In this document: piece by piece, positions 1 to 64,000 of the stretch
Position numbering within the stretch: the first letter of the stretch is position 1
How the letters are laid out: each line of letters opens with the position of its first letter
Position numbers and translations under genes: made by a program
Assembly (NCBI RefSeq): GCF_013403565.1
Contig: NZ_CP058627.1
Location: 248,001 to 312,000 of the forward strand
Length of the DNA stretch: 64,000 nt
From: Chitinibacter bivalviorum
GTDB lineage: Bacteria > Pseudomonadota > Gammaproteobacteria > Burkholderiales > Chitinibacteraceae
Direction of reading: 5' to 3'
Notes under the pieces: generated by a model
Told to the model about the DNA's origin: nothing
What the model saw: only the letters and a program-made list of their open reading frames with translations
Databases searched by the model: none

Positions 1-2
1 AT

Positions 3-899
3 ACCGGTCAGATTGGCACGCCGATACATCGGGATCATCAAGAAGACTGGCATAGTGATGATGTTGACGTGGTTTCCCCAGGCAACGTAACCGAAGAAGC
101 GCAACTGCTCCTCGATCACGGTTTGACGCCGCAGGCGATCAATCTACTCACACACGAGATTAGCCAATATCCAGCGGCGCTTGCATTATGGATGAAATTA
201 TTTGAGATATTTGCCGCCAATAAAATGGCTGAAGCATTCCAAGAGCGCGCAGTCGCATTTAGATTGCAGTTTGCTAGCGATGCTTTATGGCAAAAAGTAC
301 AGGAATTGGGACTTTCCTTGGATCCTGCCAACCCGCTGTATCGTTCACTGGATACCTCCTCGGATGAAGCATTGCAATTTGGCGTAGATTCCACCCTTGC
401 TGCGAAAAATGAAGATTTGGACTTTGCCAATGCAATGTATATGGATGCGGGGCTAGATGCTCCCGTCGAGGTGGTCGGGCTTGATCAAGTGCCCACAGAA
501 CATTTTAATATCGATATGGAAGTCGATGAGCCAGAATTGGCACAATTGCATTTCAGCGACGAACAAACCAGCGTAGGTGAAGTGAACCAAAATGAATCCT
601 TTGAATTAACTGCCTTAGATTTTGGTGATGAGGCGGTAGGGCGCATTGACATTCAGGAAGTGCAATCCCCAGACCCGGTGCCAGAATTGCCGCTGCTTGC
701 ACCCAAAAAGGCCGCAAGCATGGAGAGCTTCCAGTCTGATGATCCAAGTTTGCAGGCGGTTGCACAGTTGATTGAGGCAGGGCAACGCAAAGAGGCATTC
801 AAGCAACTGGAAGAGATGCTTTACAAGGGCAATATGTCGCAGCGACTGACCGCATCGAAATGGCTAGATAGAATGATCGGATCCTTCGGGCAAAACTAA
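3..899 (+). CDS. FimV-like protein, C-terminal part (5' end outside window)
   Basis: The frame is open from the first bases of the window with no stop, so this is the tail of a longer gene and the internal GTG at 69 is not a credible start. The visible part begins with a short Asp-rich stretch, then an alpha-helical, TPR-like segment (residues about 30-95 from the GTG), an acidic low-complexity middle, and a helical C-terminus ending LDRMIGS. This acidic linker plus short helical end resembles FimV/HubP polar scaffold proteins, which bind peptidoglycan at the pole and help type IV pili and chemosensory arrays. The N-terminal LysM domain that would prove it is not visible. A strong terminator follows. 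Confidence 0.55.
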   Translation, partial: TGQIGTPIHRDHQEDWHSDDVDVVSPGNVTEEAQLLLDHGLTPQAINLLTHEISQYPAALALWMKLFEIFAANKMAEAFQERAVAFRLQFASDALWQKVQELGLSLDPANPLYRSLDTSSDEALQFGVDSTLAAKNEDLDFANAMYMDAGLDAPVEVVGLDQVPTEHFNIDMEVDEPELAQLHFSDEQTSVGEVNQNESFELTALDFGDEAVGRIDIQEVQSPDPVPELPLLAPKKAASMESFQSDDPSLQAVAQLIEAGQRKEAFKQLEEMLYKGNMSQRLTASKWLDRMIGSFGQN

Positions 900-914
900 T
901 CATCCATGCCATCC

Positions 915-947
915 AAAGGCCTCGAGTTATGTCTCGAGGCCTTTTTC
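915..947 (+). terminator. Rho-independent terminator after the FimV-like gene
   Basis: A 12-bp perfect stem (915-926 with 933-944) closes a 6-base loop and is followed by a T tract. It separates the upstream gene from ispF. Confidence 0.85.
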
Positions 948-1119
948 TATTTTCGCCAGCCAATTGCTCGATGCCATGGCAGGGCGGATTTTTCACCCAG
1001 TCATTGTGCACATTTCACTCATCCGAAGATGGGGTGTTTTCGGTGTAAAATTGCGGATCTGGATTGGGGCTGCACGATTTCCTTGCCGCGATCATGCTTG
1101 CTGATTAAGGACATAAAAA

Positions 1120-1605
1120 ATGACATTCTCTATTCGCGTGGGCCAAGGTTGGGATGTGCACCGTATGGTCGTAGAACGTCCGTTGATATTGGGTGGTGTG
1201 CACATACCCTATGAAAAAGGTCTGCTTGGCCATTCGGATGCCGATGCGCTATTGCATGCCATCACCGATGCAATTTTGGGCGGTGCGGGACTCGGTGATA
1301 TTGGCCGGCATTTTCCGGATACGGCGGTGGAATTTAAAGGGGCAGATAGCCGGGCCTTATTGCGTGAGGCAGTAAGCAGGGTCTTGATCGCGGGGTGGCG
1401 TATTGGCAATATCGATGCTTCAATCTTGATCCAGCAACCGAAAATGGCCCCGCATATTCCTGCCATGGTGGCTAATATTGCTGCCGATTTAGGTATCGAT
1501 CCGAGCTGTGTCAATGTCAAAGCCAAAACTTATGAAAAGCTGGGCCCTGTCGGGCAGGGTGAGGCGGTTGAAGCGCAGGCGGTTGCGCTGCTGATTCAGG
1601 TTTAA
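1120..1605 (+). CDS. ispF: 2-C-methyl-D-erythritol 2,4-cyclodiphosphate synthase
   Basis: IspF cyclises CDP-methylerythritol 2-phosphate to MEcPP in the MEP isoprenoid pathway, in the cytoplasm as a trimer. The protein has the usual length (161 residues). The metal ligands are present: Asp12 and His14 in GWDVH, and His46 after the [10 protein letters not shown] motif; the C-terminal segment contains the family KAKTYEKLG sequence. The common partner ispD is not next to it: upstream is the FimV-like gene behind a terminator. A terminator directly follows, so it appears to be a single-gene transcript. The ATG follows an AAGGACAT Shine-Dalgarno-like sequence. Confidence 0.97.
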
Positions 1606-1632
1606 TCTTTCTGGTCATTGGGGCAAGGGATA

Positions 1633-1658
1633 GGGGCGCAGATTGCGCCCCCTTTTTT
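1633..1658 (+). terminator. Rho-independent terminator after ispF
   Basis: An 8-bp GC stem (1633-1640 with 1644-1651) and a run of six T end the ispF transcript, just before the stop codon of the convergent ATPase gene. Confidence 0.85.
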
Positions 1659-4351
1659 CACTGCTCGCGCCGAACAAATCGCACAAGGCATTTTCGACCT
1701 TCTTCCAAGAGCCAAATCGATGACGCAACGACGATACATAATGGCCAATCACGCCAACTCATGCCATGGGTTGCGAATAATTGCTGTGCGATGGGCCAGT
1801 GAACCGCAATAATCTGCAAGGCCAGTACCGTGAGTAGCGAGGCCCAAAGCATCGCATTGCTAAAAAAGTGGCGATTTAATGCGCTATGCCGCTCATTACG
1901 GGCATTAAATACATTAAAAAACTGAAAAAGTACAAAGGTGGTAAAGGCCATCGTCGTGGCGCGTTCGGGGCTGCCGTTGGCCAATCCTAAATGCAGGACT
2001 GCCAATGTACCGACCATCATCGTCATGCCATATGCCAAAATCCGCGCTATCCGCGCGGCAGTGAGCACGGCCTCGCTTTTGCTGCGCGGGGGCTGCGCCA
2101 TGATGTCGGCGCGGGCAGGATCGAGTGCCAGAGAAATCGCTGGCGGGCCGTCCATAATGATCGCGATCCATAAAATTTGTATGGCCGTAAACGGCGTGGG
2201 CAGACCTACGAGCGGCGCAAAGAACACCGTTAATACTGCACCAATGGTCGTGGAGAGTTGAAAACGAACAAATTTCAGGATGTTTTCATATAGCGTTCGC
2301 CCCTGATGAATCGCCGCAACGATAGTGGCGAAATTATCATCAGTTAAGACCATGGTGGCCGCTTCCTTAGCTACCGCGCTGCCGTTGAGCCCCATGGCGA
2401 TGCCGATATCGGCGCTTTTAAGCGCTGCTGCATCGTTCACGCCATCGCCTGTCATCGCCACAATATGATCTTTGGCTTGCAAGGCGTTCACAATATTGAC
2501 TTTGTGAGCCGGCGATACGCGCGCAAATACCGCAATATCATCGATCTGGGCCGCCAGTTGTGCGGTGCTCATTTTTTCAAGTTCGCTACCTGTTATGCAA
2601 CGGCCTTGTAAACCCAATTCGGCGGCGATGGCCATGCCAGTGGCTTGATGATCCCCCGTAATCATTTTGACGGCGATCCCTGCATGTTGGCAGCGGGCAA
2701 TGGCCAGCCGAGCTTCTGCACGGGGTGGGTCATAGAGCCCGATCAGTGCAATCATCGTGAGCTCGCTCATGTGATTCATCAGCGGCGTGTGTTCATTAAA
2801 CTCATGCGTGGGAATAAAACGGCAGGCAATCATCAAGCCGCGCAAGCCTTGTGCGGCCATGGTTTGATACGCCTGCCCAATGGCATCGCGCCCAGCCTGT
2901 TGCAGCGTGGGGCACTGATCACCCTGTAATGTGTGGCTGCAGAGCCTGAGTAAAATATCCGGGGCGCCTTTAACAAAAATGGTGGTGCCTTCGCTACTGC
3001 GATGAAAGGTCGCCATGTATTTGTGCGCGCTGTCAAAAGGGATTTCTGCAGTGCGCGTTGGAATATCGTCGGTGTTGTGTGGCGCGAGCTTGCTGGCCAA
3101 TACCAGCAGTGCAGCCTCCATCGGGTCGCCGAGCATGGTGTTGTTTTGCAGCTGGCTGTCATTGCAGGCCTGCAATGGGCGGGTGAGTGAGCTAAACGAG
3201 GGCAGGGCTTGCTCATCGTCGGCGGTGACATTGCCGGCAAGTTGATAGCCCTCGCCCGAGATGTGAAACAGGCGTGCTTGGAAATACAGTGCTCGGGCGG
3301 TCATCTGATTTAAGGTGAGCGTGCCTGTTTTATCCGAGCAAATGACCGTGGTGCAGCCCAGTGTTTCGACACTGGCGAGTCGTTTCACAATGGCATGTTG
3401 TCTGGCCATTTTATGCATGCCCAGTGCCAGTGTGACGGTGACAACCACGGGCAGCCCTTCGGGGATGGCCGCAACACCCAGCGCGATGGCACTGAGCAAA
3501 ATATCGGGCAGCGGCGTGCCGCGTAACCATTCCAAAAAGGCCAATAAACCGACCAAGACAATGGCAATCAGCCCGAGTTTCTTACCCAGCATATCCAATT
3601 GTATTTGCAGTGGTGTTGGCGCTTCCTCGGTATTGGCGATGGTATTGGAGATTTGCCCCATTTCACTGTGGGCGCCCGTGGCGGTGACGACCATTTCGGC
3701 CCGCCCTCGCGTCAGCAGCGTATTCATAAAGGCCATATTTTGTCGCTCAGCGAGCGGGGCGTCGCGGTCAACTTGATGACTGCTTGATTTGGGCGTCGGC
3801 ATCGATTCACCCGTCAAGGACGACTCATCAATTTCAAGCCCGATAGCCAGTACGAGTCGCCCATCCGCAGGAACACGGTCTCCCGCCTCCAAGAGCACAA
3901 TGTCACCGGGCACGAGCTGGCTCGCTTCAATTAATCGATCTTGGCTATCCCGCCGAACGTGCGCTTTGGGGGGGAGCATGGCTTTGAGCGCGCTGAGGCT
4001 CTGTTCTGCTCGGTATTCTTGATAAAAACTCACCAAGGCATTGATGAGGACCACGGTAAAAATGATGCCGGCGTCTTTGGTGTTGCCAATGGCCGCAGAT
4101 AAAATCGCCGCGCCGATAAGGACCAAAATCAGAGCGCTGCGAAATTGGCTAATAAATACACTGAAGGCGCTGCGTTCTTGAGCTTGCGGTAGTGAGTTTG
4201 CGCCAAAAGTAGCGCGATGACGCGCAACGGTCGTGTCATTCAAACCATGCTGAGCTTGAACTTCAAGTCGAGCCAGTATTTCGGCCAAGGGCAGGGCATG
4301 CGCATGGTGAAATGCCGCTGCCGTACGTGAATGATTGAGCGCCGGTTTCAT
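1658..4351 (-). CDS. P-type cation-transporting ATPase (Ca2+/Mn2+, SPCA/SERCA type)
   Basis: An inner-membrane P2A-type ATPase of 897 residues. It has an N-terminal cation-ATPase domain, the actuator TGES loop, the M4 motif IPEGLP, the phosphorylated Asp340 in CSDKTGTLT, the hinge GDGVND, and ten predicted membrane helices ending near the C-terminus. The M6 segment WIAIIMDGPPA closely resembles that of Golgi Ca2+/Mn2+ pumps (IIMDGPPA). The Asn four residues before the M6 Asp, a cation ligand in those pumps, is Ala730 here, while Asp734 is kept. The M5 ligands of SERCA (Asn, Glu) are Thr and Ala. Substrate is therefore uncertain: a divalent cation is likely, but calcium is not proven. It stands alone and converges with ispF. 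Confidence 0.9.
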   Translation of the reverse strand: MKPALNHSRTAAAFHHAHALPLAEILARLEVQAQHGLNDTTVARHRATFGANSLPQAQERSAFSVFISQFRSALILVLIGAAILSAAIGNTKDAGIIFTVVLINALVSFYQEYRAEQSLSALKAMLPPKAHVRRDSQDRLIEASQLVPGDIVLLEAGDRVPADGRLVLAIGLEIDESSLTGESMPTPKSSSHQVDRDAPLAERQNMAFMNTLLTRGRAEMVVTATGAHSEMGQISNTIANTEEAPTPLQIQLDMLGKKLGLIAIVLVGLLAFLEWLRGTPLPDILLSAIALGVAAIPEGLPVVVTVTLALGMHKMARQHAIVKRLASVETLGCTTVICSDKTGTLTLNQMTARALYFQARLFHISGEGYQLAGNVTADDEQALPSFSSLTRPLQACNDSQLQNNTMLGDPMEAALLVLASKLAPHNTDDIPTRTAEIPFDSAHKYMATFHRSSEGTTIFVKGAPDILLRLCSHTLQGDQCPTLQQAGRDAIGQAYQTMAAQGLRGLMIACRFIPTHEFNEHTPLMNHMSELTMIALIGLYDPPRAEARLAIARCQHAGIAVKMITGDHQATGMAIAAELGLQGRCITGSELEKMSTAQLAAQIDDIAVFARVSPAHKVNIVNALQAKDHIVAMTGDGVNDAAALKSADIGIAMGLNGSAVAKEAATMVLTDDNFATIVAAIHQGRTLYENILKFVRFQLSTTIGAVLTVFFAPLVGLPTPFTAIQILWIAIIMDGPPAISLALDPARADIMAQPPRSKSEAVLTAARIARILAYGMTMMVGTLAVLHLGLANGSPERATTMAFTTFVLFQFFNVFNARNERHSALNRHFFSNAMLWASLLTVLALQIIAVHWPIAQQLFATHGMSWRDWPLCIVVASSIWLLEEGRKCLVRFVRREQ

Positions 4352-4429
4352 TGCAGTACAACCAAGGTGACCATAGTTCAGTTTAGTGCGGGGAATGATT
4401 TCTAGGCGAAAACTCCGAGATCGGCCAGA

Positions 4430-5329
4430 ATGAAAGGCAAATTAGCGTACCAATACGCACAGCGCTGCTGTTGCTGCCGTCGTTGTGAGTGTGGCGAAAT
4501 GGGTTTTTATTTGGGTATATTTATGAGTTCATTATTAAATATTGTATTGGCAGCAATACTTCTGGTGGGTATGTTTTCGTCGGCGTTTGCCGATGTGGTT
4601 GATAGTTTTGCGCCCAAACATAAATTAGCCACTCAGCTCGCTCTTGTGTTGCAGGAGGCGTTCCCCAAAGCCAGCATTCGCGCTTTTTCTGGGCAACTGG
4701 TCGTCAGCGCTCCTGATCAGGCGGTTTTTGCGCAGATTCGTGCCATGGCTGATCAGCTCGACACACCCACCCGTAGTTTGCGAATTAGTGTCGAGCAAAG
4801 AGACTCTAGTCAGCGCAACGCTCAATCGCTAGATGCCAATGGCGCTGTGATTGTCAGTAATCAAGGCAGCCGTGCGGCAATCAGCGTGACGGCGGGTGAA
4901 GGCCAATCTCAGCGCACGCAGACACAGCAACAAATGCTGACGGTGCTCGATGGTGCTCAGGCCATGATTATGCTGGGGCAGCAACGATTTATACCGATGA
5001 TTGGCTTTCGTTACCGCCCCGGCTACACCATCGTGCAGCATGGCGGGGCTTGGCAAAGTGCGGGGAGTGGGTTTTATGTGGCTCCTGCCTTATTAGGGGA
5101 TGGCCGAGTGAGCCTTAAAATCGCGCCACAAAGCAGCAGTTTTAATCGCGATGGCAGTCTTGATTTGCACGCTACTTATAGCGAAGTTGAAGGTCGTCTG
5201 GGCGAATGGCTTCCTATTGGACAAACCAAAATGGAAGGCTCAAACGACAGACGTCGCATTTATGAGGTGGATGAGCAGCAAGTGCAAACCAGCTACACCG
5301 TGTGGGTGAAAGTTGAATTAAGCCGCTAA
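4430..5329 (+). CDS. Secreted secretin-N-like (NolW) domain protein
   Basis: A 299-residue exported protein of unknown role. A hydrophobic segment (LAAILLVGMFSSAFA) ends in an AFA cleavage site. The mature part starts with a short ferredoxin-like domain (ASIRAFSGQLVVSAPDQAVFAQIRAMADQLDTPTRS) that matches the secretin short-domain pattern, where beta strands end in LDTPxRSLRI. The rest is beta-rich. No secretin channel domain is present, so it is not an outer-membrane secretin itself. The start is doubtful: ATGs at 4499 and 4523 would give a shorter, more normal leader than the Cys/Arg-rich N-terminus from 4430, and none has a clear ribosome binding site. It converges with the hydrolase gene. 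Confidence 0.6.
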   Translation: MKGKLAYQYAQRCCCCRRCECGEMGFYLGIFMSSLLNIVLAAILLVGMFSSAFADVVDSFAPKHKLATQLALVLQEAFPKASIRAFSGQLVVSAPDQAVFAQIRAMADQLDTPTRSLRISVEQRDSSQRNAQSLDANGAVIVSNQGSRAAISVTAGEGQSQRTQTQQQMLTVLDGAQAMIMLGQQRFIPMIGFRYRPGYTIVQHGGAWQSAGSGFYVAPALLGDGRVSLKIAPQSSSFNRDGSLDLHATYSEVEGRLGEWLPIGQTKMEGSNDRRRIYEVDEQQVQTSYTVWVKVELSR

Positions 5330-5353
5330 CAGGGCGTCGTGCCCTGTCGCTGC

Positions 5354-6784
5354 TTAATGAGCAATAAATTGCAGGATTTCGGCTTCTTGCAGCGCATAAA
5401 ACGGGTTGTAGCGCAGGCGTAGCATTTCGTTGCTGCTAATGGTGAGCAAACCTCGCTCACCTGATAGCGTCTGATTCAGGTGGACACTGCGCTGGTTGCG
5501 TGTCAGGCGCGGGTCACCAAAAAGCGGATCAGCGGGCTCAAATGGCATGGCGATGTGTGATAGCGCGTAAATATCCATCGGCCATGCATACTGCGTGGTG
5601 CGGCGCTCGAGCTGTTTTGAATCGGCATTGCGCTCTTCGATGCTCACTTGCTGGCTTTCAGGCGTACTGCGATTGCTGATCAATTGCAAACGATAAGGGT
5701 GTGTTTGCGGACTATCAATTAAATTGATCGCCCATTGCGCGGCCTGTGTTTTCAGCAAGGGCGAAAATTCGGCATTTCGATTCAAATCAAACAGCATCAG
5801 CTGATGCCGCCCGGTGCCCAATTGATTCATAAACAAGCTCACCACCGGCTCGGCCAACACCGTATTATCGACGGTGCTTAAAAATACATTGGTCGGCGGC
5901 CAATCATTGAGCGGCGCATGTTTTGCAAAGCCTTGCTGAATTTTGCTAGTCAGCAGATTGATTTGTACTGCGGCATTGAGTGGAAACGAGTTGTATTTAT
6001 ACGGGTTGTACTCCGGCAGGATGTCGCTCCACGCCGCAGCACTGACGCCACTAATGGGTTCCAGCTTGCTCGCTAAACTGGCATATTTGGCCGCAGCGGA
6101 AACTGCAATTGCGGGGGAAATCAGCGTCATACTGGCAATAGTAGGCAGGGCTTCACCGTCCAGTTTGGCCAATTGATATTCGCAGGCCAGCGTGGCTCCG
6201 GTGGAATAGCCAATGTAGTGAATGGGCTTTTTGCGTAGCGATAGCTCATTCATCGCCAGACGCACCGCTGCTGCCGCATCTTGCCAATGTAATTCGGTCA
6301 GCGCTGAGGGTGCAGTGCCATGAGCTGGCAGGCGCAAGCCCAGTACCGTGTAGCCTTGGGCGTGCAATTTCAGCGCCAAAGCGCGCAGGCTGTAGGGCGA
6401 ATCCGATAGGCCGTGCACCAGCAGCACCGAGGCTTTATCCGGATCGCCCGTGAGTAGATAGCTGCGATTCCAATTAGTTTTATAGTGCAGCGGATTAGTG
6501 AGTGAATCGGGTGCATAGCGATTGATCTTGCGCTGATCGCTGCTGCTGGCCACATCAACAATATGGCTGGAGACGTCTTTCAGTAATTGAACTTCTAAGG
6601 CCTGATATTGGGCAAATGTTTTGATATCGGTACGCTCGGCGGTAAATTCATGCGCGGGCACATAGGTATGCCAGATCGACAGCTCGGGAAGTTGTTTAAC
6701 CCAGAGCGCGATGAGGACCAGCACTGGAATGAGTGCGCCAAGCAGCAATAACAGTACCGTACGGACTAAAGGGTGTCGCAGCAT
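5354..6784 (-). CDS. Membrane-anchored alpha/beta hydrolase
   Basis: A serine hydrolase of about 476 residues with one N-terminal membrane helix (VLLLLLGALIPVLVLIALWV), so the catalytic domain probably faces the periplasm. Visible motifs are the oxyanion segment LLVHGLSDSPYS, the nucleophile elbow GYSTG, a possible acid in STVDNTV, and a likely catalytic His in LSHIAMPF near the C-terminus, where lysophospholipase-like members also end in PxDPLFG. The substrate cannot be read from sequence; a lipid or ester is the family norm. The ATG at 6784 is preferred to an upstream TTG at 6817 because it puts the basic residues directly before the membrane helix. Confidence 0.8.
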   Translation of the reverse strand: MLRHPLVRTVLLLLLGALIPVLVLIALWVKQLPELSIWHTYVPAHEFTAERTDIKTFAQYQALEVQLLKDVSSHIVDVASSSDQRKINRYAPDSLTNPLHYKTNWNRSYLLTGDPDKASVLLVHGLSDSPYSLRALALKLHAQGYTVLGLRLPAHGTAPSALTELHWQDAAAAVRLAMNELSLRKKPIHYIGYSTGATLACEYQLAKLDGEALPTIASMTLISPAIAVSAAAKYASLASKLEPISGVSAAAWSDILPEYNPYKYNSFPLNAAVQINLLTSKIQQGFAKHAPLNDWPPTNVFLSTVDNTVLAEPVVSLFMNQLGTGRHQLMLFDLNRNAEFSPLLKTQAAQWAINLIDSPQTHPYRLQLISNRSTPESQQVSIEERNADSKQLERRTTQYAWPMDIYALSHIAMPFEPADPLFGDPRLTRNQRSVHLNQTLSGERGLLTISSNEMLRLRYNPFYALQEAEILQFIAH

Positions 6785-6946
6785 ATCGGATCTTTGTTGA
6801 GAATGATTCAATGCCAATATCTTAAAGCAACATTACAATGTCGGTGCGTTTGCTCAAGTGGGTGAGCGATTTACCCCGCAATTGCGGGTGAAAAACAACA
6901 AGTCGCAGGTATGACGCAAGCTGCGACGGTTTGAGTGGAGCTCAAC

Positions 6947-7339
6947 ATGGCGATTCTGGCTTTGGATCATATTAATTTTCGTGTACCCGCTGAGTTGCTG
7001 GACAGCATGAAGGATTTTTACGTCAATGTTGTGGGCTTGACTGTGGGCGATCGGCCTGCGTTTGGCACGGTAGGCTACTGGCTGTACGCTGGTGGACATC
7101 CCGTGGTGCATTTATCAATTTATAAAACGGCGAGCGGGATTGATCCTTGCGCTAGAAACGCCATCGATCATCTGGCGTTTCGTTGTGACGATGCTGCTGC
7201 GGCGCAATTGCAGCTCCAAAATTTAAACGTGGGTTTTTCGATTCGCCATTTTCCTGCGGAGGGCTTAAGTCAGATCTTTTTTGCTGACCCCGTTGGCAAT
7301 ACCGTAGAACTCAACTGCCCATATCAGGTTGCGGCATGA
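6947..7339 (+). CDS. VOC-family (glyoxalase/dioxygenase fold) protein
   Basis: A small vicinal-oxygen-chelate protein of 130 residues. Two beta-alpha-beta-beta-beta modules are visible: the first starts LALDHINFRV and the second AIDHLAFRCDD, each with the His typical of the metal site, and FADPVGNTVELNC supplies the usual Glu near the end. The family includes glyoxalases, fosfomycin resistance proteins and extradiol dioxygenases; nothing here fixes the reaction. The ATG at 6947 is chosen over a GTG at 6935 because the GTG lies inside the GTGGAG ribosome binding site. The stop overlaps the start of the next gene by four bases, so the two are translationally coupled. Confidence 0.8.
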   Translation: MAILALDHINFRVPAELLDSMKDFYVNVVGLTVGDRPAFGTVGYWLYAGGHPVVHLSIYKTASGIDPCARNAIDHLAFRCDDAAAAQLQLQNLNVGFSIRHFPAEGLSQIFFADPVGNTVELNCPYQVAA

Positions 7340-7674
7340 GCGAACGCAGTACCCACCCCCGCAGCGCGAAAATTATTCCATTTCCCACGCCAAAGCGCGG
7401 TTTGCGCGCGTGGTGGGCTAGGCTAGCGGCAAGTCGTCAAAACGCTACTCGACGGGATAGCACCAAAACCGCCTGTCCGCGCTGCCAAGCGCCGGTGCTA
7501 GTCACCGCTTGGCAATGCCCTAGCTGTGCGGTGCATTATTCGGTGCCGCTTGGCGAGATGGCGAGTGACGCTGAACCGCCGCTGGCAAGGTGGCGCCAAA
7601 CCGTGATCTGGCTGGTGCTGATTGGTTTGGCGCTGCCGATGGTGAGTATTTTGCTGTGGTATCTGCTGTTTTAA
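7336..7674 (+). CDS. Zinc-ribbon protein with a C-terminal membrane helix
   Basis: A 112-residue protein of unknown function. A four-cysteine zinc ribbon (CPRCQAPVLVTAWQCPSC) lies at about residues 48-66 and one membrane helix (VIWLVLIGLALPMVSILLWYL) forms the C-terminus, which makes it a tail-anchored inner-membrane protein with a cytoplasmic ribbon. The N-terminus is basic. It overlaps the upstream VOC gene by the sequence ATGA and overlaps the stop of the convergent deacetylase gene by four bases. Confidence 0.7.
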   Translation: MSERSTHPRSAKIIPFPTPKRGLRAWWARLAASRQNATRRDSTKTACPRCQAPVLVTAWQCPSCAVHYSVPLGEMASDAEPPLARWRQTVIWLVLIGLALPMVSILLWYLLF

Positions 7675-8582
7675 TTGTGCAGTTGGGCGAGCGCTTTCAT
7701 CCCGATCAACTTAAATCCTTCGCGCTCAATCACGGCACGAAAGTCGGGGTTAGCAAATAAATCACGATCGGCCACGCGGGTTGGCCAATCGGGAGCAATC
7801 GCGCGCAATTCAGTACCATCGTTGGCCGGGTGACCAATCAGCGCATATACCCCAGGCGCGGTGAAGTAATGTTGCAATACCATGCTCGCCCAATGGAGCC
7901 GCTCGTCAGCGCCGAGATATTGGCCAAAAGGCAGCACAGCCCAAGCATCAATCGGATTGAGCTGGCCCGCTTCGGCCGCTGTTTTTAATTGCGCCGAAGT
8001 GCGTTCGCACCAATCGAGTGGCATGGTGCTTTCTTTGGCCAAGAGGCTGGCATCACTGTAGCGTGGCACCAAGATGGGCAAATTGGCGCTGTGCCCCAGT
8101 TGCAGCATATGCCCGACGACATCGGGGTGTAGCGCTGTCATCATATGACAATCAATATGCGTCAAGGGCAGGCCCAGCGTTCGGGCGCGTTTTAGTTGTG
8201 CCGCTAGCTCGATTTGGCTGTGAGCTAAATCTGCATTGGCATAGGTATCTGCCGCCAGAGGATAAAAATAGCCGTCTTCGGCGCATAACTTAGCGGGGGT
8301 ATCTGTGCCCGTGATCGGCCCCCAGCGATAGCCTGCTCGCCATTCGCAATTGAGGACGAGGTGTAAACCCATGTCCGCCGATTCGCCCGCTTCCTGCACC
8401 GCTTTAACCGCAGCAGGGAACCAAGGACAGGTGGCCATGGCGGAGGCGGAGGTCATCGCGCTTTGCCCGTGTAGCTCGCGCCATGCGCTGACCGTGGCCT
8501 CACACATGCCAATATCGTCAGCATGCACAATCAGCAATCGGTCGGTGGCGGCAAATCCAAGGCGTTCTTGCAGGCTACTCAT
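7671..8582 (-). CDS. ChbG/HpnK-family carbohydrate deacetylase
   Basis: A YdjC-fold deacetylase of about 303 residues. The metal motif HADDIGM near the N-terminus, MGLHLVLN, and THIDCHM with its two His are the family signature. Known members remove acetyl groups from chitooligosaccharides (ChbG) or act on hopanoid precursors (HpnK). With three chitinases in the window, a role on chitin oligosaccharides is attractive, but no chb genes adjoin it, so this is inference. The ATG at 8582 is preferred because the ATGGAG codons 12 bases upstream form its ribosome binding site. A 27-bp gap separates it from the upstream same-strand gene, suggesting cotranscription. Confidence 0.8.
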   Translation of the reverse strand: MSSLQERLGFAATDRLLIVHADDIGMCEATVSAWRELHGQSAMTSASAMATCPWFPAAVKAVQEAGESADMGLHLVLNCEWRAGYRWGPITGTDTPAKLCAEDGYFYPLAADTYANADLAHSQIELAAQLKRARTLGLPLTHIDCHMMTALHPDVVGHMLQLGHSANLPILVPRYSDASLLAKESTMPLDWCERTSAQLKTAAEAGQLNPIDAWAVLPFGQYLGADERLHWASMVLQHYFTAPGVYALIGHPANDGTELRAIAPDWPTRVADRDLFANPDFRAVIEREGFKLIGMKALAQLHN

Positions 8583-8609
8583 ATTGAACTCCATTTGGTG
8601 AATACGAAA

Positions 8610-9722
8610 TCAGTTTCCATTGGCTTGAAGGCTGGCGACGGCGGCTTTGCCATCGGCGTTGAGGATTTTGTTTATTTTGGCATAAGGCATGAGTACTTCA
8701 GCGCTGCATGCGCTCATTGCATGGGGAAGCTTAGGGGTAAACACCAAACCTCGCGCATCAGGATAAACCGTCCAGCGCTCTTCATCTTTGACGACTTGCA
8801 AGCATTCGGCATCGGTTGGTGGCCAAGCTTTGAGGATTAAATTGCGCAGCAAGGGCGTGGGTGCGGCGGTCATGGATTGATTGCCTTTCTTTAGCTCGAC
8901 CCCTATGGGGCTGAGCCATTGCCAAGGGTTAATCTCTGCGCCACTTGGGCGGTTGATGGTGCGATAGGTCACGTCAAAATAGGGATGTGCGCCGGCGCAA
9001 TCGCCGCTTTGAGTGTGTTTAATGACCAGCCATTGCGGCGCGATGAGTACGGCTTCTTCGCGATCGGTCAATTCGCCGAGTCGCCCATATTGGCCCAGAC
9101 TGGCCAGATCACATTCCAGAGCCTCTGATTGCGCTTTACTCATTTCTGCTTTGAGCATTCGGCCAGAGCGAAAGCGCAGCTCGTCTTCTCCGAGTAGCGC
9201 AATGCGGCTAATGTTTTTGTGGCTGTCGGGAGGGTAGTTCGCAGTCATGATGCGATAGCTTTGCCCATTTAACGCCAGCGTCTTGCTGCGTAGCGTGGCG
9301 GAACTCAGCAAGGCTTGGCTGAACCCCTCGCTGGCGCAAATACCGGCTGTTTCGTAGCCTTTGGCCCAGCGTAGTGGGACAGCTTGCAAGCTAATTGGGC
9401 GAGTTTCATTGTCGTTGCGCCAGACGCCAGTGAGCAGCCCATTTTGTAGCTGCAGCAAAGTCCAGCGCGGGTTGCCGGCTTCATCGCCCTCAATCCAGTC
9501 GGGGATCGAGACTTTACCCGCGTGATTGCCATATAGGCGCAGTGATATCGTCGCTCGACTACCTTGGAGGTAATAGGCCCCGTAACTGCTGTTGTCGCGA
9601 TATTGCAAGCAGACGGTAATGGGCTGTGCGCCGAGCTGCCCTTGCCAAACGCCCTGCCAAGCGGCGTCGTCTGCATAAACACAGTGGGTGAGCAGTGCGG
9701 CGGCCAAACCAAGTCGAAGCAT
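8610..9722 (-). CDS. Secreted protein of unknown function
   Basis: A 370-residue protein with a signal peptide (LGLAAALLTHCVYA, cleavage before DD). I do not recognise the family. The mature N-terminus (WQGVWQGQLGAQPITVCL, then repeated short beta strands rich in G and Y) looks like a small beta-barrel domain of the kind often seen in periplasmic proteins that begin xWxGxW. The rest is mixed alpha/beta with four scattered Cys, which fits an oxidising compartment. It lies upstream of the ChbG-like gene on the same strand. Confidence 0.6.
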   Translation of the reverse strand: MLRLGLAAALLTHCVYADDAAWQGVWQGQLGAQPITVCLQYRDNSSYGAYYLQGSRATISLRLYGNHAGKVSIPDWIEGDEAGNPRWTLLQLQNGLLTGVWRNDNETRPISLQAVPLRWAKGYETAGICASEGFSQALLSSATLRSKTLALNGQSYRIMTANYPPDSHKNISRIALLGEDELRFRSGRMLKAEMSKAQSEALECDLASLGQYGRLGELTDREEAVLIAPQWLVIKHTQSGDCAGAHPYFDVTYRTINRPSGAEINPWQWLSPIGVELKKGNQSMTAAPTPLLRNLILKAWPPTDAECLQVVKDEERWTVYPDARGLVFTPKLPHAMSACSAEVLMPYAKINKILNADGKAAVASLQANGN

Positions 9723-9787
9723 GAGGTTTCCGGATGCGGGGCAGGGGTGTCTGTATTTTAGCGCGCAGTGCGCCAGTTGGCGGATAT

Positions 9788-10540
9788 TTAGGCCGCGACT
9801 TGAGGTACAGCAAAGGGCTGATTGTGCAGCGTGTACAAAGCCAAGCCGTGTTCATCTAAACGCAAGTAGCCACCTTCACCCTGATGCCAGTCGGGAAGAA
9901 CCCAGCGCTGCCCCTGTGGGTATATGTGTGTAGATGGCTTGTGTGTATGTCCGTGGATTAATACTTGGGTGGTGTATTTGATTAATTCGGCTTGAATGGC
10001 GGCGGAATTGACATCCATAATGGCCATCGATTTGCGCTGATTCATTGACATGGATTTGGCGCGCAGTTTAGCGGCTTCTTGATTGCGTAGCTTTTTTGGC
10101 AAGTGTAGCCAAATCCACTGCACAATCGGGTTTCTGGCTAATTTGCGATAGCGTTGATAATCAAGGTCGTCCGTGCAGTAGGCGTCACCGTGGGCGAGCA
10201 AGATTTGCTGCCCCGCCACTTTGATGATGCTGGGGTCAGGCAGAATAGTCAGGCCAGCTTCGCGTGCAAACCGTTTGCTAGGCAAGAAGTCGCGATTGCC
10301 CGCCATAAAAAATACCGCCACGCCTGCTGTCTGTAGCGCCGCAATCTGACGGGCAATGTCACCATAAAAGACATCGTCAAGTTGATCGTCACCGAGCCAA
10401 TACTCAAATAAATCACCCAAAATATATAAGGCAGCCGCTTGACTGGCGGTGTCGCGCAGGAAAGTGCGAAACGCCGCGACGGTCGCTGCATCGGCAGGGC
10501 AGAGGTGCAAATCTGAGATGAAAAGTGTCGGGCGGTGCAT
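9788..10540 (-). CDS. lpxH: UDP-2,3-diacylglucosamine diphosphatase
   Basis: LpxH hydrolyses UDP-2,3-diacylglucosamine to lipid X and UMP, the fourth step of lipid A synthesis, at the inner leaflet of the inner membrane. The 250-residue protein has all calcineurin-like metallophosphatase motifs in order: SDLHL, GDLFEYWLGDD, AGNRDFL, LAHGDAYCTDD and HGHTHKPSTH. The insertion with basic and aromatic residues in the middle is the lipid-binding cap of the family. It lies downstream of the two cyclophilin genes, as is common in betaproteobacteria, but a hairpin with a T tract stands between them. Confidence 0.95.
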   Translation of the reverse strand: MHRPTLFISDLHLCPADAATVAAFRTFLRDTASQAAALYILGDLFEYWLGDDQLDDVFYGDIARQIAALQTAGVAVFFMAGNRDFLPSKRFAREAGLTILPDPSIIKVAGQQILLAHGDAYCTDDLDYQRYRKLARNPIVQWIWLHLPKKLRNQEAAKLRAKSMSMNQRKSMAIMDVNSAAIQAELIKYTTQVLIHGHTHKPSTHIYPQGQRWVLPDWHQGEGGYLRLDEHGLALYTLHNQPFAVPQVAA

Positions 10541-10556
10541 AGACTTTACAGATTAA

Positions 10557-10580
10557 AAAAGCGCGGCAAACCGCGCTTTT
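10557..10580 (-). terminator. Terminator between ppiB and lpxH
   Basis: A 10-bp stem (10557-10566 with 10571-10580) with a four-base loop is followed on the minus strand by T residues. A second GC hairpin (10595-10601 with 10609-10615) lies between it and the ppiB stop codon. Together they could attenuate read-through into lpxH. Confidence 0.7.
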
Positions 10581-10622
10581 GTTGGATTAAGACTCGGCGC
10601 CATTGAAGGGCGCCGAACTCAA

Positions 10623-11129
10623 TTACTCGGCCAATACTTCAGCTTTAACGATCAATACGTCTTCTTTCGGTACGTCTTGATGGAAGCCATTGCTGCCGGT
10701 TTTTACTTTTTCAATTGCATCAACCACGTCTTGGCCTTCAATCACTGCGCCAAATACCGCGTAGCCCCAGCCTTGCGCTGATTTGCTGCGGAAATTCAGG
10801 AAGTCGTTGTCGGCTGCATTAATGAAGAACTGAGCTGACGCAGAGTGTGGATCAGGTGTACGCGCCATCGCGATGGTGTAGATGTCGTTTTTCAGACCGT
10901 TGTCAGCTTCATTTTGAATGCTGGCGCGGCCGTCTTTTTTCTCTTTCATGCCGGGCGCAAAACCGCCACCTTGAATCATAAAGCCATCAATCACGCGGTG
11001 AAAAATAGTGCCATCGTAGTGGCCATCGGTCACGTATTGCACAAAGTTAGCCACGGTAATCGGTGCTTTTTCTGCGTTCAATTCCAGAACGATGTCACCT
11101 TTGCTGGTGCTGAGTTTTACTTTAGTCAT
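10623..11129 (-). CDS. ppiB: Cytoplasmic cyclophilin-type peptidyl-prolyl isomerase
   Basis: PpiB catalyses cis/trans isomerisation of peptide bonds before proline. The 168-residue protein has no signal peptide and is one complete bacterial cyclophilin domain: [28 protein letters not shown], the catalytic Arg in [13 protein letters not shown], and the late WGYAVFG motif. The gene is 30 bp downstream of a second cyclophilin gene with an export signal on the same strand, so the cell makes a cytoplasmic and a periplasmic form from one locus. Confidence 0.95.
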
Positions 11130-11159
11130 GCTGCATGCTCCTGATCGTGTATTGAATGT

Positions 11160-11765
11160 TTATTTGCTGGTTTTATTGGTTTTGCTGGCTTTGTCTGCTT
11201 TGGCCGCGCCCGCTGGCAATTCTTTGGCGCTGATCAGCATGACGTTTTCGGCTGGCTGATCGCCCGGTACGGTTTGCACTTTGGCAATTTGATCAACCAC
11301 ATCCATGCCACTGACCACTTTACCGAAAACAGCGTAGCCCCAGTTGTCAAAAGAAGGATAGTTCAAAGAATCGTTATTTTTCAGATTGATATAAAACTGG
11401 CTGGTGGCCGAGTGCGGCGCGCCCGTGCGCGCCATCGCCAATGTGCCTCTATCGTTTTTCAGGCCTTTTTCAGCGGCCATTTGGGCTTCATTCTGAATTG
11501 GGTCACGCGTTGGTTTTTGCACCATCTTGGCGTCAAAGCCACCGCCTTGCACGACAAAACCATTAATCACACGGTGAAAAATCGTATTGTCGTAATGTTT
11601 GTCTTTCACGTACTGCAGAAAATTCGCCACGGTTTTAGGCGCCGCTTCCGGATAAAGCTCGACGACCACTTTACCTTTGGAGGTGACCATCTCAACTTGT
11701 GGATTGGCGGCCAAGGCGGCCATGCTAGACAGTGCCAGTGCGGCGGCAACAACAAAGCGTTTCAT
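11160..11765 (-). CDS. Periplasmic cyclophilin-type peptidyl-prolyl isomerase
   Basis: A 201-residue cyclophilin with a clear signal peptide (RFVVAAALALSSMAALA, cleaved before NPQ) and the same catalytic landmarks as its neighbour: FHRVINGFVVQGGG, SATSQFYIN and WGYAVFGKVV. It corresponds to the PpiA class, which folds exported proteins. The C-terminus carries about 17 extra residues rich in Lys, Ala, Thr and Ser after the domain, a disordered tail not needed for the fold. Transcription likely starts upstream of this gene and continues into ppiB. Confidence 0.93.
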   Translation of the reverse strand: MKRFVVAAALALSSMAALAANPQVEMVTSKGKVVVELYPEAAPKTVANFLQYVKDKHYDNTIFHRVINGFVVQGGGFDAKMVQKPTRDPIQNEAQMAAEKGLKNDRGTLAMARTGAPHSATSQFYINLKNNDSLNYPSFDNWGYAVFGKVVSGMDVVDQIAKVQTVPGDQPAENVMLISAKELPAGAAKADKASKTNKTSK

Positions 11766-11869
11766 CGATCTTCCTGCGAATTAGATATGTGTATGGGTTG
11801 AGGGTGAAAAATATCAAACAATCATACCACGAGGGCGGTGTAGAATTGTGCGTCTGATGGAGCCCCGCT

Positions 11870-12505
11870 ATGTTGAAATTACCCACAATTGACCAGTTTA
11901 TTGGCGAATTCGATACGGTTTTACGCACTTTGGCCGCGCCAGCCGCCAGCGTTCGCCCTCATCCCGATCGTGAGTTGGCTGAAGCCGATCTCACTGAGGC
12001 GGAAAAAACGCACGCAGCTGGTTTAATGCGCGTTAATCATTGTGGTGAAGTGTGCGCGCAAGCGCTGTACCAAGGGCAAGCATTAACCGCGCGTGAACCC
12101 GCCGCTCGCGAAGCATTGAAGCAAGCTGCAGCAGAAGAAGTCGAGCATCTGGCGTGGACGCGTCAACGCCTTGACGAGCTGGGCAGCCATCGCAGTGTCT
12201 TTAATCCATTGTGGTATGCAGGCTCATTCGCAATGGGCGTGACCGCTGGTTTGATTGGCGATAAATGGAATTTGGGTTTCTTGGCCGAAACCGAGCGTCA
12301 GGTCACCGCGCATCTGGAAAGCCATTTGACGCAATTGCCTGAGCAAGACGCGAAAAGCCGCGCAATTGTGACGCAAATGGCGATCGACGAGACGAGCCAT
12401 GCCGAGCAGGCCGTGGCTTTGGGCGCCGCCGAATTGCCTAGCCCAGTGGCGAAATTAATGACTTTAACGTCCAAAGTCATGACCAATTTGAGTTACCGCA
12501 TTTGA
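11870..12505 (+). CDS. coq7: 3-demethoxyubiquinol 3-hydroxylase (Coq7)
   Basis: Coq7 is the di-iron monooxygenase that adds the C-6 hydroxyl in ubiquinone synthesis. The 211-residue protein shows the duplicated iron ligands of the family: NHCGEVCAQ, EEVEHLAWT, and near the end ETSHAEQA, with further Glu residues in AETERQVTAHLESH. It is membrane-associated through amphipathic helices in the family; no full membrane helix is seen. It is divergent from the cyclophilin pair and has its own start 104 bp from theirs. Confidence 0.95.
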   Translation: MLKLPTIDQFIGEFDTVLRTLAAPAASVRPHPDRELAEADLTEAEKTHAAGLMRVNHCGEVCAQALYQGQALTAREPAAREALKQAAAEEVEHLAWTRQRLDELGSHRSVFNPLWYAGSFAMGVTAGLIGDKWNLGFLAETERQVTAHLESHLTQLPEQDAKSRAIVTQMAIDETSHAEQAVALGAAELPSPVAKLMTLTSKVMTNLSYRI

Positions 12506-12618
12506 GTTAAATCAGAGCATGGCGATAAATCGATATGCCGTGTGGATTATTGACTATGTTTGCCGGTGCTAACGCGATATAAACGCGCTATGAATATTGC
12601 TATTTTTAGGTGAGCCGT

Positions 12619-13428
12619 ATGTCGGGATCGTCAGGGATGTTAGCGCCAGCAGGGATTGTGGATTACGTCGAGCATAGCGCACTCGATAAAGTAGCTTTGC
12701 CGTTTCAACGCTTGTTTGTCATGGCGATGATCGGTGGGATGTTTATTTCTCTCGGTGGTTTGTTAGCGGTGGTGATTGCAGGCGGCTCGCCCGGCTTGCA
12801 GGCCAGCAATCCTGGCTTGCTCAAATTTGTATTTGGCGCGGTATTCCCGCTAGGCTTTATTGCCGTGGTGTTGACCGGGGTGGATTTATTTACCTCCAAC
12901 TGCGCAACGCAAATGGTGCCTTTGCAGCGGCAGAAAATTACCGTCGTGGATGTGCTCAAAGTCTGGGTCATCTCTTATGGCGGTAACTTTATTGGTGCGC
13001 TGTTTACGGCTTGGGCTTTTGCTTATATGACTGGCCTATTCAAACCCGGTGAACCTGCGACGCTGTATTTATTGTCTCTGGCGCATCACAAGCTCGAAAA
13101 CCCATTTGTAACGACCTTCTTTAAAGGCATTCTGGCCAATATTCTGGTGTGTGTCGCCGCATGGCAAGCGTATTCAGCCAAAGATACGATGGGTCGCATG
13201 ATGGCGATCTGGCTGCCTGTGATGGCGTTTGTGGCGCTGGGGATGGAGCACAGCATTGCTAATATGTTTTTTATCCCAGCCGCCATGCTCGCTGGATTAG
13301 ATGCGAGTTGGGGTGATTTTGTGTTTCATAATCTGATCCCCGCGACATTAGGCAATATCGTCGGTGGTGCGCTGGTGATCGGATTGCCCTATGCGTGGAT
13401 TTATCAGCAAGGCGTCGCAGAGCACTAA
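12619..13428 (+). CDS. Formate/nitrite transporter family channel
   Basis: An FNT-family pentameric channel of 269 residues with six membrane helices. The helix-breaking motif GMEHSIANMFFIP, containing the conserved gating His, and SNCATQM in the second loop are diagnostic. FocA moves formate and NirC moves nitrite; without pfl or nir genes nearby the substrate is open. The ATG at 12619 is preferred over a GTG at 12610 because the AGGTGA that overlaps the GTG is well placed as its ribosome binding site. A 49-bp palindrome and then a terminator follow the stop. Confidence 0.88.
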   Translation: MSGSSGMLAPAGIVDYVEHSALDKVALPFQRLFVMAMIGGMFISLGGLLAVVIAGGSPGLQASNPGLLKFVFGAVFPLGFIAVVLTGVDLFTSNCATQMVPLQRQKITVVDVLKVWVISYGGNFIGALFTAWAFAYMTGLFKPGEPATLYLLSLAHHKLENPFVTTFFKGILANILVCVAAWQAYSAKDTMGRMMAIWLPVMAFVALGMEHSIANMFFIPAAMLAGLDASWGDFVFHNLIPATLGNIVGGALVIGLPYAWIYQQGVAEH

Positions 13429-13433
13429 TAATG

Positions 13434-13482
13434 GGGTATTGCCCTGAAGATATTTAGTTGCATGGATTTGAGGGGGATACCC
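13434..13482. repeat. 49-bp palindromic element, copy A
   Basis: Arms GGGTAT and ATACCC with exactly 37 bases between. It starts five bases after the stop of the formate/nitrite channel gene, and a terminator begins 12 bases later. Its left half, GGGTATTGCCCTGAAGAT, is nearly shared with copies C and D, which shows common origin beyond the arms. Confidence 0.8.
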
Positions 13483-13494
13483 TTAACACAATTA

Positions 13495-13519
13495 AAAAAG
13501 GCCGCAGATGCGGCCTTTT
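13495..13519. terminator. Bidirectional terminator between convergent genes
   Basis: A GGCCGCA stem is flanked by an A tract on the left and a T tract on the right, so it can end both the channel gene (+) and the OsmC gene (-). Confidence 0.85.
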
Positions 13520-13537
13520 TTATTACCAAATGACTTA

Positions 13538-13957
13538 TTAATTCGCTTCGCGCACTTCAAAATCATGCGTGATCGGCACCACTTGACCCAGCATGATCGA
13601 CGCCGAGCAGTATTTCTCTGCTGATAGCTTAATTGCACGTTCAACCACCTCGGGCTTAAGTGCTTTGCCCATCACAATAAAGTGCAGATGGATTTTGGTG
13701 AAGACTTTAGGATCGGTCTCGGCGCGTTCGGCATCAACCTCAACGACGCAGTCGCGCACGTCAGCACGGCCTTTCTTTAAAATATGGATCACATCATAGG
13801 TCGAGCAGCCCGTCATGCCCATCAGCAGCATTTCCATCGGGCGCGGGCCGAGGTTGCGGCCACCACCACTGGGCGGGCCATCCATCAGTACCGCGTGACC
13901 TGATTCCGATGTCGCCAGAAAACTTACTTCCTCAACCCATTTAACGCGTACTTTCAC
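13538..13957 (-). CDS. OsmC-family (YhfA-like) redox protein
   Basis: A 139-residue OsmC/Ohr-fold protein. The two family cysteines are in MTGCSTYDV and EKYCSASIM, the positions used for thiol chemistry against hydroperoxides in Ohr and OsmC. The short length and the PSGGGRNLGPRPMEMLLMG segment fit the YhfA branch, whose physiological substrate is not established. It is transcribed alone, converging with the channel gene. Confidence 0.88.
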   Translation of the reverse strand: MKVRVKWVEEVSFLATSESGHAVLMDGPPSGGGRNLGPRPMEMLLMGMTGCSTYDVIHILKKGRADVRDCVVEVDAERAETDPKVFTKIHLHFIVMGKALKPEVVERAIKLSAEKYCSASIMLGQVVPITHDFEVREAN

Positions 13958-14057
13958 GGCAAACTCCTTCGAATATTTACAAGGCCAGTCGGGCTGGCGG
14001 GTGCTGCTATTTTAGCGGGAAATCAGTCTGCTTGTCCTTTACAGGGCAATGCATTGT

Positions 14058-14063
14058 TATAGT
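14058..14063 (+). promoter_or_regulatory. Extended -10 promoter of the putative small RNA
   Basis: TGTTATAGT at 14055-14063 is an extended -10 (TGnTATAGT). No good -35 stands at the right distance, as is tolerated for extended -10 promoters. It drives the interval that ends in the strong terminator at 14186-14219. Confidence 0.4.
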
Positions 14064-14069
14064 GCTGCC

Positions 14070-14219
14070 GTTTATCGCGACGCACCAAATTGGCTTGCCT
14101 TACGCGAGGATGTCATGGATAATCGCCGGTGACATCAAGCCTGCTTGGTGTCGTCTCCTCCATCCTCCATTTTTGGTGGATTTCGCGCAATCTAGGTCAA
14201 ACTAGATTGCGTTTTTTTT
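14070..14219 (+). ncRNA. Putative small RNA upstream of rplM
   Basis: Between the divergently oriented OsmC gene and rplM lies a strong plus-strand intrinsic terminator with no gene in front of it. About 150 bases upstream is an extended -10 promoter. The interval contains a 9-bp hairpin (14131-14139 with 14144-14152), a pyrimidine-rich single-stranded part, and the terminator hairpin, which is the layout of a trans-acting sRNA. A 31-codon frame crosses it but lacks a spaced ribosome binding site. I match it to no known RNA family. Confidence 0.5.
14186..14219 (+). terminator. Strong terminator of the putative small RNA
   Basis: A 10-bp perfect stem (14186-14195 with 14202-14211) is followed by eight T. 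It lies upstream of the rplM promoter and cannot serve rplM. Confidence 0.9.
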
Positions 14220-14261
14220 GCACCATCGATGTGGTTTACACACATTGATTGCATAAACTCT

Positions 14262-14291
14262 TTGACAGAGTGGCAAGTTCTCCGCTAGAAT
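14262..14291 (+). promoter_or_regulatory. Sigma-70 promoter of rplM-rpsI
   Basis: TTGACA (14262-14267) and TAGAAT (14286-14291) are 18 bp apart, about 40 bp before the rplM start. The near-consensus match fits a strongly expressed ribosomal protein operon. Confidence 0.7.
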
Positions 14292-14330
14292 TCGCGACTT
14301 TCTCAAATTCAAAAACGTGGACTAGCAGTC

Positions 14331-14759
14331 ATGAAAACCTTTTCTGCCAAGCCGCACGAGGTGAAGCGCGAGTGGTTCGTTGTTGACGCCACAGACTTAG
14401 TGCTGGGCCGTCTCGCTGCCGAGATCGCCAAACGCCTGCGTGGCAAACATAAAGCCGAATACACCCCGCACGTCGATACCGGCGACTACATCGTTGTGGT
14501 TAACGCAGATAAGATCCGCGTTACTGGCGATAAAGCTCAATCGAAAAAATACTACCGTCACACTGGTCACCCAGGCGGTATTTACGAGCGTACCTTCACT
14601 GAAATGCAAAACAAATTCCCAGGCCGTGCTTTGGAGTTTGCTGTTAAAGGCATGCTTCCAAAAGGCCCATTGGGTTACGCAATGATCAAGAAGATGAAGG
14701 TTTATGCCGGTGGCGAGCATCCGCACGCTGCGCAAGAACCTAAATCGCTTGCAATCTAA
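14331..14759 (+). CDS. rplM: 50S ribosomal protein L13
   Basis: L13 is an early-assembly protein of the large subunit. The 142-residue protein is full length with the family landmarks [40 protein letters not shown], and the C-terminal [11 protein letters not shown] and [11 protein letters not shown]. It forms the standard two-gene operon with rpsI, 23 bp downstream. Confidence 0.99.
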
Positions 14760-14782
14760 GCAGAACGTAAAGGAATTGCATC

Positions 14783-15175
14783 ATGGTAGGTAAATACAAC
14801 TACGGTACCGGTCGTCGCAAGAGCTCTGTAGCTCGTGTGTTCATCACCAAAGGTACTGGCAATATCGTGGTAAACGGTAAAGCTCTGGATCAGTACTTCG
14901 CTCGCGAAACTGGTCGTATGATCGTACGTCAGCCACTGGAACTCACTAGCAATCTTGAAGCTTTTGACATCATGGTAAACGTAGCTGGCGGCGGCGAATC
15001 TGGCCAAGCTGGTGCTGTTCGCCACGGTATCACTCGTGCTTTGATCGAATTCGATGCGGCTCTGAAGCCAACATTGAAATCAGCTGGTCTGGTTACGCGT
15101 GACGCTCGTGAAGTTGAACGTAAAAAAGTTGGTCTGCGTGGCGCACGTCGTCGCAAACAGTTCTCAAAACGTTAA
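14783..15175 (+). CDS. rpsI: 30S ribosomal protein S9
   Basis: S9 sits in the small-subunit head, and its basic tail reaches the P site. The 130-residue protein begins [15 protein letters not shown], has [15 protein letters not shown], and ends in the canonical [13 protein letters not shown] tail. It is preceded by an AGGAA ribosome binding site and followed by a terminator. Confidence 0.99.
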
Positions 15176-15198
15176 TTCGTTTTTTGTACTGGACCAAG

Positions 15199-15226
15199 AA
15201 AAGCCATCCTTCGGGGTGGCTTTTTT
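15199..15226 (+). terminator. Terminator of rplM-rpsI
   Basis: An 11-bp stem starting at 15199 closes a TTCG tetraloop and is followed by a T tract. Confidence 0.9.
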
Positions 15227-15339
15227 ATTGCCTGTTACTTGGCGTTTACTGTCTTTTACGCGTAATTTTTGTGCGCTAGCCTGCCTACGCGGGGTTATTT
15301 TGTTTTATGATCGTTCTGACACTAACTGAGGATAAAGGC

Positions 15340-16383
15340 ATGATCAAAGTAGGGATTGTTGGCGGTACGGGCTACACCGGTGTTGAATTATTGCGTCTTT
15401 TGTCGCGCCACCCGGATGTTGAATTGCGCGCCGTTACTTCACGCAAAGAAGCGGGCATGAAAGTGGCCGAAATGTTTCCTAGCCTGCGTGGCCGCGTTGA
15501 TATTGCTTTCTCTACGCCTGAAGATGCCAAACTCACTGAATGCGATGTGGTGTTCTTTGCTACGCCACATGGCGTAGCCATGGCGCAAGCGCGCGAATTG
15601 CTCGAAGCGGGCGTCAAAGTCATCGATCTGGCCGCCGATTTCCGTCTGAAAGACCCTGCTGAGTTTGCCAAATGGTACGCGATGGAGCACAGCTGTACCG
15701 ATTTGCTCGCTGAAGCCGTGTACGGTTTGCCAGAAGTGAATCGCGCAGCGATCCAGAGTGCGCGTTTAATTGGTATGGCCGGTTGCTACCCAACCTCAGT
15801 GCAGCTGGGTTTGTTGCCCTTGCTGGAAAATGGCAAAAAATTGATTGAAACAACAGGTTTGATTGCCGATTGTAAATCGGGTGTTTCAGGCGCAGGCCGC
15901 AAAGCCGAAGTCGGCACCTTGTTTGCCGAAAGCGCGGATAATTTCAAAGCCTACGGCGTAAAAGGCCATCGCCACTCGCCTGAAATCATGCAAGGCTTGA
16001 GCGAAATTCACGGTGCACCCGTACAGCTGACCTTTGTACCGCACTTAACGCCCATGATTCGCGGCATTCATTCAACGATATATGCGCGTTTGACCGAAGA
16101 AGGTAAAAACACCGACATCCAGAAATTGTTTGAAGAGCGCTTTGCGAACGAAGTCTTTGTCGATGTGATGCCTGCTGGCTCTTGCCCAGAAACGCGTTCG
16201 GTTCGTGGTAGCAATACCGCCCGTATTGCCGTACACCGCCCAGGAAATGGCGATTTGCTGGTGATACTGGTGGTAGAAGACAATCTGGTCAAAGGCGCAT
16301 CAGGTCAATCGGTGCAGGTGATGAATTTGATGTTTGGCCTCAATGAGCAGCATGGCCTCGACGTTGTGCCATTGTTGCCATAA
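15340..16383 (+). CDS. argC: N-acetyl-gamma-glutamyl-phosphate reductase
   Basis: ArgC reduces N-acetylglutamyl phosphate to the semialdehyde with NADPH, the third step of arginine synthesis. The protein of about 347 residues opens with the dinucleotide-binding [17 protein letters not shown] and carries the active-site Cys in [16 protein letters not shown] and the His in HRHSPEI. The ATG at 15340 is chosen over an upstream ATG at 15307, because the protein should start at MIKVGIVGG and a purine-rich GAGGATAAAGG precedes it. No other arg genes adjoin. Confidence 0.97.
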
Positions 16384-16388
16384 GCGCA

Positions 16389-17108
16389 ATGCCAATTAAG
16401 CGTCTTTACCGCGCCCATCGGGCGCGGCTCACCGCTACGCCGATGGCGCTACGCCCACAAGATACTTGGCGCATCAAGATACTGCGCGGGGTATTGCTTT
16501 GTAGTCTTTTATTGCTAACGTTTGGTGGTGGATACTGGCTAGCGCAGCAGCAATTGCGCTCTGAGCAAGCCAGTGCCAATAGTCAGCAGCAAAACGTGAC
16601 GCAGAAAAACGAAACGCAAATCGCATCATTAAGCGCCGAAGTGGCCTTGCTTTCGCAAAAAGTCACCATCATGACTGCCGAGCGCAATACTTTGGTGCAG
16701 CAGCAAACCCAAGCGCAGCAAGATGTCGCTGCCTTGCGTGAAACGCTGTCTTTTTTTGAGTCGCTATTGCAAAGTAATGATCGCTCGCGCATAGCTAGCT
16801 TTGTCGCCTGCGATTTGCAAACAATAGAGCCCGGTAAATACCGCTATCGTTTGCTCTTGGTGCAGGGAATGAATCGCACTGATGAATTACTCGGGCGCTT
16901 GCAGGTGAATCTGCAATACAGCGAAGGCGGTAAAAAAGGGCGTATTAGCCAAGGTTTAGACCCGCAAATCCCCGTCAAAGCCAAGCACTATGCCAAGCTG
17001 GAAGGCGAGCTTAGCCCGCCAGCGGGGGCGAGTAATTTGGTGCTGGATGTGCAGTTTTTTGGCGAGCAGGGCAATCAGGTTCAAGCGAGTTGTCAGAAAA
17101 AAATCTAA
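16389..17108 (+). CDS. Membrane-anchored coiled-coil protein (DUF6776-like)
   Basis: A 239-residue protein with a basic cytoplasmic N-terminus, one membrane helix (ILRGVLLCSLLLLTFGGGYWLA), a coiled coil rich in Gln at about residues 60-125, and a C-terminal beta-rich domain with two Cys. I recall it as the betaproteobacterial family that regularly precedes bactofilin. It is five bases after argC and nine bases before the bactofilin gene, so the three are probably cotranscribed. A role with the bactofilin scaffold at the envelope is inference from context. Confidence 0.65.
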   Translation: MPIKRLYRAHRARLTATPMALRPQDTWRIKILRGVLLCSLLLLTFGGGYWLAQQQLRSEQASANSQQQNVTQKNETQIASLSAEVALLSQKVTIMTAERNTLVQQQTQAQQDVAALRETLSFFESLLQSNDRSRIASFVACDLQTIEPGKYRYRLLLVQGMNRTDELLGRLQVNLQYSEGGKKGRISQGLDPQIPVKAKHYAKLEGELSPPAGASNLVLDVQFFGEQGNQVQASCQKKI

Positions 17109-17117
17109 GGAGACATC

Positions 17118-17531
17118 GTGTTTAACAAGAAAAAAGGCAGCACCAAGATTGATAGTCTGATTGGTCAGGGTACGACGCTGACTGGCGATGTGTCATTTGC
17201 GGGTGGTTTACGCGTTGATGGCGTCATCATTGGCAATGTCAGCATGGCCGATGAGAAAAACGGCACTTTGGTCGTGAGTGAAAAAGCGCGCATCGAGGGT
17301 AAAGTGATTTGCAGTCATTTAATCTTGAATGGCGAAATTCGCGGCCCGATTGAAGTGAGCCATTACGTTGAGTTGCAAGCCAAATCACGTATTGTCGGCG
17401 ATCTGTCGTATAAAACCTTGGAAATGCATCCCGGTGCAATTATTGAAGGCCGTTTGGTGCACGTCCATAATGGCAAGCGTGAAGAAGTGGCCGCCGATTC
17501 TGTGCCGCGTACCGAGCCAAAAACCGCGTAA
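17118..17531 (+). CDS. Bactofilin
   Basis: A 137-residue bactofilin, a cytoskeletal protein that polymerises without nucleotide into filaments beneath the inner membrane. The core is a right-handed beta helix visible as about six repeats of V/I-x-G-x-I/V: TTLTGDVSFAGGLRVDG, VIIGNVS, ARIEGKVIC, GEIRGPIEV and RIVGDLSYKTLEM. Short disordered ends flank it. AAGGAGA is its ribosome binding site. The pairing with the upstream membrane protein suggests a localised cell-wall or shape function. Confidence 0.9.
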   Translation: MFNKKKGSTKIDSLIGQGTTLTGDVSFAGGLRVDGVIIGNVSMADEKNGTLVVSEKARIEGKVICSHLILNGEIRGPIEVSHYVELQAKSRIVGDLSYKTLEMHPGAIIEGRLVHVHNGKREEVAADSVPRTEPKTA

Positions 17532-17624
17532 ATATCTGTGATTGCCGCTTTGCTCGATTGACCTAAACTCGACAGAAGCGGATAATCCATAGTGTTTTAG
17601 TCAACTATTATCTTCGGAGCTGTG

Positions 17625-17975
17625 ATGACCACCGATACCGACATGCCAATGCCTTTTGTTTTCACCGATAACGCTGCTGCGAAGGTGAGCGAGTTGATCG
17701 CTGAGGAAGGCAACCCAGATCTGAAATTGCGCGTATTTGTGACTGGCGGCGGCTGTTCTGGCTTCCAATATGGCTTCACATTTGATGAAATCACCAATGA
17801 AGACGACACGCCAATTACCAAAAACGGTGTGACCTTGCTGGTTGATCCAATGAGCTACCAATATCTGGTGGGCGCTGAGATTGATTATGTTGAAAGCCTC
17901 GAAGGCTCGCAATTTACAATTAAAAACCCGAATGCCCAATCAACCTGCGGTTGTGGCTCGTCATTCTCGGTTTAA
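17625..17975 (+). CDS. erpA: Iron-sulfur cluster insertion protein ErpA
   Basis: An A-type carrier of 116 residues that delivers [4Fe-4S] clusters to target enzymes. The three ligand cysteines are present: [11 protein letters not shown] and the C-terminal STCGCGSSF. The ATG at 17625 is preferred over the adjacent GTG at 17622 since GGAG lies five bases upstream. It has its own leader after the bactofilin gene and is followed by a terminator. Confidence 0.95.
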
Positions 17976-17991
17976 GCTCTGCCGTTTGATC

Positions 17992-18018
17992 AAAGCGCCC
18001 TAATTGGGCGCTTTTTTT
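17992..18018 (+). terminator. Terminator of erpA
   Basis: A 9-bp stem with a five-base loop is followed by a T tract. It overlaps the leader of the next gene. Confidence 0.85.
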
Positions 18019-18036
18019 ATGTCAGCAAGGAAATAC

Positions 18037-18720
18037 ATGGCCAGTTTATTGCTTCGCCGTATCGGCGCCATTGTCCAGCCAGCACATTTTGAACAATGGC
18101 TGGATGATCATCAGCGCGTGCGCCTATCGCAAATGGCCAATCCTGCTAGGCGGCAGCAATTTATCGCCGCGCGTAGCCTCGCAATTGAATTACTACAGGC
18201 TCAAGGGGTTGAACCGCAATTGCAACAGCATGCTGCTGGGCGCCCTGTGGCGAGCGCTTGGCATGCCAGTGAAGGCTTGTCGTGGAGCCACACCGAATAT
18301 TGGGCTGCTGCGGCCTTAGGTGAAGGTCGGGTTGGCGTGGATGTGGAGCTCATTCGTACCCGTGCGACGCTGCTGAATATCGCTGAAAAATATTTCACCC
18401 CCAATGAGTATCTCTGGTTGGCGAGCCTGAGCGAATCCGCGCAGCCGCAAGCATTTGCCACCTTGTGGGTCGCCAAAGAGGCGCTATTGAAAGCACTGGG
18501 TACAGGGCTGGTCGGTGGCTTGGCGCGCTTTGAACTCACGTACAACGATGATGGGCGATGGCAATTGCGCAGCACCGACGAGCAAGCTTGGTATGTGCAG
18601 GTCTGGTTGATTGCAGGGCAGGCGATGCTGGCCGTGGCCAGTGATCGCCAGCAAACGTGGTCGTGCGATAGCCCTGATGTGCAGCTGGTACTCAATTGCC
18701 AGCATCATAATGGGCTCTGA
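18037..18720 (+). CDS. Sfp-type 4'-phosphopantetheinyl transferase
   Basis: This family transfers phosphopantetheine from CoA to a Ser of carrier proteins. The 227-residue protein has the three family motifs: a basic N-terminal RLSQMANPARRQQFIAAR, the Mg2+ motif GVDVELIR, and WVAKEALLKALGTG. The size and two-domain pseudodimer layout are of the Sfp/AcpT kind rather than the short AcpS. No NRPS or PKS gene is in the window, so the target may be elsewhere or a fatty-acid carrier. The ATG at 18037 has an AAGG at correct spacing. Confidence 0.88.
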   Translation: MASLLLRRIGAIVQPAHFEQWLDDHQRVRLSQMANPARRQQFIAARSLAIELLQAQGVEPQLQQHAAGRPVASAWHASEGLSWSHTEYWAAAALGEGRVGVDVELIRTRATLLNIAEKYFTPNEYLWLASLSESAQPQAFATLWVAKEALLKALGTGLVGGLARFELTYNDDGRWQLRSTDEQAWYVQVWLIAGQAMLAVASDRQQTWSCDSPDVQLVLNCQHHNGL

Positions 18721-18779
18721 GCTAGCGACTAGCGTTTACGCCTTCTATATTGATCTGATCAGCATACTAGGTGTTTGTA

Positions 18780-19346
18780 ATGGTCAATATCCCACAAGGT
18801 GGCTCTGCGGTACAAAATCCAGATTTAAGCTGGAGCCAAGTGCAGGAAACGATTTTGATGCTGGGGATTGTTGTCGCACAAATTCGGCATGCCATGGATG
18901 ACAGCAGCTCATCCTTAACGACCTTGGCTGATTCATTTGCGGGCACCGCGCATCACATTGAGGCGCTGAAAGAAGCGTTATTGGAAGTTGGCCATCAATT
19001 GCCGAGCGATTTAAATATCGAAGCGCGTGTCGCGGAAATTAATGAGCAAAATCTAAGGGCCGTGGTGGCGTTTCAATTTTATGATCGCCTATCGCAGCGC
19101 CTCGATCATGTCTGCGGTACCGTAAGCGCCTTGGCGGGCTTGGTTTCTGATCGCCAAGATCGCTATGTGCCCGAAAAATGGCTGAGTTTGCAGGAACGGA
19201 TCCGCTCGCAATACACGATGGAGCAAGAGAAAATGCTGTTTGATGCCATCATAAAAGGGATGACGATCAATGATGCGATTGCCTTGGCTGGCAGCGTCAC
19301 GCTCGCAGAATCGACCGCCTTGGAAGGCGATATCGAATTATTCTAA
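18780..19346 (+). CDS. Helical protein of unknown function
   Basis: A 188-residue soluble, almost wholly helical protein that I do not recognise with certainty. The segment VVAFQFYDRLSQRLDHVCGTVSALAGLV resembles the four-helix motif around QFxDRxxQxLxHV found in chemotaxis-associated helical proteins such as CheZ-like phosphatases, but the catalytic Gln pair cannot be assigned. It starts at an ATG with AGGTG upstream and ends before a terminator. It is transcribed alone. Confidence 0.5.
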   Translation: MVNIPQGGSAVQNPDLSWSQVQETILMLGIVVAQIRHAMDDSSSSLTTLADSFAGTAHHIEALKEALLEVGHQLPSDLNIEARVAEINEQNLRAVVAFQFYDRLSQRLDHVCGTVSALAGLVSDRQDRYVPEKWLSLQERIRSQYTMEQEKMLFDAIIKGMTINDAIALAGSVTLAESTALEGDIELF

Positions 19347-19364
19347 TCGCACGGATGTAGCCAA

Positions 19365-19393
19365 CAAAAAAGCAGGCCTCGGCCTGCTTTTTT
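19365..19393. terminator. Bidirectional terminator
   Basis: The stem AGCAGGCC/GGCCTGCT has A and T tracts on its two sides. It ends the helical-protein gene (+) and the ybdD-like gene (-). Confidence 0.85.
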
Positions 19394-19410
19394 ATGGTGT
19401 TCAACTGAAT

Positions 19411-19614
19411 CTAGCACGGGCATTTGCTGATTTTGCCACTTTTGCCCGGATAACGATTGTCGATCGCCGCGCGATAAAACTCGGCACGCGTCATCGGCGT
19501 GAGCTCGGGGTGTTTGAGCTGCATATGCTCGACATAACGATCATAGTCTTGCACACCCACCATCAAACGCAAACCTTGGCTAATGCGTTGTGCCACGAGT
19601 TTGAATCCTTGCAT
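19411..19614 (-). CDS. YbdD/YjiX-family small protein
   Basis: A 67-residue protein with the family pattern: VGVQDYDRYVEHMQLKHPELTPMTRAEFYR and a basic, Cys-containing C-terminus (RYPGKSGKISKCPC). In Escherichia coli ybdD follows cstA, and its product is needed for CstA-type pyruvate or peptide uptake. The arrangement is the same here, on the same strand 70 bp downstream of cstA. A 49-bp palindrome lies between the two genes. Confidence 0.85.
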   Translation of the reverse strand: MQGFKLVAQRISQGLRLMVGVQDYDRYVEHMQLKHPELTPMTRAEFYRAAIDNRYPGKSGKISKCPC

Positions 19615-19627
19615 GTAAACTCCTATT

Positions 19628-19676
19628 GGGTATAGCGATGAAATCTATGTGCTGATTAGATTTAAAGGCCATACCC
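19628..19676. repeat. 49-bp palindromic element, copy B
   Basis: Perfect arms GGGTAT and ATACCC, 37-base interior. An inner stem AAATCTA/TAGATTT sits symmetrically (element positions 14-20 and 30-36), so the whole forms a long imperfect hairpin. It begins eight bases after the cstA stop and ends 13 bases before the ybdD-like start. Confidence 0.85.
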
Positions 19677-19684
19677 TGTATTGA

Positions 19685-21751
19685 TTAGGCGTTGGCATTC
19701 GCTTCGCGCAATTGCGGCACGGCTTCAACGACGGTGTGATGCTCAACGGCCAAGGCTTTGCGAATAATGCGCAAACCCGCTAGCAGCATTACCACCACAA
19801 TCGCCATGAAAATCGCGCACAGCGTGGCATCAACATAGTCATTGAAAATGATCTGCTGCATTTGCACTGCTGATTTGGCCGGTGCGATCAGCTCGCCTTT
19901 TGCTGCGGCGGCGCTAAATTTATCGGCATGTGCCAAAAAGCCAATTTTTGGGCTGGGGTTAAACAATTTGTGCCAACCTGCGGTCAAGGTCACCACCAGC
20001 AGCCACAAGGTCGGCACAGCCGTGATCCAGACAAAACGCTCTTTTTTCATTTTCACCAGTACGGTCGTCGCTAAAATCAGCGCCATGCCGGCCAGCATTT
20101 GATTGGCGATGCCGAATAATGGCCACAAGGTATTGATGCCGCCGAGTGGATCAATTACGCCTTGATAGAGGAAATAGCCCCAGCCGCTGACCGCCAAGGT
20201 CGTGGCAATCAGATTGGCTGTCCAGCTTTGGGTGTTGCCCAGCGCCGGAACAAAAGTACCTAGCAAGTCCTGAATCATAAAGCGGCAAACGCGGGTACCT
20301 GCATCGATGGTGGTCAGGATGAACAGCGCTTCAAACAAAATTGCAAAGTGATACCAGAACGCCATCGCCGTTGCGCCACCAAACACTTGGCTTAAGATGT
20401 GCGCCATGCCTACCGCCAGCGTGGGCGCGCCACCTGCACGGCTCAGGATCGTCGTTTCGCCGACGTCTTTGGCCATCTGGGTCAGCATTTCGGGCGTAAT
20501 CACAAAGCCCCAGCTAGAAATCGTCGTCGCCGCTTCAATCGCGGTTTTGCCAATCACGGCCGCTGGCGCATTCATTGCAAAGTAAATGCCCGGATCAAGT
20601 ACACACGCTGCGATCAGCGCCATGATGGCAACAAACGATTCCATCAACATCGCGCCATAGCCAATCGTGCGGATATGGCTTTCGCGCTCGATCATTTTTG
20701 GCGTAGTGCCCGATGAAACCAGCGCGTGGAAGCCAGAAACTGCGCCGCAAGCAATGGTGATAAACAGAAATGGGAACACATTACCGGCAAAAACAGGGCC
20801 AGTGCCGTCGATGAATTTAGTCACACTCGGCATTTGCAATTGCGGCGCAACGAAGAGAATCCCCAATGCCAAGCCCACAATCGTGCCGATTTTCAGGAAA
20901 GTCGACAGGTAATCGCGTGGTGCAAGCAGCAACCACACCGGCAATACCGAAGCGATAAAACCATAAATGATCAGCGACCAAGCCAGCGCTTCACCTTTGA
21001 GGGTAAATAGCGGAGCCAGCGTTGGATTTGCCGCAATATCGCCGCCGTACACAATCGCTGCCATCAGCAAAATAAAACCGATAATCGAGATTTCCGCGAT
21101 ATGCCCTGGGCGGATATAGCGCATATAAATGCCCATAAAGAACGCAATCGGGATCGTCATTGCAATCGTGAATGTTCCCCACGGGCTACCCACCAGTGCT
21201 TTCACCACCACCAGCGCCAATACCGCGAGCAAAATCACCATAATCAGCAAGATACCAATCATCGCGATCACACCGGCCGTGTGGCCCAACTCGGCTTTGA
21301 TAATCTCGCCGAGCGATTTACCATCGCGACGCGTCGAGATAAACAGAATCAGCATATCCTGCACTGCACCGGCGAGCATCACGCCTGCCAGCAGCCACAG
21401 CGTCCCGGGCAGATAGCCCATTTGCGCCGCCAGTACCGGGCCGACCAGTGGGCCAGCGCCGGCAATCGCCGCGAAATGGTGGCCAAACAGCACCCATTTA
21501 TTGGTTGGCACATAGTCCAGACCATCATTGTGTTTCTCGGCCGGCGTGAGGCGATTGTCGTCGAGCTTGAGGACTTTATTGGCAATAAAATTGCTGTAAA
21601 AGCGATAGGCAATCGCATAAGTCGAAATCGCAGCCACCACCAGCCAGATCGCGTTGATCGATTCACCGCGATTGAGCGCAATCGTGCCAAACGCACTCGC
21701 CCCCGCTAAGGCGATGATCAGCCAGATCATCTTTTCCTTGATGCTATTCAT
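19685..21751 (-). CDS. cstA: Carbon starvation protein A (pyruvate/peptide transporter)
   Basis: A 688-residue inner-membrane protein with about 16-18 predicted helices. Characteristic segments are NKWVLFGHHFAAIAGAGPLVGPVLAAQ, ISTRRDGKSLGE, and VSGFHALVSSGTTPKM. CstA proteins take up peptides or pyruvate during carbon limitation. The length and the downstream ybdD-like gene match the E. coli CstA/BtsT arrangement. An imperfect palindrome (21834-21853), about 85 bp upstream of the start, could be an operator. Transcription continues to the ybdD-like gene. Confidence 0.93.
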   Translation of the reverse strand: MNSIKEKMIWLIIALAGASAFGTIALNRGESINAIWLVVAAISTYAIAYRFYSNFIANKVLKLDDNRLTPAEKHNDGLDYVPTNKWVLFGHHFAAIAGAGPLVGPVLAAQMGYLPGTLWLLAGVMLAGAVQDMLILFISTRRDGKSLGEIIKAELGHTAGVIAMIGILLIMVILLAVLALVVVKALVGSPWGTFTIAMTIPIAFFMGIYMRYIRPGHIAEISIIGFILLMAAIVYGGDIAANPTLAPLFTLKGEALAWSLIIYGFIASVLPVWLLLAPRDYLSTFLKIGTIVGLALGILFVAPQLQMPSVTKFIDGTGPVFAGNVFPFLFITIACGAVSGFHALVSSGTTPKMIERESHIRTIGYGAMLMESFVAIMALIAACVLDPGIYFAMNAPAAVIGKTAIEAATTISSWGFVITPEMLTQMAKDVGETTILSRAGGAPTLAVGMAHILSQVFGGATAMAFWYHFAILFEALFILTTIDAGTRVCRFMIQDLLGTFVPALGNTQSWTANLIATTLAVSGWGYFLYQGVIDPLGGINTLWPLFGIANQMLAGMALILATTVLVKMKKERFVWITAVPTLWLLVVTLTAGWHKLFNPSPKIGFLAHADKFSAAAAKGELIAPAKSAVQMQQIIFNDYVDATLCAIFMAIVVVMLLAGLRIIRKALAVEHHTVVEAVPQLREANANA

Positions 21752-21833
21752 CTATTTTCCCCGTGAGTGTAAAGAAACTGGCTTTTTTTGTAGTTATTGC
21801 CAATGGGCTACATTTTGCGACTGAGGGTGGGTT

Positions 21834-21853
21834 AGCTGTCAAACTTGTCAGCT
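21834..21853. promoter_or_regulatory. Imperfect palindrome upstream of cstA
   Basis: AGCTGtCAA and TTGtCAGCT form arms of a 20-bp inverted repeat about 85 bp before cstA. The rest of the 348-bp gap (21752-22099) shows no gene. The regulator is unknown. Confidence 0.3.
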
Positions 21854-22099
21854 TGAGTGTGGCTTTTTAAAGGTGGTATGTGCTGGTTTGCAATGATCTA
21901 TGACTTGGGCAAGTGCATGACGTATGGCTAGCAAAGGTTTATAGAATTTGATGTGTGCCATGATACTAAGCATGGGTATGCACGCGGTTAGTTTATCAAG
22001 TCGCCATCACTAGGGACGCGCGGGCTGCAGTGCGGAGTCGGGCAAGGTATCATGGCCGCCCACGCAGATTATCCATCCACAAAGATTATCTATATCGCC

Positions 22100-23312
22100 A
22101 TGCATACTCTTGAGCAACTTCGTAGTGGCCAATTGGCCGGCATTACCCGACTTGACCTGAGTGCCGATCTCAAAGAATTTCCGCGCGAGATTTTTGCGCT
22201 GGCCGATAGCTTAGAAATCCTCAACCTCACCGGCAATCAGCTCGATAGCCTGCCCGATGATTTGCCGCGCCTTTCCAAGCTGAAAATCATTTTCTGCTCG
22301 GAAAATCAATTCACTGCATTGCCCACCGTGCTCGGGCAATGCGAACAACTCGAAATGGTCGGCTTCAAAGCCAATCAAATCCGTCATGTGCCCGCCGAAT
22401 CGCTGCCGACTCAATTGCGCTGGCTGATCCTGACCGACAATCAAATCACACAATTACCCGCGCAAATTGGCCAATGCGCTCGGCTAAAAAAAGCTGATGC
22501 TGGCGGGCAATTTACTAACCGAGTTACCCAATTCATTAGCGCAATGCGTCCATCTGGAACTGATCCGCATCGCCGCGAATCAATTTACTGCCTTGCCTGA
22601 GGTCGTACTGCAATTACCCAAACTCGCGTGGCTGGCCTACGCGGGCAATCCATTTTGCGACGCGTTGGAAAGCGCCAGCCGCGCCCAATATCCGATCCGC
22701 GACATCGATTGGACGACGCTCACCTTGGGGCGCAAGCTCGGCGAAGGGGCTTCGGGCGTGATTTATCAAGCGGATTGGCATGATGGCGAGCAAATCGTGC
22801 CCGTCGCGGTGAAATTATTCAAAGCCGCCGTCACCAGCGATGGCGTACCGCACAGCGAAATGGCGGCCTGCATTGCCGCGGGCCAGCACGCGAACTTAAT
22901 CGCTGTACATGGTCGGATTTGTCATCACCCAGAGGCTGCGCTGGGTTTGGTGCTTGATTTGATTGATGATCAGCACACCATCCTCGTCGGCCCGCCGAGC
23001 TTGGCCTCGTGTACGCGAGATATTTATCCTGATCATGTTCGCTTGAGCCGCGAGCAGGCAGACAATATCTATCAGGGTATTGCCTCAGCGATCAATCAAC
23101 TCCATGCACATGGACTGATACATGGTGATGTATATGGGCATAATATTCTGAAAAACGAAGCAGGCCACGCCATCCTCGGCGATTTTGGCGCTGCGTCTTT
23201 TGTTGATTTGCGAAACACGGCGCAAGCCGATGCGCTACTTGAAATCGAGCTTCGTGCCTTGGCTCATTTGAAGGATGAGTTGAAACAGCGTGTGTTATTA
23301 CAGCAAAAATGA
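22100..23312 (+). pseudogene. Leucine-rich-repeat protein kinase, frameshifted
   Basis: Two overlapping frames make one protein. The first (22100 to the frame break) gives five or six LRRs of the form LxxLxLxxNQLxxLP. The second continues the same repeat series and then a Ser/Thr-kinase-like domain: glycine loop GEGASGVIYQ, VAVKLFK, catalytic HGDVYGHNIL and DFGAAS. The break is an A7 tract at 22486-22492: with six A the text reads on as RLKKLMLAGNLL without a gap. It could be a recent mutation, a phase-variable tract, transcript slippage or a sequencing error. Around 400 residues when repaired. Standalone gene; likely a cytoplasmic signalling kinase. Confidence 0.8.
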
Positions 23313-23377
23313 AATGCAGCTAATACTTTGTATTTCTTGTAAATTCGAATCGAAAATTGTTGTGTGGTGAACTTCGC

Positions 23378-23872
23378 ATGCGTTCAGAGTGGATTTCAAT
23401 TGGGCCTAAACGGCAAAAAACAACAAATGCAACTACATTGCTTGCTCGCATTTTTGCAATGTTGTTGTGTTATGTGCTCGTTAAAATCGTCGTGGAGAAT
23501 GACGATTGGTTTTTGTCGTTCATGTTGAGTTTGCTGTTATTGATATTTGGTTATGCTTTATGTTTAGTTTCAGAAATTAAGTTTAATGTTGTCAGCCGAA
23601 CAATTGTTACTTCTGTTACATGGTTTGGTTGGCGAATTAAAAAGCGCATTGAATTACCAATTACGGATTTTTCTTATATTTATTTAATGTCCACTGGGAA
23701 TGAAGCGAGAATTTGGCAAGTTAGTTTATTTAGCACTAAACATTCAGAAATTGGATTGTCGACCGCTATGTATGATAAAGAGCAAGCGTTAGCAGAGGCG
23801 GAGCGCCTATCGCATTTACTCGGAGTACCAAACCGAGGTTTTGTGACATTTAAAGGTGGTTTTTCGCAATAG
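23378..23872 (+). CDS. Small membrane protein of unknown function
   Basis: A 164-residue protein that I do not recognise. Two membrane helices (TTLLARIFAMLLCYVLVKIVV and FLSFMLSLLLLIFGYALCLV) are followed by a cytoplasmic beta-rich domain ending KGGFSQ, a plan like PH-domain-type bacterial membrane proteins. Base composition is AT-richer than the surroundings. The ATG at 23378 is chosen over a TTG at 23357. It lies 66 bp after the LRR-kinase gene and may be cotranscribed. Confidence 0.6.
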   Translation: MRSEWISIGPKRQKTTNATTLLARIFAMLLCYVLVKIVVENDDWFLSFMLSLLLLIFGYALCLVSEIKFNVVSRTIVTSVTWFGWRIKKRIELPITDFSYIYLMSTGNEARIWQVSLFSTKHSEIGLSTAMYDKEQALAEAERLSHLLGVPNRGFVTFKGGFSQ

Positions 23873-23880
23873 CGATTGAT

Positions 23881-23985
23881 TTATCTATGCTGTGGATCTT
23901 GCTCCAACTCAAATGCATCATTTGCTATGGCGTAGCTCGATAGCGCAAGGATTAGGGCGTTGAGGATGGCGTGGCCGATTTTCAT
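23881..23985 (-). CDS. 34-residue secreted peptide
   Basis: A short gene with a textbook ribosome binding site (AAGGAG, six bases before ATG). The product starts MKIGHAILNALILALSSYAI and is an evident signal peptide with an AIA cleavage site, leaving a 13-residue acidic mature peptide, NDAFELEQDPQHR. The 13 residues have no Cys and are polar. I do not know the function; candidates are a peptide signal, a chaperone-like small protein or an envelope-stress peptide. It is on the same strand as htpG but separated by a terminator. Confidence 0.65.
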   Translation of the reverse strand: MKIGHAILNALILALSSYAIANDAFELEQDPQHR

Positions 23986-24052
23986 GTTGTGCTCCTTAGC
24001 TAGATCACTCAAACCAGCCTAGTTCACAATTTTGCATTTAGCTGCGGCAAAT

Positions 24053-24080
24053 AAAAAACCGACCCTGAGGTCGGTTTTTT
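24053..24080. terminator. Bidirectional terminator after htpG
   Basis: The stem CCGACC/GGTCGG closes a CTGA tetraloop and is flanked by A6 and T6. On the minus strand it ends htpG just after element C. Confidence 0.9.
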
Positions 24081-24085
24081 ATTGT

Positions 24086-24134
24086 GGGTATTGCTCTGTA
24101 GGTCAATATTAAATTGATCTACATGAATATACCC
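24086..24134. repeat. 49-bp palindromic element, copy C
   Basis: Perfect arms GGGTAT and ATACCC, left half GGGTATTGCTCTGTAGGT. Its last base directly abuts the htpG stop codon, and the terminator lies five bases beyond its other end. An inner stem of GTAGgTCAAT with ATTGAtCTAC makes it nearly a full hairpin. Confidence 0.85.
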
Positions 24135-26036
24135 TTAGTTCTGCAACGCCAACATCAAGCCATTGAGGCGTTTTACAAATGAAGCAGGGTCTTCCAATTG
24201 GCCGCCTTCTGCGAGCAAAGCTTGGTCGAACAGCAATTGCGTCCAGTCACCAAACTTGTCACCCGCTGATTCCGCTTTGAGCTTGCTCACCAGCGGATGC
24301 GTTGGGTTCACTTCCAAGATCGGTTTGCTGCCTTTGACGTCTTGACCCGCAGATTTGAGCAGACGCTCCAGATTGGCGCTCATGTCTTGGTTTTCGACGA
24401 CCAAGCAAGCCGGGCTGTCGGTCAGGCGGTGCGTGACGCGAATGTCTTTGACTGATTCGCCCAGCACAGATTTCATTTGCTCCAATACGTCTTTGAGTTC
24501 GGTCGCAGCGGCTTCTTGCTGCTTTTTCTCTTCTTCGTCGGTAAATTGCTCCAGATCGAGTTCGCCTTTGGCAACTGATTGCAGTTTTTTACCTTCAAAT
24601 TCGGTCAAACCGCTAAACGCCCATTCGTCGACGCGATCGCTCAGCAGCAGTACTTCGATGCCTTTTTTGCGGAACACTTCGAGGTGCGGGCTGTTTTTGG
24701 CTGCGGCATATGAATCCGCGGTGATGAAGTAGATCTGCTCTTGGCCTTCTTTCATGCGGCCCAGATAGTCTTTCAACGATACGGTTTGCTCGGCGTTGTC
24801 GTTGTGAGTGCTAGCAAAACGGCATAGGCCCGCAATGCGCTCTTTGTTGGCGAAGTCTTCACCGACGCCTTCTTTGAGCACTTTGCCGAATTCCTTCCAG
24901 AACGTAGCGTATTTCTCTTGTTCAGCCGCTTCTTCCGAATTGGCCAAGCCTTCGAGCATGCCGAGGACTTTTTTCACGCAGCCTGATTTGATCTGCTCGA
25001 TGTCTTTGCTGTGCTGCAAGATTTCGCGCGATACGTTCAGTGGCAAATCAGCCGAGTCGATCACGCCGCGGATAAAGCGCAGGTATTGCGGCAGCAGTTT
25101 TTCACTGTCTTCCATGATGAAAACGCGGCGAACATACAGCTTCACGCCATGACGACGCTCACGGTCGTACAAATCGAACGGCGCACGTTGCGGTACATAC
25201 AAGAGCTCGGTGTATTCCTGGCGGCCTTCGACTTTGGCGTGGCTCCAGGCCAGCGGCGCTTCGTAGTCGTGCGCGACGTGTTTGTAGAACTCGGTGTATT
25301 GCTCTTCAGAAATTTCCGATTTGCTGCGCGTCCACAACGCATTGGCTTGGTTGACGGTTTCTTCACCTTCGGCCGGTTTGATCGAGCCGTCTTCGTTGTA
25401 ACCGGCTTGCGCTGGCATCAAGATTGGCAAAGTGATGTGATCGGAATATTTGCGGATGATGCTGCGCAGGCGCCAGTCATTGAGGAATTCGTCTTCACCT
25501 TCTTTCAGGTGCAAGACTATTTCAGTACCGCGTGTTTCTTTGGCTACGTCTTCGAGCGTGAATTCACCGTCGCCGTTCGATACCCATTGCGTTGCGCCGG
25601 TTTCGCCAGCACGACGCGTGGTGAGGGTGACTTTGTCAGCGATGATAAAGGCCGAGTAGAAACCCACACCGAATTGGCCAATCAGGTGCGCGTCTTTTTG
25701 TGCGTCGCCTGAGAGCTGGCTGAAGAATTCTTTGGTGCCAGAGCGCGCGATCGTACCGATGTTTTTGATGACTTCTTCGCGGCTCATCCCGATGCCGTTA
25801 TCGGCGATGGTGATGGTTTTGGCTGCGGCATCAAACGACACGCGGATTTTCAGTTCAGCATCATTGCCGTACAGGCTGTCGTTGTTGATCGCCTCGAAAC
25901 GCAGCTTGTCGCAGGCGTCGGAAGCATTGGAGACCAGCTCGCGCAGGAAGATTTCTTTGTTGGAATACAAAGAGTGAATCATCAACTGCAGCAGTTGTTT
26001 GACTTCGGCCTGAAAGCCTAGGGTTTCTTTACTCAT
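24135..26036 (-). CDS. htpG: Molecular chaperone HtpG (Hsp90)
   Basis: Bacterial Hsp90, a dimeric ATP-dependent chaperone of the cytoplasm. The 633-residue protein starts with [34 protein letters not shown], has the ATP-binding motifs DNGIGM and [11 protein letters not shown], the middle-domain Arg segment, and the C-terminal dimerisation domain. Full length. It is followed by copy C of the 49-bp palindrome and by a terminator, and has a 225-bp leader gap shared with the divergent parA-like gene. Confidence 0.98.
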
Positions 26037-26261
26037 GTTTTATTTCCCTAATTTGTGGGTTACAGACAATGCCTACTAAATGGGGCTGTCAGGCAGCACT
26101 TCAAGACCTCTTTGTACGCAGGGTTTAGCGTGGCTTGGCGCTGCAGGCTTAGGTGAATGATTTAAAACGTTGTTTTGTGGGGAAAACCGAATTTACTGAC
26201 AAGAGTTGTCGTAAAAAGCTTGTTATAGTGTCGTCAACAGCGGAAATCAGCCGAGGTAATC

Positions 26262-27086
26262 ATGTTGCGACGTGTGGTGTTCAACCAAAAAGGCGGGGTG
26301 GGTAAATCCACCATTACGGTCAATCTGGCTGCGGTAGCTGCGGCACAAGGCAAGCGGGTATTGGTCGTTGATCTAGATCCACAGGGCAATTCAAGCCATT
26401 ACCTACTGGGGGCATCGGCGGGTGATGTGAAGCCAACGCTGGCTGACTTTTTTGATCAGGTGCTCAATTTCTCGCTGTATGCCAAAGGGGCTGCCGAGTT
26501 TGTGCACGCGACGCCTTTTCCCAATTTATTCTTGATGGCATCCCACCCGGCGATTGCCGAGCAGCAAGTTAAGCTTGAATCACGCTACAAAATCTACAAA
26601 TTGCGCGAAACGCTCGACGAGCTGACCGGCCAATTTGACGAGGTGTATATCGATACGCCACCCGCGCTTAATTTCTTTACGCTGTCGGCTTTGATCGCTG
26701 CCACTGGCTGCCTGATTCCATTCGATTGCGATACCTTCTCGCGCGATGCGCTGCTGGGGCTGATTGCCCGGGTCGAGGAAATTCGCCAAGACCACAATGG
26801 CGCACTCAAAATCGAAGGCATCGTGGTCAATCAATACCAGCCGCGCGCCAGCTTGCCGCAGCGTCTGGTGCAGGAATTGGAAGCGCAGCATTTACCGGTA
26901 CTCAAAACGCGCCTGTCTAGCTCGGTCAAAGTGCGTGAATCGCATGATAAAGCAGCGCCCTTGATTGCGCTCGATGCGAAACATAAACTGGCTTTAGAAT
27001 TTACTGCACTCTACGGCGAATTGTCTGGACAGCATAAAGCCGCGTATATTGCTGACAAATTGGGAAGTCTAGGAAGATCGCAATGA
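26262..27086 (+). CDS. ParA-family ATPase
   Basis: A 274-residue deviant-Walker ATPase. The Walker A motif KGGVGKST with signature Lys, VVDLDPQGNSS, and IDTPPALNFFT are present. No parB gene or parS site is next to it; instead its last codons overlap a receiver-domain gene by four bases. This pairing suggests a role in placing a signalling complex (as ParC- or PpfA-like ATPases do) rather than chromosome partition. The start at 26262 follows a GAGGTAAT ribosome binding site. Confidence 0.88.
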   Translation: MLRRVVFNQKGGVGKSTITVNLAAVAAAQGKRVLVVDLDPQGNSSHYLLGASAGDVKPTLADFFDQVLNFSLYAKGAAEFVHATPFPNLFLMASHPAIAEQQVKLESRYKIYKLRETLDELTGQFDEVYIDTPPALNFFTLSALIAATGCLIPFDCDTFSRDALLGLIARVEEIRQDHNGALKIEGIVVNQYQPRASLPQRLVQELEAQHLPVLKTRLSSSVKVRESHDKAAPLIALDAKHKLALEFTALYGELSGQHKAAYIADKLGSLGRSQ

Positions 27087-27988
27087 CACCTGCATTAAGA
27101 ACTGGCCGTGTGCTGATTGTTGATGATGAGCCGTTCAATTTAGAAATCCTCTCCGAGCATTTGCACGACGCAGGTTATGAAACTGCGACCGCCACCGATG
27201 GTGAAGACGCTTGGGAAGTTTTGCAGGCTGATCGCAAAGGTTTTGATACCATTTTGCTCGATCGCATGATGCCACGCATGGATGGCATGCAAGTATTGGC
27301 CAAGCTCAAGCAACACCCTGATTTCCAGCATATTCCCGTGATTATGCAAACTGCGGTTGGCGCGGCGGAAAATGTGCAGGAAGGCTTGGCCGCGGGCGCT
27401 TACTACTATTTGATTAAGCCATTTCAGCGCGAAATGTTGCTGGCGATTGTCGCTGCGGCGGTTGGTTTTCACCAAGAACGTGGCCAGCTTGAGCGTGAGA
27501 TTTCCGAGCATGCGGATTCGTATAAATTACTGCTCAATGGGCAATTTAAATTCCGCACGCTCGATGATGCGCGCCAGCAGACTCTCTTGCTATCACGCGC
27601 TTGCCCAGACCCACAACGCGTGGCGCTCGGTTTGTCGGAATTGCTGGTCAATGCCGTCGAGCATGGTAATTTGGGCATTAGCTACAGCGAAAAAACCCGT
27701 TTACTGCAAACCGGACGCTGGCTCGATGAAGTCGAAATGCGCTTGAACGACTCTCAATACAAAAACCGCAGCGTGCTGGTTCATTTTGCCAGCGTCGAGG
27801 ATGAAGTCCAGATTCGGATTGTCGATGAAGGTGCTGGGTTTGACTGGCAACCATTCCTCGAGTTTTCACCCGAGCGCGCGTTCGACCCGCACGGCCGCGG
27901 TATTTCGATGGCGCGGATGATGTCATTCGATAGCGTCGAATATCAGGGTAGGGGTAATGAGGTGCTGGTGCGGATTCGAAAATCTTAA
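27083..27988 (+). CDS. Response regulator with HATPase output domain
   Basis: A 301-residue protein. Residues 8-125 are a canonical receiver (acidic pair in VDDEP, phosphoacceptor Asp60, Thr in IMQTA, Lys in LIKPF). After a helical linker, residues 170-300 form a GHKL ATPase of the anti-sigma RsbW type: LSELLVNAVEHGNLG (N box), DEGAGFDWQ and HGRGISMARMM. No DHp helix or phosphoacceptor His was seen, so it is probably a phosphorylation-controlled serine kinase or anti-sigma-like regulator. It is coupled to the ParA-family gene by an ATGA overlap and followed by a terminator. Confidence 0.85.
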   Translation: MTPALRTGRVLIVDDEPFNLEILSEHLHDAGYETATATDGEDAWEVLQADRKGFDTILLDRMMPRMDGMQVLAKLKQHPDFQHIPVIMQTAVGAAENVQEGLAAGAYYYLIKPFQREMLLAIVAAAVGFHQERGQLEREISEHADSYKLLLNGQFKFRTLDDARQQTLLLSRACPDPQRVALGLSELLVNAVEHGNLGISYSEKTRLLQTGRWLDEVEMRLNDSQYKNRSVLVHFASVEDEVQIRIVDEGAGFDWQPFLEFSPERAFDPHGRGISMARMMSFDSVEYQGRGNEVLVRIRKS

Positions 27989-28004
27989 ACCAACTACAAA
28001 CCAG

Positions 28005-28034
28005 AAAAAGAGTTCGTTTTACGAACTCTTTTTT
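28005..28034 (+). terminator. Terminator of the ParA/regulator pair
   Basis: The stem AGAGTTCGT/ACGAACTCT has a TTT loop and is followed by T6. Confidence 0.9.
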
Positions 28035-28051
28035 ATTTGAAAGGAGTCACC

Positions 28052-28675
28052 ATGAATTCAGCACACTATTTTAGCCAAGCAGCGCAATCATGGGATCAAG
28101 ACCCCATGAAATTAGCACGTGCTGATGCCGTTGCCTCGGCCATTGCTCAAGCCGTACCGCTGCAGACACAGATGGCCGCGATGGAGTTTGGCTGTGGTAC
28201 AGGCTTGCTCAGCTTTGCGCTAGCAAAGCAATTGGGCTCGATTTTGCTGGTAGATAATTCCAGCGGCATGTTGGCGGTGCTGGAGGAGAAAATTGCAGCC
28301 CAGCAGATCAAGCATATGCAATTTGCCGAGCGTGATTTAACACAAGAGGATTTGCCTGAGCGCCAGTTCGACCTCATTTATTCAATGATGACTTTTCACC
28401 ATATTGCCGATACTGCGCAAATACTCTCGACCTTGACGGGTTTACTGAGCCAACCGGGTTTTTTGTGTATTGCCGATCTTGATGCTGAAGATGGCTCGTT
28501 TCACGGTGCTGATTTTGACGGTCATAAAGGTTTTGATCGCGATGGATTACGCAAATTGGCCGAGCGAGCGGGTTTGAGCAATATTCGTTTTGAAACTGTG
28601 TTTACCATTCATAAAAATAAAGACATGGGGCAGGGCGAATTTCCGGTGTTCTTAATGGTGGCCGAGAAGGATTGA
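28052..28675 (+). CDS. Class I SAM-dependent methyltransferase
   Basis: A 207-residue soluble methyltransferase. Motif I is MEFGCGTGLLSFAL, the acidic residue after beta-2 is in LLVDNSSGM, and the post-motif segment is FDLIYSMMTFHHI. The N-terminal YFSQAAQSWDQDP matches small-molecule methyltransferases (UbiE/Methyltransf_11/12 type). The substrate is unknown. The ATG at 28052 has AAAGGAG five bases upstream, which decides against an ATG at 28037. Confidence 0.85.
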   Translation: MNSAHYFSQAAQSWDQDPMKLARADAVASAIAQAVPLQTQMAAMEFGCGTGLLSFALAKQLGSILLVDNSSGMLAVLEEKIAAQQIKHMQFAERDLTQEDLPERQFDLIYSMMTFHHIADTAQILSTLTGLLSQPGFLCIADLDAEDGSFHGADFDGHKGFDRDGLRKLAERAGLSNIRFETVFTIHKNKDMGQGEFPVFLMVAEKD

Positions 28676-28718
28676 GTTTTGCCTTCAGACCATGGTGTGA
28701 TGATAATCGGCAATAGAA

Positions 28719-28745
28719 AACCCGCTTATTAAAGCGGGTTTTTCT
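28719..28745. terminator. Bidirectional terminator
   Basis: The stem AACCCGCTT/AAGCGGGTT has a four-base loop and flanking A and T tracts. It ends the methyltransferase gene (+) and, past element G, thrC (-). Confidence 0.85.
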
Positions 28746-28746
28746 T

Positions 28747-28795
28747 GGGTATGGCCGTAAAGACCAGTTTCAGTATGACTTACAGCTTGATACGC
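28747..28795. repeat. 49-bp palindromic element, copy G (overlaps thrC 3' end)
   Basis: GGGTAT and ATACGC stand at the family spacing. The right arm lies within the last codons of thrC and the element covers the stop codon. Its coding part gives the expected ThrC C-terminus, so it may be a degenerate copy or chance. Confidence 0.4.
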
Positions 28796-30225
28796 TCAGC
28801 CAGATACGCCTTCACTTTCTCTGCGTCAGCGTCAATTGCATCAAAACGCTGTGGCAAATCTTCCAGGCCGACCAGGCCTGCTGGGCGTGCTGGTGGTTGG
28901 TTCAGCGCTTCTTGCATTGTGGTTTCAAACTTCGCTGGCAATGCGGTTTCCATAATCACCATCACGACGTTGTCGCGGCGATGTGCTTTGGCGGCTTTGT
29001 AGCCGTCAGCGGTGTGCGGGTCGATTTGGACGCCAAATTTCTCGAACACTTCGCGGATGTGCGCAACGCGGTCGGCGTGCGTGCTGGCTTCGGATTTAAA
29101 GCCATATTCATCACGCATTTGCGCAAACTCGGCTGGGCTGATTTCAAAGCCGCCGCCGGTTTCCACCGATTTCCACATCGCCGCTAGTTTGCTCGCGTCG
29201 CGACCAACCAAGTCAAACACAAAGCGCTCCAGGTTGGATGCTTTTGTGATGTCCATCGACGGGCTAGAGGTCTCGTAAGTGCGATCCAAACCGCGCGGGT
29301 GGTAGCCGCCGGTTTTGAAGAATTCGTCGAGTACGTCGTTTTCATTGGTCGCTACGACCAATTGGCCAATCGGCAAGCCCATCTGACGCGCGATATGGCC
29401 GGCGCAGATATTACCGAAGTTGCCCGATGGCACGCAAAAATCAACCACGTCGCCGACGTTCTTCCCCGCAGAATCAACTGCGGCGAAATAGCCTTTGAAA
29501 TAGTAAACAACCTGCGCAACGATGCGGCCCCAGTTGATCGAGTTCACCGCGCCGATTTTGTATTTGGCTTTAAATTCAGCGTCTTTATTGACGTCTTTGA
29601 CGATGTCTTGGCAGGCGTCGAAAAAGCCATGCACTGACAAATTGAAAATGTTTTCGTCTTGCAGGCTAAACATCTGTGCGCGCTGGAATGGACTCATTTT
29701 GCCGAACGGCGAGAGCATAAACACATTCACGCCCTTTTTGCCGCGCATCGCGTATTCAGCCGCCGAGCCGGTGTCGCCCGAGGTCGCGCCCAAGATATTC
29801 ACTTGCTGACCCTTGGCAGCCAACACGTACTCGAACAAATTGCCGAGCAATTGCATCGCCATGTCTTTAAACGCCAGCGTAGGGCCGTTCGACAATTCTT
29901 GGATCACTAAGGTGTCGTCGAGCTTGATGATCGGCGTGATTTGGTCGGCATCAGCGGCGTTGCGGCCGTTGCAGTACACAGCAGCGGTGTAAGTTTTGTC
30001 GATTAGCGCTTTTAAATCCGCCGCTGGAATATCGTCCACAAAACGGCTGATCACGGCAAACGCCAGATCGCGGTAGTTTAGTTTCGACAGCGCTAGCAGT
30101 TCATCTTGTGAGAACTGTGGATAGCTTTCCGGAATCGACAAACCGCCATCGGCCATCAAACCGCCAAGCAGGATATCGCTAAATTGTTGGGCGGCAACGC
30201 CACCACGGGTAGAAATGTATTTCAT
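28780..30225 (-). CDS. thrC: Threonine synthase
   Basis: ThrC converts O-phosphohomoserine to threonine with PLP. The 481-residue protein has the N-terminal YISTRGGVAAQQFSDILLGGLM, the PLP Lys in NGPTLAFKDMAMQ, the phosphate-binding ATSGDTGSAAEYAM, and VPSGNFGNI. The start is set at MKYISTRGG; an upstream ATG would add a non-family extension that is in fact element F. The ATG follows ATACCC directly, with only ACGGG at poor distance as a ribosome binding site, so translation may depend on the element or on coupling. It lies downstream of hom on the same strand. Confidence 0.96.
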   Translation of the reverse strand: MKYISTRGGVAAQQFSDILLGGLMADGGLSIPESYPQFSQDELLALSKLNYRDLAFAVISRFVDDIPAADLKALIDKTYTAAVYCNGRNAADADQITPIIKLDDTLVIQELSNGPTLAFKDMAMQLLGNLFEYVLAAKGQQVNILGATSGDTGSAAEYAMRGKKGVNVFMLSPFGKMSPFQRAQMFSLQDENIFNLSVHGFFDACQDIVKDVNKDAEFKAKYKIGAVNSINWGRIVAQVVYYFKGYFAAVDSAGKNVGDVVDFCVPSGNFGNICAGHIARQMGLPIGQLVVATNENDVLDEFFKTGGYHPRGLDRTYETSSPSMDITKASNLERFVFDLVGRDASKLAAMWKSVETGGGFEISPAEFAQMRDEYGFKSEASTHADRVAHIREVFEKFGVQIDPHTADGYKAAKAHRRDNVVMVIMETALPAKFETTMQEALNQPPARPAGLVGLEDLPQRFDAIDADAEKVKAYLAERIKL

Positions 30226-30274
30226 GGGTATAGGCCCGTAGATATTTGTATGATTGGTCTGCGTGTTTATACCC
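30226..30274. repeat. 49-bp palindromic element, copy F (abuts thrC start codon)
   Basis: Perfect arms GGGTAT and ATACCC. On the thrC strand its final base is immediately before the ATG. Five inner base pairs with two G-T wobbles (TAGAT with GTCTG) suit folding as RNA. It forms the thrC leader within the hom-thrC intergenic region. Confidence 0.85.
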
Positions 30275-30293
30275 ATTTGGGTATTTCTTGCTG

Positions 30294-30373
30294 GTGTAGG
30301 GTGCAATAAGCAAGGCGCATTGCACCATCACCCTAGGTAATCGGCGCAATGCGCTTCGCTTATTGACGCCCTA
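30294..30373. repeat. Long REP-like imperfect palindrome between hom and thrC
   Basis: Outer arms GTAGGGTGCAATAAGC and GCTTATTGACGCCCTAC and inner arms GCGCATTGCACC and GGCGCAATGCGC make a large hairpin with few mismatches, ending just before the hom stop codon. Hairpins of this GTAGGGxGCAATAAGC type occur between genes in many proteobacteria. No second copy is visible in the window. Confidence 0.75.
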
Positions 30374-30374
30374 C

Positions 30375-31688
30375 TTAACCGTTGAGGTGTTCCAGACGCA
30401 GCTTCACCACTTTGCCATTGGTGCTTGGCAACAGCTCGATTTTGGCAATGGCCGCATTGATATTCTTTTCAATCGCGGTATGCGTCACGATCACGAGCTC
30501 AGCGCCGTCTTCTGCGCTTGCGGCTGGTTTTTGCAGCATCGCATCCACCGAAATCTGGCCTTCAGCCAAGATGGAGGTCACATTTGCCAATACACCGGGC
30601 AAGTCTTTGACCGACAAGCGCAGGTAGTAGCAGGTTTCTACTTCTGAGATCGGCAGAATTGGCAGGTTGGCCATCGCGGTTGGCTGGAAGGCCAAGTGCG
30701 GTACGCGGTGTTCTGGGTCGGCCGTGTGCAGACGAGTGATATCAACCAGATCCGCAATCACTGAAGACGCCGTTGGCTCAGCGCCAGCGCCCGGGCCGTA
30801 GTACATGGTCGCGCCGACTGCGTCGCCTTTCACCAGTACGGCATTCATCACGCCATCAACGTTGGCGATCAAGCGGCCAGCTGGGATCAACGTTGGCGAC
30901 ACGCGCAATTCGATACCGTTAGGGCGGCGGCGAGTCATGCCGAGCAATTTGATGCGATAGCCCAATTCAGCGGCGTATTTGATGTCGGCAGCGTCGAGTT
31001 TGCTGATGCCTTCCAGATAGGCTTTGTCGAACTGCACTGGAATACCAAACGCAATTGCGCTCATGATGGTGAGCTTGTGCGCTGCGTCGTGGCCTTCGAT
31101 GTCGAAAGTCGGATCGGCTTCGGCGTAGCCAAGGCGTTGTGCTTCGGCCAATACGTCGGCAAAGGCCGAGCCTTTGTCGCGCATTTCGGTCAGGATGAAG
31201 TTGGATGTGCCATTGATAATGCCTGCCACCCATTCGATTTTGTTGGCAGTCAGGCCTTCACGCAGCGCCTTGATGACTGGAATGCCGCCAGCTACTGCTG
31301 CTTCAAATGCAACGATCACGCCTTTTTCTTGCGCGCGGGCGAAGATTTCATTGCCGTATTCAGCGATCAGTTTTTTGTTGGCAGTGACTACGTGTTTGCC
31401 ATTTTCAATCGCAGCCAGCACCAAATCTTTGGCAATCGTTGTGCCGCCGATCAATTCAACGACGATATCGATGTCGGGATTGTTCACCACATCCATTGCG
31501 TTATCAGTCAAGGCAACGCCTTCACCAACCAGCTCACGCGCGCGATCGAGATCGCGATTCGCAGCCATGGTCACCACAATTGGGCGACCAGCGCGGCGGG
31601 CGATTTCTTCGCCATTACGCTTCAAAACGGTGGCAGTACCGCCACCTACAGTCCCCACGCCACACAGGCCTACATTGATTGCTTTCAT
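30375..31688 (-). CDS. hom: Homoserine dehydrogenase
   Basis: Hom reduces aspartate semialdehyde to homoserine with NAD(P)H. The 437-residue protein has the nucleotide site GLCGVGTVGGGTATVL, catalytic Lys in TANKKLIAEYG, the GIINGTSNFILTEM substrate loop, and a C-terminal ACT domain beginning at about residue 350 (YYLRLSVKDLPGVLANV), which gives threonine feedback in the family. It is not fused to aspartokinase. It lies between alaA and thrC, all on one strand. Confidence 0.97.
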   Translation of the reverse strand: MKAINVGLCGVGTVGGGTATVLKRNGEEIARRAGRPIVVTMAANRDLDRARELVGEGVALTDNAMDVVNNPDIDIVVELIGGTTIAKDLVLAAIENGKHVVTANKKLIAEYGNEIFARAQEKGVIVAFEAAVAGGIPVIKALREGLTANKIEWVAGIINGTSNFILTEMRDKGSAFADVLAEAQRLGYAEADPTFDIEGHDAAHKLTIMSAIAFGIPVQFDKAYLEGISKLDAADIKYAAELGYRIKLLGMTRRRPNGIELRVSPTLIPAGRLIANVDGVMNAVLVKGDAVGATMYYGPGAGAEPTASSVIADLVDITRLHTADPEHRVPHLAFQPTAMANLPILPISEVETCYYLRLSVKDLPGVLANVTSILAEGQISVDAMLQKPAASAEDGAELVIVTHTAIEKNINAAIAKIELLPSTNGKVVKLRLEHLNG

Positions 31689-31725
31689 GTTGTCTTTCCT
31701 GATTGATATTTTTAATTACGACTGA

Positions 31726-32985
31726 TTAAACTTTGGCGGCTTGTTTTGCGGCAAATTCGCCTGTGCCGTGGCGTTTACGCCAGCCCGCGAGAAAGCGTGC
31801 GACACGGTTAATCGCTTCGGTCAGATCATCCAGATTGGGTAGGAACACCACGCGGAAATGATCGGGTTGATGCCAGTTAAAGCCTGTGCCTTGCACCAAT
31901 AGTACTTTCTCTTCGGTGAGTAATTCCAGCATCAGCTGCTGATCGTCACTGACCGGGTAAATCGCCGGATCCAAACGCGGGAACATATACAGTGCCGCTT
32001 TGGGTTTGATGACGCTAACGCCAGGAATCGCGCTGAGCATTTCATATGCCAGATCGCGCTGTTTTGCCAAGCGACCGCCATCTTTGACCAAATCATCAAT
32101 GCTTTGATAGCCACCGAGCGCGGTTTGAATCGCGTATTGCGCGGGTACATTGGCACACAAGCGCATGGTGGCCAGCATATTGAGGCCTTCGATGTAGTCT
32201 TTGGCAGGCTTTTTATTGCCCGATACAATCATCCAGCCAGCGCGATAGCCACAGGCGCGGTAGTTTTTCGACAGACCGTTGAAGGTCACAAACAGCACAT
32301 CATCAGCCAGCGAGGCAATCGAGGTGTGCGTCACGCCGTCGTACAGCACTTTGTCGTAGATTTCATCGGCGTAAATAATTAGGCCGAATTCGCGCGCCAA
32401 CTCAACAATTTGCAGCAGCAACTCATCAGGGTAGAGCGCGCCCGTAGGATTGTTCGGGTTGATCACCACAATCGCGCGTGTTTTATCGGTGATTTTGGCG
32501 CGCATGTCTTCGATCGACGGATACCAGTGATTGCTCTCATCGCACAGATAATGGCGTGGTTTGCCGCCCGCCAAGCTCACCGCCGCAGTCCATAGCGGAT
32601 AATCCGGCATCGGCACCAACACTTCATCGCCATTATTCAGCAGCGCTTGCATGCTCAATACGATCAGCTCAGACGCGCCATTACCGATGTAGATGTCATC
32701 CACGGTCACGTCTTTGATGTTTTTCTGTTGCGTGTAGTGCATTACCGCTTTGCGCGCAGGAAATAGGCCTTTGGAATCCACATAGCCTGCGGCGTTGGAG
32801 AGGTTGCGAATCACGTCTTGAACAACTTCTTCTGGCGGCTCGAAACCGAAGGTGGCCAAGTTGCCAATATTCAGTTTGATGATGCGGTGGCCGTCTTCTT
32901 CCATCTGACGCGCTCGCTCAGGGATAGGCCCGCGAATTTCGTAGCAGATGTTCAGTAGCTTGTTCGATTTGAGGATGGCTTCCAT
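31726..32985 (-). CDS. alaA: Alanine-synthesising aminotransferase (AlaA-type)
   Basis: A class I PLP aminotransferase of about 419 residues. Similarity to E. coli AlaA runs the full length: CYEIRGPIPERARQMEEDG, LNIGN, PDYPLWTAAVSLAGG, NPNNPTGALY, the PLP Lys in FNGLSKNYRACGYRAGW, and CANVPAQYAIQTALGGYQS. It makes alanine from pyruvate and glutamate. The start at 32985 aligns with the family; an upstream ATG at 33039 is possible. The position before hom is typical of betaproteobacteria and suggests cotranscription (37-bp gap). Confidence 0.92.
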   Translation of the reverse strand: MEAILKSNKLLNICYEIRGPIPERARQMEEDGHRIIKLNIGNLATFGFEPPEEVVQDVIRNLSNAAGYVDSKGLFPARKAVMHYTQQKNIKDVTVDDIYIGNGASELIVLSMQALLNNGDEVLVPMPDYPLWTAAVSLAGGKPRHYLCDESNHWYPSIEDMRAKITDKTRAIVVINPNNPTGALYPDELLLQIVELAREFGLIIYADEIYDKVLYDGVTHTSIASLADDVLFVTFNGLSKNYRACGYRAGWMIVSGNKKPAKDYIEGLNMLATMRLCANVPAQYAIQTALGGYQSIDDLVKDGGRLAKQRDLAYEMLSAIPGVSVIKPKAALYMFPRLDPAIYPVSDDQQLMLELLTEEKVLLVQGTGFNWHQPDHFRVVFLPNLDDLTEAINRVARFLAGWRKRHGTGEFAAKQAAKV

Positions 32986-33134
32986 CGTCGCGGCCCACGC
33001 AGAATTATTTAGGGGAAACCTCGTATTGTATCGAAACATTCGCCCAACGGAACAAACAATTAAGTATCAAAACGCACAGCACAGAACTTGGGCGATGAAT
33101 TAAAATGCGCCAAACGATCAATAAGGGGTTCACC

Positions 33135-33503
33135 ATGAAGTTGCATCAGTCCAAAGTCGCGCATCTGAACCAGATTACGGCGTACGATCATGAATCTGTG
33201 CACGTGAATCAAGAGCGCCATGCTGGCAGCATTTTGATTTTGCCCGATGCGGTTCAACCATGGCGGCCAACGCAATTTAGCGATTTGCAAGAGAGCGATT
33301 TTGCCGATTTGCTCGCCTTGGAGCCCGAGTTGGTGTTGCTCGGCACGGGGCCAACCATTCAGTTTCCTCACCCCAAACTCTATGCCGCTTTGTCGGCCAA
33401 GCACATTGGTATCGACACGATGGGCACGGGGGCTTTATGCCGTACGTTTAACGTCTTGGTGGCTGAAGATCGTCGGGTATTGGCGTTGGTTTTGCACGCG
33501 TAA
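33135..33503 (+). CDS. Mth938-domain protein
   Basis: A 122-residue single-domain protein of the Mth938/DUF498 family, with VNQERHAGSILILPDAVQPW, LLGTGPTIQFPHPKLYAAL, and GIDTMGTGALCRTFNVLVAEDRRV. The family has a compact alpha/beta fold, occurs near respiratory assembly genes in eukaryotes (NDUFAF3) and is common in bacteria, where its role is unsettled. The ATG at 33135 has AAGGGG six bases before it. It is divergent from alaA. Confidence 0.85.
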   Translation: MKLHQSKVAHLNQITAYDHESVHVNQERHAGSILILPDAVQPWRPTQFSDLQESDFADLLALEPELVLLGTGPTIQFPHPKLYAALSAKHIGIDTMGTGALCRTFNVLVAEDRRVLALVLHA

Positions 33504-33901
33504 TATTGCTTTGCAGGCTCAGCCATTTGTCCTTGCCAAATAAGGGGCATCAAAGTCCCTGTTTCTGTCTTAACTGTATGGGATCGTAAATAAGGAAAAG
33601 TTACGTCTTGTTGAAGCAAAATACTCTTTGCTTCAACTCCATGCCGTGCATTGCTGCTCTTGAAGCTAGGCTCGTGCTTGAGTTTTGCTTTTGGCTTCAT
33701 TCATTTTCGCTTTAGAGGGATGGATTGGTATTTTATTACCTTGGTCTTTTAGCTCTGAAGCGCGTCAATATTTCTCTGGTTTTTTCTGAGCTGCATGAAT
33801 TGCCTTGTGCTGAAGGTGTGGCGACTTTCACGTCTTTTATGCCCAAATGTCACCATATTTCATGACATTTTTCAGACTCTGGTAAGATGGACTTGGTTTA
33901 C

Positions 33902-33942
33902 AAAGCTGACACCGATGTGTCTAAAGCTGACGCGATGTGTTT
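33902..33942. repeat. Two imperfect tandem copies of a 20-bp sequence
   Basis: AAAGCTGACaCCGATGTGT is followed at once by AAAGCTGACgCGATGTGT, about 80 bp before the hybrid kinase start. This could be a pair of activator sites about two helical turns apart. The rest of the 518-bp gap (33504-34021) shows no convincing gene. Confidence 0.45.
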
Positions 33943-34021
33943 GGGTTTGGTGTTTGTCGTTGATTGCAGTAATACCACTTTGAACCATCTTGATTGTTTG
34001 GCTTGATCAAAGAGACATGGC

Positions 34022-37000
34022 ATGCCCTTTTTTGCGTTCAAATCAATTACACTGCGGCTGCGAATCGCATTCTTAATTGTTGCCGCGACGACACTATTTG
34101 CGGGCTTGGCTGCCATTTGGGCATTTCGTTCGGTTAATCAGACCTATAGCAATATTTCGAATGAAAGTTATCCCGCCACCCGTGCTATTGCCAATCTAGA
34201 AACCAATAGTCTGGAGTTGGCGCTATCTTTGCAGCATTTATCAGCAGCGACCGACAATCAAACCCGTCAAAAGGCATTCGAGCAATTGCAGCAATTGCTA
34301 CAAGATGGACCTGAATATATTTCGGCTCTAAAAAATCTACAAAATACCCGTAGCAATGAATTAACAGATCAATTTTTAATTTTATCAAAGCAAGTCGTAG
34401 AAACTAATCGTATTGTTGAAGATTTAATCGAGATTGATGCCGAACATAAAATTCAATTGCGAGAGGTGGATCAAAAACGGCAAAGTTTCGAGGCTTTGAT
34501 TAATCCATTATTGGATAAGGCCCAAGAAGATTTATTGTTGGCCACAGGTAAAACATCGTCCATGGCGGGGCAGGAATGGTCGGCATTGAATGAGCGTGAA
34601 AAAATTAATCGCGATGGCTTGTCTTTAATTCGCGCAGATGTATTTCGGCTTCAAACCTTAATTAGTGCGGAGGGGGAAGACGGTTACAAGAAAAAAAGCC
34701 CTGAGATACTCGCGCGATTGGAAAAAAATTTGCAGCAAATGGACCCAGACATTCGCTCCGAGGGACAAAAAATGCTGCAGATATTGCGTGCGCCGATGGG
34801 GCAGATAGGTCGCGAGGCCTCTGCAGCCATGCTGATTTTCTATCGAAGCCTGAGCAAAATCACGCAACGTCAGAACGATGAAGTTAGCCACAGCGGCGAT
34901 GTGATTGCGCAAAATACCACGAGTGCAGTTGTGGCATTGGTCAATACTCAAGTGCAAACATTAACGGCCATTGAGCAAATAAAAAGTGATTATTTTCAGT
35001 TAGGTGGTGATTTGCGCCAAATGGCTTCAGCAGAGAATATGGCGCAATTAGATGCAAATGAAAAAGCATTTGAGCGCACCTTTTTGCATGCCATGCAAAT
35101 GAGCCATCATATTAGTAGCACAAGAATGAAATCTAGCATGCAAGGTTGTTTGGCCTTATTTGCGGATTACAAAAAATTGAAGCAAGAAATCCATCAGTCA
35201 AGCGCCCGTCGAATTAATTTTAGTATTTTACTGGATAAAATTGTAAATGATAATCGACGAGTCACTAATGCTTTACTCAGTACCACTAAAAATCTGGCGC
35301 ATGATGTATCGGGTAATTTGAATGGCAAGGTCTCCATGCTCGATACCGACTTAAAGCAAAGCACTCGACTATTATTTGCCTCAACGATATTGGGTATGTT
35401 GGTTGCTTTGGTCGTGGGCTGGATCTATGTGTCTCGCAATATCAGCCGGCGTTTGGAGCGGTTGGCGGGCTCAATGCGCTTGCTCTCACAAGGGCAGTTG
35501 GGTGATGAGATTGATGCGCGCGGTAATGATGAAATTAGCGATATCGAGCACGGGGTTGCTCAATTTCGCACCGTACTGCAACAGCAGCAAGCGCAAACCG
35601 AAGCTTTGCGCCAAGCACGCGATGATGCGCATGCCGCGGTTCAAATTAAAAGCGAATTTTTGGCCAATATGAGCCATGAAATTCGCACTCCGCTCACGGC
35701 CATCTTGGGTTACACCAATCTATTGGCAGAAAACGGCCTCAATAGCCAGCAGCAACAATATATTGCCCGCGCCCAAAACTCGGCTCAAATGCTATTAGGT
35801 GTGGTCAATGATGTGCTCGATTTTTCGCGTATTGAAGCCAATAAGCTGGAGATTGAGCAGCAGCCATTTAACTTGATGCAGCTGTTTAGTCAGCTGGCGG
35901 GGACAGTGGCCATACAGGCACAGGAAAAAGGTCTGTTTTTACGTTTTGAAATTGCACCTGATGTGCCGACGATGATTGAGGGCGATGCCCTGCGTTTGGG
36001 GCAAGTATTACTCAATTTGCTCAATAATGCGGTTAAATTCACCGAGCAAGGTGATGTTTGTTTGTCGGTCTTTTGTATTGAACACAGCAATACTGAAGTG
36101 CGATTGCATTTTGCAGTACAAGACTCGGGGATCGGTATTAGCCCTGAGGCGCAAGAGCGCTTGTTTAAACTATTTAGTCAGGCCGATTCATCGACCACCC
36201 GGCGCTTTGGTGGTTCAGGTCTAGGATTGGCCATTAGCCAGCAATTGATTCATCTAATGGGCGGTCATATCCAAGTACAAAGTCATGAAGGGCTAGGTGC
36301 GCAATTTAGCTTCGAGCTGGATCTGAATAAAGCGGGGGCCGATCAATTTAGCCCCATGCAATACGCGCCACGGCGGGCTTTGATTGCCGAGCGCAATCCA
36401 GAGATCGCTCGTCATCTAGCATTACACCTTCAGGCGATGGGTTTTGAGGCCACATTGCTCAATAATCAGGCGCAATTGCTGGCCTATTTTGCCGCTGGGC
36501 ATGTAACCGATCTGTTGATTCTGGAAGTCAATTTATGTGGCGCGCAGCAGCATCCATTATGTGATGTACTGCAATCTCTGCATCAGGCTGGTTTGCCGAT
36601 TATTTTATTGTGCTATGACCGCGATGATATTGCCGCGACACAAGAAAGCCAATTACGTCATTGCCAGTTATTAATTAAACCATTAATCCCAAGCCAAATA
36701 CGTTCAGCCGTTGCGCAGTCACTGGCTGATGACGCAGCCGAGTTGCATGGCCAATTGCTGGATAAAGCCTCGCAATTTCCGCTGCAAGGCTTGCGTGTGC
36801 TTTTGGTTGATGACACCGATATTTTGCTGGATTTGGGCGCGACTATTTTGGGTAATATGGGCGCGCAAGTCAGCGCCGTATCGAGTGGTAATGCTGCGAT
36901 TGCGGCGCTGATGTCGCAAGAAATCGATGTGGTGCTGATGGATGTGCAAATGCCTGGCATGGATGGTCGCGATACCACGCGCGCGATTCGAGCATTACCG

Positions 37001-37567
37001 GGGTTTGCCGACTTGCCGATTATTGCGTTAACGGCGCATGCGATGGAAGGCGAGCGCGAGCTTTGCCTTCAGGCCGGGATGAATGAGCATTTATCCAAAC
37101 CGATCGATGCGGCCAAATTGCAAAACTGCCTTCGCGTCTATTTGCCTGCAACTCAGCCTGTGTCAGTGACTAGCTTGCCGACGGTAGAAGCAAGTACGCT
37201 AGTTACCGGCGTTGATTTTCTGGCGGCGATTCAGCGCATGGGCAGTTTGCGGATGCTGAAAAAAATGCTGCCTCGATTTGTCGAGCGTTTTGCTAATGCA
37301 CCCACGGTATTGCGCGAGCTGATCGCAGATGGTCAGTTAGCTGAAGCCGAGCGTTTGGCGCATACCTTAAAAGGTGTGGCAGGGCAGGTCGAAGCCAACG
37401 AAGTTGCTGCCACTGCCGCCGATCTGGAGCAATGCTTGCATCAGGGGCAAGTGGACGTCACTGCGCAGATTGGCAAACTCGAGCTGTTATTGGGCGAAGC
37501 CTGTAGCTTGATTGAGCGCTGGTTGGCTGCCCATGAGCAGGAGCAGGAAGACAAGAGCTTGGCATAA
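34022..37567 (+). CDS. Hybrid sensor histidine kinase (TorS-like architecture)
   Basis: An inner-membrane tripartite kinase of 1181 residues. Membrane helix 1 (about 15-35), a large helical periplasmic sensor (about 35-448, like TorS/NIT-type bundles), membrane helix 2 (about 450-470), HAMP, DHp with phosphoacceptor His552 in NMSHEIRTPLTAILGY, HATPase, a degenerate receiver, a canonical receiver with Asp974 in LMDVQMPGMDG, and an HPt domain with His1114 in AHTLKGVAG. The first receiver has Glu835 where Asp is expected (LLILEVNL), so it is not phosphorylated. No cognate regulator or binding protein adjoins, so the signal and target are unknown. Confidence 0.92.
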   Translation: MPFFAFKSITLRLRIAFLIVAATTLFAGLAAIWAFRSVNQTYSNISNESYPATRAIANLETNSLELALSLQHLSAATDNQTRQKAFEQLQQLLQDGPEYISALKNLQNTRSNELTDQFLILSKQVVETNRIVEDLIEIDAEHKIQLREVDQKRQSFEALINPLLDKAQEDLLLATGKTSSMAGQEWSALNEREKINRDGLSLIRADVFRLQTLISAEGEDGYKKKSPEILARLEKNLQQMDPDIRSEGQKMLQILRAPMGQIGREASAAMLIFYRSLSKITQRQNDEVSHSGDVIAQNTTSAVVALVNTQVQTLTAIEQIKSDYFQLGGDLRQMASAENMAQLDANEKAFERTFLHAMQMSHHISSTRMKSSMQGCLALFADYKKLKQEIHQSSARRINFSILLDKIVNDNRRVTNALLSTTKNLAHDVSGNLNGKVSMLDTDLKQSTRLLFASTILGMLVALVVGWIYVSRNISRRLERLAGSMRLLSQGQLGDEIDARGNDEISDIEHGVAQFRTVLQQQQAQTEALRQARDDAHAAVQIKSEFLANMSHEIRTPLTAILGYTNLLAENGLNSQQQQYIARAQNSAQMLLGVVNDVLDFSRIEANKLEIEQQPFNLMQLFSQLAGTVAIQAQEKGLFLRFEIAPDVPTMIEGDALRLGQVLLNLLNNAVKFTEQGDVCLSVFCIEHSNTEVRLHFAVQDSGIGISPEAQERLFKLFSQADSSTTRRFGGSGLGLAISQQLIHLMGGHIQVQSHEGLGAQFSFELDLNKAGADQFSPMQYAPRRALIAERNPEIARHLALHLQAMGFEATLLNNQAQLLAYFAAGHVTDLLILEVNLCGAQQHPLCDVLQSLHQAGLPIILLCYDRDDIAATQESQLRHCQLLIKPLIPSQIRSAVAQSLADDAAELHGQLLDKASQFPLQGLRVLLVDDTDILLDLGATILGNMGAQVSAVSSGNAAIAALMSQEIDVVLMDVQMPGMDGRDTTRAIRALPGFADLPIIALTAHAMEGERELCLQAGMNEHLSKPIDAAKLQNCLRVYLPATQPVSVTSLPTVEASTLVTGVDFLAAIQRMGSLRMLKKMLPRFVERFANAPTVLRELIADGQLAEAERLAHTLKGVAGQVEANEVAATAADLEQCLHQGQVDVTAQIGKLELLLGEACSLIERWLAAHEQEQEDKSLA

Positions 37568-37642
37568 ACTCAATGCCAAATGGGTAATAGTGGCGTGCGA
37601 AGTGGGTAGTTTTTCGGCGTGATTTTTAGGCGCATGGAATAT

Positions 37643-37664
37643 CCTAAAGTCATGAAATTTTAGG
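37643..37664 (+). promoter_or_regulatory. Inverted repeat overlapping a ribosome binding site
   Basis: CCTAAA (37643-37648) pairs with TTTAGG (37659-37664), and the latter arm begins the AGGAG of the short frame at 37674. Folding would hide the ribosome binding site. Confidence 0.35.
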
Positions 37665-37673
37665 AGAATCATC

Positions 37674-37748
37674 ATGCGTAAGTTAGTCAAAAAGCTGAAC
37701 TTATTTAATAATAATTATTGCGAGCTGCGATTCAAAGCTCTGCGATAG
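37674..37748 (+). CDS. Possible 24-residue basic peptide
   Basis: A very short frame with AGGAG seven bases before the ATG. The product begins MRKLVKKLNLFNNNYC and ends FKALR: basic with a Asn-rich turn, no signal peptide. Its length alone cannot prove it codes. It lies 106 bp after the hybrid kinase in a region of stable hairpins (37807-37821, 37948-37960), which may instead form a structured RNA. Confidence 0.3.
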   Translation: MRKLVKKLNLFNNNYCELRFKALR

Positions 37749-37974
37749 CCTGGCAATTAAGCTGGGCTCAGGCAGCAGACAAATCGAGAAACTAGATTTA
37801 TCCAGTCTCGGCAAAGCCGAGCCTAATCATTCGGGTTTTGAATTGGCGGCCTTCATGTTTTTTTCCCACCCCTACCGCCCCGTAGCCTTAGGCCACGGTC
37901 TTCGCTAGGGCGCCTTGTGCCGAGCTGCGCCACGCCTTGAGGGGAGCCTCGCTTCGCGAGTGGGGATGTCATTG

Positions 37975-38000
37975 AACCCCGCAATTTAGCGGGGCTTTGT
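37975..38000 (+). terminator. Possible terminator downstream of the structured region
   Basis: The stem CCCCGC/GCGGGG (37977-37982 with 37989-37994) is followed on the plus strand by CTTTGTT. It would end transcripts from the hybrid kinase or the short frame. Together with two hairpins, it is what the 447-bp gap 37568-38014 holds. Confidence 0.55.
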
Positions 38001-38014
38001 TATGCCGGCGACAA

Positions 38015-39850
38015 TTAGTCTTCTTCACCCAAAAAGCCGCCACTTTGATGCGCCCAGAGGCGAGCATAGATGCCGCCATGCGCCAATAGTTCGGCATGCG
38101 TACCTTGTTCGACAATCTGCCCCTGATCGAGCACGATCAAGCGATCCATCGCCATAATCGTAGAGAGTCGGTGAGCGATCGCGACCACGGTTTTGCCCTG
38201 CATCAGCGTATAGAGGCTGGCTTGAATCGCCGCTTCTACTTCCGAATCGAGCGCACTGGTTGCTTCATCGAGTAGCAAAATCGGCGCATCTTTCAAAATC
38301 ACCCGCGCAATCGCAATCCGCTGACGCTGCCCGCCCGAGAGTTTTACCCCGCGCTCGCCCACATGGGCGTCGTAACCGACGCGTCCGCTTGGATCACTGA
38401 GCTGGGATATAAAATCATGCACTTCAGCGCGCTGTGCCGCGCGTATCATGTCTGCCTCGGAAGCATCGGGTTGCCCGTACAAAATATTGTCGCGCACCGA
38501 ACGATGCAGCAGGGACGTATCTTGCGTCACCATGCCGATCTGATGGCGCAAACTATCTTGCGTAACGTGCGAAATGTCTTGCCCGTCGATGCGAATTTGG
38601 CCGCTGTGAATATCGTAAAAACGCAGCAGCAAATTCACAATCGTTGATTTACCCGCGCCAGAACGGCCAACGAGGCCGATTTTCTCACCCGGCTGGATGG
38701 TGAGATTGAGCTGATCGATCACCGCTTTTACGGCGCTATCGTGGCCGTAATTAAAGCGAACTTGATCAAATTCGATCAGCCCTTTGTTCACTTGCAATGG
38801 CGCAGCGTCAGTGTCATCGAGAACAGTCGACGGTTTGGCCAGCGTATTGATGCCGTCTTGCACCGTACCAATATTTTCAAATAACCCCGCCATTTCCCAC
38901 ATAATCCAGTGCGACATGCCACTGAGCCGCAGCGACATGGCCGTGGCGGCGGCCACCGCGCCAATGCCGACTTCTCCGCGCGTCCATAAATACAAGGTGG
39001 CGCCTGCTGTCGAGGCGATGAGCAACATGCTCAGAATATGGTTGGTGATTTCAAACAGGCTGACCAGCCGCATTTGACCATGCACGGTCTGCATGAATTC
39101 CTTCATCGCCGTTTTGACAAACCCAGCCTCGCGCTGCGTGTGCGAAAACAATTTGACGGTACTGATATTGGTATAAGCGTCGGTAATGCGACCCGTCATC
39201 AAAGAACGCGCATCGGCTTGGGCGCGCGACACACGACTCAGACGTGGCACAAAATACAGCATCGCCGCGATATACAGCGCCAGCCAGCCAAAGAAAGGAA
39301 TCATCAGCCGCAAATCAAAGCCGCCAGCGACCGAGGCCATCGTGACAAAATAAATCACGACAAACACCAAGATATCGCAACTGGTCAGCACCGTATCGCG
39401 CACTGCCAAGGCTGTTTGCATGACCTTGGCTGAAATACGACCCGCAAATTCATCCTGATAAAAACTCATGCTCTGGCCGAGCATCTGGCGGTGAAATTGC
39501 CAGCGCAAACGCATCGGAAAATTACCCGCCAGTGTTTGGTGTTTGATTAGTGTTTGTAGCGCAATCAGGATGGGGCTGGCCAGCAAAATACCCAGCAAAA
39601 GTAATAAATGGTGTCGCTCATTTTGCCAAAGCGAGGCGGGCTCGGCTTTACTCAGCCATTCCACCACATTGCCCAGCATGCTGTAGAGCAAGGCTTCAAA
39701 TGCGCCAGTGAGGGCGGTGAAAAAGGCCAGCAAGACGATGTATTTGCGCATGCCTGCCGTGCAGCTCCAGACAAAGCGCAAAAACGTCGTCGGGCGCTGT
39801 GGAATGGCATCGGGATAGGGTTGGATGAGTTTTTCAAACAAGGCAAACAT
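38015..39850 (-). CDS. ABC exporter (fused permease and ATPase)
   Basis: A 611-residue type IV ABC half-transporter, active as a dimer in the inner membrane. Five or six membrane helices fill residues 30-330, followed by the nucleotide-binding domain: Walker A GRSGAGKST, signature LSGGQRQRIAIAR, Walker B ILLLDEATSALD, and switch His in AIAHRLST. It resembles lipid or multidrug exporters (MsbA, YojI, HlyB-like); the N-terminus lacks a peptidase domain. The substrate is not evident from neighbours. Confidence 0.9.
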   Translation of the reverse strand: MFALFEKLIQPYPDAIPQRPTTFLRFVWSCTAGMRKYIVLLAFFTALTGAFEALLYSMLGNVVEWLSKAEPASLWQNERHHLLLLLGILLASPILIALQTLIKHQTLAGNFPMRLRWQFHRQMLGQSMSFYQDEFAGRISAKVMQTALAVRDTVLTSCDILVFVVIYFVTMASVAGGFDLRLMIPFFGWLALYIAAMLYFVPRLSRVSRAQADARSLMTGRITDAYTNISTVKLFSHTQREAGFVKTAMKEFMQTVHGQMRLVSLFEITNHILSMLLIASTAGATLYLWTRGEVGIGAVAAATAMSLRLSGMSHWIMWEMAGLFENIGTVQDGINTLAKPSTVLDDTDAAPLQVNKGLIEFDQVRFNYGHDSAVKAVIDQLNLTIQPGEKIGLVGRSGAGKSTIVNLLLRFYDIHSGQIRIDGQDISHVTQDSLRHQIGMVTQDTSLLHRSVRDNILYGQPDASEADMIRAAQRAEVHDFISQLSDPSGRVGYDAHVGERGVKLSGGQRQRIAIARVILKDAPILLLDEATSALDSEVEAAIQASLYTLMQGKTVVAIAHRLSTIMAMDRLIVLDQGQIVEQGTHAELLAHGGIYARLWAHQSGGFLGEED

Positions 39851-39965
39851 GGGATGGCCAAACGGGAAATATGGAAAAATATTCTACCTGAAAATGACCG
39901 AGCTAATTGGTCGGATATTACGCTTTTTGCCCAACTGGATGTGAAGCTGCATTTTTGTTTTATGT

Positions 39966-40014
39966 AGGTATATGTTTAGGATCTTTTGTTAGTAATGTTT
40001 TCAACTATATACAT
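39966..40014. repeat. 49-bp element, degenerate copy L
   Basis: AGGTAT and ATACAT at the family spacing, in the 277-bp gap between the ABC exporter and sugar-binding protein genes. The arms carry two changes, so this assignment is weak. Confidence 0.4.
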
Positions 40015-40058
40015 GCTGATGTATGGATGGGTGTTGATTAAATTTGGAATACGAACGT

Positions 40059-40090
40059 AAAAAATGCCGCCCACACGAAGGCGGGCGGCA
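40059..40090 (-). terminator. Terminator of the sugar-binding protein gene
   Basis: TGCCGCCC (40065-40072) pairs with GGGCGGCA (40083-40090), followed on the minus strand by a T tract (40059-40064). Confidence 0.8.
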
Positions 40091-40127
40091 ATGAGGCTGA
40101 AGCTGTTACAGGTGGAAGGCGTTGCGC

Positions 40128-41399
40128 TTATTTCTTCTGAGCCAGGCGTTTATTCCAGTCGGCCACGGCTTTATCGAGCGCCGCTTGTGCCGATTTACGA
40201 CCCAAGATGGCGGCTTCAACTTCGGTGTGCAGCACGCGCATCATTGTGGTTTCATCTGGCAAGATGCCTGGTTCCATCAGCAAGGTTTTTGCATCACCAA
40301 TCGAGCCTGCTGCAACGGCGCGGCCTTTGAGGACTGGATCTGCGCTTTTCGCGCCTTCAGTAAAGAAACCATCTTTAGCGGCCAGTTTGGTCGATGGGAA
40401 AGTCGTGCCAGTGGCTTTAGAGAAGGCCAGCTGATTGGCATCATTGGTAATAAAGGCACCCAATTTACCCGCTTCAGCAGGATTAGCCGCGCCTTTAGGG
40501 ATAACAAAGTCCATCAGCCAACCACCAAAGGCAATCTTGCCTGCGCCAACGGGGAAGGGCGCAATATCGGTCACGTCATAGATCTTTTTCGCATCCGCTT
40601 GCGTGCGTTTCAGCGCCTGTGGTGCGGTGGTCATCATCGCCAGGCGGCCAGAATTGTAGCTGGAGATTTCCTGCTCAAATTCCATTTTGAATACATCGCG
40701 TGGAATCACGCCTTCTTTATAGAGCTGGGCAAATTGATTGAGCATCGCAACGTGTTGCGGTGAGTTAAACACGGCTTTGCCATCTTTGATGACAGGCAGA
40801 CCCGCATAGACAAACCAGCCAGTAATGCCGCCGCCGCTGCCCGGTGCTAATTTTGGCGAGAATGCAGTGAGGCCAGTTTTCTGTTTGATGACGCGCGCTT
40901 GAGCAATAAATTCATCGTAAGTTTTGGGTTGGCCATTGACGCCCGCTTTGTTGAGGATGTCTTTGTTGTAGGCAATGATTGACACCGAGTTATACGAAGG
41001 GAAGGCGTAGATTTTGCCGTTGACGGTAACGTCTTTGATCGCATTTTCTTGATATTTGCTCGCGTCGATATAGGCGTCTACCGGCAAGATATTGCCTTGA
41101 TTGGCAAATTCATGCACCCAAGGCACATTAAAGTTGACCAAGGCGGGTGGTTTGCCAGAAGCGATGGCGGCAATCAGTTTGGGCTGAATTTGATCCCAGT
41201 TCATGTCGACCCACTTGGCTTCTAGCGTGGGGTTTTGCGCGTTAAAGGCTTTGGTCACTTCGGTGAAGTAAGCGCTAAACGTTGGCGCCATACTCATCGT
41301 CCAGTATTCGAGTTGTATCTTTGGTGCGGCACTGGCGGCACCCGCTCCCAATAAACCTGCTGCAACGAGACTGCTAACGACGGCTGTTTTTTTGAACAT
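40128..41399 (-). CDS. Sugar ABC transporter substrate-binding protein (orphan)
   Basis: A 423-residue family 1 solute-binding protein. Signal peptide (VVSSLVAAGLLGAGAASA) is cleaved before APKIQLEYW. Family landmarks are FNAQNPTLEAKWVDMNWDQ, VNGKIYAFPSYNSVSIIAYNKDILNKAG, and the late GWLMDFVIPKGAANP. In family 1 these bind di- or oligosaccharides and N-acetylated sugars. No permease or ATPase gene lies beside it, so the transporter must be encoded elsewhere. Sitting next to two chitinase genes it may bind chitooligosaccharides, an inference. A terminator follows, so it is monocistronic. Confidence 0.85.
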   Translation of the reverse strand: MFKKTAVVSSLVAAGLLGAGAASAAPKIQLEYWTMSMAPTFSAYFTEVTKAFNAQNPTLEAKWVDMNWDQIQPKLIAAIASGKPPALVNFNVPWVHEFANQGNILPVDAYIDASKYQENAIKDVTVNGKIYAFPSYNSVSIIAYNKDILNKAGVNGQPKTYDEFIAQARVIKQKTGLTAFSPKLAPGSGGGITGWFVYAGLPVIKDGKAVFNSPQHVAMLNQFAQLYKEGVIPRDVFKMEFEQEISSYNSGRLAMMTTAPQALKRTQADAKKIYDVTDIAPFPVGAGKIAFGGWLMDFVIPKGAANPAEAGKLGAFITNDANQLAFSKATGTTFPSTKLAAKDGFFTEGAKSADPVLKGRAVAAGSIGDAKTLLMEPGILPDETTMMRVLHTEVEAAILGRKSAQAALDKAVADWNKRLAQKK

Positions 41400-41576
41400 G
41401 CGAGTTTCCTCTAAAAAGTTCGAGAGAGACAGAAAGCGAGGTCTATCTTCGGCCTCTTTATTACAAGCGGCTGTGACTTTTTGGCGCGGAATCTGGGCAT
41501 TGCTACGGCGACAAATTACCTCGATTTGGGTATGATTACGCGCGTTAATATTATTAGCTCCTCAGCGGTGTGATTG

Positions 41577-41625
41577 AGGTATGCTTTTTAGTGTTTTATT
41601 CCAATTGGGTTTTATGCATATACCA
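41577..41625. repeat. 49-bp palindromic element, copy I
   Basis: AGGTAT and ATACCA at exact family spacing, with a right half AATTGGGTTT like copy E. It lies in the 313-bp gap between the sugar-binding protein start and the GH19 chitinase terminator. A further GGGTAT at 41631-41636 makes a local small palindrome with it. Confidence 0.65.
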
Positions 41626-41653
41626 TAATTGGGTATGTGCGAAAGTGAATAAA

Positions 41654-41681
41654 AAAAACGGCAGCCTTGGCTGCCGTTTTT
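41654..41681. terminator. Terminator of GH19 chitinase 1
   Basis: The stem ACGGCAGCC/GGCTGCCGT has A and T tracts. On the minus strand it ends the chitinase transcript. Its arms resemble those of the terminator of the second chitinase at 44031. Confidence 0.85.
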
Positions 41682-41712
41682 GTTTGGAATTGAGTGGCCT
41701 TAAGTCACTCGC

Positions 41713-43704
41713 TTATTTCGCGTTATTGATCACCACCACGCCGTCTTTTTTCACCTGACCGCGGAACATATAGTCCACGCAGGCTTTGTAATCGCCCGGT
41801 GTCGCGAGGCTAAATGGCATCTGGTAATCAACGAGCTGACAAGCCCAAGACACGCCGCCTGGATTGTTGGCGTTGTAGCCCCAGCTCTTATCGAGATAGG
41901 TTTTGGTCGCTGCGGCTGAGCCTGGCTGGAAGCCGCGTTGCGTTGCGCAGCTCAATTGCTCGCCAGTGATATCGACGCCCAGTTTGGCGGCAAATTGCTT
42001 GTAGGCTGCAATGCGGTTTTTCGCTTGCTGCACATCGCTACCGCCGCCACACTCGATCCCGCCATTGATGATGTTGATCGTTGAGCCAAAGCCTGGCTGC
42101 ATATTGTTGGCGATATCCACGGAGTTAGGTACCCATGTGCCATCCACGACCCACGTCATTGGCGGTTTTGGTGATTGTGGGTACACCGCGAACCAGACCG
42201 CAGACGCAAAGTTCAGCCAGGTATCAGCCACTTTGCCCGGATTGTCGAGCAAGACTGCGGCGTCACCATACAGCGATTTACTAAATGGCCCGTAGTTGAA
42301 GTTGTACGACAACTGCTTGCTGCCGCGACCAAAGTAATCAAGGTTTTTGCCCTGGGCGTTTTGGCCGCAAGCATAGAAGATCGAGAAGATCGAGCTGCCA
42401 GCGCCAGTAAAGCAATCTTGGTACGCGCCCACGGCCGAGCCTTCGGCATAACCCATTTCACGCAGATACCACAGTGCTTGATTCCAAGTTGGAATGACGC
42501 TGCTTTGATCCATCGTGTCCAAAATCGGGTTGGCATTGGCTGGATACGCTTTTGCGCCAGCAGGCGTCAGCGTAGACCAGCTTGCCCCTGTTTCTTGGGT
42601 GAAGTGAGCAAATGACGTTGCGATCAATTTGGCACAAATTGCATCGGCATTGCGACCATCGGTGTAGTCATCACAATACGCAGGGAATTTGGCAATACCC
42701 CGCAAGAAATTGGTGTAGGTGTACGCTACGTTTCGAACTGGGAACAGCTGGTTGAACAAGCTTTCCGACACAATACGCTCGGCACGACGCGCATTGCTAG
42801 GATTGGCTGCGCGACCAGGTACGACTGCTTCCACCTCAGCATCAGGTAATACGCGCAGCGCTGAGCGGATGCGTGCGATGGCTTGCGTGTCTGTACCGGC
42901 TTGGCTCATCAATGCGGTTTCTGCCGCCGTCATTTGCGCGTCGCTCGGATAGCCTGCTGGTGCTGCTACATAAGTGATTTGTGGTTTGTACGATGCAACG
43001 GCTGGGGTTGCGGTAGCCAATGGCGTCGCAGTCGGAATGGCCGTAGGGGCGGGCGTTGCGCTTACTTGTGGGCTTGCTGTTGGCGTAATCGCTGGCGTTG
43101 CCGTTGGCGCCGGTGTTACACCACCCGCGTTGCACGTACCCAGATCGAGCCAGGGGGATTCCCAAGAGCTGCTAACAGTTTTAGGGGTGTCGCTGGCGGC
43201 GGCATACCATTGGGCTTTCCATGTGTGGCCGTTGTAGCTAACGATCGAGCCAGCGCTATAAACTGCCGCAGTCCAAGTCGGCGCTGCACAGCTACCTGCT
43301 GCTGGTGTTGCGGTTGGCGCTGCAGTCGGTGTAGCCGTTGGAATAGCAGTCGGTGCTGTCGTTGGGGCTATGGTGGGCGCGGCTGTAGGCGTGGCTGTCA
43401 CTTGAGGTGTGGCAGTCGGTGCTGCTGTTACGACGGGCGTAGCCGTTGGTGCAATTGTTGGAGCCGTCGTTGGCGCGGCAGTAGCGCTGGTGGCGACGAC
43501 AGTCCACAGTGTTGGGCTAGAAGCTGGATTCCAGTTAGCCCCCACATAAGCGGTGTGCGTGACCAAGGCGCTGTAGGTTTTGCCTTGATAGTCAACTTGA
43601 GTGCCAGCGGTGTAGGTTAATCCTTCTTGCCATGTTGCGGCAAAGACCGAGCTCATGCTCAATGCCATCAATAATGCGGCAGAGCGGGTGCGTAATGTTC
43701 TCAT
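41713..43704 (-). CDS. Secreted GH19 chitinase with two chitin-binding domains (paralog 1)
   Basis: An endochitinase of 663 residues, secreted by a signal peptide ending SVFA. First comes a type 3 chitin-binding domain (WQEGLTYTAGTQVDYQGKTY to PTLW), then a Thr/Pro/Ala linker of about 55 residues, a second domain with KAQWYAA and WESPWLDLGTC, another linker, and the GH19 catalytic domain from about residue 245. Catalytic Glu is in FAHFTQETG, and GRGSKQLSYNFNYG is the substrate motif. GH19 inverts beta-1,4 bonds in chitin. It is a close paralog of the gene at 44080, in tandem. The 376-bp gap upstream (43705-44079) holds no gene. Confidence 0.95.
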   Translation of the reverse strand: MRTLRTRSAALLMALSMSSVFAATWQEGLTYTAGTQVDYQGKTYSALVTHTAYVGANWNPASSPTLWTVVATSATAAPTTAPTIAPTATPVVTAAPTATPQVTATPTAAPTIAPTTAPTAIPTATPTAAPTATPAAGSCAAPTWTAAVYSAGSIVSYNGHTWKAQWYAAASDTPKTVSSSWESPWLDLGTCNAGGVTPAPTATPAITPTASPQVSATPAPTAIPTATPLATATPAVASYKPQITYVAAPAGYPSDAQMTAAETALMSQAGTDTQAIARIRSALRVLPDAEVEAVVPGRAANPSNARRAERIVSESLFNQLFPVRNVAYTYTNFLRGIAKFPAYCDDYTDGRNADAICAKLIATSFAHFTQETGASWSTLTPAGAKAYPANANPILDTMDQSSVIPTWNQALWYLREMGYAEGSAVGAYQDCFTGAGSSIFSIFYACGQNAQGKNLDYFGRGSKQLSYNFNYGPFSKSLYGDAAVLLDNPGKVADTWLNFASAVWFAVYPQSPKPPMTWVVDGTWVPNSVDIANNMQPGFGSTINIINGGIECGGGSDVQQAKNRIAAYKQFAAKLGVDITGEQLSCATQRGFQPGSAAATKTYLDKSWGYNANNPGGVSWACQLVDYQMPFSLATPGDYKACVDYMFRGQVKKDGVVVINNAK

Positions 43705-44030
43705 CCATCCATCCTTGTTTTTTAGGTTTAATGATGTGCTGCAATTGGTATTGTTGGCTGGATAAAAAGTGCTGTCAAATCAAAAAGATAAGTGTTTTTT
43801 GTGGCGGGGAATTGGTATTAGGCTGATGGCATATTTGGCATGATTGTGGGCTTGTAAGCTAAGCAAACCGTGGGCTGGGCGCCAAAACTTACGAAGGGTG
43901 CGTCGTTGTGCCGAGGACTTTAATGCCACCTGCCGTTGTAATGTGGATGCAGTATTTTGGTGCATATCCGCACAATAAATCGCAGCTTTGAATTGGCGTG
44001 CGCACTTAGCAGGAAAAGGCGTGCTGAAAT

Positions 44031-44057
44031 AAAAAAACGGCAGCCTAAGCTGCCGTT
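44031..44057 (-). terminator. Terminator of GH19 chitinase 2
   Basis: AACGGCAGC (44036-44044) pairs with GCTGCCGTT (44049-44057), followed on the minus strand by a T tract. Confidence 0.85.
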
Positions 44058-44079
44058 CTGGATCGATCGGAAAGTTTAA

Positions 44080-46116
44080 TTATTTGGTGTTATCAATCAC
44101 CACTGCGCCTTTGTATTTCACTTGGCCGCGGAAGAAGTAATCTACGCATGCTTTGTAGTCACCCGCGTTCGCCAAGTTAAATGGCGTTTGGTAAGTGGCC
44201 AATTGGCAAGACCATGACACGCCACCTGGATTGTTGGCATTGTAATTCCAGCCTTTATCCAGATACGTTTTGGTTGCAGCTGCCGAGCCATCGGTAAAGC
44301 CTTTCGATGTGCCGCAAGTCAGTTGCTCGCCAGTGATGTCCACGCCGAGCTCTTTGGTGAACTCTTTGTACGCTGCAATACGGTTCAGAGATTGCGACGC
44401 TTCTGAGCCTTTACCACACTCGATACCACCGTTAATGATGTAGGTCGTTGCGCCAAAGCCAGGTGACATGCCGTTGGCAACGTCAACTTGGTTTGGTTTC
44501 CAAGTGCCGTCAACCACCCATGTCATTGGTGGTTTTGGCGATTGTGGGTAAACCGCAAACCAGATCGCAGAAGCAAAGTTCAACCAAGTATCCGCCACGA
44601 CGCTTGGGTTATCGAGCAAGACGTTGGTGTCGCCATACAGTGATTTGCTGAATGGACCGTAGTTGTAGTTCCAAGACAATTGCTTAGAGCCGCGACCGAA
44701 GTAGCTTAGGAATTGGCCTTGGGCATTTTGACCGCAAGCGTAGAAGATCGAGAAGATCGAGCTGCCCGCGCCGGTAAAGCAATCTTGGTAACCACCCACG
44801 CCAGTACCTTCTTGCATGCCTTGCTCACGCAGGAACCACAAGCCTTGACGGAAGGTTGGGATCGCGGTGTTTTGATCCATAGTCGCCAATACGGCGTTGT
44901 TTTGATCCGCATAACCACGTGCAGTGGCTGGGGTCAGGGCAGGCCAGTTTGCGCCAGTTTCTTGCGCAAAGTGAGCAAATGACGTTGCCAGCAGTTTTTT
45001 ACAAATCAGGTCTGAATCGCGGCCATCCGTATAGGTTTTGCAATACGCTGGGAATTTCGCTACGCCTTTGAGCAAGTTTTCGTAGGTGTATTTCACATTA
45101 CGAACTGGGAAGAAGTAATCAAACTTCGCTTGGCTTAAAACGCGTTCAACGCGTTGAACGTTGTCTGGGTTGCTAGTTGCACCTGCTTTTACTGCATCAA
45201 CCACCGCATCTGGGCGTACTTGCAATGCTTCGCGGATGCGAGTGATCACGCTGCTGTCAGCTCCAGCTTGGCTATACAGGGCTTGCTCGGCGGCAGTAAA
45301 TTGCGCATCAGTTGGGTAACCCGCTGGCGCTGCAATGTAAGTAATTTGTGGCTTGTACGCCGCATTTGGCGCTGGTGTTGCTGTCGGCGCCGTGCTGGTC
45401 GTTGGTGTTGGCGCTGCGGTAACGACTGGAGTAGCCGTTGGCGTTGCGGTCACAACCGGAGTTGCGCTTGGCGCTGCTGTTACCACTGGCGTTGCTGTTG
45501 GTTTTGCTGTTGGTGTGGCTGTAACCACTGGCGTTGCCGTTGGCGCGGCAGTCACGACTGGTGTTGGTGCTGGCGTTGTGCCCGTTGCTGCGCAAGAACC
45601 GCCTACTTTCCACAGTGTAGGTGTTGAAGCTGGATTCCAGTTTGCGCCAACATAAGCGGTGTGGGCTGACAAGGCGGTATAGCTCACGCCGCTGTAGCTC
45701 ACCACATCTCCTGCTTTATAAGTGCTGCCTTCGGCCCAAACGGCACAGCTGCCAGCGACTGGCGTTGGTGCTGCGGTCGGTGCGGCAGTGGGGGCTGTTG
45801 TCGGTTTAACTGTAGGAGCCGCAGTTGGTGCGGTTGTAGGGGCCGTTGTAGGTGCAGCGGTCGGCGCTGCGGTGACTACTGCAGTCGGCGCAGGAGTTGC
45901 GCCGCTGCTAGCAACCAGCTCCCATGGACCCCACTGTTCGGCGCCCGGAATATTGCCTTGTGCCCACCATTTGGCTTTGTAATCTTTACCCGCGTAAGTC
46001 ACGACTTCGCCACCGGTGTAAACGGTCGTGCTATTCCAAGCTGGCGCAGCCATGACTTGAATTGAGCAGATCGCGGCAGGTATTGCAGCCAGCATCCAAC
46101 GATTTAAATTCGACAT
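44080..46116 (-). CDS. Secreted GH19 chitinase with two chitin-binding domains (paralog 2)
   Basis: A 678-residue secreted endochitinase with a signal peptide ending VMA. Domain one is of the KAKWWAQGNIP type, ending WGPWELV; a linker of PTA repeats follows; domain two is of the TAYVGANWNPASTPTLW type; then a longer linker rich in Thr-Ala-Pro-Val units and a GH19 catalytic domain with AHFAQETG and GRGSKQLSWNYNYGPF. The catalytic domain is near-identical in plan to paralog 1, but the order of the two kinds of binding domains is reversed. It is upstream of paralog 1 on the same strand with its own terminator. The 400-bp region upstream (46117-46516) shows no gene. Confidence 0.95.
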   Translation of the reverse strand: MSNLNRWMLAAIPAAICSIQVMAAPAWNSTTVYTGGEVVTYAGKDYKAKWWAQGNIPGAEQWGPWELVASSGATPAPTAVVTAAPTAAPTTAPTTAPTAAPTVKPTTAPTAAPTAAPTPVAGSCAVWAEGSTYKAGDVVSYSGVSYTALSAHTAYVGANWNPASTPTLWKVGGSCAATGTTPAPTPVVTAAPTATPVVTATPTAKPTATPVVTAAPSATPVVTATPTATPVVTAAPTPTTSTAPTATPAPNAAYKPQITYIAAPAGYPTDAQFTAAEQALYSQAGADSSVITRIREALQVRPDAVVDAVKAGATSNPDNVQRVERVLSQAKFDYFFPVRNVKYTYENLLKGVAKFPAYCKTYTDGRDSDLICKKLLATSFAHFAQETGANWPALTPATARGYADQNNAVLATMDQNTAIPTFRQGLWFLREQGMQEGTGVGGYQDCFTGAGSSIFSIFYACGQNAQGQFLSYFGRGSKQLSWNYNYGPFSKSLYGDTNVLLDNPSVVADTWLNFASAIWFAVYPQSPKPPMTWVVDGTWKPNQVDVANGMSPGFGATTYIINGGIECGKGSEASQSLNRIAAYKEFTKELGVDITGEQLTCGTSKGFTDGSAAATKTYLDKGWNYNANNPGGVSWSCQLATYQTPFNLANAGDYKACVDYFFRGQVKYKGAVVIDNTK

Positions 46117-46516
46117 ACAGAGTCTCCATCCGTTTTGGTAGTGTTTCGAAACCTATGCACCCGCGATGTAGTTTTATTTGGCGAGTTACGAAATGTGAAT
46201 ATTAACCATGTTGAAATAGCGCTGACTAGTGTTCTGAATCGCTTTTTTGCCGTTTTTACTCGATAAATCAAACAATTAAATTTTTGTAAGATTCGAAAAA
46301 GATTGGGATCAATTTATTAGGTTTGTGCCTACGGGTTAACCCGTATTTTGACTGGTGGTGAGTGAGCTATTGGTTTGAACTGATTGGCTCTACTGGTATG
46401 GAATGATTCTTTGTATTGGCATTCCGTAAGCAGTCGAATGTCGACGTATCGCACGCAGATTTTAGTTTGCCAATGAGAGCGGCAATTGCTGCTCTGTGGA
46501 GTCTGACTTTGGCTCG

Positions 46517-47200
46517 CTAGGGCTGCGGCCAGTCGAGCTGCCAAGGCGAACTAAGTGTTTCAAGTTGCGTTGCTAGCGCGGTACTTTGAAAATGACTGCC
46601 CGATAACTTGGTACAAATATATTGATGGGTATTGCCATAAAAATCAAACGCAATAGCGTATGCATGCAGATACCCCCGGTCAGCGGGGCGGCCCGCATAG
46701 CGCTCATCACCGATGATGGGGCTACCTAGGCTTTTCATCGCGACGCGGAGCTGATGCGTGCGACCCGTCAATGGTTTGAGCAGAAATAGCCTCTCGCCAT
46801 TGCCTAGGCCATAACTGAAAAATTGCGTGATTGCCAATTGGCCACCTTCGCGGACTAGTTTCCAGCTGCCATTGCGGCCTTTTTCCATTCCGCCGCGGAT
46901 TTTGCCCTGTTTTTTACTGGGCTTTTTATCACTGAGCGCAAGGTAGTATTTTTGAATGCGGTGCTCGGCAAACAATGTCGAAAAATACCGCGCTGATTCG
47001 CTGCTGCGCGCCAATAGCAGTAAGCCCGAGGTCATTTTGTCGAGGCGATGTACTGTGTAGAGCTCGGCCAAGCCTGTTTGCGCTCGCACCAAATCGATCA
47101 GGCTGTCTTGCGTTTCGTTCTGGTGAAAATCCAAGCCCGCAGGTTTATTGATCAGGATAAAGTCGTCATGACTAGCGATGATTTCAATTGGCTCGATCAT
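46517..47200 (-). CDS. RluA-family pseudouridine synthase
   Basis: A 227-residue RNA pseudouridine synthase of the RluA type without an S4 domain. The catalytic Asp is in YTVHRLDKMTSGLLLLAR, and GRTHQLRVAMKSLGSPIIGDERY is the second family motif. The target RNA position cannot be told. It overlaps the next gene by four bases and is probably cotranscribed with it. The C-terminal region contains a perfect-arm copy (K) of the 49-bp palindrome inside the coding sequence. Confidence 0.88.
   Translation of the reverse strand: MIEPIEIIASHDDFILINKPAGLDFHQNETQDSLIDLVRAQTGLAELYTVHRLDKMTSGLLLLARSSESARYFSTLFAEHRIQKYYLALSDKKPSKKQGKIRGGMEKGRNGSWKLVREGGQLAITQFFSYGLGNGERLFLLKPLTGRTHQLRVAMKSLGSPIIGDERYAGRPADRGYLHAYAIAFDFYGNTHQYICTKLSGSHFQSTALATQLETLSSPWQLDWPQP
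46627..46675. repeat. 49-bp palindromic element, copy K (inside RluA-like gene)
   Basis: Perfect arms GGGTAT and ATACCC at the exact spacing, with GGGTATTGCC as in copies A, C and D. It lies in codons that give a plausible RluA C-terminus (LHAYAIAFDF), so it either arose by chance in a real gene or contributed coding sequence in frame. Confidence 0.5.
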
Positions 47201-47667
47201 GACGAGGAGCCCAGTAAACGGTCACCAAAATTCACCAGCAAGACGCCCATAATCACTAGGGCGGCACCCAGTAGGCGAGGCCAGCTCAGATCGCGCAAGG
47301 GCATGCCCAGCCAGCCAAAACGATCAAATAGCAAACCAGCACACACTTGCCCGCCAATAATCAGCGCCAGCATCGACGCCGCACCGAGCTTGGGGGCTAT
47401 GAGGGTGGTGCCAAAAACAAAAATGGCGCCGAGCACGCCGCCAACCAGCATCCACGGCTGTACTTTGGCCAAACCCATTAAGCCCGACATCTTTTGCCCT
47501 GTTGCCAACGACATGAGCAGCAAGGTCACGATGCCCACCGAGAAAGACACCAAGGCGGCCAGCAATGGGCTGCCGCCGATAAATGCGCGCAACTGGTTAT
47601 TCACTGCGGCCTGCAAAGGCACGACGAGGCCAATAAATAGTGCTAATAAGGTGTAGACAGTTTGCAT
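47197..47667 (-). CDS. DMT-family transporter (YdcZ type)
   Basis: A small membrane protein of about 156 residues with five predicted helices and the family pattern VVPLQAAVNNQLRAFIGGSPLLAALVSFSVG and GALLVNFGDRLL-like end (VIMGVLLVNFGD). YdcZ/DUF606 proteins are half-length drug/metabolite transporters that likely act as dimers. The start at MQTVYTLLALFIG (47667) is preferred over one at 47685. It precedes the RluA-like gene with a four-base overlap. Confidence 0.8.
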   Translation of the reverse strand: MQTVYTLLALFIGLVVPLQAAVNNQLRAFIGGSPLLAALVSFSVGIVTLLLMSLATGQKMSGLMGLAKVQPWMLVGGVLGAIFVFGTTLIAPKLGAASMLALIIGGQVCAGLLFDRFGWLGMPLRDLSWPRLLGAALVIMGVLLVNFGDRLLGSSS

Positions 47668-47809
47668 TTTCGATCTCGTGTGCACAGCAGTACGCGATTC
47701 TACTTGGGAATAGCAAAGCGAGCGGCAAGTTTTGCGTGAGTTTGCGCGCTATTTTGGGCGAATAGAAAGTAAAATGACTATGATTTAGACAAAGAATAGG
47801 TCGTGATTC

Positions 47810-48133
47810 ATGCATCATATTTCCGCTCCCGAACTGAAAGCCTGGCTCGATGACGCCACGCTGGTGCCGCCGCAACTGCTCGATGTGAGGGAAAGTTGGG
47901 AGTTTGCACTGTGCCAAATCGCAGGCAGTATTCATATCCCAATGGGCAATATCCCTGGCGATCAAGCTCGGCTCGACCCTGATGCAACCTATGTGGTGAT
48001 TTGTCATCACGGTGTGCGTAGCTATCAAGTCGCCGGTTTTTTGGAGCGCCAGGGTTTTGAAAAAATGATTAATCTGGATGGCGGCGTTGCGGCATGGGCT
48101 GCACAAGTTGATCCGGCAATGGCAACATATTGA
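47810..48133 (+). CDS. Rhodanese-domain sulfurtransferase
   Basis: A 107-residue single rhodanese domain with LLDVRESWEFALCQIAGSIHIPMGNIP and the active-site Cys in VICHHGVRS, one residue longer than the usual CxxGxRS loop pattern CHHGxRS. GlpE-like proteins transfer sulfane sulfur to thiols. It is followed one base after its stop by copy D of the 49-bp palindrome and then by a small helical gene on the same strand. Confidence 0.9.
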   Translation: MHHISAPELKAWLDDATLVPPQLLDVRESWEFALCQIAGSIHIPMGNIPGDQARLDPDATYVVICHHGVRSYQVAGFLERQGFEKMINLDGGVAAWAAQVDPAMATY

Positions 48134-48134
48134 T

Positions 48135-48183
48135 GGGTATTGCTCTGCAGATCATTCATGGTAATGATTTGATGGCTATACCT
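48135..48183. repeat. 49-bp palindromic element, copy D
   Basis: GGGTAT and ATACCT at exact spacing; left half GGGTATTGCTCTGCAGAT as in copies A and C. It begins one base after the rhodanese stop and lies before the next same-strand gene at 48198. An inner stem AGATCATT/AATGATTT is present. Confidence 0.8.
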
Positions 48184-48197
48184 GCTTGAGGTAATCG

Positions 48198-48500
48198 ATG
48201 CTTCGCATTCCACTTTTTCTTGAATTACTTGAGCAAGAATTGCTAGATCAACCCGATCAGTACGCGGATCTGAAAGCGGTGATGCAATTTGAGCCGCATT
48301 CGCTGATGGCTTGGTTGCCTTTGCTGGATCTGGCGGAAAAGAAGCTGGGTAATTTAGAAACCGTGGTGCAATGGCTAACTTGCCCGCATCCAGAATTGAA
48401 TGGCCAACCACCGACGATTCTGGTCGGTACTGTTGGCGGCGTTGAGCGCGCACGATCTTTGATCGAGCAATACCAGCCGCCACCGTGGCGGCAAGGATAA
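48198..48500 (+). CDS. Small helical protein with antitoxin (MbcA/ParS)-like C-terminus
   Basis: A 100-residue protein that I do not firmly recognise. The C-terminal segment VVQWLTCPHPELNGQPPTILVGTVGGVERARSLIEQ follows the pattern of the MbcA/ParS/Xre antitoxin domain (W..pnp.L.g..P...l.t..G...v...l). No toxin of the RES type stands next to it. If real, it is an orphan antitoxin-fold protein. AGGTAATCG precedes the ATG. Context: cotranscribed with the rhodanese gene through element D. Confidence 0.45.
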   Translation: MLRIPLFLELLEQELLDQPDQYADLKAVMQFEPHSLMAWLPLLDLAEKKLGNLETVVQWLTCPHPELNGQPPTILVGTVGGVERARSLIEQYQPPPWRQG

Positions 48501-48530
48501 GCTCAGCAATGATTGAGTGAGGTTTACCAA

Positions 48531-48570
48531 ATAAAACAGCCCGTGTAAGCACGGGCTGTATGTTATTTTA
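48531..48570. terminator. Terminator between convergent genes
   Basis: ACAGCCCGTG (48536-48545) pairs with CACGGGCTGT (48550-48559). On the minus strand it is followed by a T-rich tract that ends the GH18 gene. Confidence 0.8.
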
Positions 48571-48577
48571 AGCTCAA

Positions 48578-50170
48578 TTACTGACCAAGTGCTTTGGCAA
48601 AACCGTTGGCATATGGCAGACCTGTGGTGTCGCGCTCATAAGACCAGTAATGCAAACCAGCCAAGCCGTTGGCTTTGATGAATGCAGCTACATCCGGAAT
48701 ATCGCGGTCGGTTGAGAAATGCGCGCCCACGTCATCACTTGGAATTTCAGGCGTCAATTCGATCTGGTTATACGGTACGCCGTAGAAGTTGTGCAGATTC
48801 ATTGCCGCTTGGATCGCTGATTGACCCATCTGGCAAGAGCCGCCACTGACCACACACACATTCGCTTTTGGTGCGCCGTAATCCATCGCCATCAAATTAA
48901 TGATGTAGTTTTTCAGACCCGCCGCTTTAATTGCCGCCATGACCATTTGACCGTCGCTACCGAGTGGGTCTGGTGAGCCTGCACCTAAATCGGTGGCAAC
49001 TGAAGCGCCATTGTTATTGGCCAATGTAGGAATCGTGAAGCTAAAGCGCATATTGGGGTAAGTCTGCTGCGCTGTTTTTACGCGCGCCACCATGCTGGCG
49101 ATTTCAGCCGCAGTATTGCGACCGCCTTCGATGTCAAAATCCACCCCAACCATATTGGCCGAATTGTAATGACTCAGGAAGGTCGTAAAGCCTGCATCGG
49201 TCGCGCAAGTAAATTTACCCGCTGCGCCGCCTACAGCGACGATGTAAGTTTTGCCTGAGCTGATAAACGAGGGCATATTGCCAGCGGCAAAATCAACTGG
49301 ATTCATGCCGGCAACATTTTCACCTGCAGGTGTTACCGCATTTGAGCCGCACTCACCAGTTACAAAAGCCCAAGTCAGCGTTTTCATGCCTGCTGGCATT
49401 GCTTGTGCAATCGGCAGCAATTTGCCAGAAGTATCGACGCCCTGCATCGCCAGATTATTCCAGTTGGTGCTTACTGTAACGTCTTTGTATGCGCCATAGC
49501 TGAACGACAAGGCATTACCTGGCTGCTGGCTTGGCGCTGGAGTCGTACTTGTGGTGGGCGTCGGTGTCGGTGATGTCGTCACGACTGGTGTTGGTGAGTT
49601 GGTCACAACCGGTGTTACTTTCGGTGTGGCCGTTGGTGTTGCAGTCGCTGGGCCACCGGTGCAGCTACCTAAATCAGACCAAGGTTGGCTAGTACCTGAG
49701 TGTGTGCTTGGGTCTTCGTTCTGAGTCCACCATTGCGCTTTGTAGTTGTGGCCGTTGTAGCTAGCAGTTTGTCCACCCGTGTATGCGGTGCCGCTATTCC
49801 AAGCTGCCACGCAACTGCCGGCGCTCACTGGTGTGGCAGTTGGTTTGGCTGTTGGGCTCGGGGTAGGTAAGCCAATCGGTGTGACCGCTGGCGTTACAGT
49901 TGGCGCCGGTGTTGCTGTTGGTGCAGGCGTGCTGCTGCTTGAATCGGGGCCAATTAGTTTCCACAGACTGGGTGTCGCGGCTGGATTCCAGTTTGCGCCC
50001 AGATAATCGGTCTGGGTCACCAGCGCCTGATAATCGTTGCCAGCGTAGCTCACAATCGTGCCTGCATTGTAAGTACCACCATCCACCCAAGCAGGGTAAC
50101 CTGCATGAGCAAAGGCTGTAATCATGGCTGCCGGAATGGCCGCCGCGATAAAGCGGGTGAAATTAGACAT
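48578..50170 (-). CDS. Secreted GH18 chitinase with two chitin-binding domains
   Basis: A chitinase of 530 residues with a signal peptide (FIAAAIPAAMITAFAHA). Domain one (WVDGGTYNAGTIVSYAGNDYQALV to LGANWNPAATPSLWKL), a Pro/Thr linker, domain two (YKAQWWTQNEDP to PWSDLGSC), a linker, then a GH18 barrel starting LSFSYGAYKDVTV. The catalytic motif DxxDxDxE is seen as VGVDFDIEGG. GH18 retains configuration with substrate assistance. MSNFTRF at 50170 is preferred because GGAGAG lies before it. It complements the inverting GH19 enzymes. The 439-bp AT-rich gap upstream (50171-50609) has no convincing gene. Confidence 0.95.
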   Translation of the reverse strand: MSNFTRFIAAAIPAAMITAFAHAGYPAWVDGGTYNAGTIVSYAGNDYQALVTQTDYLGANWNPAATPSLWKLIGPDSSSSTPAPTATPAPTVTPAVTPIGLPTPSPTAKPTATPVSAGSCVAAWNSGTAYTGGQTASYNGHNYKAQWWTQNEDPSTHSGTSQPWSDLGSCTGGPATATPTATPKVTPVVTNSPTPVVTTSPTPTPTTSTTPAPSQQPGNALSFSYGAYKDVTVSTNWNNLAMQGVDTSGKLLPIAQAMPAGMKTLTWAFVTGECGSNAVTPAGENVAGMNPVDFAAGNMPSFISSGKTYIVAVGGAAGKFTCATDAGFTTFLSHYNSANMVGVDFDIEGGRNTAAEIASMVARVKTAQQTYPNMRFSFTIPTLANNNGASVATDLGAGSPDPLGSDGQMVMAAIKAAGLKNYIINLMAMDYGAPKANVCVVSGGSCQMGQSAIQAAMNLHNFYGVPYNQIELTPEIPSDDVGAHFSTDRDIPDVAAFIKANGLAGLHYWSYERDTTGLPYANGFAKALGQ

Positions 50171-50609
50171 AGTTCTCTCCATCCTGTATTCGGATTTATT
50201 AGCTTTCTAATTGAGGTTGAGTATCACAGTCATGCAGCGCAAGAGTGCTGCTAGGTAATACCAATTGTGGCGCTCGTAAGAACAAACTTACAGCGGCACG
50301 AAGCAGATTAAGCCGTTGGAGCAGATCGAAGTCAAGAATTGTTACAGGCGGGAGTGAGCGAAATTACATGAATAAAATCAGAATGTTATTTGCTACAACA
50401 TTAACAATAGTTAATGTATTGCGCTGCAACATTTTTATGATTTTATTCAGATTTAGATTAAATATTTTATGTTGCGATGCAAAATAAACAAATTCTGATG
50501 TAGTGATTGAAGGATGTCGATTTATGTTTCTATCAAAATAGAATACAAAAAAACGACACCCACAAATTGCATATCCAAGCAGCGCTGAAGCTAATGGGGC
50601 GGGAAGAGT

Positions 50610-52595
50610 TTAATGCCCATAACCTTCCGGCTTGGCTTTGTAAAACTCGATCGTTTGCACATTGGCCGTGGTAGGAGCGGGGGCTTTGAGGATGTGAGGT
50701 TTCATTTTTCCCACCACATGCATCTCGCAGGGTTTGCAATCGAACACCAATTTATAGTTTTCCGAGCCTGAGCTCAGCGTCATCGGTTCGGCGCGAATCT
50801 GGCCTTTCACGCCAATAATACCTTTGCCTTGTTTCGGGCACAGATTGTAGCTAAAACGCAGGCAGTGCTTGGTGATCATTAGCGGTACTTCGCCGGCTTC
50901 TTCGTGTGCTTCGTAGGCCGCAGCGATTAGTTTGACGCCATGTTTTTCGTAGAAAGCGCGCGCCTTGGTGTTGTACACATTGGCAAGGAATGACAATGTT
51001 TCACCGGGGTATGGTACTGGAGGCTCAATTGCTGCCTTGCGTTCAGGGCGATACCATGCGGCAATGCGGGCTGCTTCGAGTTGTTCAACCACTTCGCGGC
51101 GCAGCGCATTAATTAGCGACGCGGGCGCAAACCAAGCTTGACTCAAATTGAGCGCCACATCTTCGGCGTAAAACATCGTGTTGCCGAGCTTGGCCAGATT
51201 ATCGCGTAGCGTGCTCCATGCTTTATTGGCGTTTTGGGCAACTTCGAGTTTGAGCTCGGTATTGACCGTCGCGCTACAGCCATCAGCATCGGTGATCGTG
51301 AGTGATAAGCCCGAGGAGGTTTCATTCAAAGTGAGCCACGCGCCGATTTTGCGCTCGGCCGATTTTTTGTTTAAAGCTTGTTCCCACGCATGATCGCGGT
51401 TGCGGTGCAGCGGCGTGCCTGGTTTTAGGCCGACTAGCTCGCTCATCATTTCATTCGGAAATACACGCCAGATGCCGGCGTCTTTATTCACGCCTTCTAC
51501 GGTATTGGCTTGAACGCCAATGACTTCGCGCTTTTTCATAAAGTTGAGGCCGTCGCCGTTCGCCATCGCGTCATTGTTGTCGGCGATTTCCAGCTCGAAA
51601 TACTTATCAGCAACCTTGGTCACGGTGCCCAGCGGTACGCCAATGTATTTGGGCGAATCAAAAGCGCCGATGTCTTCTTTGCGACCCGTCGCAAAGTAAT
51701 CGGTGTGGCCGCGGTGGAAAGATTTATCCACATCGGGGCGGAAGAAAATCTCGCTGCGACCACTTGAGGCCGGCGCAAATTCGCTGCGGTTTTCCATGAT
51801 TTCGTCGAGCAACAAACGGTAATGCGCCGTGATATTTTTGACGTACTGCATGTCTTTGTAGCGGCCTTCGATTTTGAACGAACGCACGCCCGCGTCGATT
51901 AAGGCTTCCAGATTATTGGTTTGGTCATTGTCTTTCATCGACAGCAAATGCTTATCGAACGCCACCACGCGGCCTTGATGGTCGGTCAGCGTGTAGGGCA
52001 GACGACAGGCTTGCGAGCAATCGCCGCGGTTGGCGCTGCGGCCAGTGTGCGCGTGGCTGATATTGCATTGGCCGGAAAACGCGACGCACAGTGCGCCGTG
52101 GATAAAGTATTCAATCGTCGCTGCGTCGCCGACCACGTCGCTAATTTGGCGAATTTGCGGGATCGTCAGCTCGCGCGCCAATACAACTTGCGAGAAACCC
52201 GCGTCGGCCAGAAATCGCGCTTTATCTGCATTGCGAATATCGCATTGGGTGCTGGCGTGTAATTGAATCGGCGGAATATCGAGCTCCAGCACACCCATGT
52301 CTTGCACAATCAGCGCATCCACACCCGCTTCGTAGAGCTGAATAATCTGCTGGCGCGCAGGTTCAAGCTCGGTGTCGTGCAAAATCGTATTGAGCGTGAC
52401 GAAGATGCGTGAATGATAGCGATGCGCAAATTTCACCAAGTCGGCGATGTCGGCAATCGAATTTGACGCATTATGCCGCGCACCAAACCCCGGTCCGCCG
52501 ATATACACCGCATCCGCGCCATGCAAAATGGCTTCGCGGCCGATTTCAGCGTTTTTGGCGGGGGAGAGTAATTCGAGTTGGTGCGGCAATAGCAT
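50610..52595 (-). CDS. rlhA: 23S rRNA 5-hydroxycytidine C2501 synthase
   Basis: RlhA, a U32-peptidase-fold enzyme that hydroxylates C2501 of 23S rRNA. The 661-residue protein aligns along its full length with E. coli YdcP/RlhA: HGADAVYIGGPGFGARHNASNS, VTLNTILHDTELEPA, QDMGVLELDIPPI, HASTQCDI, GQCNISHAHTGRSANRGDCSQACRLPY (iron-sulfur Cys), and a C-terminal domain with four Cys in KHCLRFSYNLCPKQ and FDCKPCEMHV. It is transcribed alone. Confidence 0.95.
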   Translation of the reverse strand: MLLPHQLELLSPAKNAEIGREAILHGADAVYIGGPGFGARHNASNSIADIADLVKFAHRYHSRIFVTLNTILHDTELEPARQQIIQLYEAGVDALIVQDMGVLELDIPPIQLHASTQCDIRNADKARFLADAGFSQVVLARELTIPQIRQISDVVGDAATIEYFIHGALCVAFSGQCNISHAHTGRSANRGDCSQACRLPYTLTDHQGRVVAFDKHLLSMKDNDQTNNLEALIDAGVRSFKIEGRYKDMQYVKNITAHYRLLLDEIMENRSEFAPASSGRSEIFFRPDVDKSFHRGHTDYFATGRKEDIGAFDSPKYIGVPLGTVTKVADKYFELEIADNNDAMANGDGLNFMKKREVIGVQANTVEGVNKDAGIWRVFPNEMMSELVGLKPGTPLHRNRDHAWEQALNKKSAERKIGAWLTLNETSSGLSLTITDADGCSATVNTELKLEVAQNANKAWSTLRDNLAKLGNTMFYAEDVALNLSQAWFAPASLINALRREVVEQLEAARIAAWYRPERKAAIEPPVPYPGETLSFLANVYNTKARAFYEKHGVKLIAAAYEAHEEAGEVPLMITKHCLRFSYNLCPKQGKGIIGVKGQIRAEPMTLSSGSENYKLVFDCKPCEMHVVGKMKPHILKAPAPTTANVQTIEFYKAKPEGYGH

Positions 52596-52690
52596 GGGGC
52601 TTCCGAGAGTATGGCATTAAGGCGCGGAAGTATAAGGTAATCAAGAGCTTGTGTGGAGATTAATGCAGGAAAAATGGCAATAATTTGGCT

Positions 52691-53542
52691 TTAGCGGCTA
52701 CGATTTCGACGCTCGATTTTATCGCTGTACATGGCTTGGTCGGCATTGGCCAGCAGCTCATCGCTGGTGGTGGGCTGATCCGCGGAAAAAGGAGCGACGC
52801 CGATGCTAAAAGAAATGCCGTATTCTTGTTTCAATCCTTGGGCATCTGCGCTTAACTTCTCGATCCATCGCGCAGGGTTTTGCTGTGCGAGCAGGACAAC
52901 AAATTCATCGCCACCCATACGAAATGCTTCGGCGCCGTCGTGGTGCAATTGCTTGGCGCAGAGTTTAAGTACCAAATCCCCCATATCATGACCAAATTGA
53001 TCATTAACGGGCTTGAAGTTATTCACATCGATATATAGCAAGGTGCCGCTTTCTTGAGTGCTGAGTTTTTGATTGAGTCGATTGAATAAAGCACGCCGAT
53101 TGCCCAGACCAGTGAGCTCGTCGCTATACGCTTGCAGGTATAGCGAGGCTTGTAATTGTTTGCTGGTGCTGATTTCGGCATTGAGCTGGGTGATGAGTTC
53201 TATCCGCTCTGAAATTACACGCAGAAAAGCAATGCCGATCAGAAAAAAACCTGTTGCAAAGAAAAGATCATCATAAGTATCTGCGATCAGACCCATCGTG
53301 CCCTTGCCCTTGTAGACTCCATCTATCCAATCGAGAAAATTTCCGACCCAGTAAATTGATACGCCCAAGAGAAAAGGGCGCAGCAGGGCTTCGTTATTGA
53401 CATGACGCCAGATCAGAACAAAGACCAGTGAGGTGACGACTAGGCCAAATAAATCATGCGCATCAGGGAGTTGCAAAATATGCATCAGGCTACGAATCAC
53501 AAATAAAATCGCGATCCAGTACCCGTAAGAGAGTTTATTCAT
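52691..53542 (-). CDS. Membrane diguanylate cyclase
   Basis: A c-di-GMP synthase of about 283 residues. Four to five membrane helices occupy the N-terminal 135 residues, then a helical linker, then a GGDEF domain (YSDELTGLGNRRALF to the end) with an intact active site FRMGGDEFVVLL. The allosteric I-site RxxD is not present at its usual place before GGDEF, so product feedback is unlikely. The sensed signal is unknown. The ATG at 53542 is preferred over a GTG at 53584 because of GAG seven bases before it. Confidence 0.88.
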   Translation of the reverse strand: MNKLSYGYWIAILFVIRSLMHILQLPDAHDLFGLVVTSLVFVLIWRHVNNEALLRPFLLGVSIYWVGNFLDWIDGVYKGKGTMGLIADTYDDLFFATGFFLIGIAFLRVISERIELITQLNAEISTSKQLQASLYLQAYSDELTGLGNRRALFNRLNQKLSTQESGTLLYIDVNNFKPVNDQFGHDMGDLVLKLCAKQLHHDGAEAFRMGGDEFVVLLAQQNPARWIEKLSADAQGLKQEYGISFSIGVAPFSADQPTTSDELLANADQAMYSDKIERRNRSR

Positions 53543-53631
53543 AGCAAGCTCATCCCTAGCGCTGATTACCTCGTGCGGTTTCACTATAGCGCTCTACTTT
53601 GTATTAACTAGAAAATCCGTATACCCGTAGC

Positions 53632-53680
53632 AGGTATATTAATGAGGGCTAATTTAATTAAAGAGTTTGTTTGTATACCT
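53632..53680. repeat. 49-bp palindromic element, copy H
   Basis: AGGTAT and ATACCT at exact family spacing, so the arms are still perfectly complementary although changed from GGGTAT/ATACCC: a compensating pair of changes. It lies in the shared gap between the diguanylate cyclase (divergent) and the outer-membrane protein gene. Confidence 0.75.
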
Positions 53681-53764
53681 TAGAGTATTTTGTGTTGTGT
53701 CTATGCTCGAAATAGCGGGTACTGCTCAATGCGAAGGCAATTCTCAGGTAAAGTTCCCTGATTC

Positions 53765-54688
53765 ATGACTTTGTCTGTTTTCTGGATTTGTGTGTGCGGT
53801 ATGGTTTATCGATTACAGCTGTGTTTGTGTGTGTTGCTTGTGCAAATTGGGATGCAGGCCCAGGCCACTGATCCGCGATCCTACGTCGTTGAAGCCGACG
53901 ACACGTCGCGCACCTCGCTGAGATTTAAGGTGCAAGAAGCCGACACACCACGCGGCCCGAAAGAAGTCGAAAACACCACCAAGCACACTTATACCCTGCG
54001 GCATGCGCAGTATTTTGATCTGGCCGGGCACATGGCGACCGCCGCGATTCAGATTCCCTACGCCGTGATTGATCAAGATTTCAGCAACAGCCGCCGCAAA
54101 GGGGATGATCAATCAGGAATGGGTGACCCAATGATCGGTTTGGCCGTCGGCACATACCGTACGCCCGCGATCAGCCGGGAAGAATTGAAAACCTATGATG
54201 CGGATGGCTTGAGTAGTGGTTGCCAAGTTTATGCCAGCTTGCCGCTGGGCTCATATCAAGCCTTTCGCAGCAGCAATCCTGGGCAAAATCGCTGGATCGT
54301 TATCCCTGAGTGCCAGCTAGGTTGGACGCAGGGTAATTTGCTGCTCGAAGCGCTTGCAAACCTCAATTGGTTTTCAGATAACGACGAATATCGCGGTACG
54401 ACTTTTAGCCAAGCCAATCAATACAATTTCAAATTCATGGCCAGCTACGGCTCGCTGCGCAGCAGTTATTTTGCCGGCACACTGGAATATAAAACTGGCG
54501 GCGAAACCAGCCGAGGCGGGCGCGCCGATCACAATGGCCTCAATAATTGGGTTGCAGGCGCGATGTTTTATGTCAAATTGCCTGGCAATAATAGTCTGAA
54601 ACTCATCGGCGAATTACCTGTAAAAACGGCGGTGAATACGACCAAAGCCAGTGAAATCTCGCTGGTGCTATCGCATGTATGGCGGTAG
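53765..54688 (+). CDS. Outer-membrane beta-barrel (phenol-degradation MetA type)
   Basis: A 307-residue exported protein with a signal peptide (LQLCLCVLLVQIGMQAQA, cut before TDP). The mature part has many alternating hydrophobic strands and ends LVLSHVWR, with a terminal aromatic-Arg pattern close to a barrel C-terminus. RKGDDQSGMGDPMIGLAVGTYR and NLNWFSDNDEYRG fit the Phenol_MetA_deg transporter family (channels for small organic molecules). The substrate is unknown. An internal ATG at 53801 would give a shorter leader. Confidence 0.65.
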   Translation: MTLSVFWICVCGMVYRLQLCLCVLLVQIGMQAQATDPRSYVVEADDTSRTSLRFKVQEADTPRGPKEVENTTKHTYTLRHAQYFDLAGHMATAAIQIPYAVIDQDFSNSRRKGDDQSGMGDPMIGLAVGTYRTPAISREELKTYDADGLSSGCQVYASLPLGSYQAFRSSNPGQNRWIVIPECQLGWTQGNLLLEALANLNWFSDNDEYRGTTFSQANQYNFKFMASYGSLRSSYFAGTLEYKTGGETSRGGRADHNGLNNWVAGAMFYVKLPGNNSLKLIGELPVKTAVNTTKASEISLVLSHVWR

Positions 54689-54717
54689 TTTTTAGCTGAT
54701 TTAGATTAGGCGCTTTA

Positions 54718-54766
54718 GGGTATGTTATTCAAGGTTAATATTTGATTGGGTTTTGGCGGTATACCC
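54718..54766. repeat. 49-bp palindromic element, copy E
   Basis: Perfect arms GGGTAT and ATACCC at exact spacing. It lies 29 bases after the barrel-gene stop and four bases before a bidirectional terminator. Confidence 0.85.
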
Positions 54767-54770
54767 ATTA

Positions 54771-54799
54771 AAAAGCCACGCATAATTTGCGTGGCTTTT
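54771..54799. terminator. Bidirectional terminator between convergent genes
   Basis: A 12-bp perfect stem (54771-54782 with 54788-54799) with A and T tracts ends the barrel gene (+) and thiC (-). Confidence 0.9.
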
Positions 54800-54819
54800 A
54801 TTTTGGAGCTTAATGTAAT

Positions 54820-56829
<2,010 letters not shown>

Positions 56830-56869
56830 TCAAGTGAAGCCAGTTGTTAGGGATCCAACGACGGCGCAC

Positions 56870-56953
56870 TCGCTTTCCTACGCCGGTATTAACCGGATCA
56901 GGTTCAAGGGTATCTCTCATCCGATCAAAACAACTGATCAGAACCCCTAGCGA
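56870..56953 (-). promoter_or_regulatory. TPP riboswitch of thiC
   Basis: On the minus strand the aptamer reads from P1 (TCGCT, pairing with AGCGA) through GATGAGAGATACCC, TTGAACCTGATCCGG and TACCGGCGTAGGAAAG, which are the invariant THI-box segments. It lies about 140 bases before the thiC ATG. Binding of thiamine pyrophosphate represses thiC in this class. The expression platform between it and the start is not resolved. Confidence 0.95.
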
Positions 56954-57050
56954 TATGAATGAATGTGAAACTAAAAGAGTTGTGGGATAATTGCAAGATA
57001 TATTCGATCAACAACGGCCAAAACTGGCCGCGCTTTGAGGTGACACAAAC

Positions 57051-57692
57051 ATGGATTGGGAAAAAGCACGCTATCTACTCGTTGAACAACAAATTCGTCC
57101 ATGGAACGTTTTGGACTCCAACGTGCTCGATCGCATCCTTAACACTCGTCGTGAAGACTTCGTGCCTGCTGATAAAAAAGAATTGGCCTTTGTGGATGTT
57201 GAGTTGCCATTGGGCAATGGACAATTGATGCTCGCGCCAAAAGTTGAAGCGCGCTTCTTGCAAGAAATTGCGCTCAAAGCCAGCGACAAATTGCTGATTG
57301 TAGGCTCGGGTACCGCTTACCTTGCTGCTTTGGCCGCCGGTCTGTGCGCGCAAGTGGTGGTGATTGAGGCTGATACTAAACAAGCCGAATTGACCAATGC
57401 GGCGCTGAAAGCTGCGGGTATTAAAAATGTCAGCATTGAAGTGGGCGCGACCTTAGCTAGTAAGCAAGGCCCATTTAATGCCATCATCGCAGCGGCTTCA
57501 TTCGAGGCTATTCCAGAAGAATTGAGCAAACAGTTGGTGGTTGGCGGTCGTCTGATTACTGTCATTGGGCAAGAGCCTATCATGCATGCCACAGTTGTTA
57601 CGACACAAGGCAGTGGCGCGAATACAACGCGCGAAGTTTTTGATTACAACTTGCCACGCTTTCAAGCCGCTGCCAAGCCATTTGCGTTTTGA
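57051..57692 (+). CDS. Protein-L-isoaspartate methyltransferase-like protein
   Basis: A 213-residue PCMT-fold SAM methyltransferase. Residues LVEQQIRPWNVLD and REDFVPADKKELAFVDVELPLGNGQLMLAPKV match the family N-terminal domain, and motif I is IVGSGTAYLAALAA where repair enzymes have GSGSGY. The usual catalytic acidic residues are not clear, so isoaspartate repair is doubtful. In many betaproteobacteria this gene precedes tolC; here wzz follows instead, after a terminator. GAGGTGA before the ATG is the ribosome binding site. Confidence 0.75.
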   Translation: MDWEKARYLLVEQQIRPWNVLDSNVLDRILNTRREDFVPADKKELAFVDVELPLGNGQLMLAPKVEARFLQEIALKASDKLLIVGSGTAYLAALAAGLCAQVVVIEADTKQAELTNAALKAAGIKNVSIEVGATLASKQGPFNAIIAAASFEAIPEELSKQLVVGGRLITVIGQEPIMHATVVTTQGSGANTTREVFDYNLPRFQAAAKPFAF

Positions 57693-57727
57693 TGTTTCAA
57701 AATTGATTTGCATGAAATTTGTGTGTA

Positions 57728-57755
57728 AAAACCCGCCTTGTTGCGGGTTTTTTTG
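57728..57755 (+). terminator. Terminator after the methyltransferase-like gene
   Basis: AAACCCGC/GCGGGTTT with a six-base loop is followed by T7. Confidence 0.9.
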
Positions 57756-57883
57756 CTTACAAAATAACAGTGCGGCTGTGTTGTTAGGTAGAATGCGCCT
57801 TTGCCGCATAATGTTGTTTTTCCATTATCTGTGGCCTTAAGCGAATTCATTTTAATTATTATTTTGAACCAAGAAGAAAATCC

Positions 57884-58951
57884 ATGACCCTAGACTCGAA
57901 ACCGAGCATGCCCGCTGAACATACAGCAGATGATGAAATCTCCTTGTTAGACCTCGCTTTGGTTTTGGCTAAGCATAAAAAACTGATTATTGGCTTGCCG
58001 ATCATTGCTGGTTTAGTTGCTGCAGCTGTGAGCTTTAGTTTGCCCAATGAATATACCGCCACGTTCAAAATCGCACCGTCAAAAAATGCGTCAGTTTACA
58101 ACTGGGTACTGACGAATGATCAGGTCTTGGAAGACATCTCCAAAGAAATGAAGCTGGCTGAGCATTACGATACCAAGGGACGTAAAGCAACGCGCAAGGA
58201 GATGGGGAAAAACGTTAAAGTAGCCCTCAATGCTAAAGATGCGTATTTGGATGTCAATGTCACCGATGAAAACCCTGAGTTTGCTGCCCAATTGGCTAAT
58301 CGCATGGGGAGTGCCTTGCAAGAAAATCTCTATACGATGCGATTGCTTGATATCTCTAAAGGTCGTTACGATTTAGAGTTGCGTCGTGAAATTGCGGCTA
58401 AAAACAAAGCCAAATTTGATGTCACAATAAAAAAGCCAGAGATTGCAGCCACTATAGCTTTGCTTTCGCCTGCTGATCGTTATGGCATTACCAGTCTTGC
58501 CGCGATTCAGGCTGAATCGACCTTGCAAGGAGGTGTGTCAGATTTGATGCAAAATGAATTGGTGCGGATGCAAGACCAGCTTGGTAGTTTGCAGCGCTTA
58601 GTAGTTGATGGAATGAAAAAACAATCAGCTTCCGCCAATACGGGCTTATGGATTGCATCCGTTGATGCTTTGCAGCAACAATCGTATTGGGATGCTTTGA
58701 TCGAGCGCTTAGATCGCCGTATTGATTTACTGAAAAAACAAGAGCGTGATGATCTAAAAATGACCGCTGCTGAAGTGCCGGATGAAAAATCAGGGCCGAA
58801 GCGTGGCTTGATTGTCTTGCTGACGGCCTTTGCTGCTTTGTTTGGCGCGGTACTGTGGGCATTTATAGCCGAAGCCTTTATTAAATCGCGTGAAAATGAA
58901 AATTCAACAGCGTTGATGAACAAGATTGCTACAGCATGGCGTGCAAAATAA
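57884..58951 (+). CDS. Wzz-type polysaccharide chain-length regulator
   Basis: A PCP1-type inner-membrane protein of 355 residues. Membrane helix 1 is IIGLPIIAGLVAAAVSFSL at about 38-56, the periplasmic coiled-coil domain covers 60-310, and helix 2 is GLIVLLTAFAALFGAVLWAFIAEAF near the C-terminus. Wzz proteins set O-antigen or capsule length with Wzy. It opens the polysaccharide locus and is 57 bp before rfbB on the same strand, likely cotranscribed. Confidence 0.88.
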   Translation: MTLDSKPSMPAEHTADDEISLLDLALVLAKHKKLIIGLPIIAGLVAAAVSFSLPNEYTATFKIAPSKNASVYNWVLTNDQVLEDISKEMKLAEHYDTKGRKATRKEMGKNVKVALNAKDAYLDVNVTDENPEFAAQLANRMGSALQENLYTMRLLDISKGRYDLELRREIAAKNKAKFDVTIKKPEIAATIALLSPADRYGITSLAAIQAESTLQGGVSDLMQNELVRMQDQLGSLQRLVVDGMKKQSASANTGLWIASVDALQQQSYWDALIERLDRRIDLLKKQERDDLKMTAAEVPDEKSGPKRGLIVLLTAFAALFGAVLWAFIAEAFIKSRENENSTALMNKIATAWRAK

Positions 58952-59008
58952 GCATAGGTTGTATGGCTTAAATCTTGCTTCGTATCCAAATCAGTTTGGA
59001 ATATTGCA

Positions 59009-60079
59009 ATGACTATTTTAGTAATAGGTGGTGCTGGATTTATCGGCGGTAATTTTGTCCTCGATTGGCTCGCTGCTGGAGATGAAGCCGTGATCAAAGT
59101 GGATAAGCTGACGTATGCCGGTAACCTCGATACATTGCAAAGCTTGCAGGGCGATACCCGTCATCTCTTTGTTCGTGCCGATATTGGTGATCGTGAAGTC
59201 ATTGGCCAATTACTGGCCGAGCATAAACCCCGCGCGGTTGTGAATTTTGCGGCTGAGTCGCACGTTGATCGATCAATTCACGGCCCTGGCGATTTCATTC
59301 AGACCAATGTCGTTGGTACATTCAATCTGCTCGAAAGCGTGCGCGCTTACTGGAATGAGCTACCAGCGGATGAGAAAGCGGCTTTCCGCTTTTTGCATGT
59401 ATCGACCGACGAAGTCTATGGCACGCTGGCAGCGAATGACCCGCCGTTTAGTGAAACCAATACCTACGAGCCAAACAGCCCATACTCTGCATCAAAAGCC
59501 GCTTCAGACCATTTGGTGCGCGCTTGGCATCACACGTACGGCTTGCCGGTGTTGACCACCAATTGCTCAAATAATTACGGCCCGTATCACTTCCCAGAGA
59601 AGTTGATTCCGCGGGTGATTTTGAATGCCTTGAATGGCAAACCATTGCCCATCTATGGCGATGGCCAGCAAATTCGTGACTGGCTGTATGTGAAAGATCA
59701 TTGTTCAGCGATTCGTCGTGTGCTCGAAGCTGGTACGGTTGGCGAAACCTACAACGTGGGTGGCTGGAACGAAAAAGCCAATCTGGACGTGGTTAAAACC
59801 ATTTGCAGTCTGCTCGATGAATTGCAGCCCCGTGCCGATGCTCAAGGCTACGCCGAGCAAATCACCTATGTCACGGATCGCCCAGGACATGACCGTCGCT
59901 ACGCCATTGATGCGCGTAAACTCGAGCGCGAATTGGGCTGGAAACCGGCTGAGACGTTTGAATCGGGTATCCGCAAAACGGCGGAATGATATCTGACGAA
60001 TCAAGCCTGGCTGCAGAACGTCACCAGCGGTGCATACCGTGAGTGGGCGGAGAAACTGTGTGTGGTGAGTGGAGAGTAG
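59009..60079 (+). pseudogene. rfbB: dTDP-glucose 4,6-dehydratase with premature TGA
   Basis: RfbB converts dTDP-glucose to the 4-keto-6-deoxy sugar. The SDR fold starts [12 protein letters not shown], the YxxxK pair is in [10 protein letters not shown], and the family [17 protein letters not shown] is intact. The frame stops at TGA 59987-59989 (product 326 residues; family about 355). Beyond that TGA the same frame reads on as YLTNQAWLQNVTSGAYREWA and ends at TAG 60077-60079, exactly the family C-terminus, so TGA replaces the expected Trp (TGG). Activity of the shortened protein is uncertain. The only complete rfb gene in the window is thus damaged. Confidence 0.9.
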
Positions 60080-60088
60080 GGAGTGGAT
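60062..60088. repeat. Left inverted repeat flanking the four-helix-bundle gene
   Basis: GAGTGGAGAGTAGGGAGTGG resembles the reverse complement of 60443-60471 (GAGTGAGGAATAGGGAGTTGG). The pair bounds the gene at 60083-60433 and merges into the ends of rfbB and the following rfb remnant. Confidence 0.6.
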
Positions 60089-60433
60089 AAACCGCATAAG
60101 CAATTGGAAACATGGCGGCAACCGATGCAATTAGTGAAAGATGTCTATGCACTGACTGGCCTGTTCCTAGGTGATGAGCTTTTTGGCCTGATCGGTCAGA
60201 TGCGCCGAGCTGCAGTTTCTGTGCCATCAAATATTGCGGAAGGTGCAGCGAGAGGTACAAGTAAAGAATATTTGCACTTTCTCAATATCGCACGTGATTC
60301 CTTGAGTGAGCTTGATACTCAAGCTGAAATTGCTTTGATGTTAATGTATTTTTCTGAAGATCCGACGCTTTTTGAACAAATGAATTTGGTCGGTCGAATG
60401 CTGGGCGGCTTACATAAAAAAAATTGCACATAA
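60083..60433 (+). CDS. Four-helix-bundle protein (23S rRNA intervening-sequence family)
   Basis: A 116-residue protein with the family hallmarks: WRQPMQLVKDVYALTGLF, ELFGLIGQMRRAAVSVPSNIAEGAARGTSKEYLHFLNIARDSLSELDTQ, the classic conserved core. These proteins form pentameric four-helix bundles; members are encoded in rRNA intervening sequences, within diversity-generating retroelements (Avd), and often as single genes inside rfb loci. No reverse transcriptase is near. It starts at GTG and is bracketed by imperfect inverted repeats, which suggests an inserted cassette. Confidence 0.85.
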   Translation: MDKPHKQLETWRQPMQLVKDVYALTGLFLGDELFGLIGQMRRAAVSVPSNIAEGAARGTSKEYLHFLNIARDSLSELDTQAEIALMLMYFSEDPTLFEQMNLVGRMLGGLHKKNCT

Positions 60434-60437
60434 TTCT

Positions 60438-60917
60438 ATGACGACTCCCAACTCCCTATTCCTCACTCCCCAGATCTTACTTACGTGTACAAACGGCCAG
60501 GTCGGTTTGGAGCTGCAACGCAGCCTTGCCGTTCTGGGCGAGGTCATCGCGTTTGATCGTGAAGACTGTGATCTGGGCAAGCCGTCCGCTATCCTTGAAC
60601 TCGTGCGCTGCACACGCGGCGAAGAGTTTGATGTGGCCGTCGATCTACGTCAATCCTCTCCGACCCTTGGGAAGTGGATTGGTGTGACACTGAGTGAAGA
60701 AAACAAGCACCTACTTTGGATTCCCGAGGGCTTTGCCCATAGCTTTTTGGTGCTAAGTGACATTGCTAAATTTTTGTATAAAACGAAAAATTATTGGTTT
60801 CCAGAGGAAGAACGTACAATTTTGTGGTGCGACGATTATTTGAACATTTTTTGCTGCTGTCTCAATCCCCTGTTCATATTAAAAAAGATGAATATTTTTC
60901 TTTTTAAAAACAGATAA
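60438..60917 (+). pseudogene. Fused remnant of rfbD (start) and rfbC (middle)
   Basis: The frame is a chimera. After nine or so residues from the repeat, ILLTCTNGQVGLELQRSLAV to LGKPSAI is the N-terminus of dTDP-4-dehydrorhamnose reductase (RfbD, NADP-binding GxxGQVG). From about residue 58 it is the middle of dTDP-4-dehydrorhamnose 3,5-epimerase (RfbC: EEFDVAVDLRQSSPTLGKW, LWIPEGFAHSFLVLS). The junction lies near 60600. The end is also shifted: read in another frame the DNA gives LLSQSPVHIKKDEYFSF and stops at 60907, the expected RfbC C-terminus, so one base is missing near 60850. Neither enzyme can be functional. In the usual order rfbB-D-A-C, one deletion removed the rest of rfbD, rfbA and the start of rfbC. 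Confidence 0.85.
60443..60471. repeat. Right inverted repeat flanking the four-helix-bundle gene
   Basis: ACTCCCAACTCCCTATTCCT and the following CACTCCCC form the right end, read as codons 3-11 of the next frame. It complements the left repeat at 60062-60088 with a few mismatches. Confidence 0.6.
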
Positions 60918-61131
60918 TTTAAGTCAAATAGTTCGCAGTAACTGAATGGACGAAATGTTCTCGCTTACGTGTAAAACCAATAAATCAACATAATTTGCAT
61001 ATGAATTGCAACGTTTGATCAATGGCTTAAACGATGCTAGGTGGCAATATTTTATTGAGTAATGAGAGTTAAAAAATAAACCGGCGGTATCCAGTGTTTT
61101 ATTATTATATTTTAAGGATTGTTCAAATTTT

Positions 61132-62337
61132 ATGATGGCAGAGGTTTTGATTTTTTTTGAAAAATTAAAAAATAATAGCTTTTTAAAAGTGGCATCAGGG
61201 GATCTGCTATCCAAGGTCTTTATGGTGGCAGTTCAATTCTTTATCATTAATAAGCTAAGTGTGGCTCAATATTCCAATTTTTCGGTAATTTTGGCATCGA
61301 TCATGCTGGGTTATCAAGTTAGTTGTGCTCCTATTGAGCGGATTTATATAACCCAATTTTCTCGATATGAAAATAAAATTTTGTTGTTAGGATTTTTGTT
61401 TTCAGGGGTAAGTGCTTTTTTTTCGGTGGCTTGGCTTTGGGGTAGTATAACAGCTAATGAGTGTTTCGTTATTTTTTTTGCTATATGCACATTGTCATAT
61501 CAACAATTGCTGCGAATAAAAGCCCAGCAAAAAATGTTTTTCTTTTTATTTTCTTTTTCTGAGGTTATAAAAAATTGCATTTGGCTTGCCCTGGTTTTTT
61601 TGTTGGTTTCATTTGGTTTTGATGAACCTGTTGTTTTAATTGCGGCTCTAATAGTTGCAACATTGCCTTCGATATTGTGTTTTAAGGAGGTTGGTGAAAA
61701 TAAAGTTGTTTGGAATCTTAGTGGTGTTGTTGATGACTTTTTAAATGTAAAATATATACTGCTTTATTCATTAATTGGATCCATAATTCCATATCTTCCG
61801 TTGATTATGTCTAAATCAGATTATTCTTCGACTGTTGTTGCTACTTATGGTGTGGCAATGAGATACCAGGCCATTTTAAGCATGGGGGCTTATGCTTTTA
61901 ATGTTGTTTTTGTAGCAAAGCTAGCTTCGATGGATCTCGAGCAACGTAAAAGCGCCATAAAAAAAATCTACGCGTTCTCCCCATTACTTCTCATTGCATA
62001 CTTTACTATTTCCAGTGGCGTATATTTGATTTCTCCGGTAGTTGATGGGGCGAGATATTTGTATGCCCAAAATGTTTTTTTACTATTGTCTGTGATTCCA
62101 TTGGTTTCAGTGGTGGGGTCTGTATATATTAATTTTCTTCTGTTGGCTAATTTGACAAGGTTAGTTTTCTATTGTTTTTTTGTTGGTTTTTTTGTGAATT
62201 TTGCAAGTTATTTTCTTATTAAGAATATTGGCGGCTTGTATAGCCCTGCGTTGGCATCGGTTTGCGCATATTCCACAATAACACTGTTGATTGTTATTTG
62301 TTATTATTTTTCAAATAAAACGAGGAGGGAAAATTAA
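61132..62337 (+). CDS. Polysaccharide flippase (Wzx-like)
   Basis: A 401-residue inner-membrane protein with about 12 helices, N-terminal LKVASGDLLSKVFMVAVQFFI as in MOP-superfamily lipid-linked oligosaccharide flippases. It would move undecaprenyl-linked sugar units to the periplasm for Wzy polymerisation. Base composition is very AT-rich compared with the chromosome upstream of 60 kb, typical of horizontally acquired O-antigen genes. The gap 60918-61131 is AT-rich and empty. The next gene begins two bases after its stop. Confidence 0.85.
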   Translation: MMAEVLIFFEKLKNNSFLKVASGDLLSKVFMVAVQFFIINKLSVAQYSNFSVILASIMLGYQVSCAPIERIYITQFSRYENKILLLGFLFSGVSAFFSVAWLWGSITANECFVIFFAICTLSYQQLLRIKAQQKMFFFLFSFSEVIKNCIWLALVFLLVSFGFDEPVVLIAALIVATLPSILCFKEVGENKVVWNLSGVVDDFLNVKYILLYSLIGSIIPYLPLIMSKSDYSSTVVATYGVAMRYQAILSMGAYAFNVVFVAKLASMDLEQRKSAIKKIYAFSPLLLIAYFTISSGVYLISPVVDGARYLYAQNVFLLLSVIPLVSVVGSVYINFLLLANLTRLVFYCFFVGFFVNFASYFLIKNIGGLYSPALASVCAYSTITLLIVICYYFSNKTRREN

Positions 62338-62339
62338 TT

Positions 62340-63596
62340 GTGAGAGTATTAATAATAAATTACTACTATCGCCCGATGACTAATGCACATGCGTATCGAT
62401 GGAGTGAAATAGCGGATTTTTTGGCTGCAGAAGGTCATTATATTGAGGTTGTTACAAGTCGATGTACTGGCAATTTCGTAGAATTGGATGTTGATGCCAC
62501 TCTCAAAATTAACAGGGTAGGTTTTGGTGCAAATAATACTGATGTAAGTGTCGCAAATAATAAAAAATCTAAATATGATTTTTTCATTCGTCTTGCAAGA
62601 AGGATTTATCGAAAGGTTTACTGGCCTGATGCTCGTTGGCATTGGGTTTTATATCTAATAAAGTACGCGTTTTCTGCGAAAAATAAAAATTTTGATTTGA
62701 TTGTGAGCTATTATCCATTTATGTCGAGTCATATAATGGGGGCTTTATTGAAATTTCTTAAAAAAGATGCTGTTGTGTGGATTTCCGATTATGGTGATCC
62801 ATTTTCAGTGTCAAATACAATGCCTCCAAATAACTTTGCAATTTATAGTGCCCTTAATCACTGGCTGGAGAAATTGATAATCAATAACTCTGACTGTGTA
62901 ACATTTACAAATAGTGAGACAAGAGATACATACAGTCGTGTGTTTGGTGGAGGGGGTAAATTAAGTGTAGTACCTCATTTGGTAGATTTAGATAAATATT
63001 ATTCAACTGCTTTTGTGAGTAAAGAGGAAAAACCAATTAATGTTGTATATACTGGTGGCTTTCATAAATCTATTAGGGAGCCTTATGACTTAATAGATAT
63101 TATGGAGGTGTTGGAAAAAGATACCCCTTCCAATTGTACCTTGACATTGTATGGACCAGATAACGGATTTTCCCTCGATCAGACAGGTATTGCTAATATT
63201 TTATACGCTGGAGAAATTAGTCGCAGAGATGTTATTGGTGTAATGAAAACTGCAGATGTTCTTGTAAATGTTGAAAATAAGAATTGCATGATGACTCCTA
63301 GTAAAATTGTTGAATATATTGCGACTGGGAGGCCAATTATAAATCTTGGGGATGCTGGAAAACATACCCCCCTACTTGTAGAATATGCAAAGATTGGGTA
63401 TGCATTAAATTTAAGTGTGAAAGATGGCCCTGTGATTAATGCTTTTCGTATTAAAGAGTTTTTAGCGCAATCAACGATGTTGACCTGTCCAATTAGTGTG
63501 GTAAAAAATATTTTAAAATTTAATAGAATAGAAGAGGTTTCTTCTACATATTTGAATTTATATGAGGAAAGGAGGCGGGGGGGTGGATTACGTTAA
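62340..63596 (+). CDS. Glycosyltransferase family 4
   Basis: A 418-residue GT-B glycosyltransferase. The N-terminal domain starts MRVLIINYYYRPMTNAHAYR (acceptor side), and the C-terminal domain has GGFHKSIREPYDLIDIM, GPDNGFSLDQTG and the donor-binding MTPSKIVEYIATGRPIINLG, with the EX7E region as in family 4. It starts at GTG after a GAGGAGGG ribosome binding site and overlaps the next gene by 14 bases. The sugar and linkage cannot be told. Confidence 0.85.
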   Translation: MRVLIINYYYRPMTNAHAYRWSEIADFLAAEGHYIEVVTSRCTGNFVELDVDATLKINRVGFGANNTDVSVANNKKSKYDFFIRLARRIYRKVYWPDARWHWVLYLIKYAFSAKNKNFDLIVSYYPFMSSHIMGALLKFLKKDAVVWISDYGDPFSVSNTMPPNNFAIYSALNHWLEKLIINNSDCVTFTNSETRDTYSRVFGGGGKLSVVPHLVDLDKYYSTAFVSKEEKPINVVYTGGFHKSIREPYDLIDIMEVLEKDTPSNCTLTLYGPDNGFSLDQTGIANILYAGEISRRDVIGVMKTADVLVNVENKNCMMTPSKIVEYIATGRPIINLGDAGKHTPLLVEYAKIGYALNLSVKDGPVINAFRIKEFLAQSTMLTCPISVVKNILKFNRIEEVSSTYLNLYEERRRGGGLR

Positions 63597-64000
63597 GTTA
63601 TTTATTGCGATATTGTCTTTTGCTATTGTTCTTTGTAGTTGGTCTAGCAATAAAGATTTGTTTTCTCCTGTTAAGATTTATATGCTGTACTCGGTGTTTT
63701 TTTATTCTGGCATATATGTTAATGAAGTTCAATGGCAAACTTTGTTTTGCTATTTGCTTACTATTTTATCTGTTGCTGTTTGCTTGTATTTTGAGCCGAA
63801 ATTTAATGTGGAAAGTTTAAGCTCGAGTCATGTGTTGAATTGCAATAAAGTCTATGGCTTTATTTGGTTTTTAACAATTCCAGGAATTGTGGCAAAGTGT
63901 TATTTAATATATTTGTCTGGCGGTTTGGCTGAGTATATCTCGTCTCTTGTTTTTAGGGTCCGTGATTGGGCGGGATTGGGGCCTGTTACACTTTTATTTG
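63583..64000 (+). CDS. Wzy-like O-antigen polymerase, 5' part (runs off window)
   Basis: A frame open from GTG 63583 to the last base (139 codons), with GGAGG seven bases before the GTG. The product is very hydrophobic (YVKLFIAILSFAIVLCSW, IYMLYSVFFYSGIYV, FCYLLTILSVAVCLYF, then VYGFIWFLTIPGIVAKCYLIYLSGG) and then reads RVRDWAGLGPV. Several helices plus a polar loop, and a position after a flippase and glycosyltransferase, point to the Wzy polymerase or another O-unit ligase-type protein. It overlaps the upstream gene. The rest lies outside the window. Confidence 0.65.
   Translation, partial: MDYVKLFIAILSFAIVLCSWSSNKDLFSPVKIYMLYSVFFYSGIYVNEVQWQTLFCYLLTILSVAVCLYFEPKFNVESLSSSHVLNCNKVYGFIWFLTIPGIVAKCYLIYLSGGLAEYISSLVFRVRDWAGLGPVTLLF

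Follow-up and report, generated by a model that had tools for sequence, protein, structure and literature searches.

A dispersed 49-bp two-arm site with a fixed 37-base spacer in Chitinibacter bivalviorum and related genera: a putative protein recognition element

Sites in the window and the genes around them

The window, by which we mean the whole 64-kb stretch of Chitinibacter bivalviorum DNA that was analysed, contains 14 matches to RNGTAT-N37-ATACNY. When up to one mismatch was allowed, 16 matches were found against 0.11 expected, and none of 100 shuffled sequences gave more than one. Eight of these 16 have no mismatch and six carry a change at the tolerant arm position 2 only; two (26356, within a ParA-like gene, and 41577) fall outside the refined rule. 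The initial annotation had listed nine sites, and on re-check all nine coordinates are correct, with perfect GGGTAT/ATACCC arms in six. Its claim that these sites form a mostly noncoding family in which the spacer is always 37 bases holds far above chance. No strand is assigned to any of the sites.

Three perfect-arm sites lie in convergent gaps. The site at 13434..13482 is found between a formate transporter gene (12610-13428, plus strand) and an OsmC-like gene (13538-13957, minus strand), and in the genome G005 that gene end also has a site nearby. The site at 19628..19676 separates a 121-aa ORF (plus strand) from a cstA-like gene (19685-21751, minus strand), and the one at 54718..54766 separates a Phenol_MetA_deg gene from thiC. 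Directly 3' of htpG is the perfect-arm site at 24086..24134, with a same-place site in five congeners (arms with at most one mismatch), G014 and G023. The site at 30226..30274, between hom and thrC, abuts the likely start of thrC (ATG at 30225, minus strand, as read from the sequence), and 36 of its 37 interior bases are conserved in G001. The sixth, 46627..46675, is within an RNA pseudouridylate synthase gene (46517-47200, minus strand) and has a same-place site in G001.

Sites with variant arms show a similar mixture of positions. Those within genes are GGGTAT/ATACTT at 4513..4561 (ORF 4430-5329, plus strand; it fits RNGTAT-N37-ATACNY), the same arms at 9918..9966 (ORF 9788-10540, minus strand), GGGTAT/ATACAT at 23075..23123 (ORF 22497-23312) and ACGTAT/ATACCC at 59111..59159 (ORF 59009-59989, plus strand). 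An ATACAT-arm counterpart of the 23075 site is present in the stretches of five congeners. GGGTAT/ATACGC at 28747..28795 spans the thrC 3' end; G005, G001 and G031 have sites near the same gene end, as do G005 and G001 for GGGTAT/ATACCT at 48135..48183. AGGTAT/ATACAT (39966..40014) stands between ORFs 38015-39850 and 40128-41399. AGGTAT/ATACCA (41577..41625), flanked by genes for a solute-binding protein and a GH19 chitinase, breaks the rule at position 49. AGGTAT/ATACCT (53632..53680) occupies an unusual position, the gap separating the divergent GGDEF and Phenol_MetA_deg genes, and G005 carries a site in the same gap.

Abundance, spacing and placement

In the C. bivalviorum genome, GGGTAT/ATACCC pairs with spacers of 22 to 52 bases number 267, and 243 of them have a spacer of exactly 37 (control, 0). 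RGGTAT-N(22-52)-ATACCY gave 426 matches versus 4 for the reversed pattern, and by extrapolation this genome would hold about 650 sites. In C1:1-450000, 49 sites have spacer 37, the next best spacing between 0 and 200 has three, and 0.13 are expected per spacing; both arms are needed, and half sites alone are not enriched, as judged by these counts. Relaxed-rule counts pooled over stretches of six genomes (1,685,500 bp) were 291 at spacer 37, 13 at 38, which is the minor spacer class, and 6 at 36, while the other spacings from 20 to 60 averaged 3.76. The initial annotation had proposed two checks, the genome-wide count against shuffled or control sequence and the 37-base spacer against other spacings. 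Both favour the pattern, and neither of the contrary outcomes it had named was obtained, because spacer-37 counts exceed the control and the other spacings. Its remark that the arms are about four DNA turns apart was also supported.

Large numbers of sites were found only in three genera of chitin degraders, Chitinibacter, Deefgea and Chitinilyticum. Perfect-arm pairs amount to 112-304 in each of G005, G003, G014, G031 and G015. To see whether genera without the sites use a like design built on different arms, inverted 5- and 6-mers at fixed spacing were sought in 100 kb each of g7, g3, g8 and g2; nothing comparable was found, and the same scan recovers GGGTAT at 37 in positive genomes. In a 16-row HtpG tree, g10 groups with g3 and not with g1 and g11, and this support is weak (71/75), so that the sites may have been either lost in g7 or gained in g10.

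The sites are spread over both replichores with no limitation to one macrodomain, at a density of about one per 5 kb across most of the chromosome. Few are found in mobile islands, and integrase-bearing islands fill the widest site gaps of two genomes. Close neighbours are avoided: 12 pairs lie less than 1 kb apart versus 79 expected from class-preserving shuffles. In G000, 28 of 82 relaxed sites are coding, compared to 84% of random positions. Noncoding sites follow the stop codon at a median of 15 bp (153 measurements). Only one of 37 strict noncoding sites lies in a divergent gap versus 56 of 242 gaps that are divergent (p 0.002); in G031 the figure is two of eight. Under the relaxed rule, nine sites occupy divergent gaps (three belong to G005), and a search beside these nine for a self-regulated binder found no common regulator gene. 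As a side observation, 39 of 49 sites within 450 kb, all of positive GC skew, appear to be oriented the same way with respect to replication. This bias, from one replichore's data, is taken as C-to-T strand bias acting on a symmetric site. A separate word, not part of the site, was also noted mostly in coding DNA and in a preferred frame (31 of 42 cases in G000, 38 of 38 in G001 and 24 of 27 in G005); it was therefore taken as a coding word.

Arm letters, interiors and conservation

Among 182 one-mismatch sites at spacer 37, the change is at position 2 in 110 and at position 3 in four, with backgrounds per spacer of 1.73 and 1.81, respectively. The initial annotation had taken a copy with both arm ends changed as a sign of selection for pairing. 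Paired changes do not bear this out: A1 is accompanied by T49 in 14 of 291 sites versus 19.4 expected if independent. Weak letters in both arms were found in 6 sites versus 12.6 expected (one-sided p 0.012), and no covariation of the ends was detected, which speaks against selection for arm pairing. Interior pairing exceeds expectation where the sites are noncoding (z 5.6 and 5.2) and does not where they are coding (z -1.15). The pairing idea thus survives in part, for the interior of noncoding sites, and is not supported for the arms or for coding-site interiors. Symmetric interior preferences, weaker than those of the arms, are strongest at A15/T35, followed by positions 12 and 20 with their partners. 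The positional preferences are the same in both classes, A15 having a frequency of 0.65 in coding and 0.82 in noncoding sites.

Copies A, C and D had been thought to be related by descent. Their common GGGTATTGCYCTGNAGRT is a positional consensus. Same-place noncoding sites in related species were compared, strand-oriented, with unrelated sites within one genome; the interiors agree at a median of 17/37 versus 15/37, so descent from common copies is not upheld, and the arms persist where these interiors are saturated. Ortholog alignments indicate that coding sites originate by substitution and not by insertion, since in 67 of 92 ortholog pairs no gap interrupts the aligned site, and 50 of 92 retain the site exactly.

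Silent positions are held in the arms. At four-fold degenerate positions, conservation was 53/66 in the arm core, 54/59 at the arm edges, 176/339 in the interior and 655/1463 in the flank, compared to 51/119 (core) and 38/97 (edges) at control spacers (arm core versus control core, p 6e-7); in these pooled figures, shared sites are counted from both sides. Counted one way, from G000 alone, the test is weaker, with 16/20 versus 15/24 for the core and 14/15 versus 4/19 for the edges. Between G000 and five other genomes, 37 of 66 comparisons showed a site at the corresponding place. Sites of any kind occur within 200 bp 3' of an ortholog at a base rate of 0.10-0.34, and part of this correspondence is therefore chance.

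Possible nature and role of the sites

An RNA element, that is a transcript hairpin at gene ends acting in mRNA stability or termination, would agree with the noncoding sites close behind stop codons and with their interior pairing excess. It does not explain the coding third of the G000 sites or the missing pairing excess there, and the arms are kept as letters, not as pairs. In transcript-oriented tandem sites, G-U pairs number 162 versus 161.8 expected while Watson-Crick pairs number 547 versus 466.6, and we consider an RNA element very improbable. As intrinsic terminators the sites were rejected, since a T-rich tail (at least 6 T in 9) follows only 9 of 464 site ends. An Rfam scan of the window at gathering cut-offs matched no family to the sites and found only a TPP riboswitch (56858-56958). 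A miniature mobile element (REP, REPIN or MITE), inserted widely and later decayed, is scarcely credible either. The palindromic copies do resemble one, being in the hundreds, lying mostly between genes and behind them, and having noncoding interiors that look like imperfect palindromes; REPs are reported in PMC3733652 to be mainly intergenic or downstream of genes, with a GTAG or CGTC tag at one end. Coding sites nevertheless align without a 16-residue insertion. Five of the 25 gapped ortholog pairs miss 17-18 residues, of which four reflect a thrC start misplaced by the ORF caller and one (18 residues) is unexplained. The arms also outlast saturated interiors, and the Y1 family PF01797 is absent from the site-bearing G005, G003, G014, G031 and G015; it has matches in several genomes without sites. 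A REP/RAYT system in particular was discarded: the length here is fixed at 49 bp, the ends (RNGTAT, ATACNY) carry no GTAG/CGTC tag, there is no co-distributed Y1 transposase and the genic copies are not insertions.

Self-DNA uptake is a more substantial rival, which we still regard as rather unlikely. Competent cells would prefer site-bearing DNA, and the sites would be kept by biased uptake, recombination and molecular drive; copies would build up yet stay apart, one site per fragment sufficing. Like the DUS of Neisseriaceae and the USS of Pasteurellaceae, the sites are strongly over-represented chromosome-wide, number in the hundreds, occur in and between genes and avoid close neighbours. 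Their scarcity in islands would also fit. The host family is near Neisseriaceae, and a ComP_DUS-type pilin (PF16732) is present in 43 of 43 family genomes. Known uptake words are not abundant in the stretches examined: five of six DUS/USS words occurred 0-1 times in six stretches, and the 9-bp Haemophilus word 0-6 times. On the other side, ComP_DUS also occurs in family genomes without sites, and a literature search found no transformation of these genera. Uptake sequences of Neisseria and Haemophilus typically occur about once per 1 kb, and the density found here is sparser. They are short asymmetric words, while the present element is a two-arm dyad with a fixed spacer spanning 49 bp. PMC1939737 and PMC3630211 give 9-12 bp, non-palindromic, for known uptake sequences. 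PMC3630211 also describes overlapping pairs of DUS in Simonsiella that form a dyad, and suggests that a dimer recognises them. Even spacing of uptake sequences is attributed to Karlin et al. in PMC1939737, which itself argues that their distribution falls short of the evenness needed for a compaction signal.

The 49-bp element is probably a DNA-level recognition site for a putative symmetric, sequence-specific DNA-binding protein. Its arms are kept even in genes, which points to a protein that reads DNA chromosome-wide. The reader would be a symmetric dimer or tetramer that follows one face of the helix for about four turns, with roughly one contact per turn (arm 1-6, position 15, the centre, position 35 and arm 44-49). 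Binding may have a total-affinity threshold, because weak letters are seldom combined in both arms of one site. The interior dyad pairing excess of noncoding sites is a counterpoint, not being required by plain protein binding. OxyR and other LysR-type tetramers use symmetric four-contact operators with about one contact per turn over four turns. The contacts proposed here would be alike, but the sites are chromosome-wide and away from promoters, which is unexpected for a transcription activator. Palindromic chromosomal protein sites outside promoters are known in matS of MatP, the SlmA and Noc sites and parS. The present sites share these properties and differ in being far more numerous, much longer and not limited to a macrodomain.

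A role of the protein-binding sites in chromosome organisation (loops, compaction or domain limits) is possible and is put forward tentatively; a role as a self-DNA signal, as in uptake during transformation, is less likely, and some other role, for example at gene ends in work coupled to transcription or linked to topoisomerase, seems doubtful. It is also possible that some 650 evenly dispersed dyad sites, kept at least about 1 kb apart, are read by a clade-specific putative protein and define short regular domains or a self mark. Such a site set would be read in a way peculiar to it and would differ from matS, parS, KOPS, Chi and DUS. If true, the chromosomes of three genera carry a prominent layer of sequence not described before, with hundreds of exact-rule sites, mutually spaced and maintained through selection or drive, silent codon positions included. 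The initial annotation knew of no described repeat with this rule, and a literature search (including PMC12306157 and PMC3733652) likewise found no published description of it. The exact rule should make the reader protein catchable by simple pull-down. The even spacing would open chromosome domains, or self/foreign DNA discrimination by competent bacteria, to direct tests in environmental bacteria that are harmless.

The binding protein was not found among PF01797, PF16732, PF00216 and PF02195 in 43 family genomes, none of which is specific to the three genera, and the PF02195 search gave no ParB paralog peculiar to them. ParB_N, HU/IHF and ComP-like families are present in each of the 43 genomes, so their presence does not set the three genera apart. 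HU/IHF copies number four to five in g1, g10 and g11, four to six in g7 and three to four elsewhere.

Occurrence, spacing rule and anatomy of the 49-bp sites

The initial annotation described nine 49-bp dyads in which two 6-bp arms (GGGTAT and ATACCC or variants) are separated by 37 bases. The coordinates of all nine (starts at 13434, 19628, 24086, 30226, 41577, 46627, 48135, 53632 and 54718) were found to be correct. The window contains 16 matches to RGGTAT-N37-ATACCY with at most one mismatch (0.11 expected) and 14 sites under the refined, relaxed rule RNGTAT-N37-ATACNY. A scan of the entire Chitinibacter bivalviorum genome (G000; 3,677,798 bases in contigs C1 to C4) for RGGTAT/ATACCY at spacers of 22 to 52 gave 426 matches, compared with 4 for the pattern read backwards. 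Perfect arms occur 243 times at spacer 37 and 267 times across spacers 22 to 52. The proposed preference for a 37-base spacer was confirmed in C1:1-450000, which has 49 RGGTAT/ATACCY pairs at this spacing vs three or fewer at each other spacing from 0 to 200 (0.13 expected per spacing). In 450 kb of G000 there are 82 relaxed sites (0.78 per other spacing), and 17 more 20-kb stretches add 59, which extrapolates to about 640–670 per genome. In 1,685,500 bp pooled from six genomes there are 291 relaxed sites at spacer 37 and 3.76 on average at other spacings (20 to 60); spacer 38 is a minor class (13 vs 3.76, p 0.00015).

Sites are present on both replichores, with the GC skew switching sign near 1.05 and 2.8 Mb. 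Among the matches listed across the chromosome, they are uneven yet not limited to one macrodomain. Contig C4 has two sites in the 10 kb examined; none is found at the ends of C2 and C3 (20 kb each; GC 0.65 and 0.59). In C1:1-450000, a stretch of one replichore only, 39 of 49 sites appear aligned with the leading strand, which is probably C-to-T strand bias acting on a symmetric site.

Among 61 relatives, perfect-arm pairs (spacers 22 to 52) number 200–315 in six genomes of genus g1, 112–205 in five of g11, 171–177 in two of g10 and 0–9 in the remaining 48. Genus g1 is Chitinibacter; from the match of three genera to three names and from base composition, we infer that g11 is Deefgea and g10 Chitinilyticum. 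At spacer 37, perfect-arm pairs number 100–279 in six of 399 genomes from the order and 0–3 in the other 393. A near-consensus pattern, which site sets with a different interior would escape, hit 17 stretches in genomes of 84,980 species: eight in Chitinibacter, five in Deefgea and four in Chitinilyticum.

In 182 one-mismatch sites with spacer 37, the change falls at arm positions 1 to 6 in 29, 110, 4, 9, 11 and 19 cases (background per other spacer: 0.78, 1.73, 1.81, 2.24, 2.05 and 1.65); position 2 is therefore tolerant and position 3 intolerant. The interior carries little information, symmetrically distributed (0.93 bit at position 15, 0.53 at 20, 0.48 at 12), and the points of strongest preference (arm, 15, centre, 35, arm) are spaced roughly one helical turn apart. 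The Chitinilyticum interior consensus differs (AGCCATTT..AAATGGCT), with arms and A15/T35 unchanged.

Conservation, descent and pairing

Genes were called with a simple ORF caller, errors included (e.g., a misplaced thrC start). We compared 92 ortholog pairs in which one member has a coding site: 67 are gap-free across the site, and the exact site is kept in 50. Among the 25 pairs with gaps, five lack 17–18 residues, four of these at the misplaced thrC start. At positions with conserved amino acids, four-fold degenerate bases are conserved in 53/66 (arm core), 54/59 (arm edges), 176/339 (interior) and 655/1463 (flank) cases for spacer 37, and in 51/119, 38/97, 459/890 and 1343/2820 for identical arms at 77 other spacers; these pooled counts take shared sites from both sides. 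Counted one way from G000, the core gave 16/20 (control 15/24) and the edges 14/15 (control 4/19). The one-way core counts were 15/15 (control 19/38) for the relative G005 and 15/19 (control 11/26) for the relative G001.

Counterparts of G000 sites at the equal relative place were found in five genomes for 15/26, 13/18, 5/9, 2/7 and 2/6 sites; as the base rate for any site lying up to 200 bp 3' of an ortholog is 0.10–0.34, some of these will be due to chance. Descent from common copies, as had been proposed, was not borne out: the median interior identity of 23 shared noncoding pairs is 17 of 37 positions, compared with 15 (5–95%: 10–21) for unrelated noncoding G000 sites. Two of the shared noncoding pairs are clearly more similar (23/37 and 28/37), and the median for 14 shared coding pairs is 26.5 of 37. 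The site at 30226-30274, abutting the thrC start, has 36 of 37 interior positions conserved in G001, unlike other noncoding sites, and may additionally function in hom-thrC expression.

A paired change of the arm ends had been taken as a sign of selection for pairing. In the 291 pooled sites, A1 and T49 occur together in 14 (19.4 expected, one-sided p 0.065), and non-G at 2 with non-C at 48 in six (12.6 expected, one-sided p 0.012). Weak arm letters are thus combined more rarely than expected, contrary to compensation, a pattern that agrees with a threshold on summed affinity. On the dyad axis, interior Watson-Crick pairing is above expectation at intergenic sites of Chitinibacter (n=115, z 5.6) and Chitinilyticum (n=23, z 5.2), the Deefgea sample (n=8) being too small for this test. 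The excess is absent in partly coding sites (n=31, z 0.97) and in coding sites (n=86, z −1.15; n=14, z −2.2), and G-U pairs show no excess. Template-switch correction, to which quasi-palindromes are subject, is a likely cause of the excess; noncoding sites may also have a role as DNA hairpins.

Placement, mutual exclusion and candidate readers

Coding sites make up 28 of 82 relaxed sites in G000, where 84% of random positions are coding. Strict noncoding sites in G000 are rare in divergent gaps (1/37; such gaps, 56/242; p 0.002) and enriched in convergent gaps (14/37; such gaps, 38/242; p 0.003). Divergent gaps hold 1/32 strict noncoding sites in G001 and 1/30 in G005, but 2/8 in the relative G031, and nine relaxed sites across six genomes. 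The median distance from stop codon to the start of a noncoding site is 15 bp. Terminator-like hairpins occur before or after sites without a fixed rule; T runs after the site are rare (9/464 site ends).

Site pairs closer than 1 kb number 12 in the six pooled genomes vs 79 in shuffles that kept the coding/noncoding class and avoided divergent gaps, a depletion seen separately in G000, G005 and G001. The counts are 30 vs 26 at 1–1.5 kb and 54 vs 77 at 1.5–3 kb, with a ratio near 1 beyond 3 kb. The widest site gaps (42 kb in G001, 24.5 kb in G000), read from scans of 10 proteins at a time, contain integrase-bearing islands plus some core genes (e.g., pheT and thrS); a further gap contains polysaccharide genes. 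One site-free island (G001:C1:260001-280000) encodes an HsdM methylase, an AAA_21 (AbiEii-like) protein, an integrase and a DUF3631 protein.

Taken together, these sequence data fit a DNA-binding protein as reader, which would contact both arms simultaneously in fixed helical phase across the whole chromosome. Near-neighbour exclusion fits a function needing one site per stretch. Such a function could be chromosome architecture, or the marking of DNA as self under molecular drive. Known DUS/USS words are absent or scarce in the six stretches counted (0–1 for five words, 0–6 for the 9-bp Haemophilus word). ComP_DUS pilins are encoded in 43/43 family genomes; the apparatus is thus present without tracking the sites. 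No published description of the site set was found in the literature searched, which included few of the subscription journals.

Across the 43 family genomes, the distributions of RAYTs, ParB_N and HU/IHF do not follow the sites either. Genus g1 and at least two genomes of genus g7 have a fourth HU/IHF-type gene, one with a longer match (G000:C1:1106353-1106634 and counterparts), which is not peculiar to site-bearing genera.

The sole Rfam match in the window is a TPP riboswitch (56858-56958, minus strand) upstream of thiC (54820-56793, minus strand). Genes with chitin-binding modules and a GH19 chitinase (41713-43704 and 48578-50182) lie near sites, in keeping with a chitin-degrading genus.
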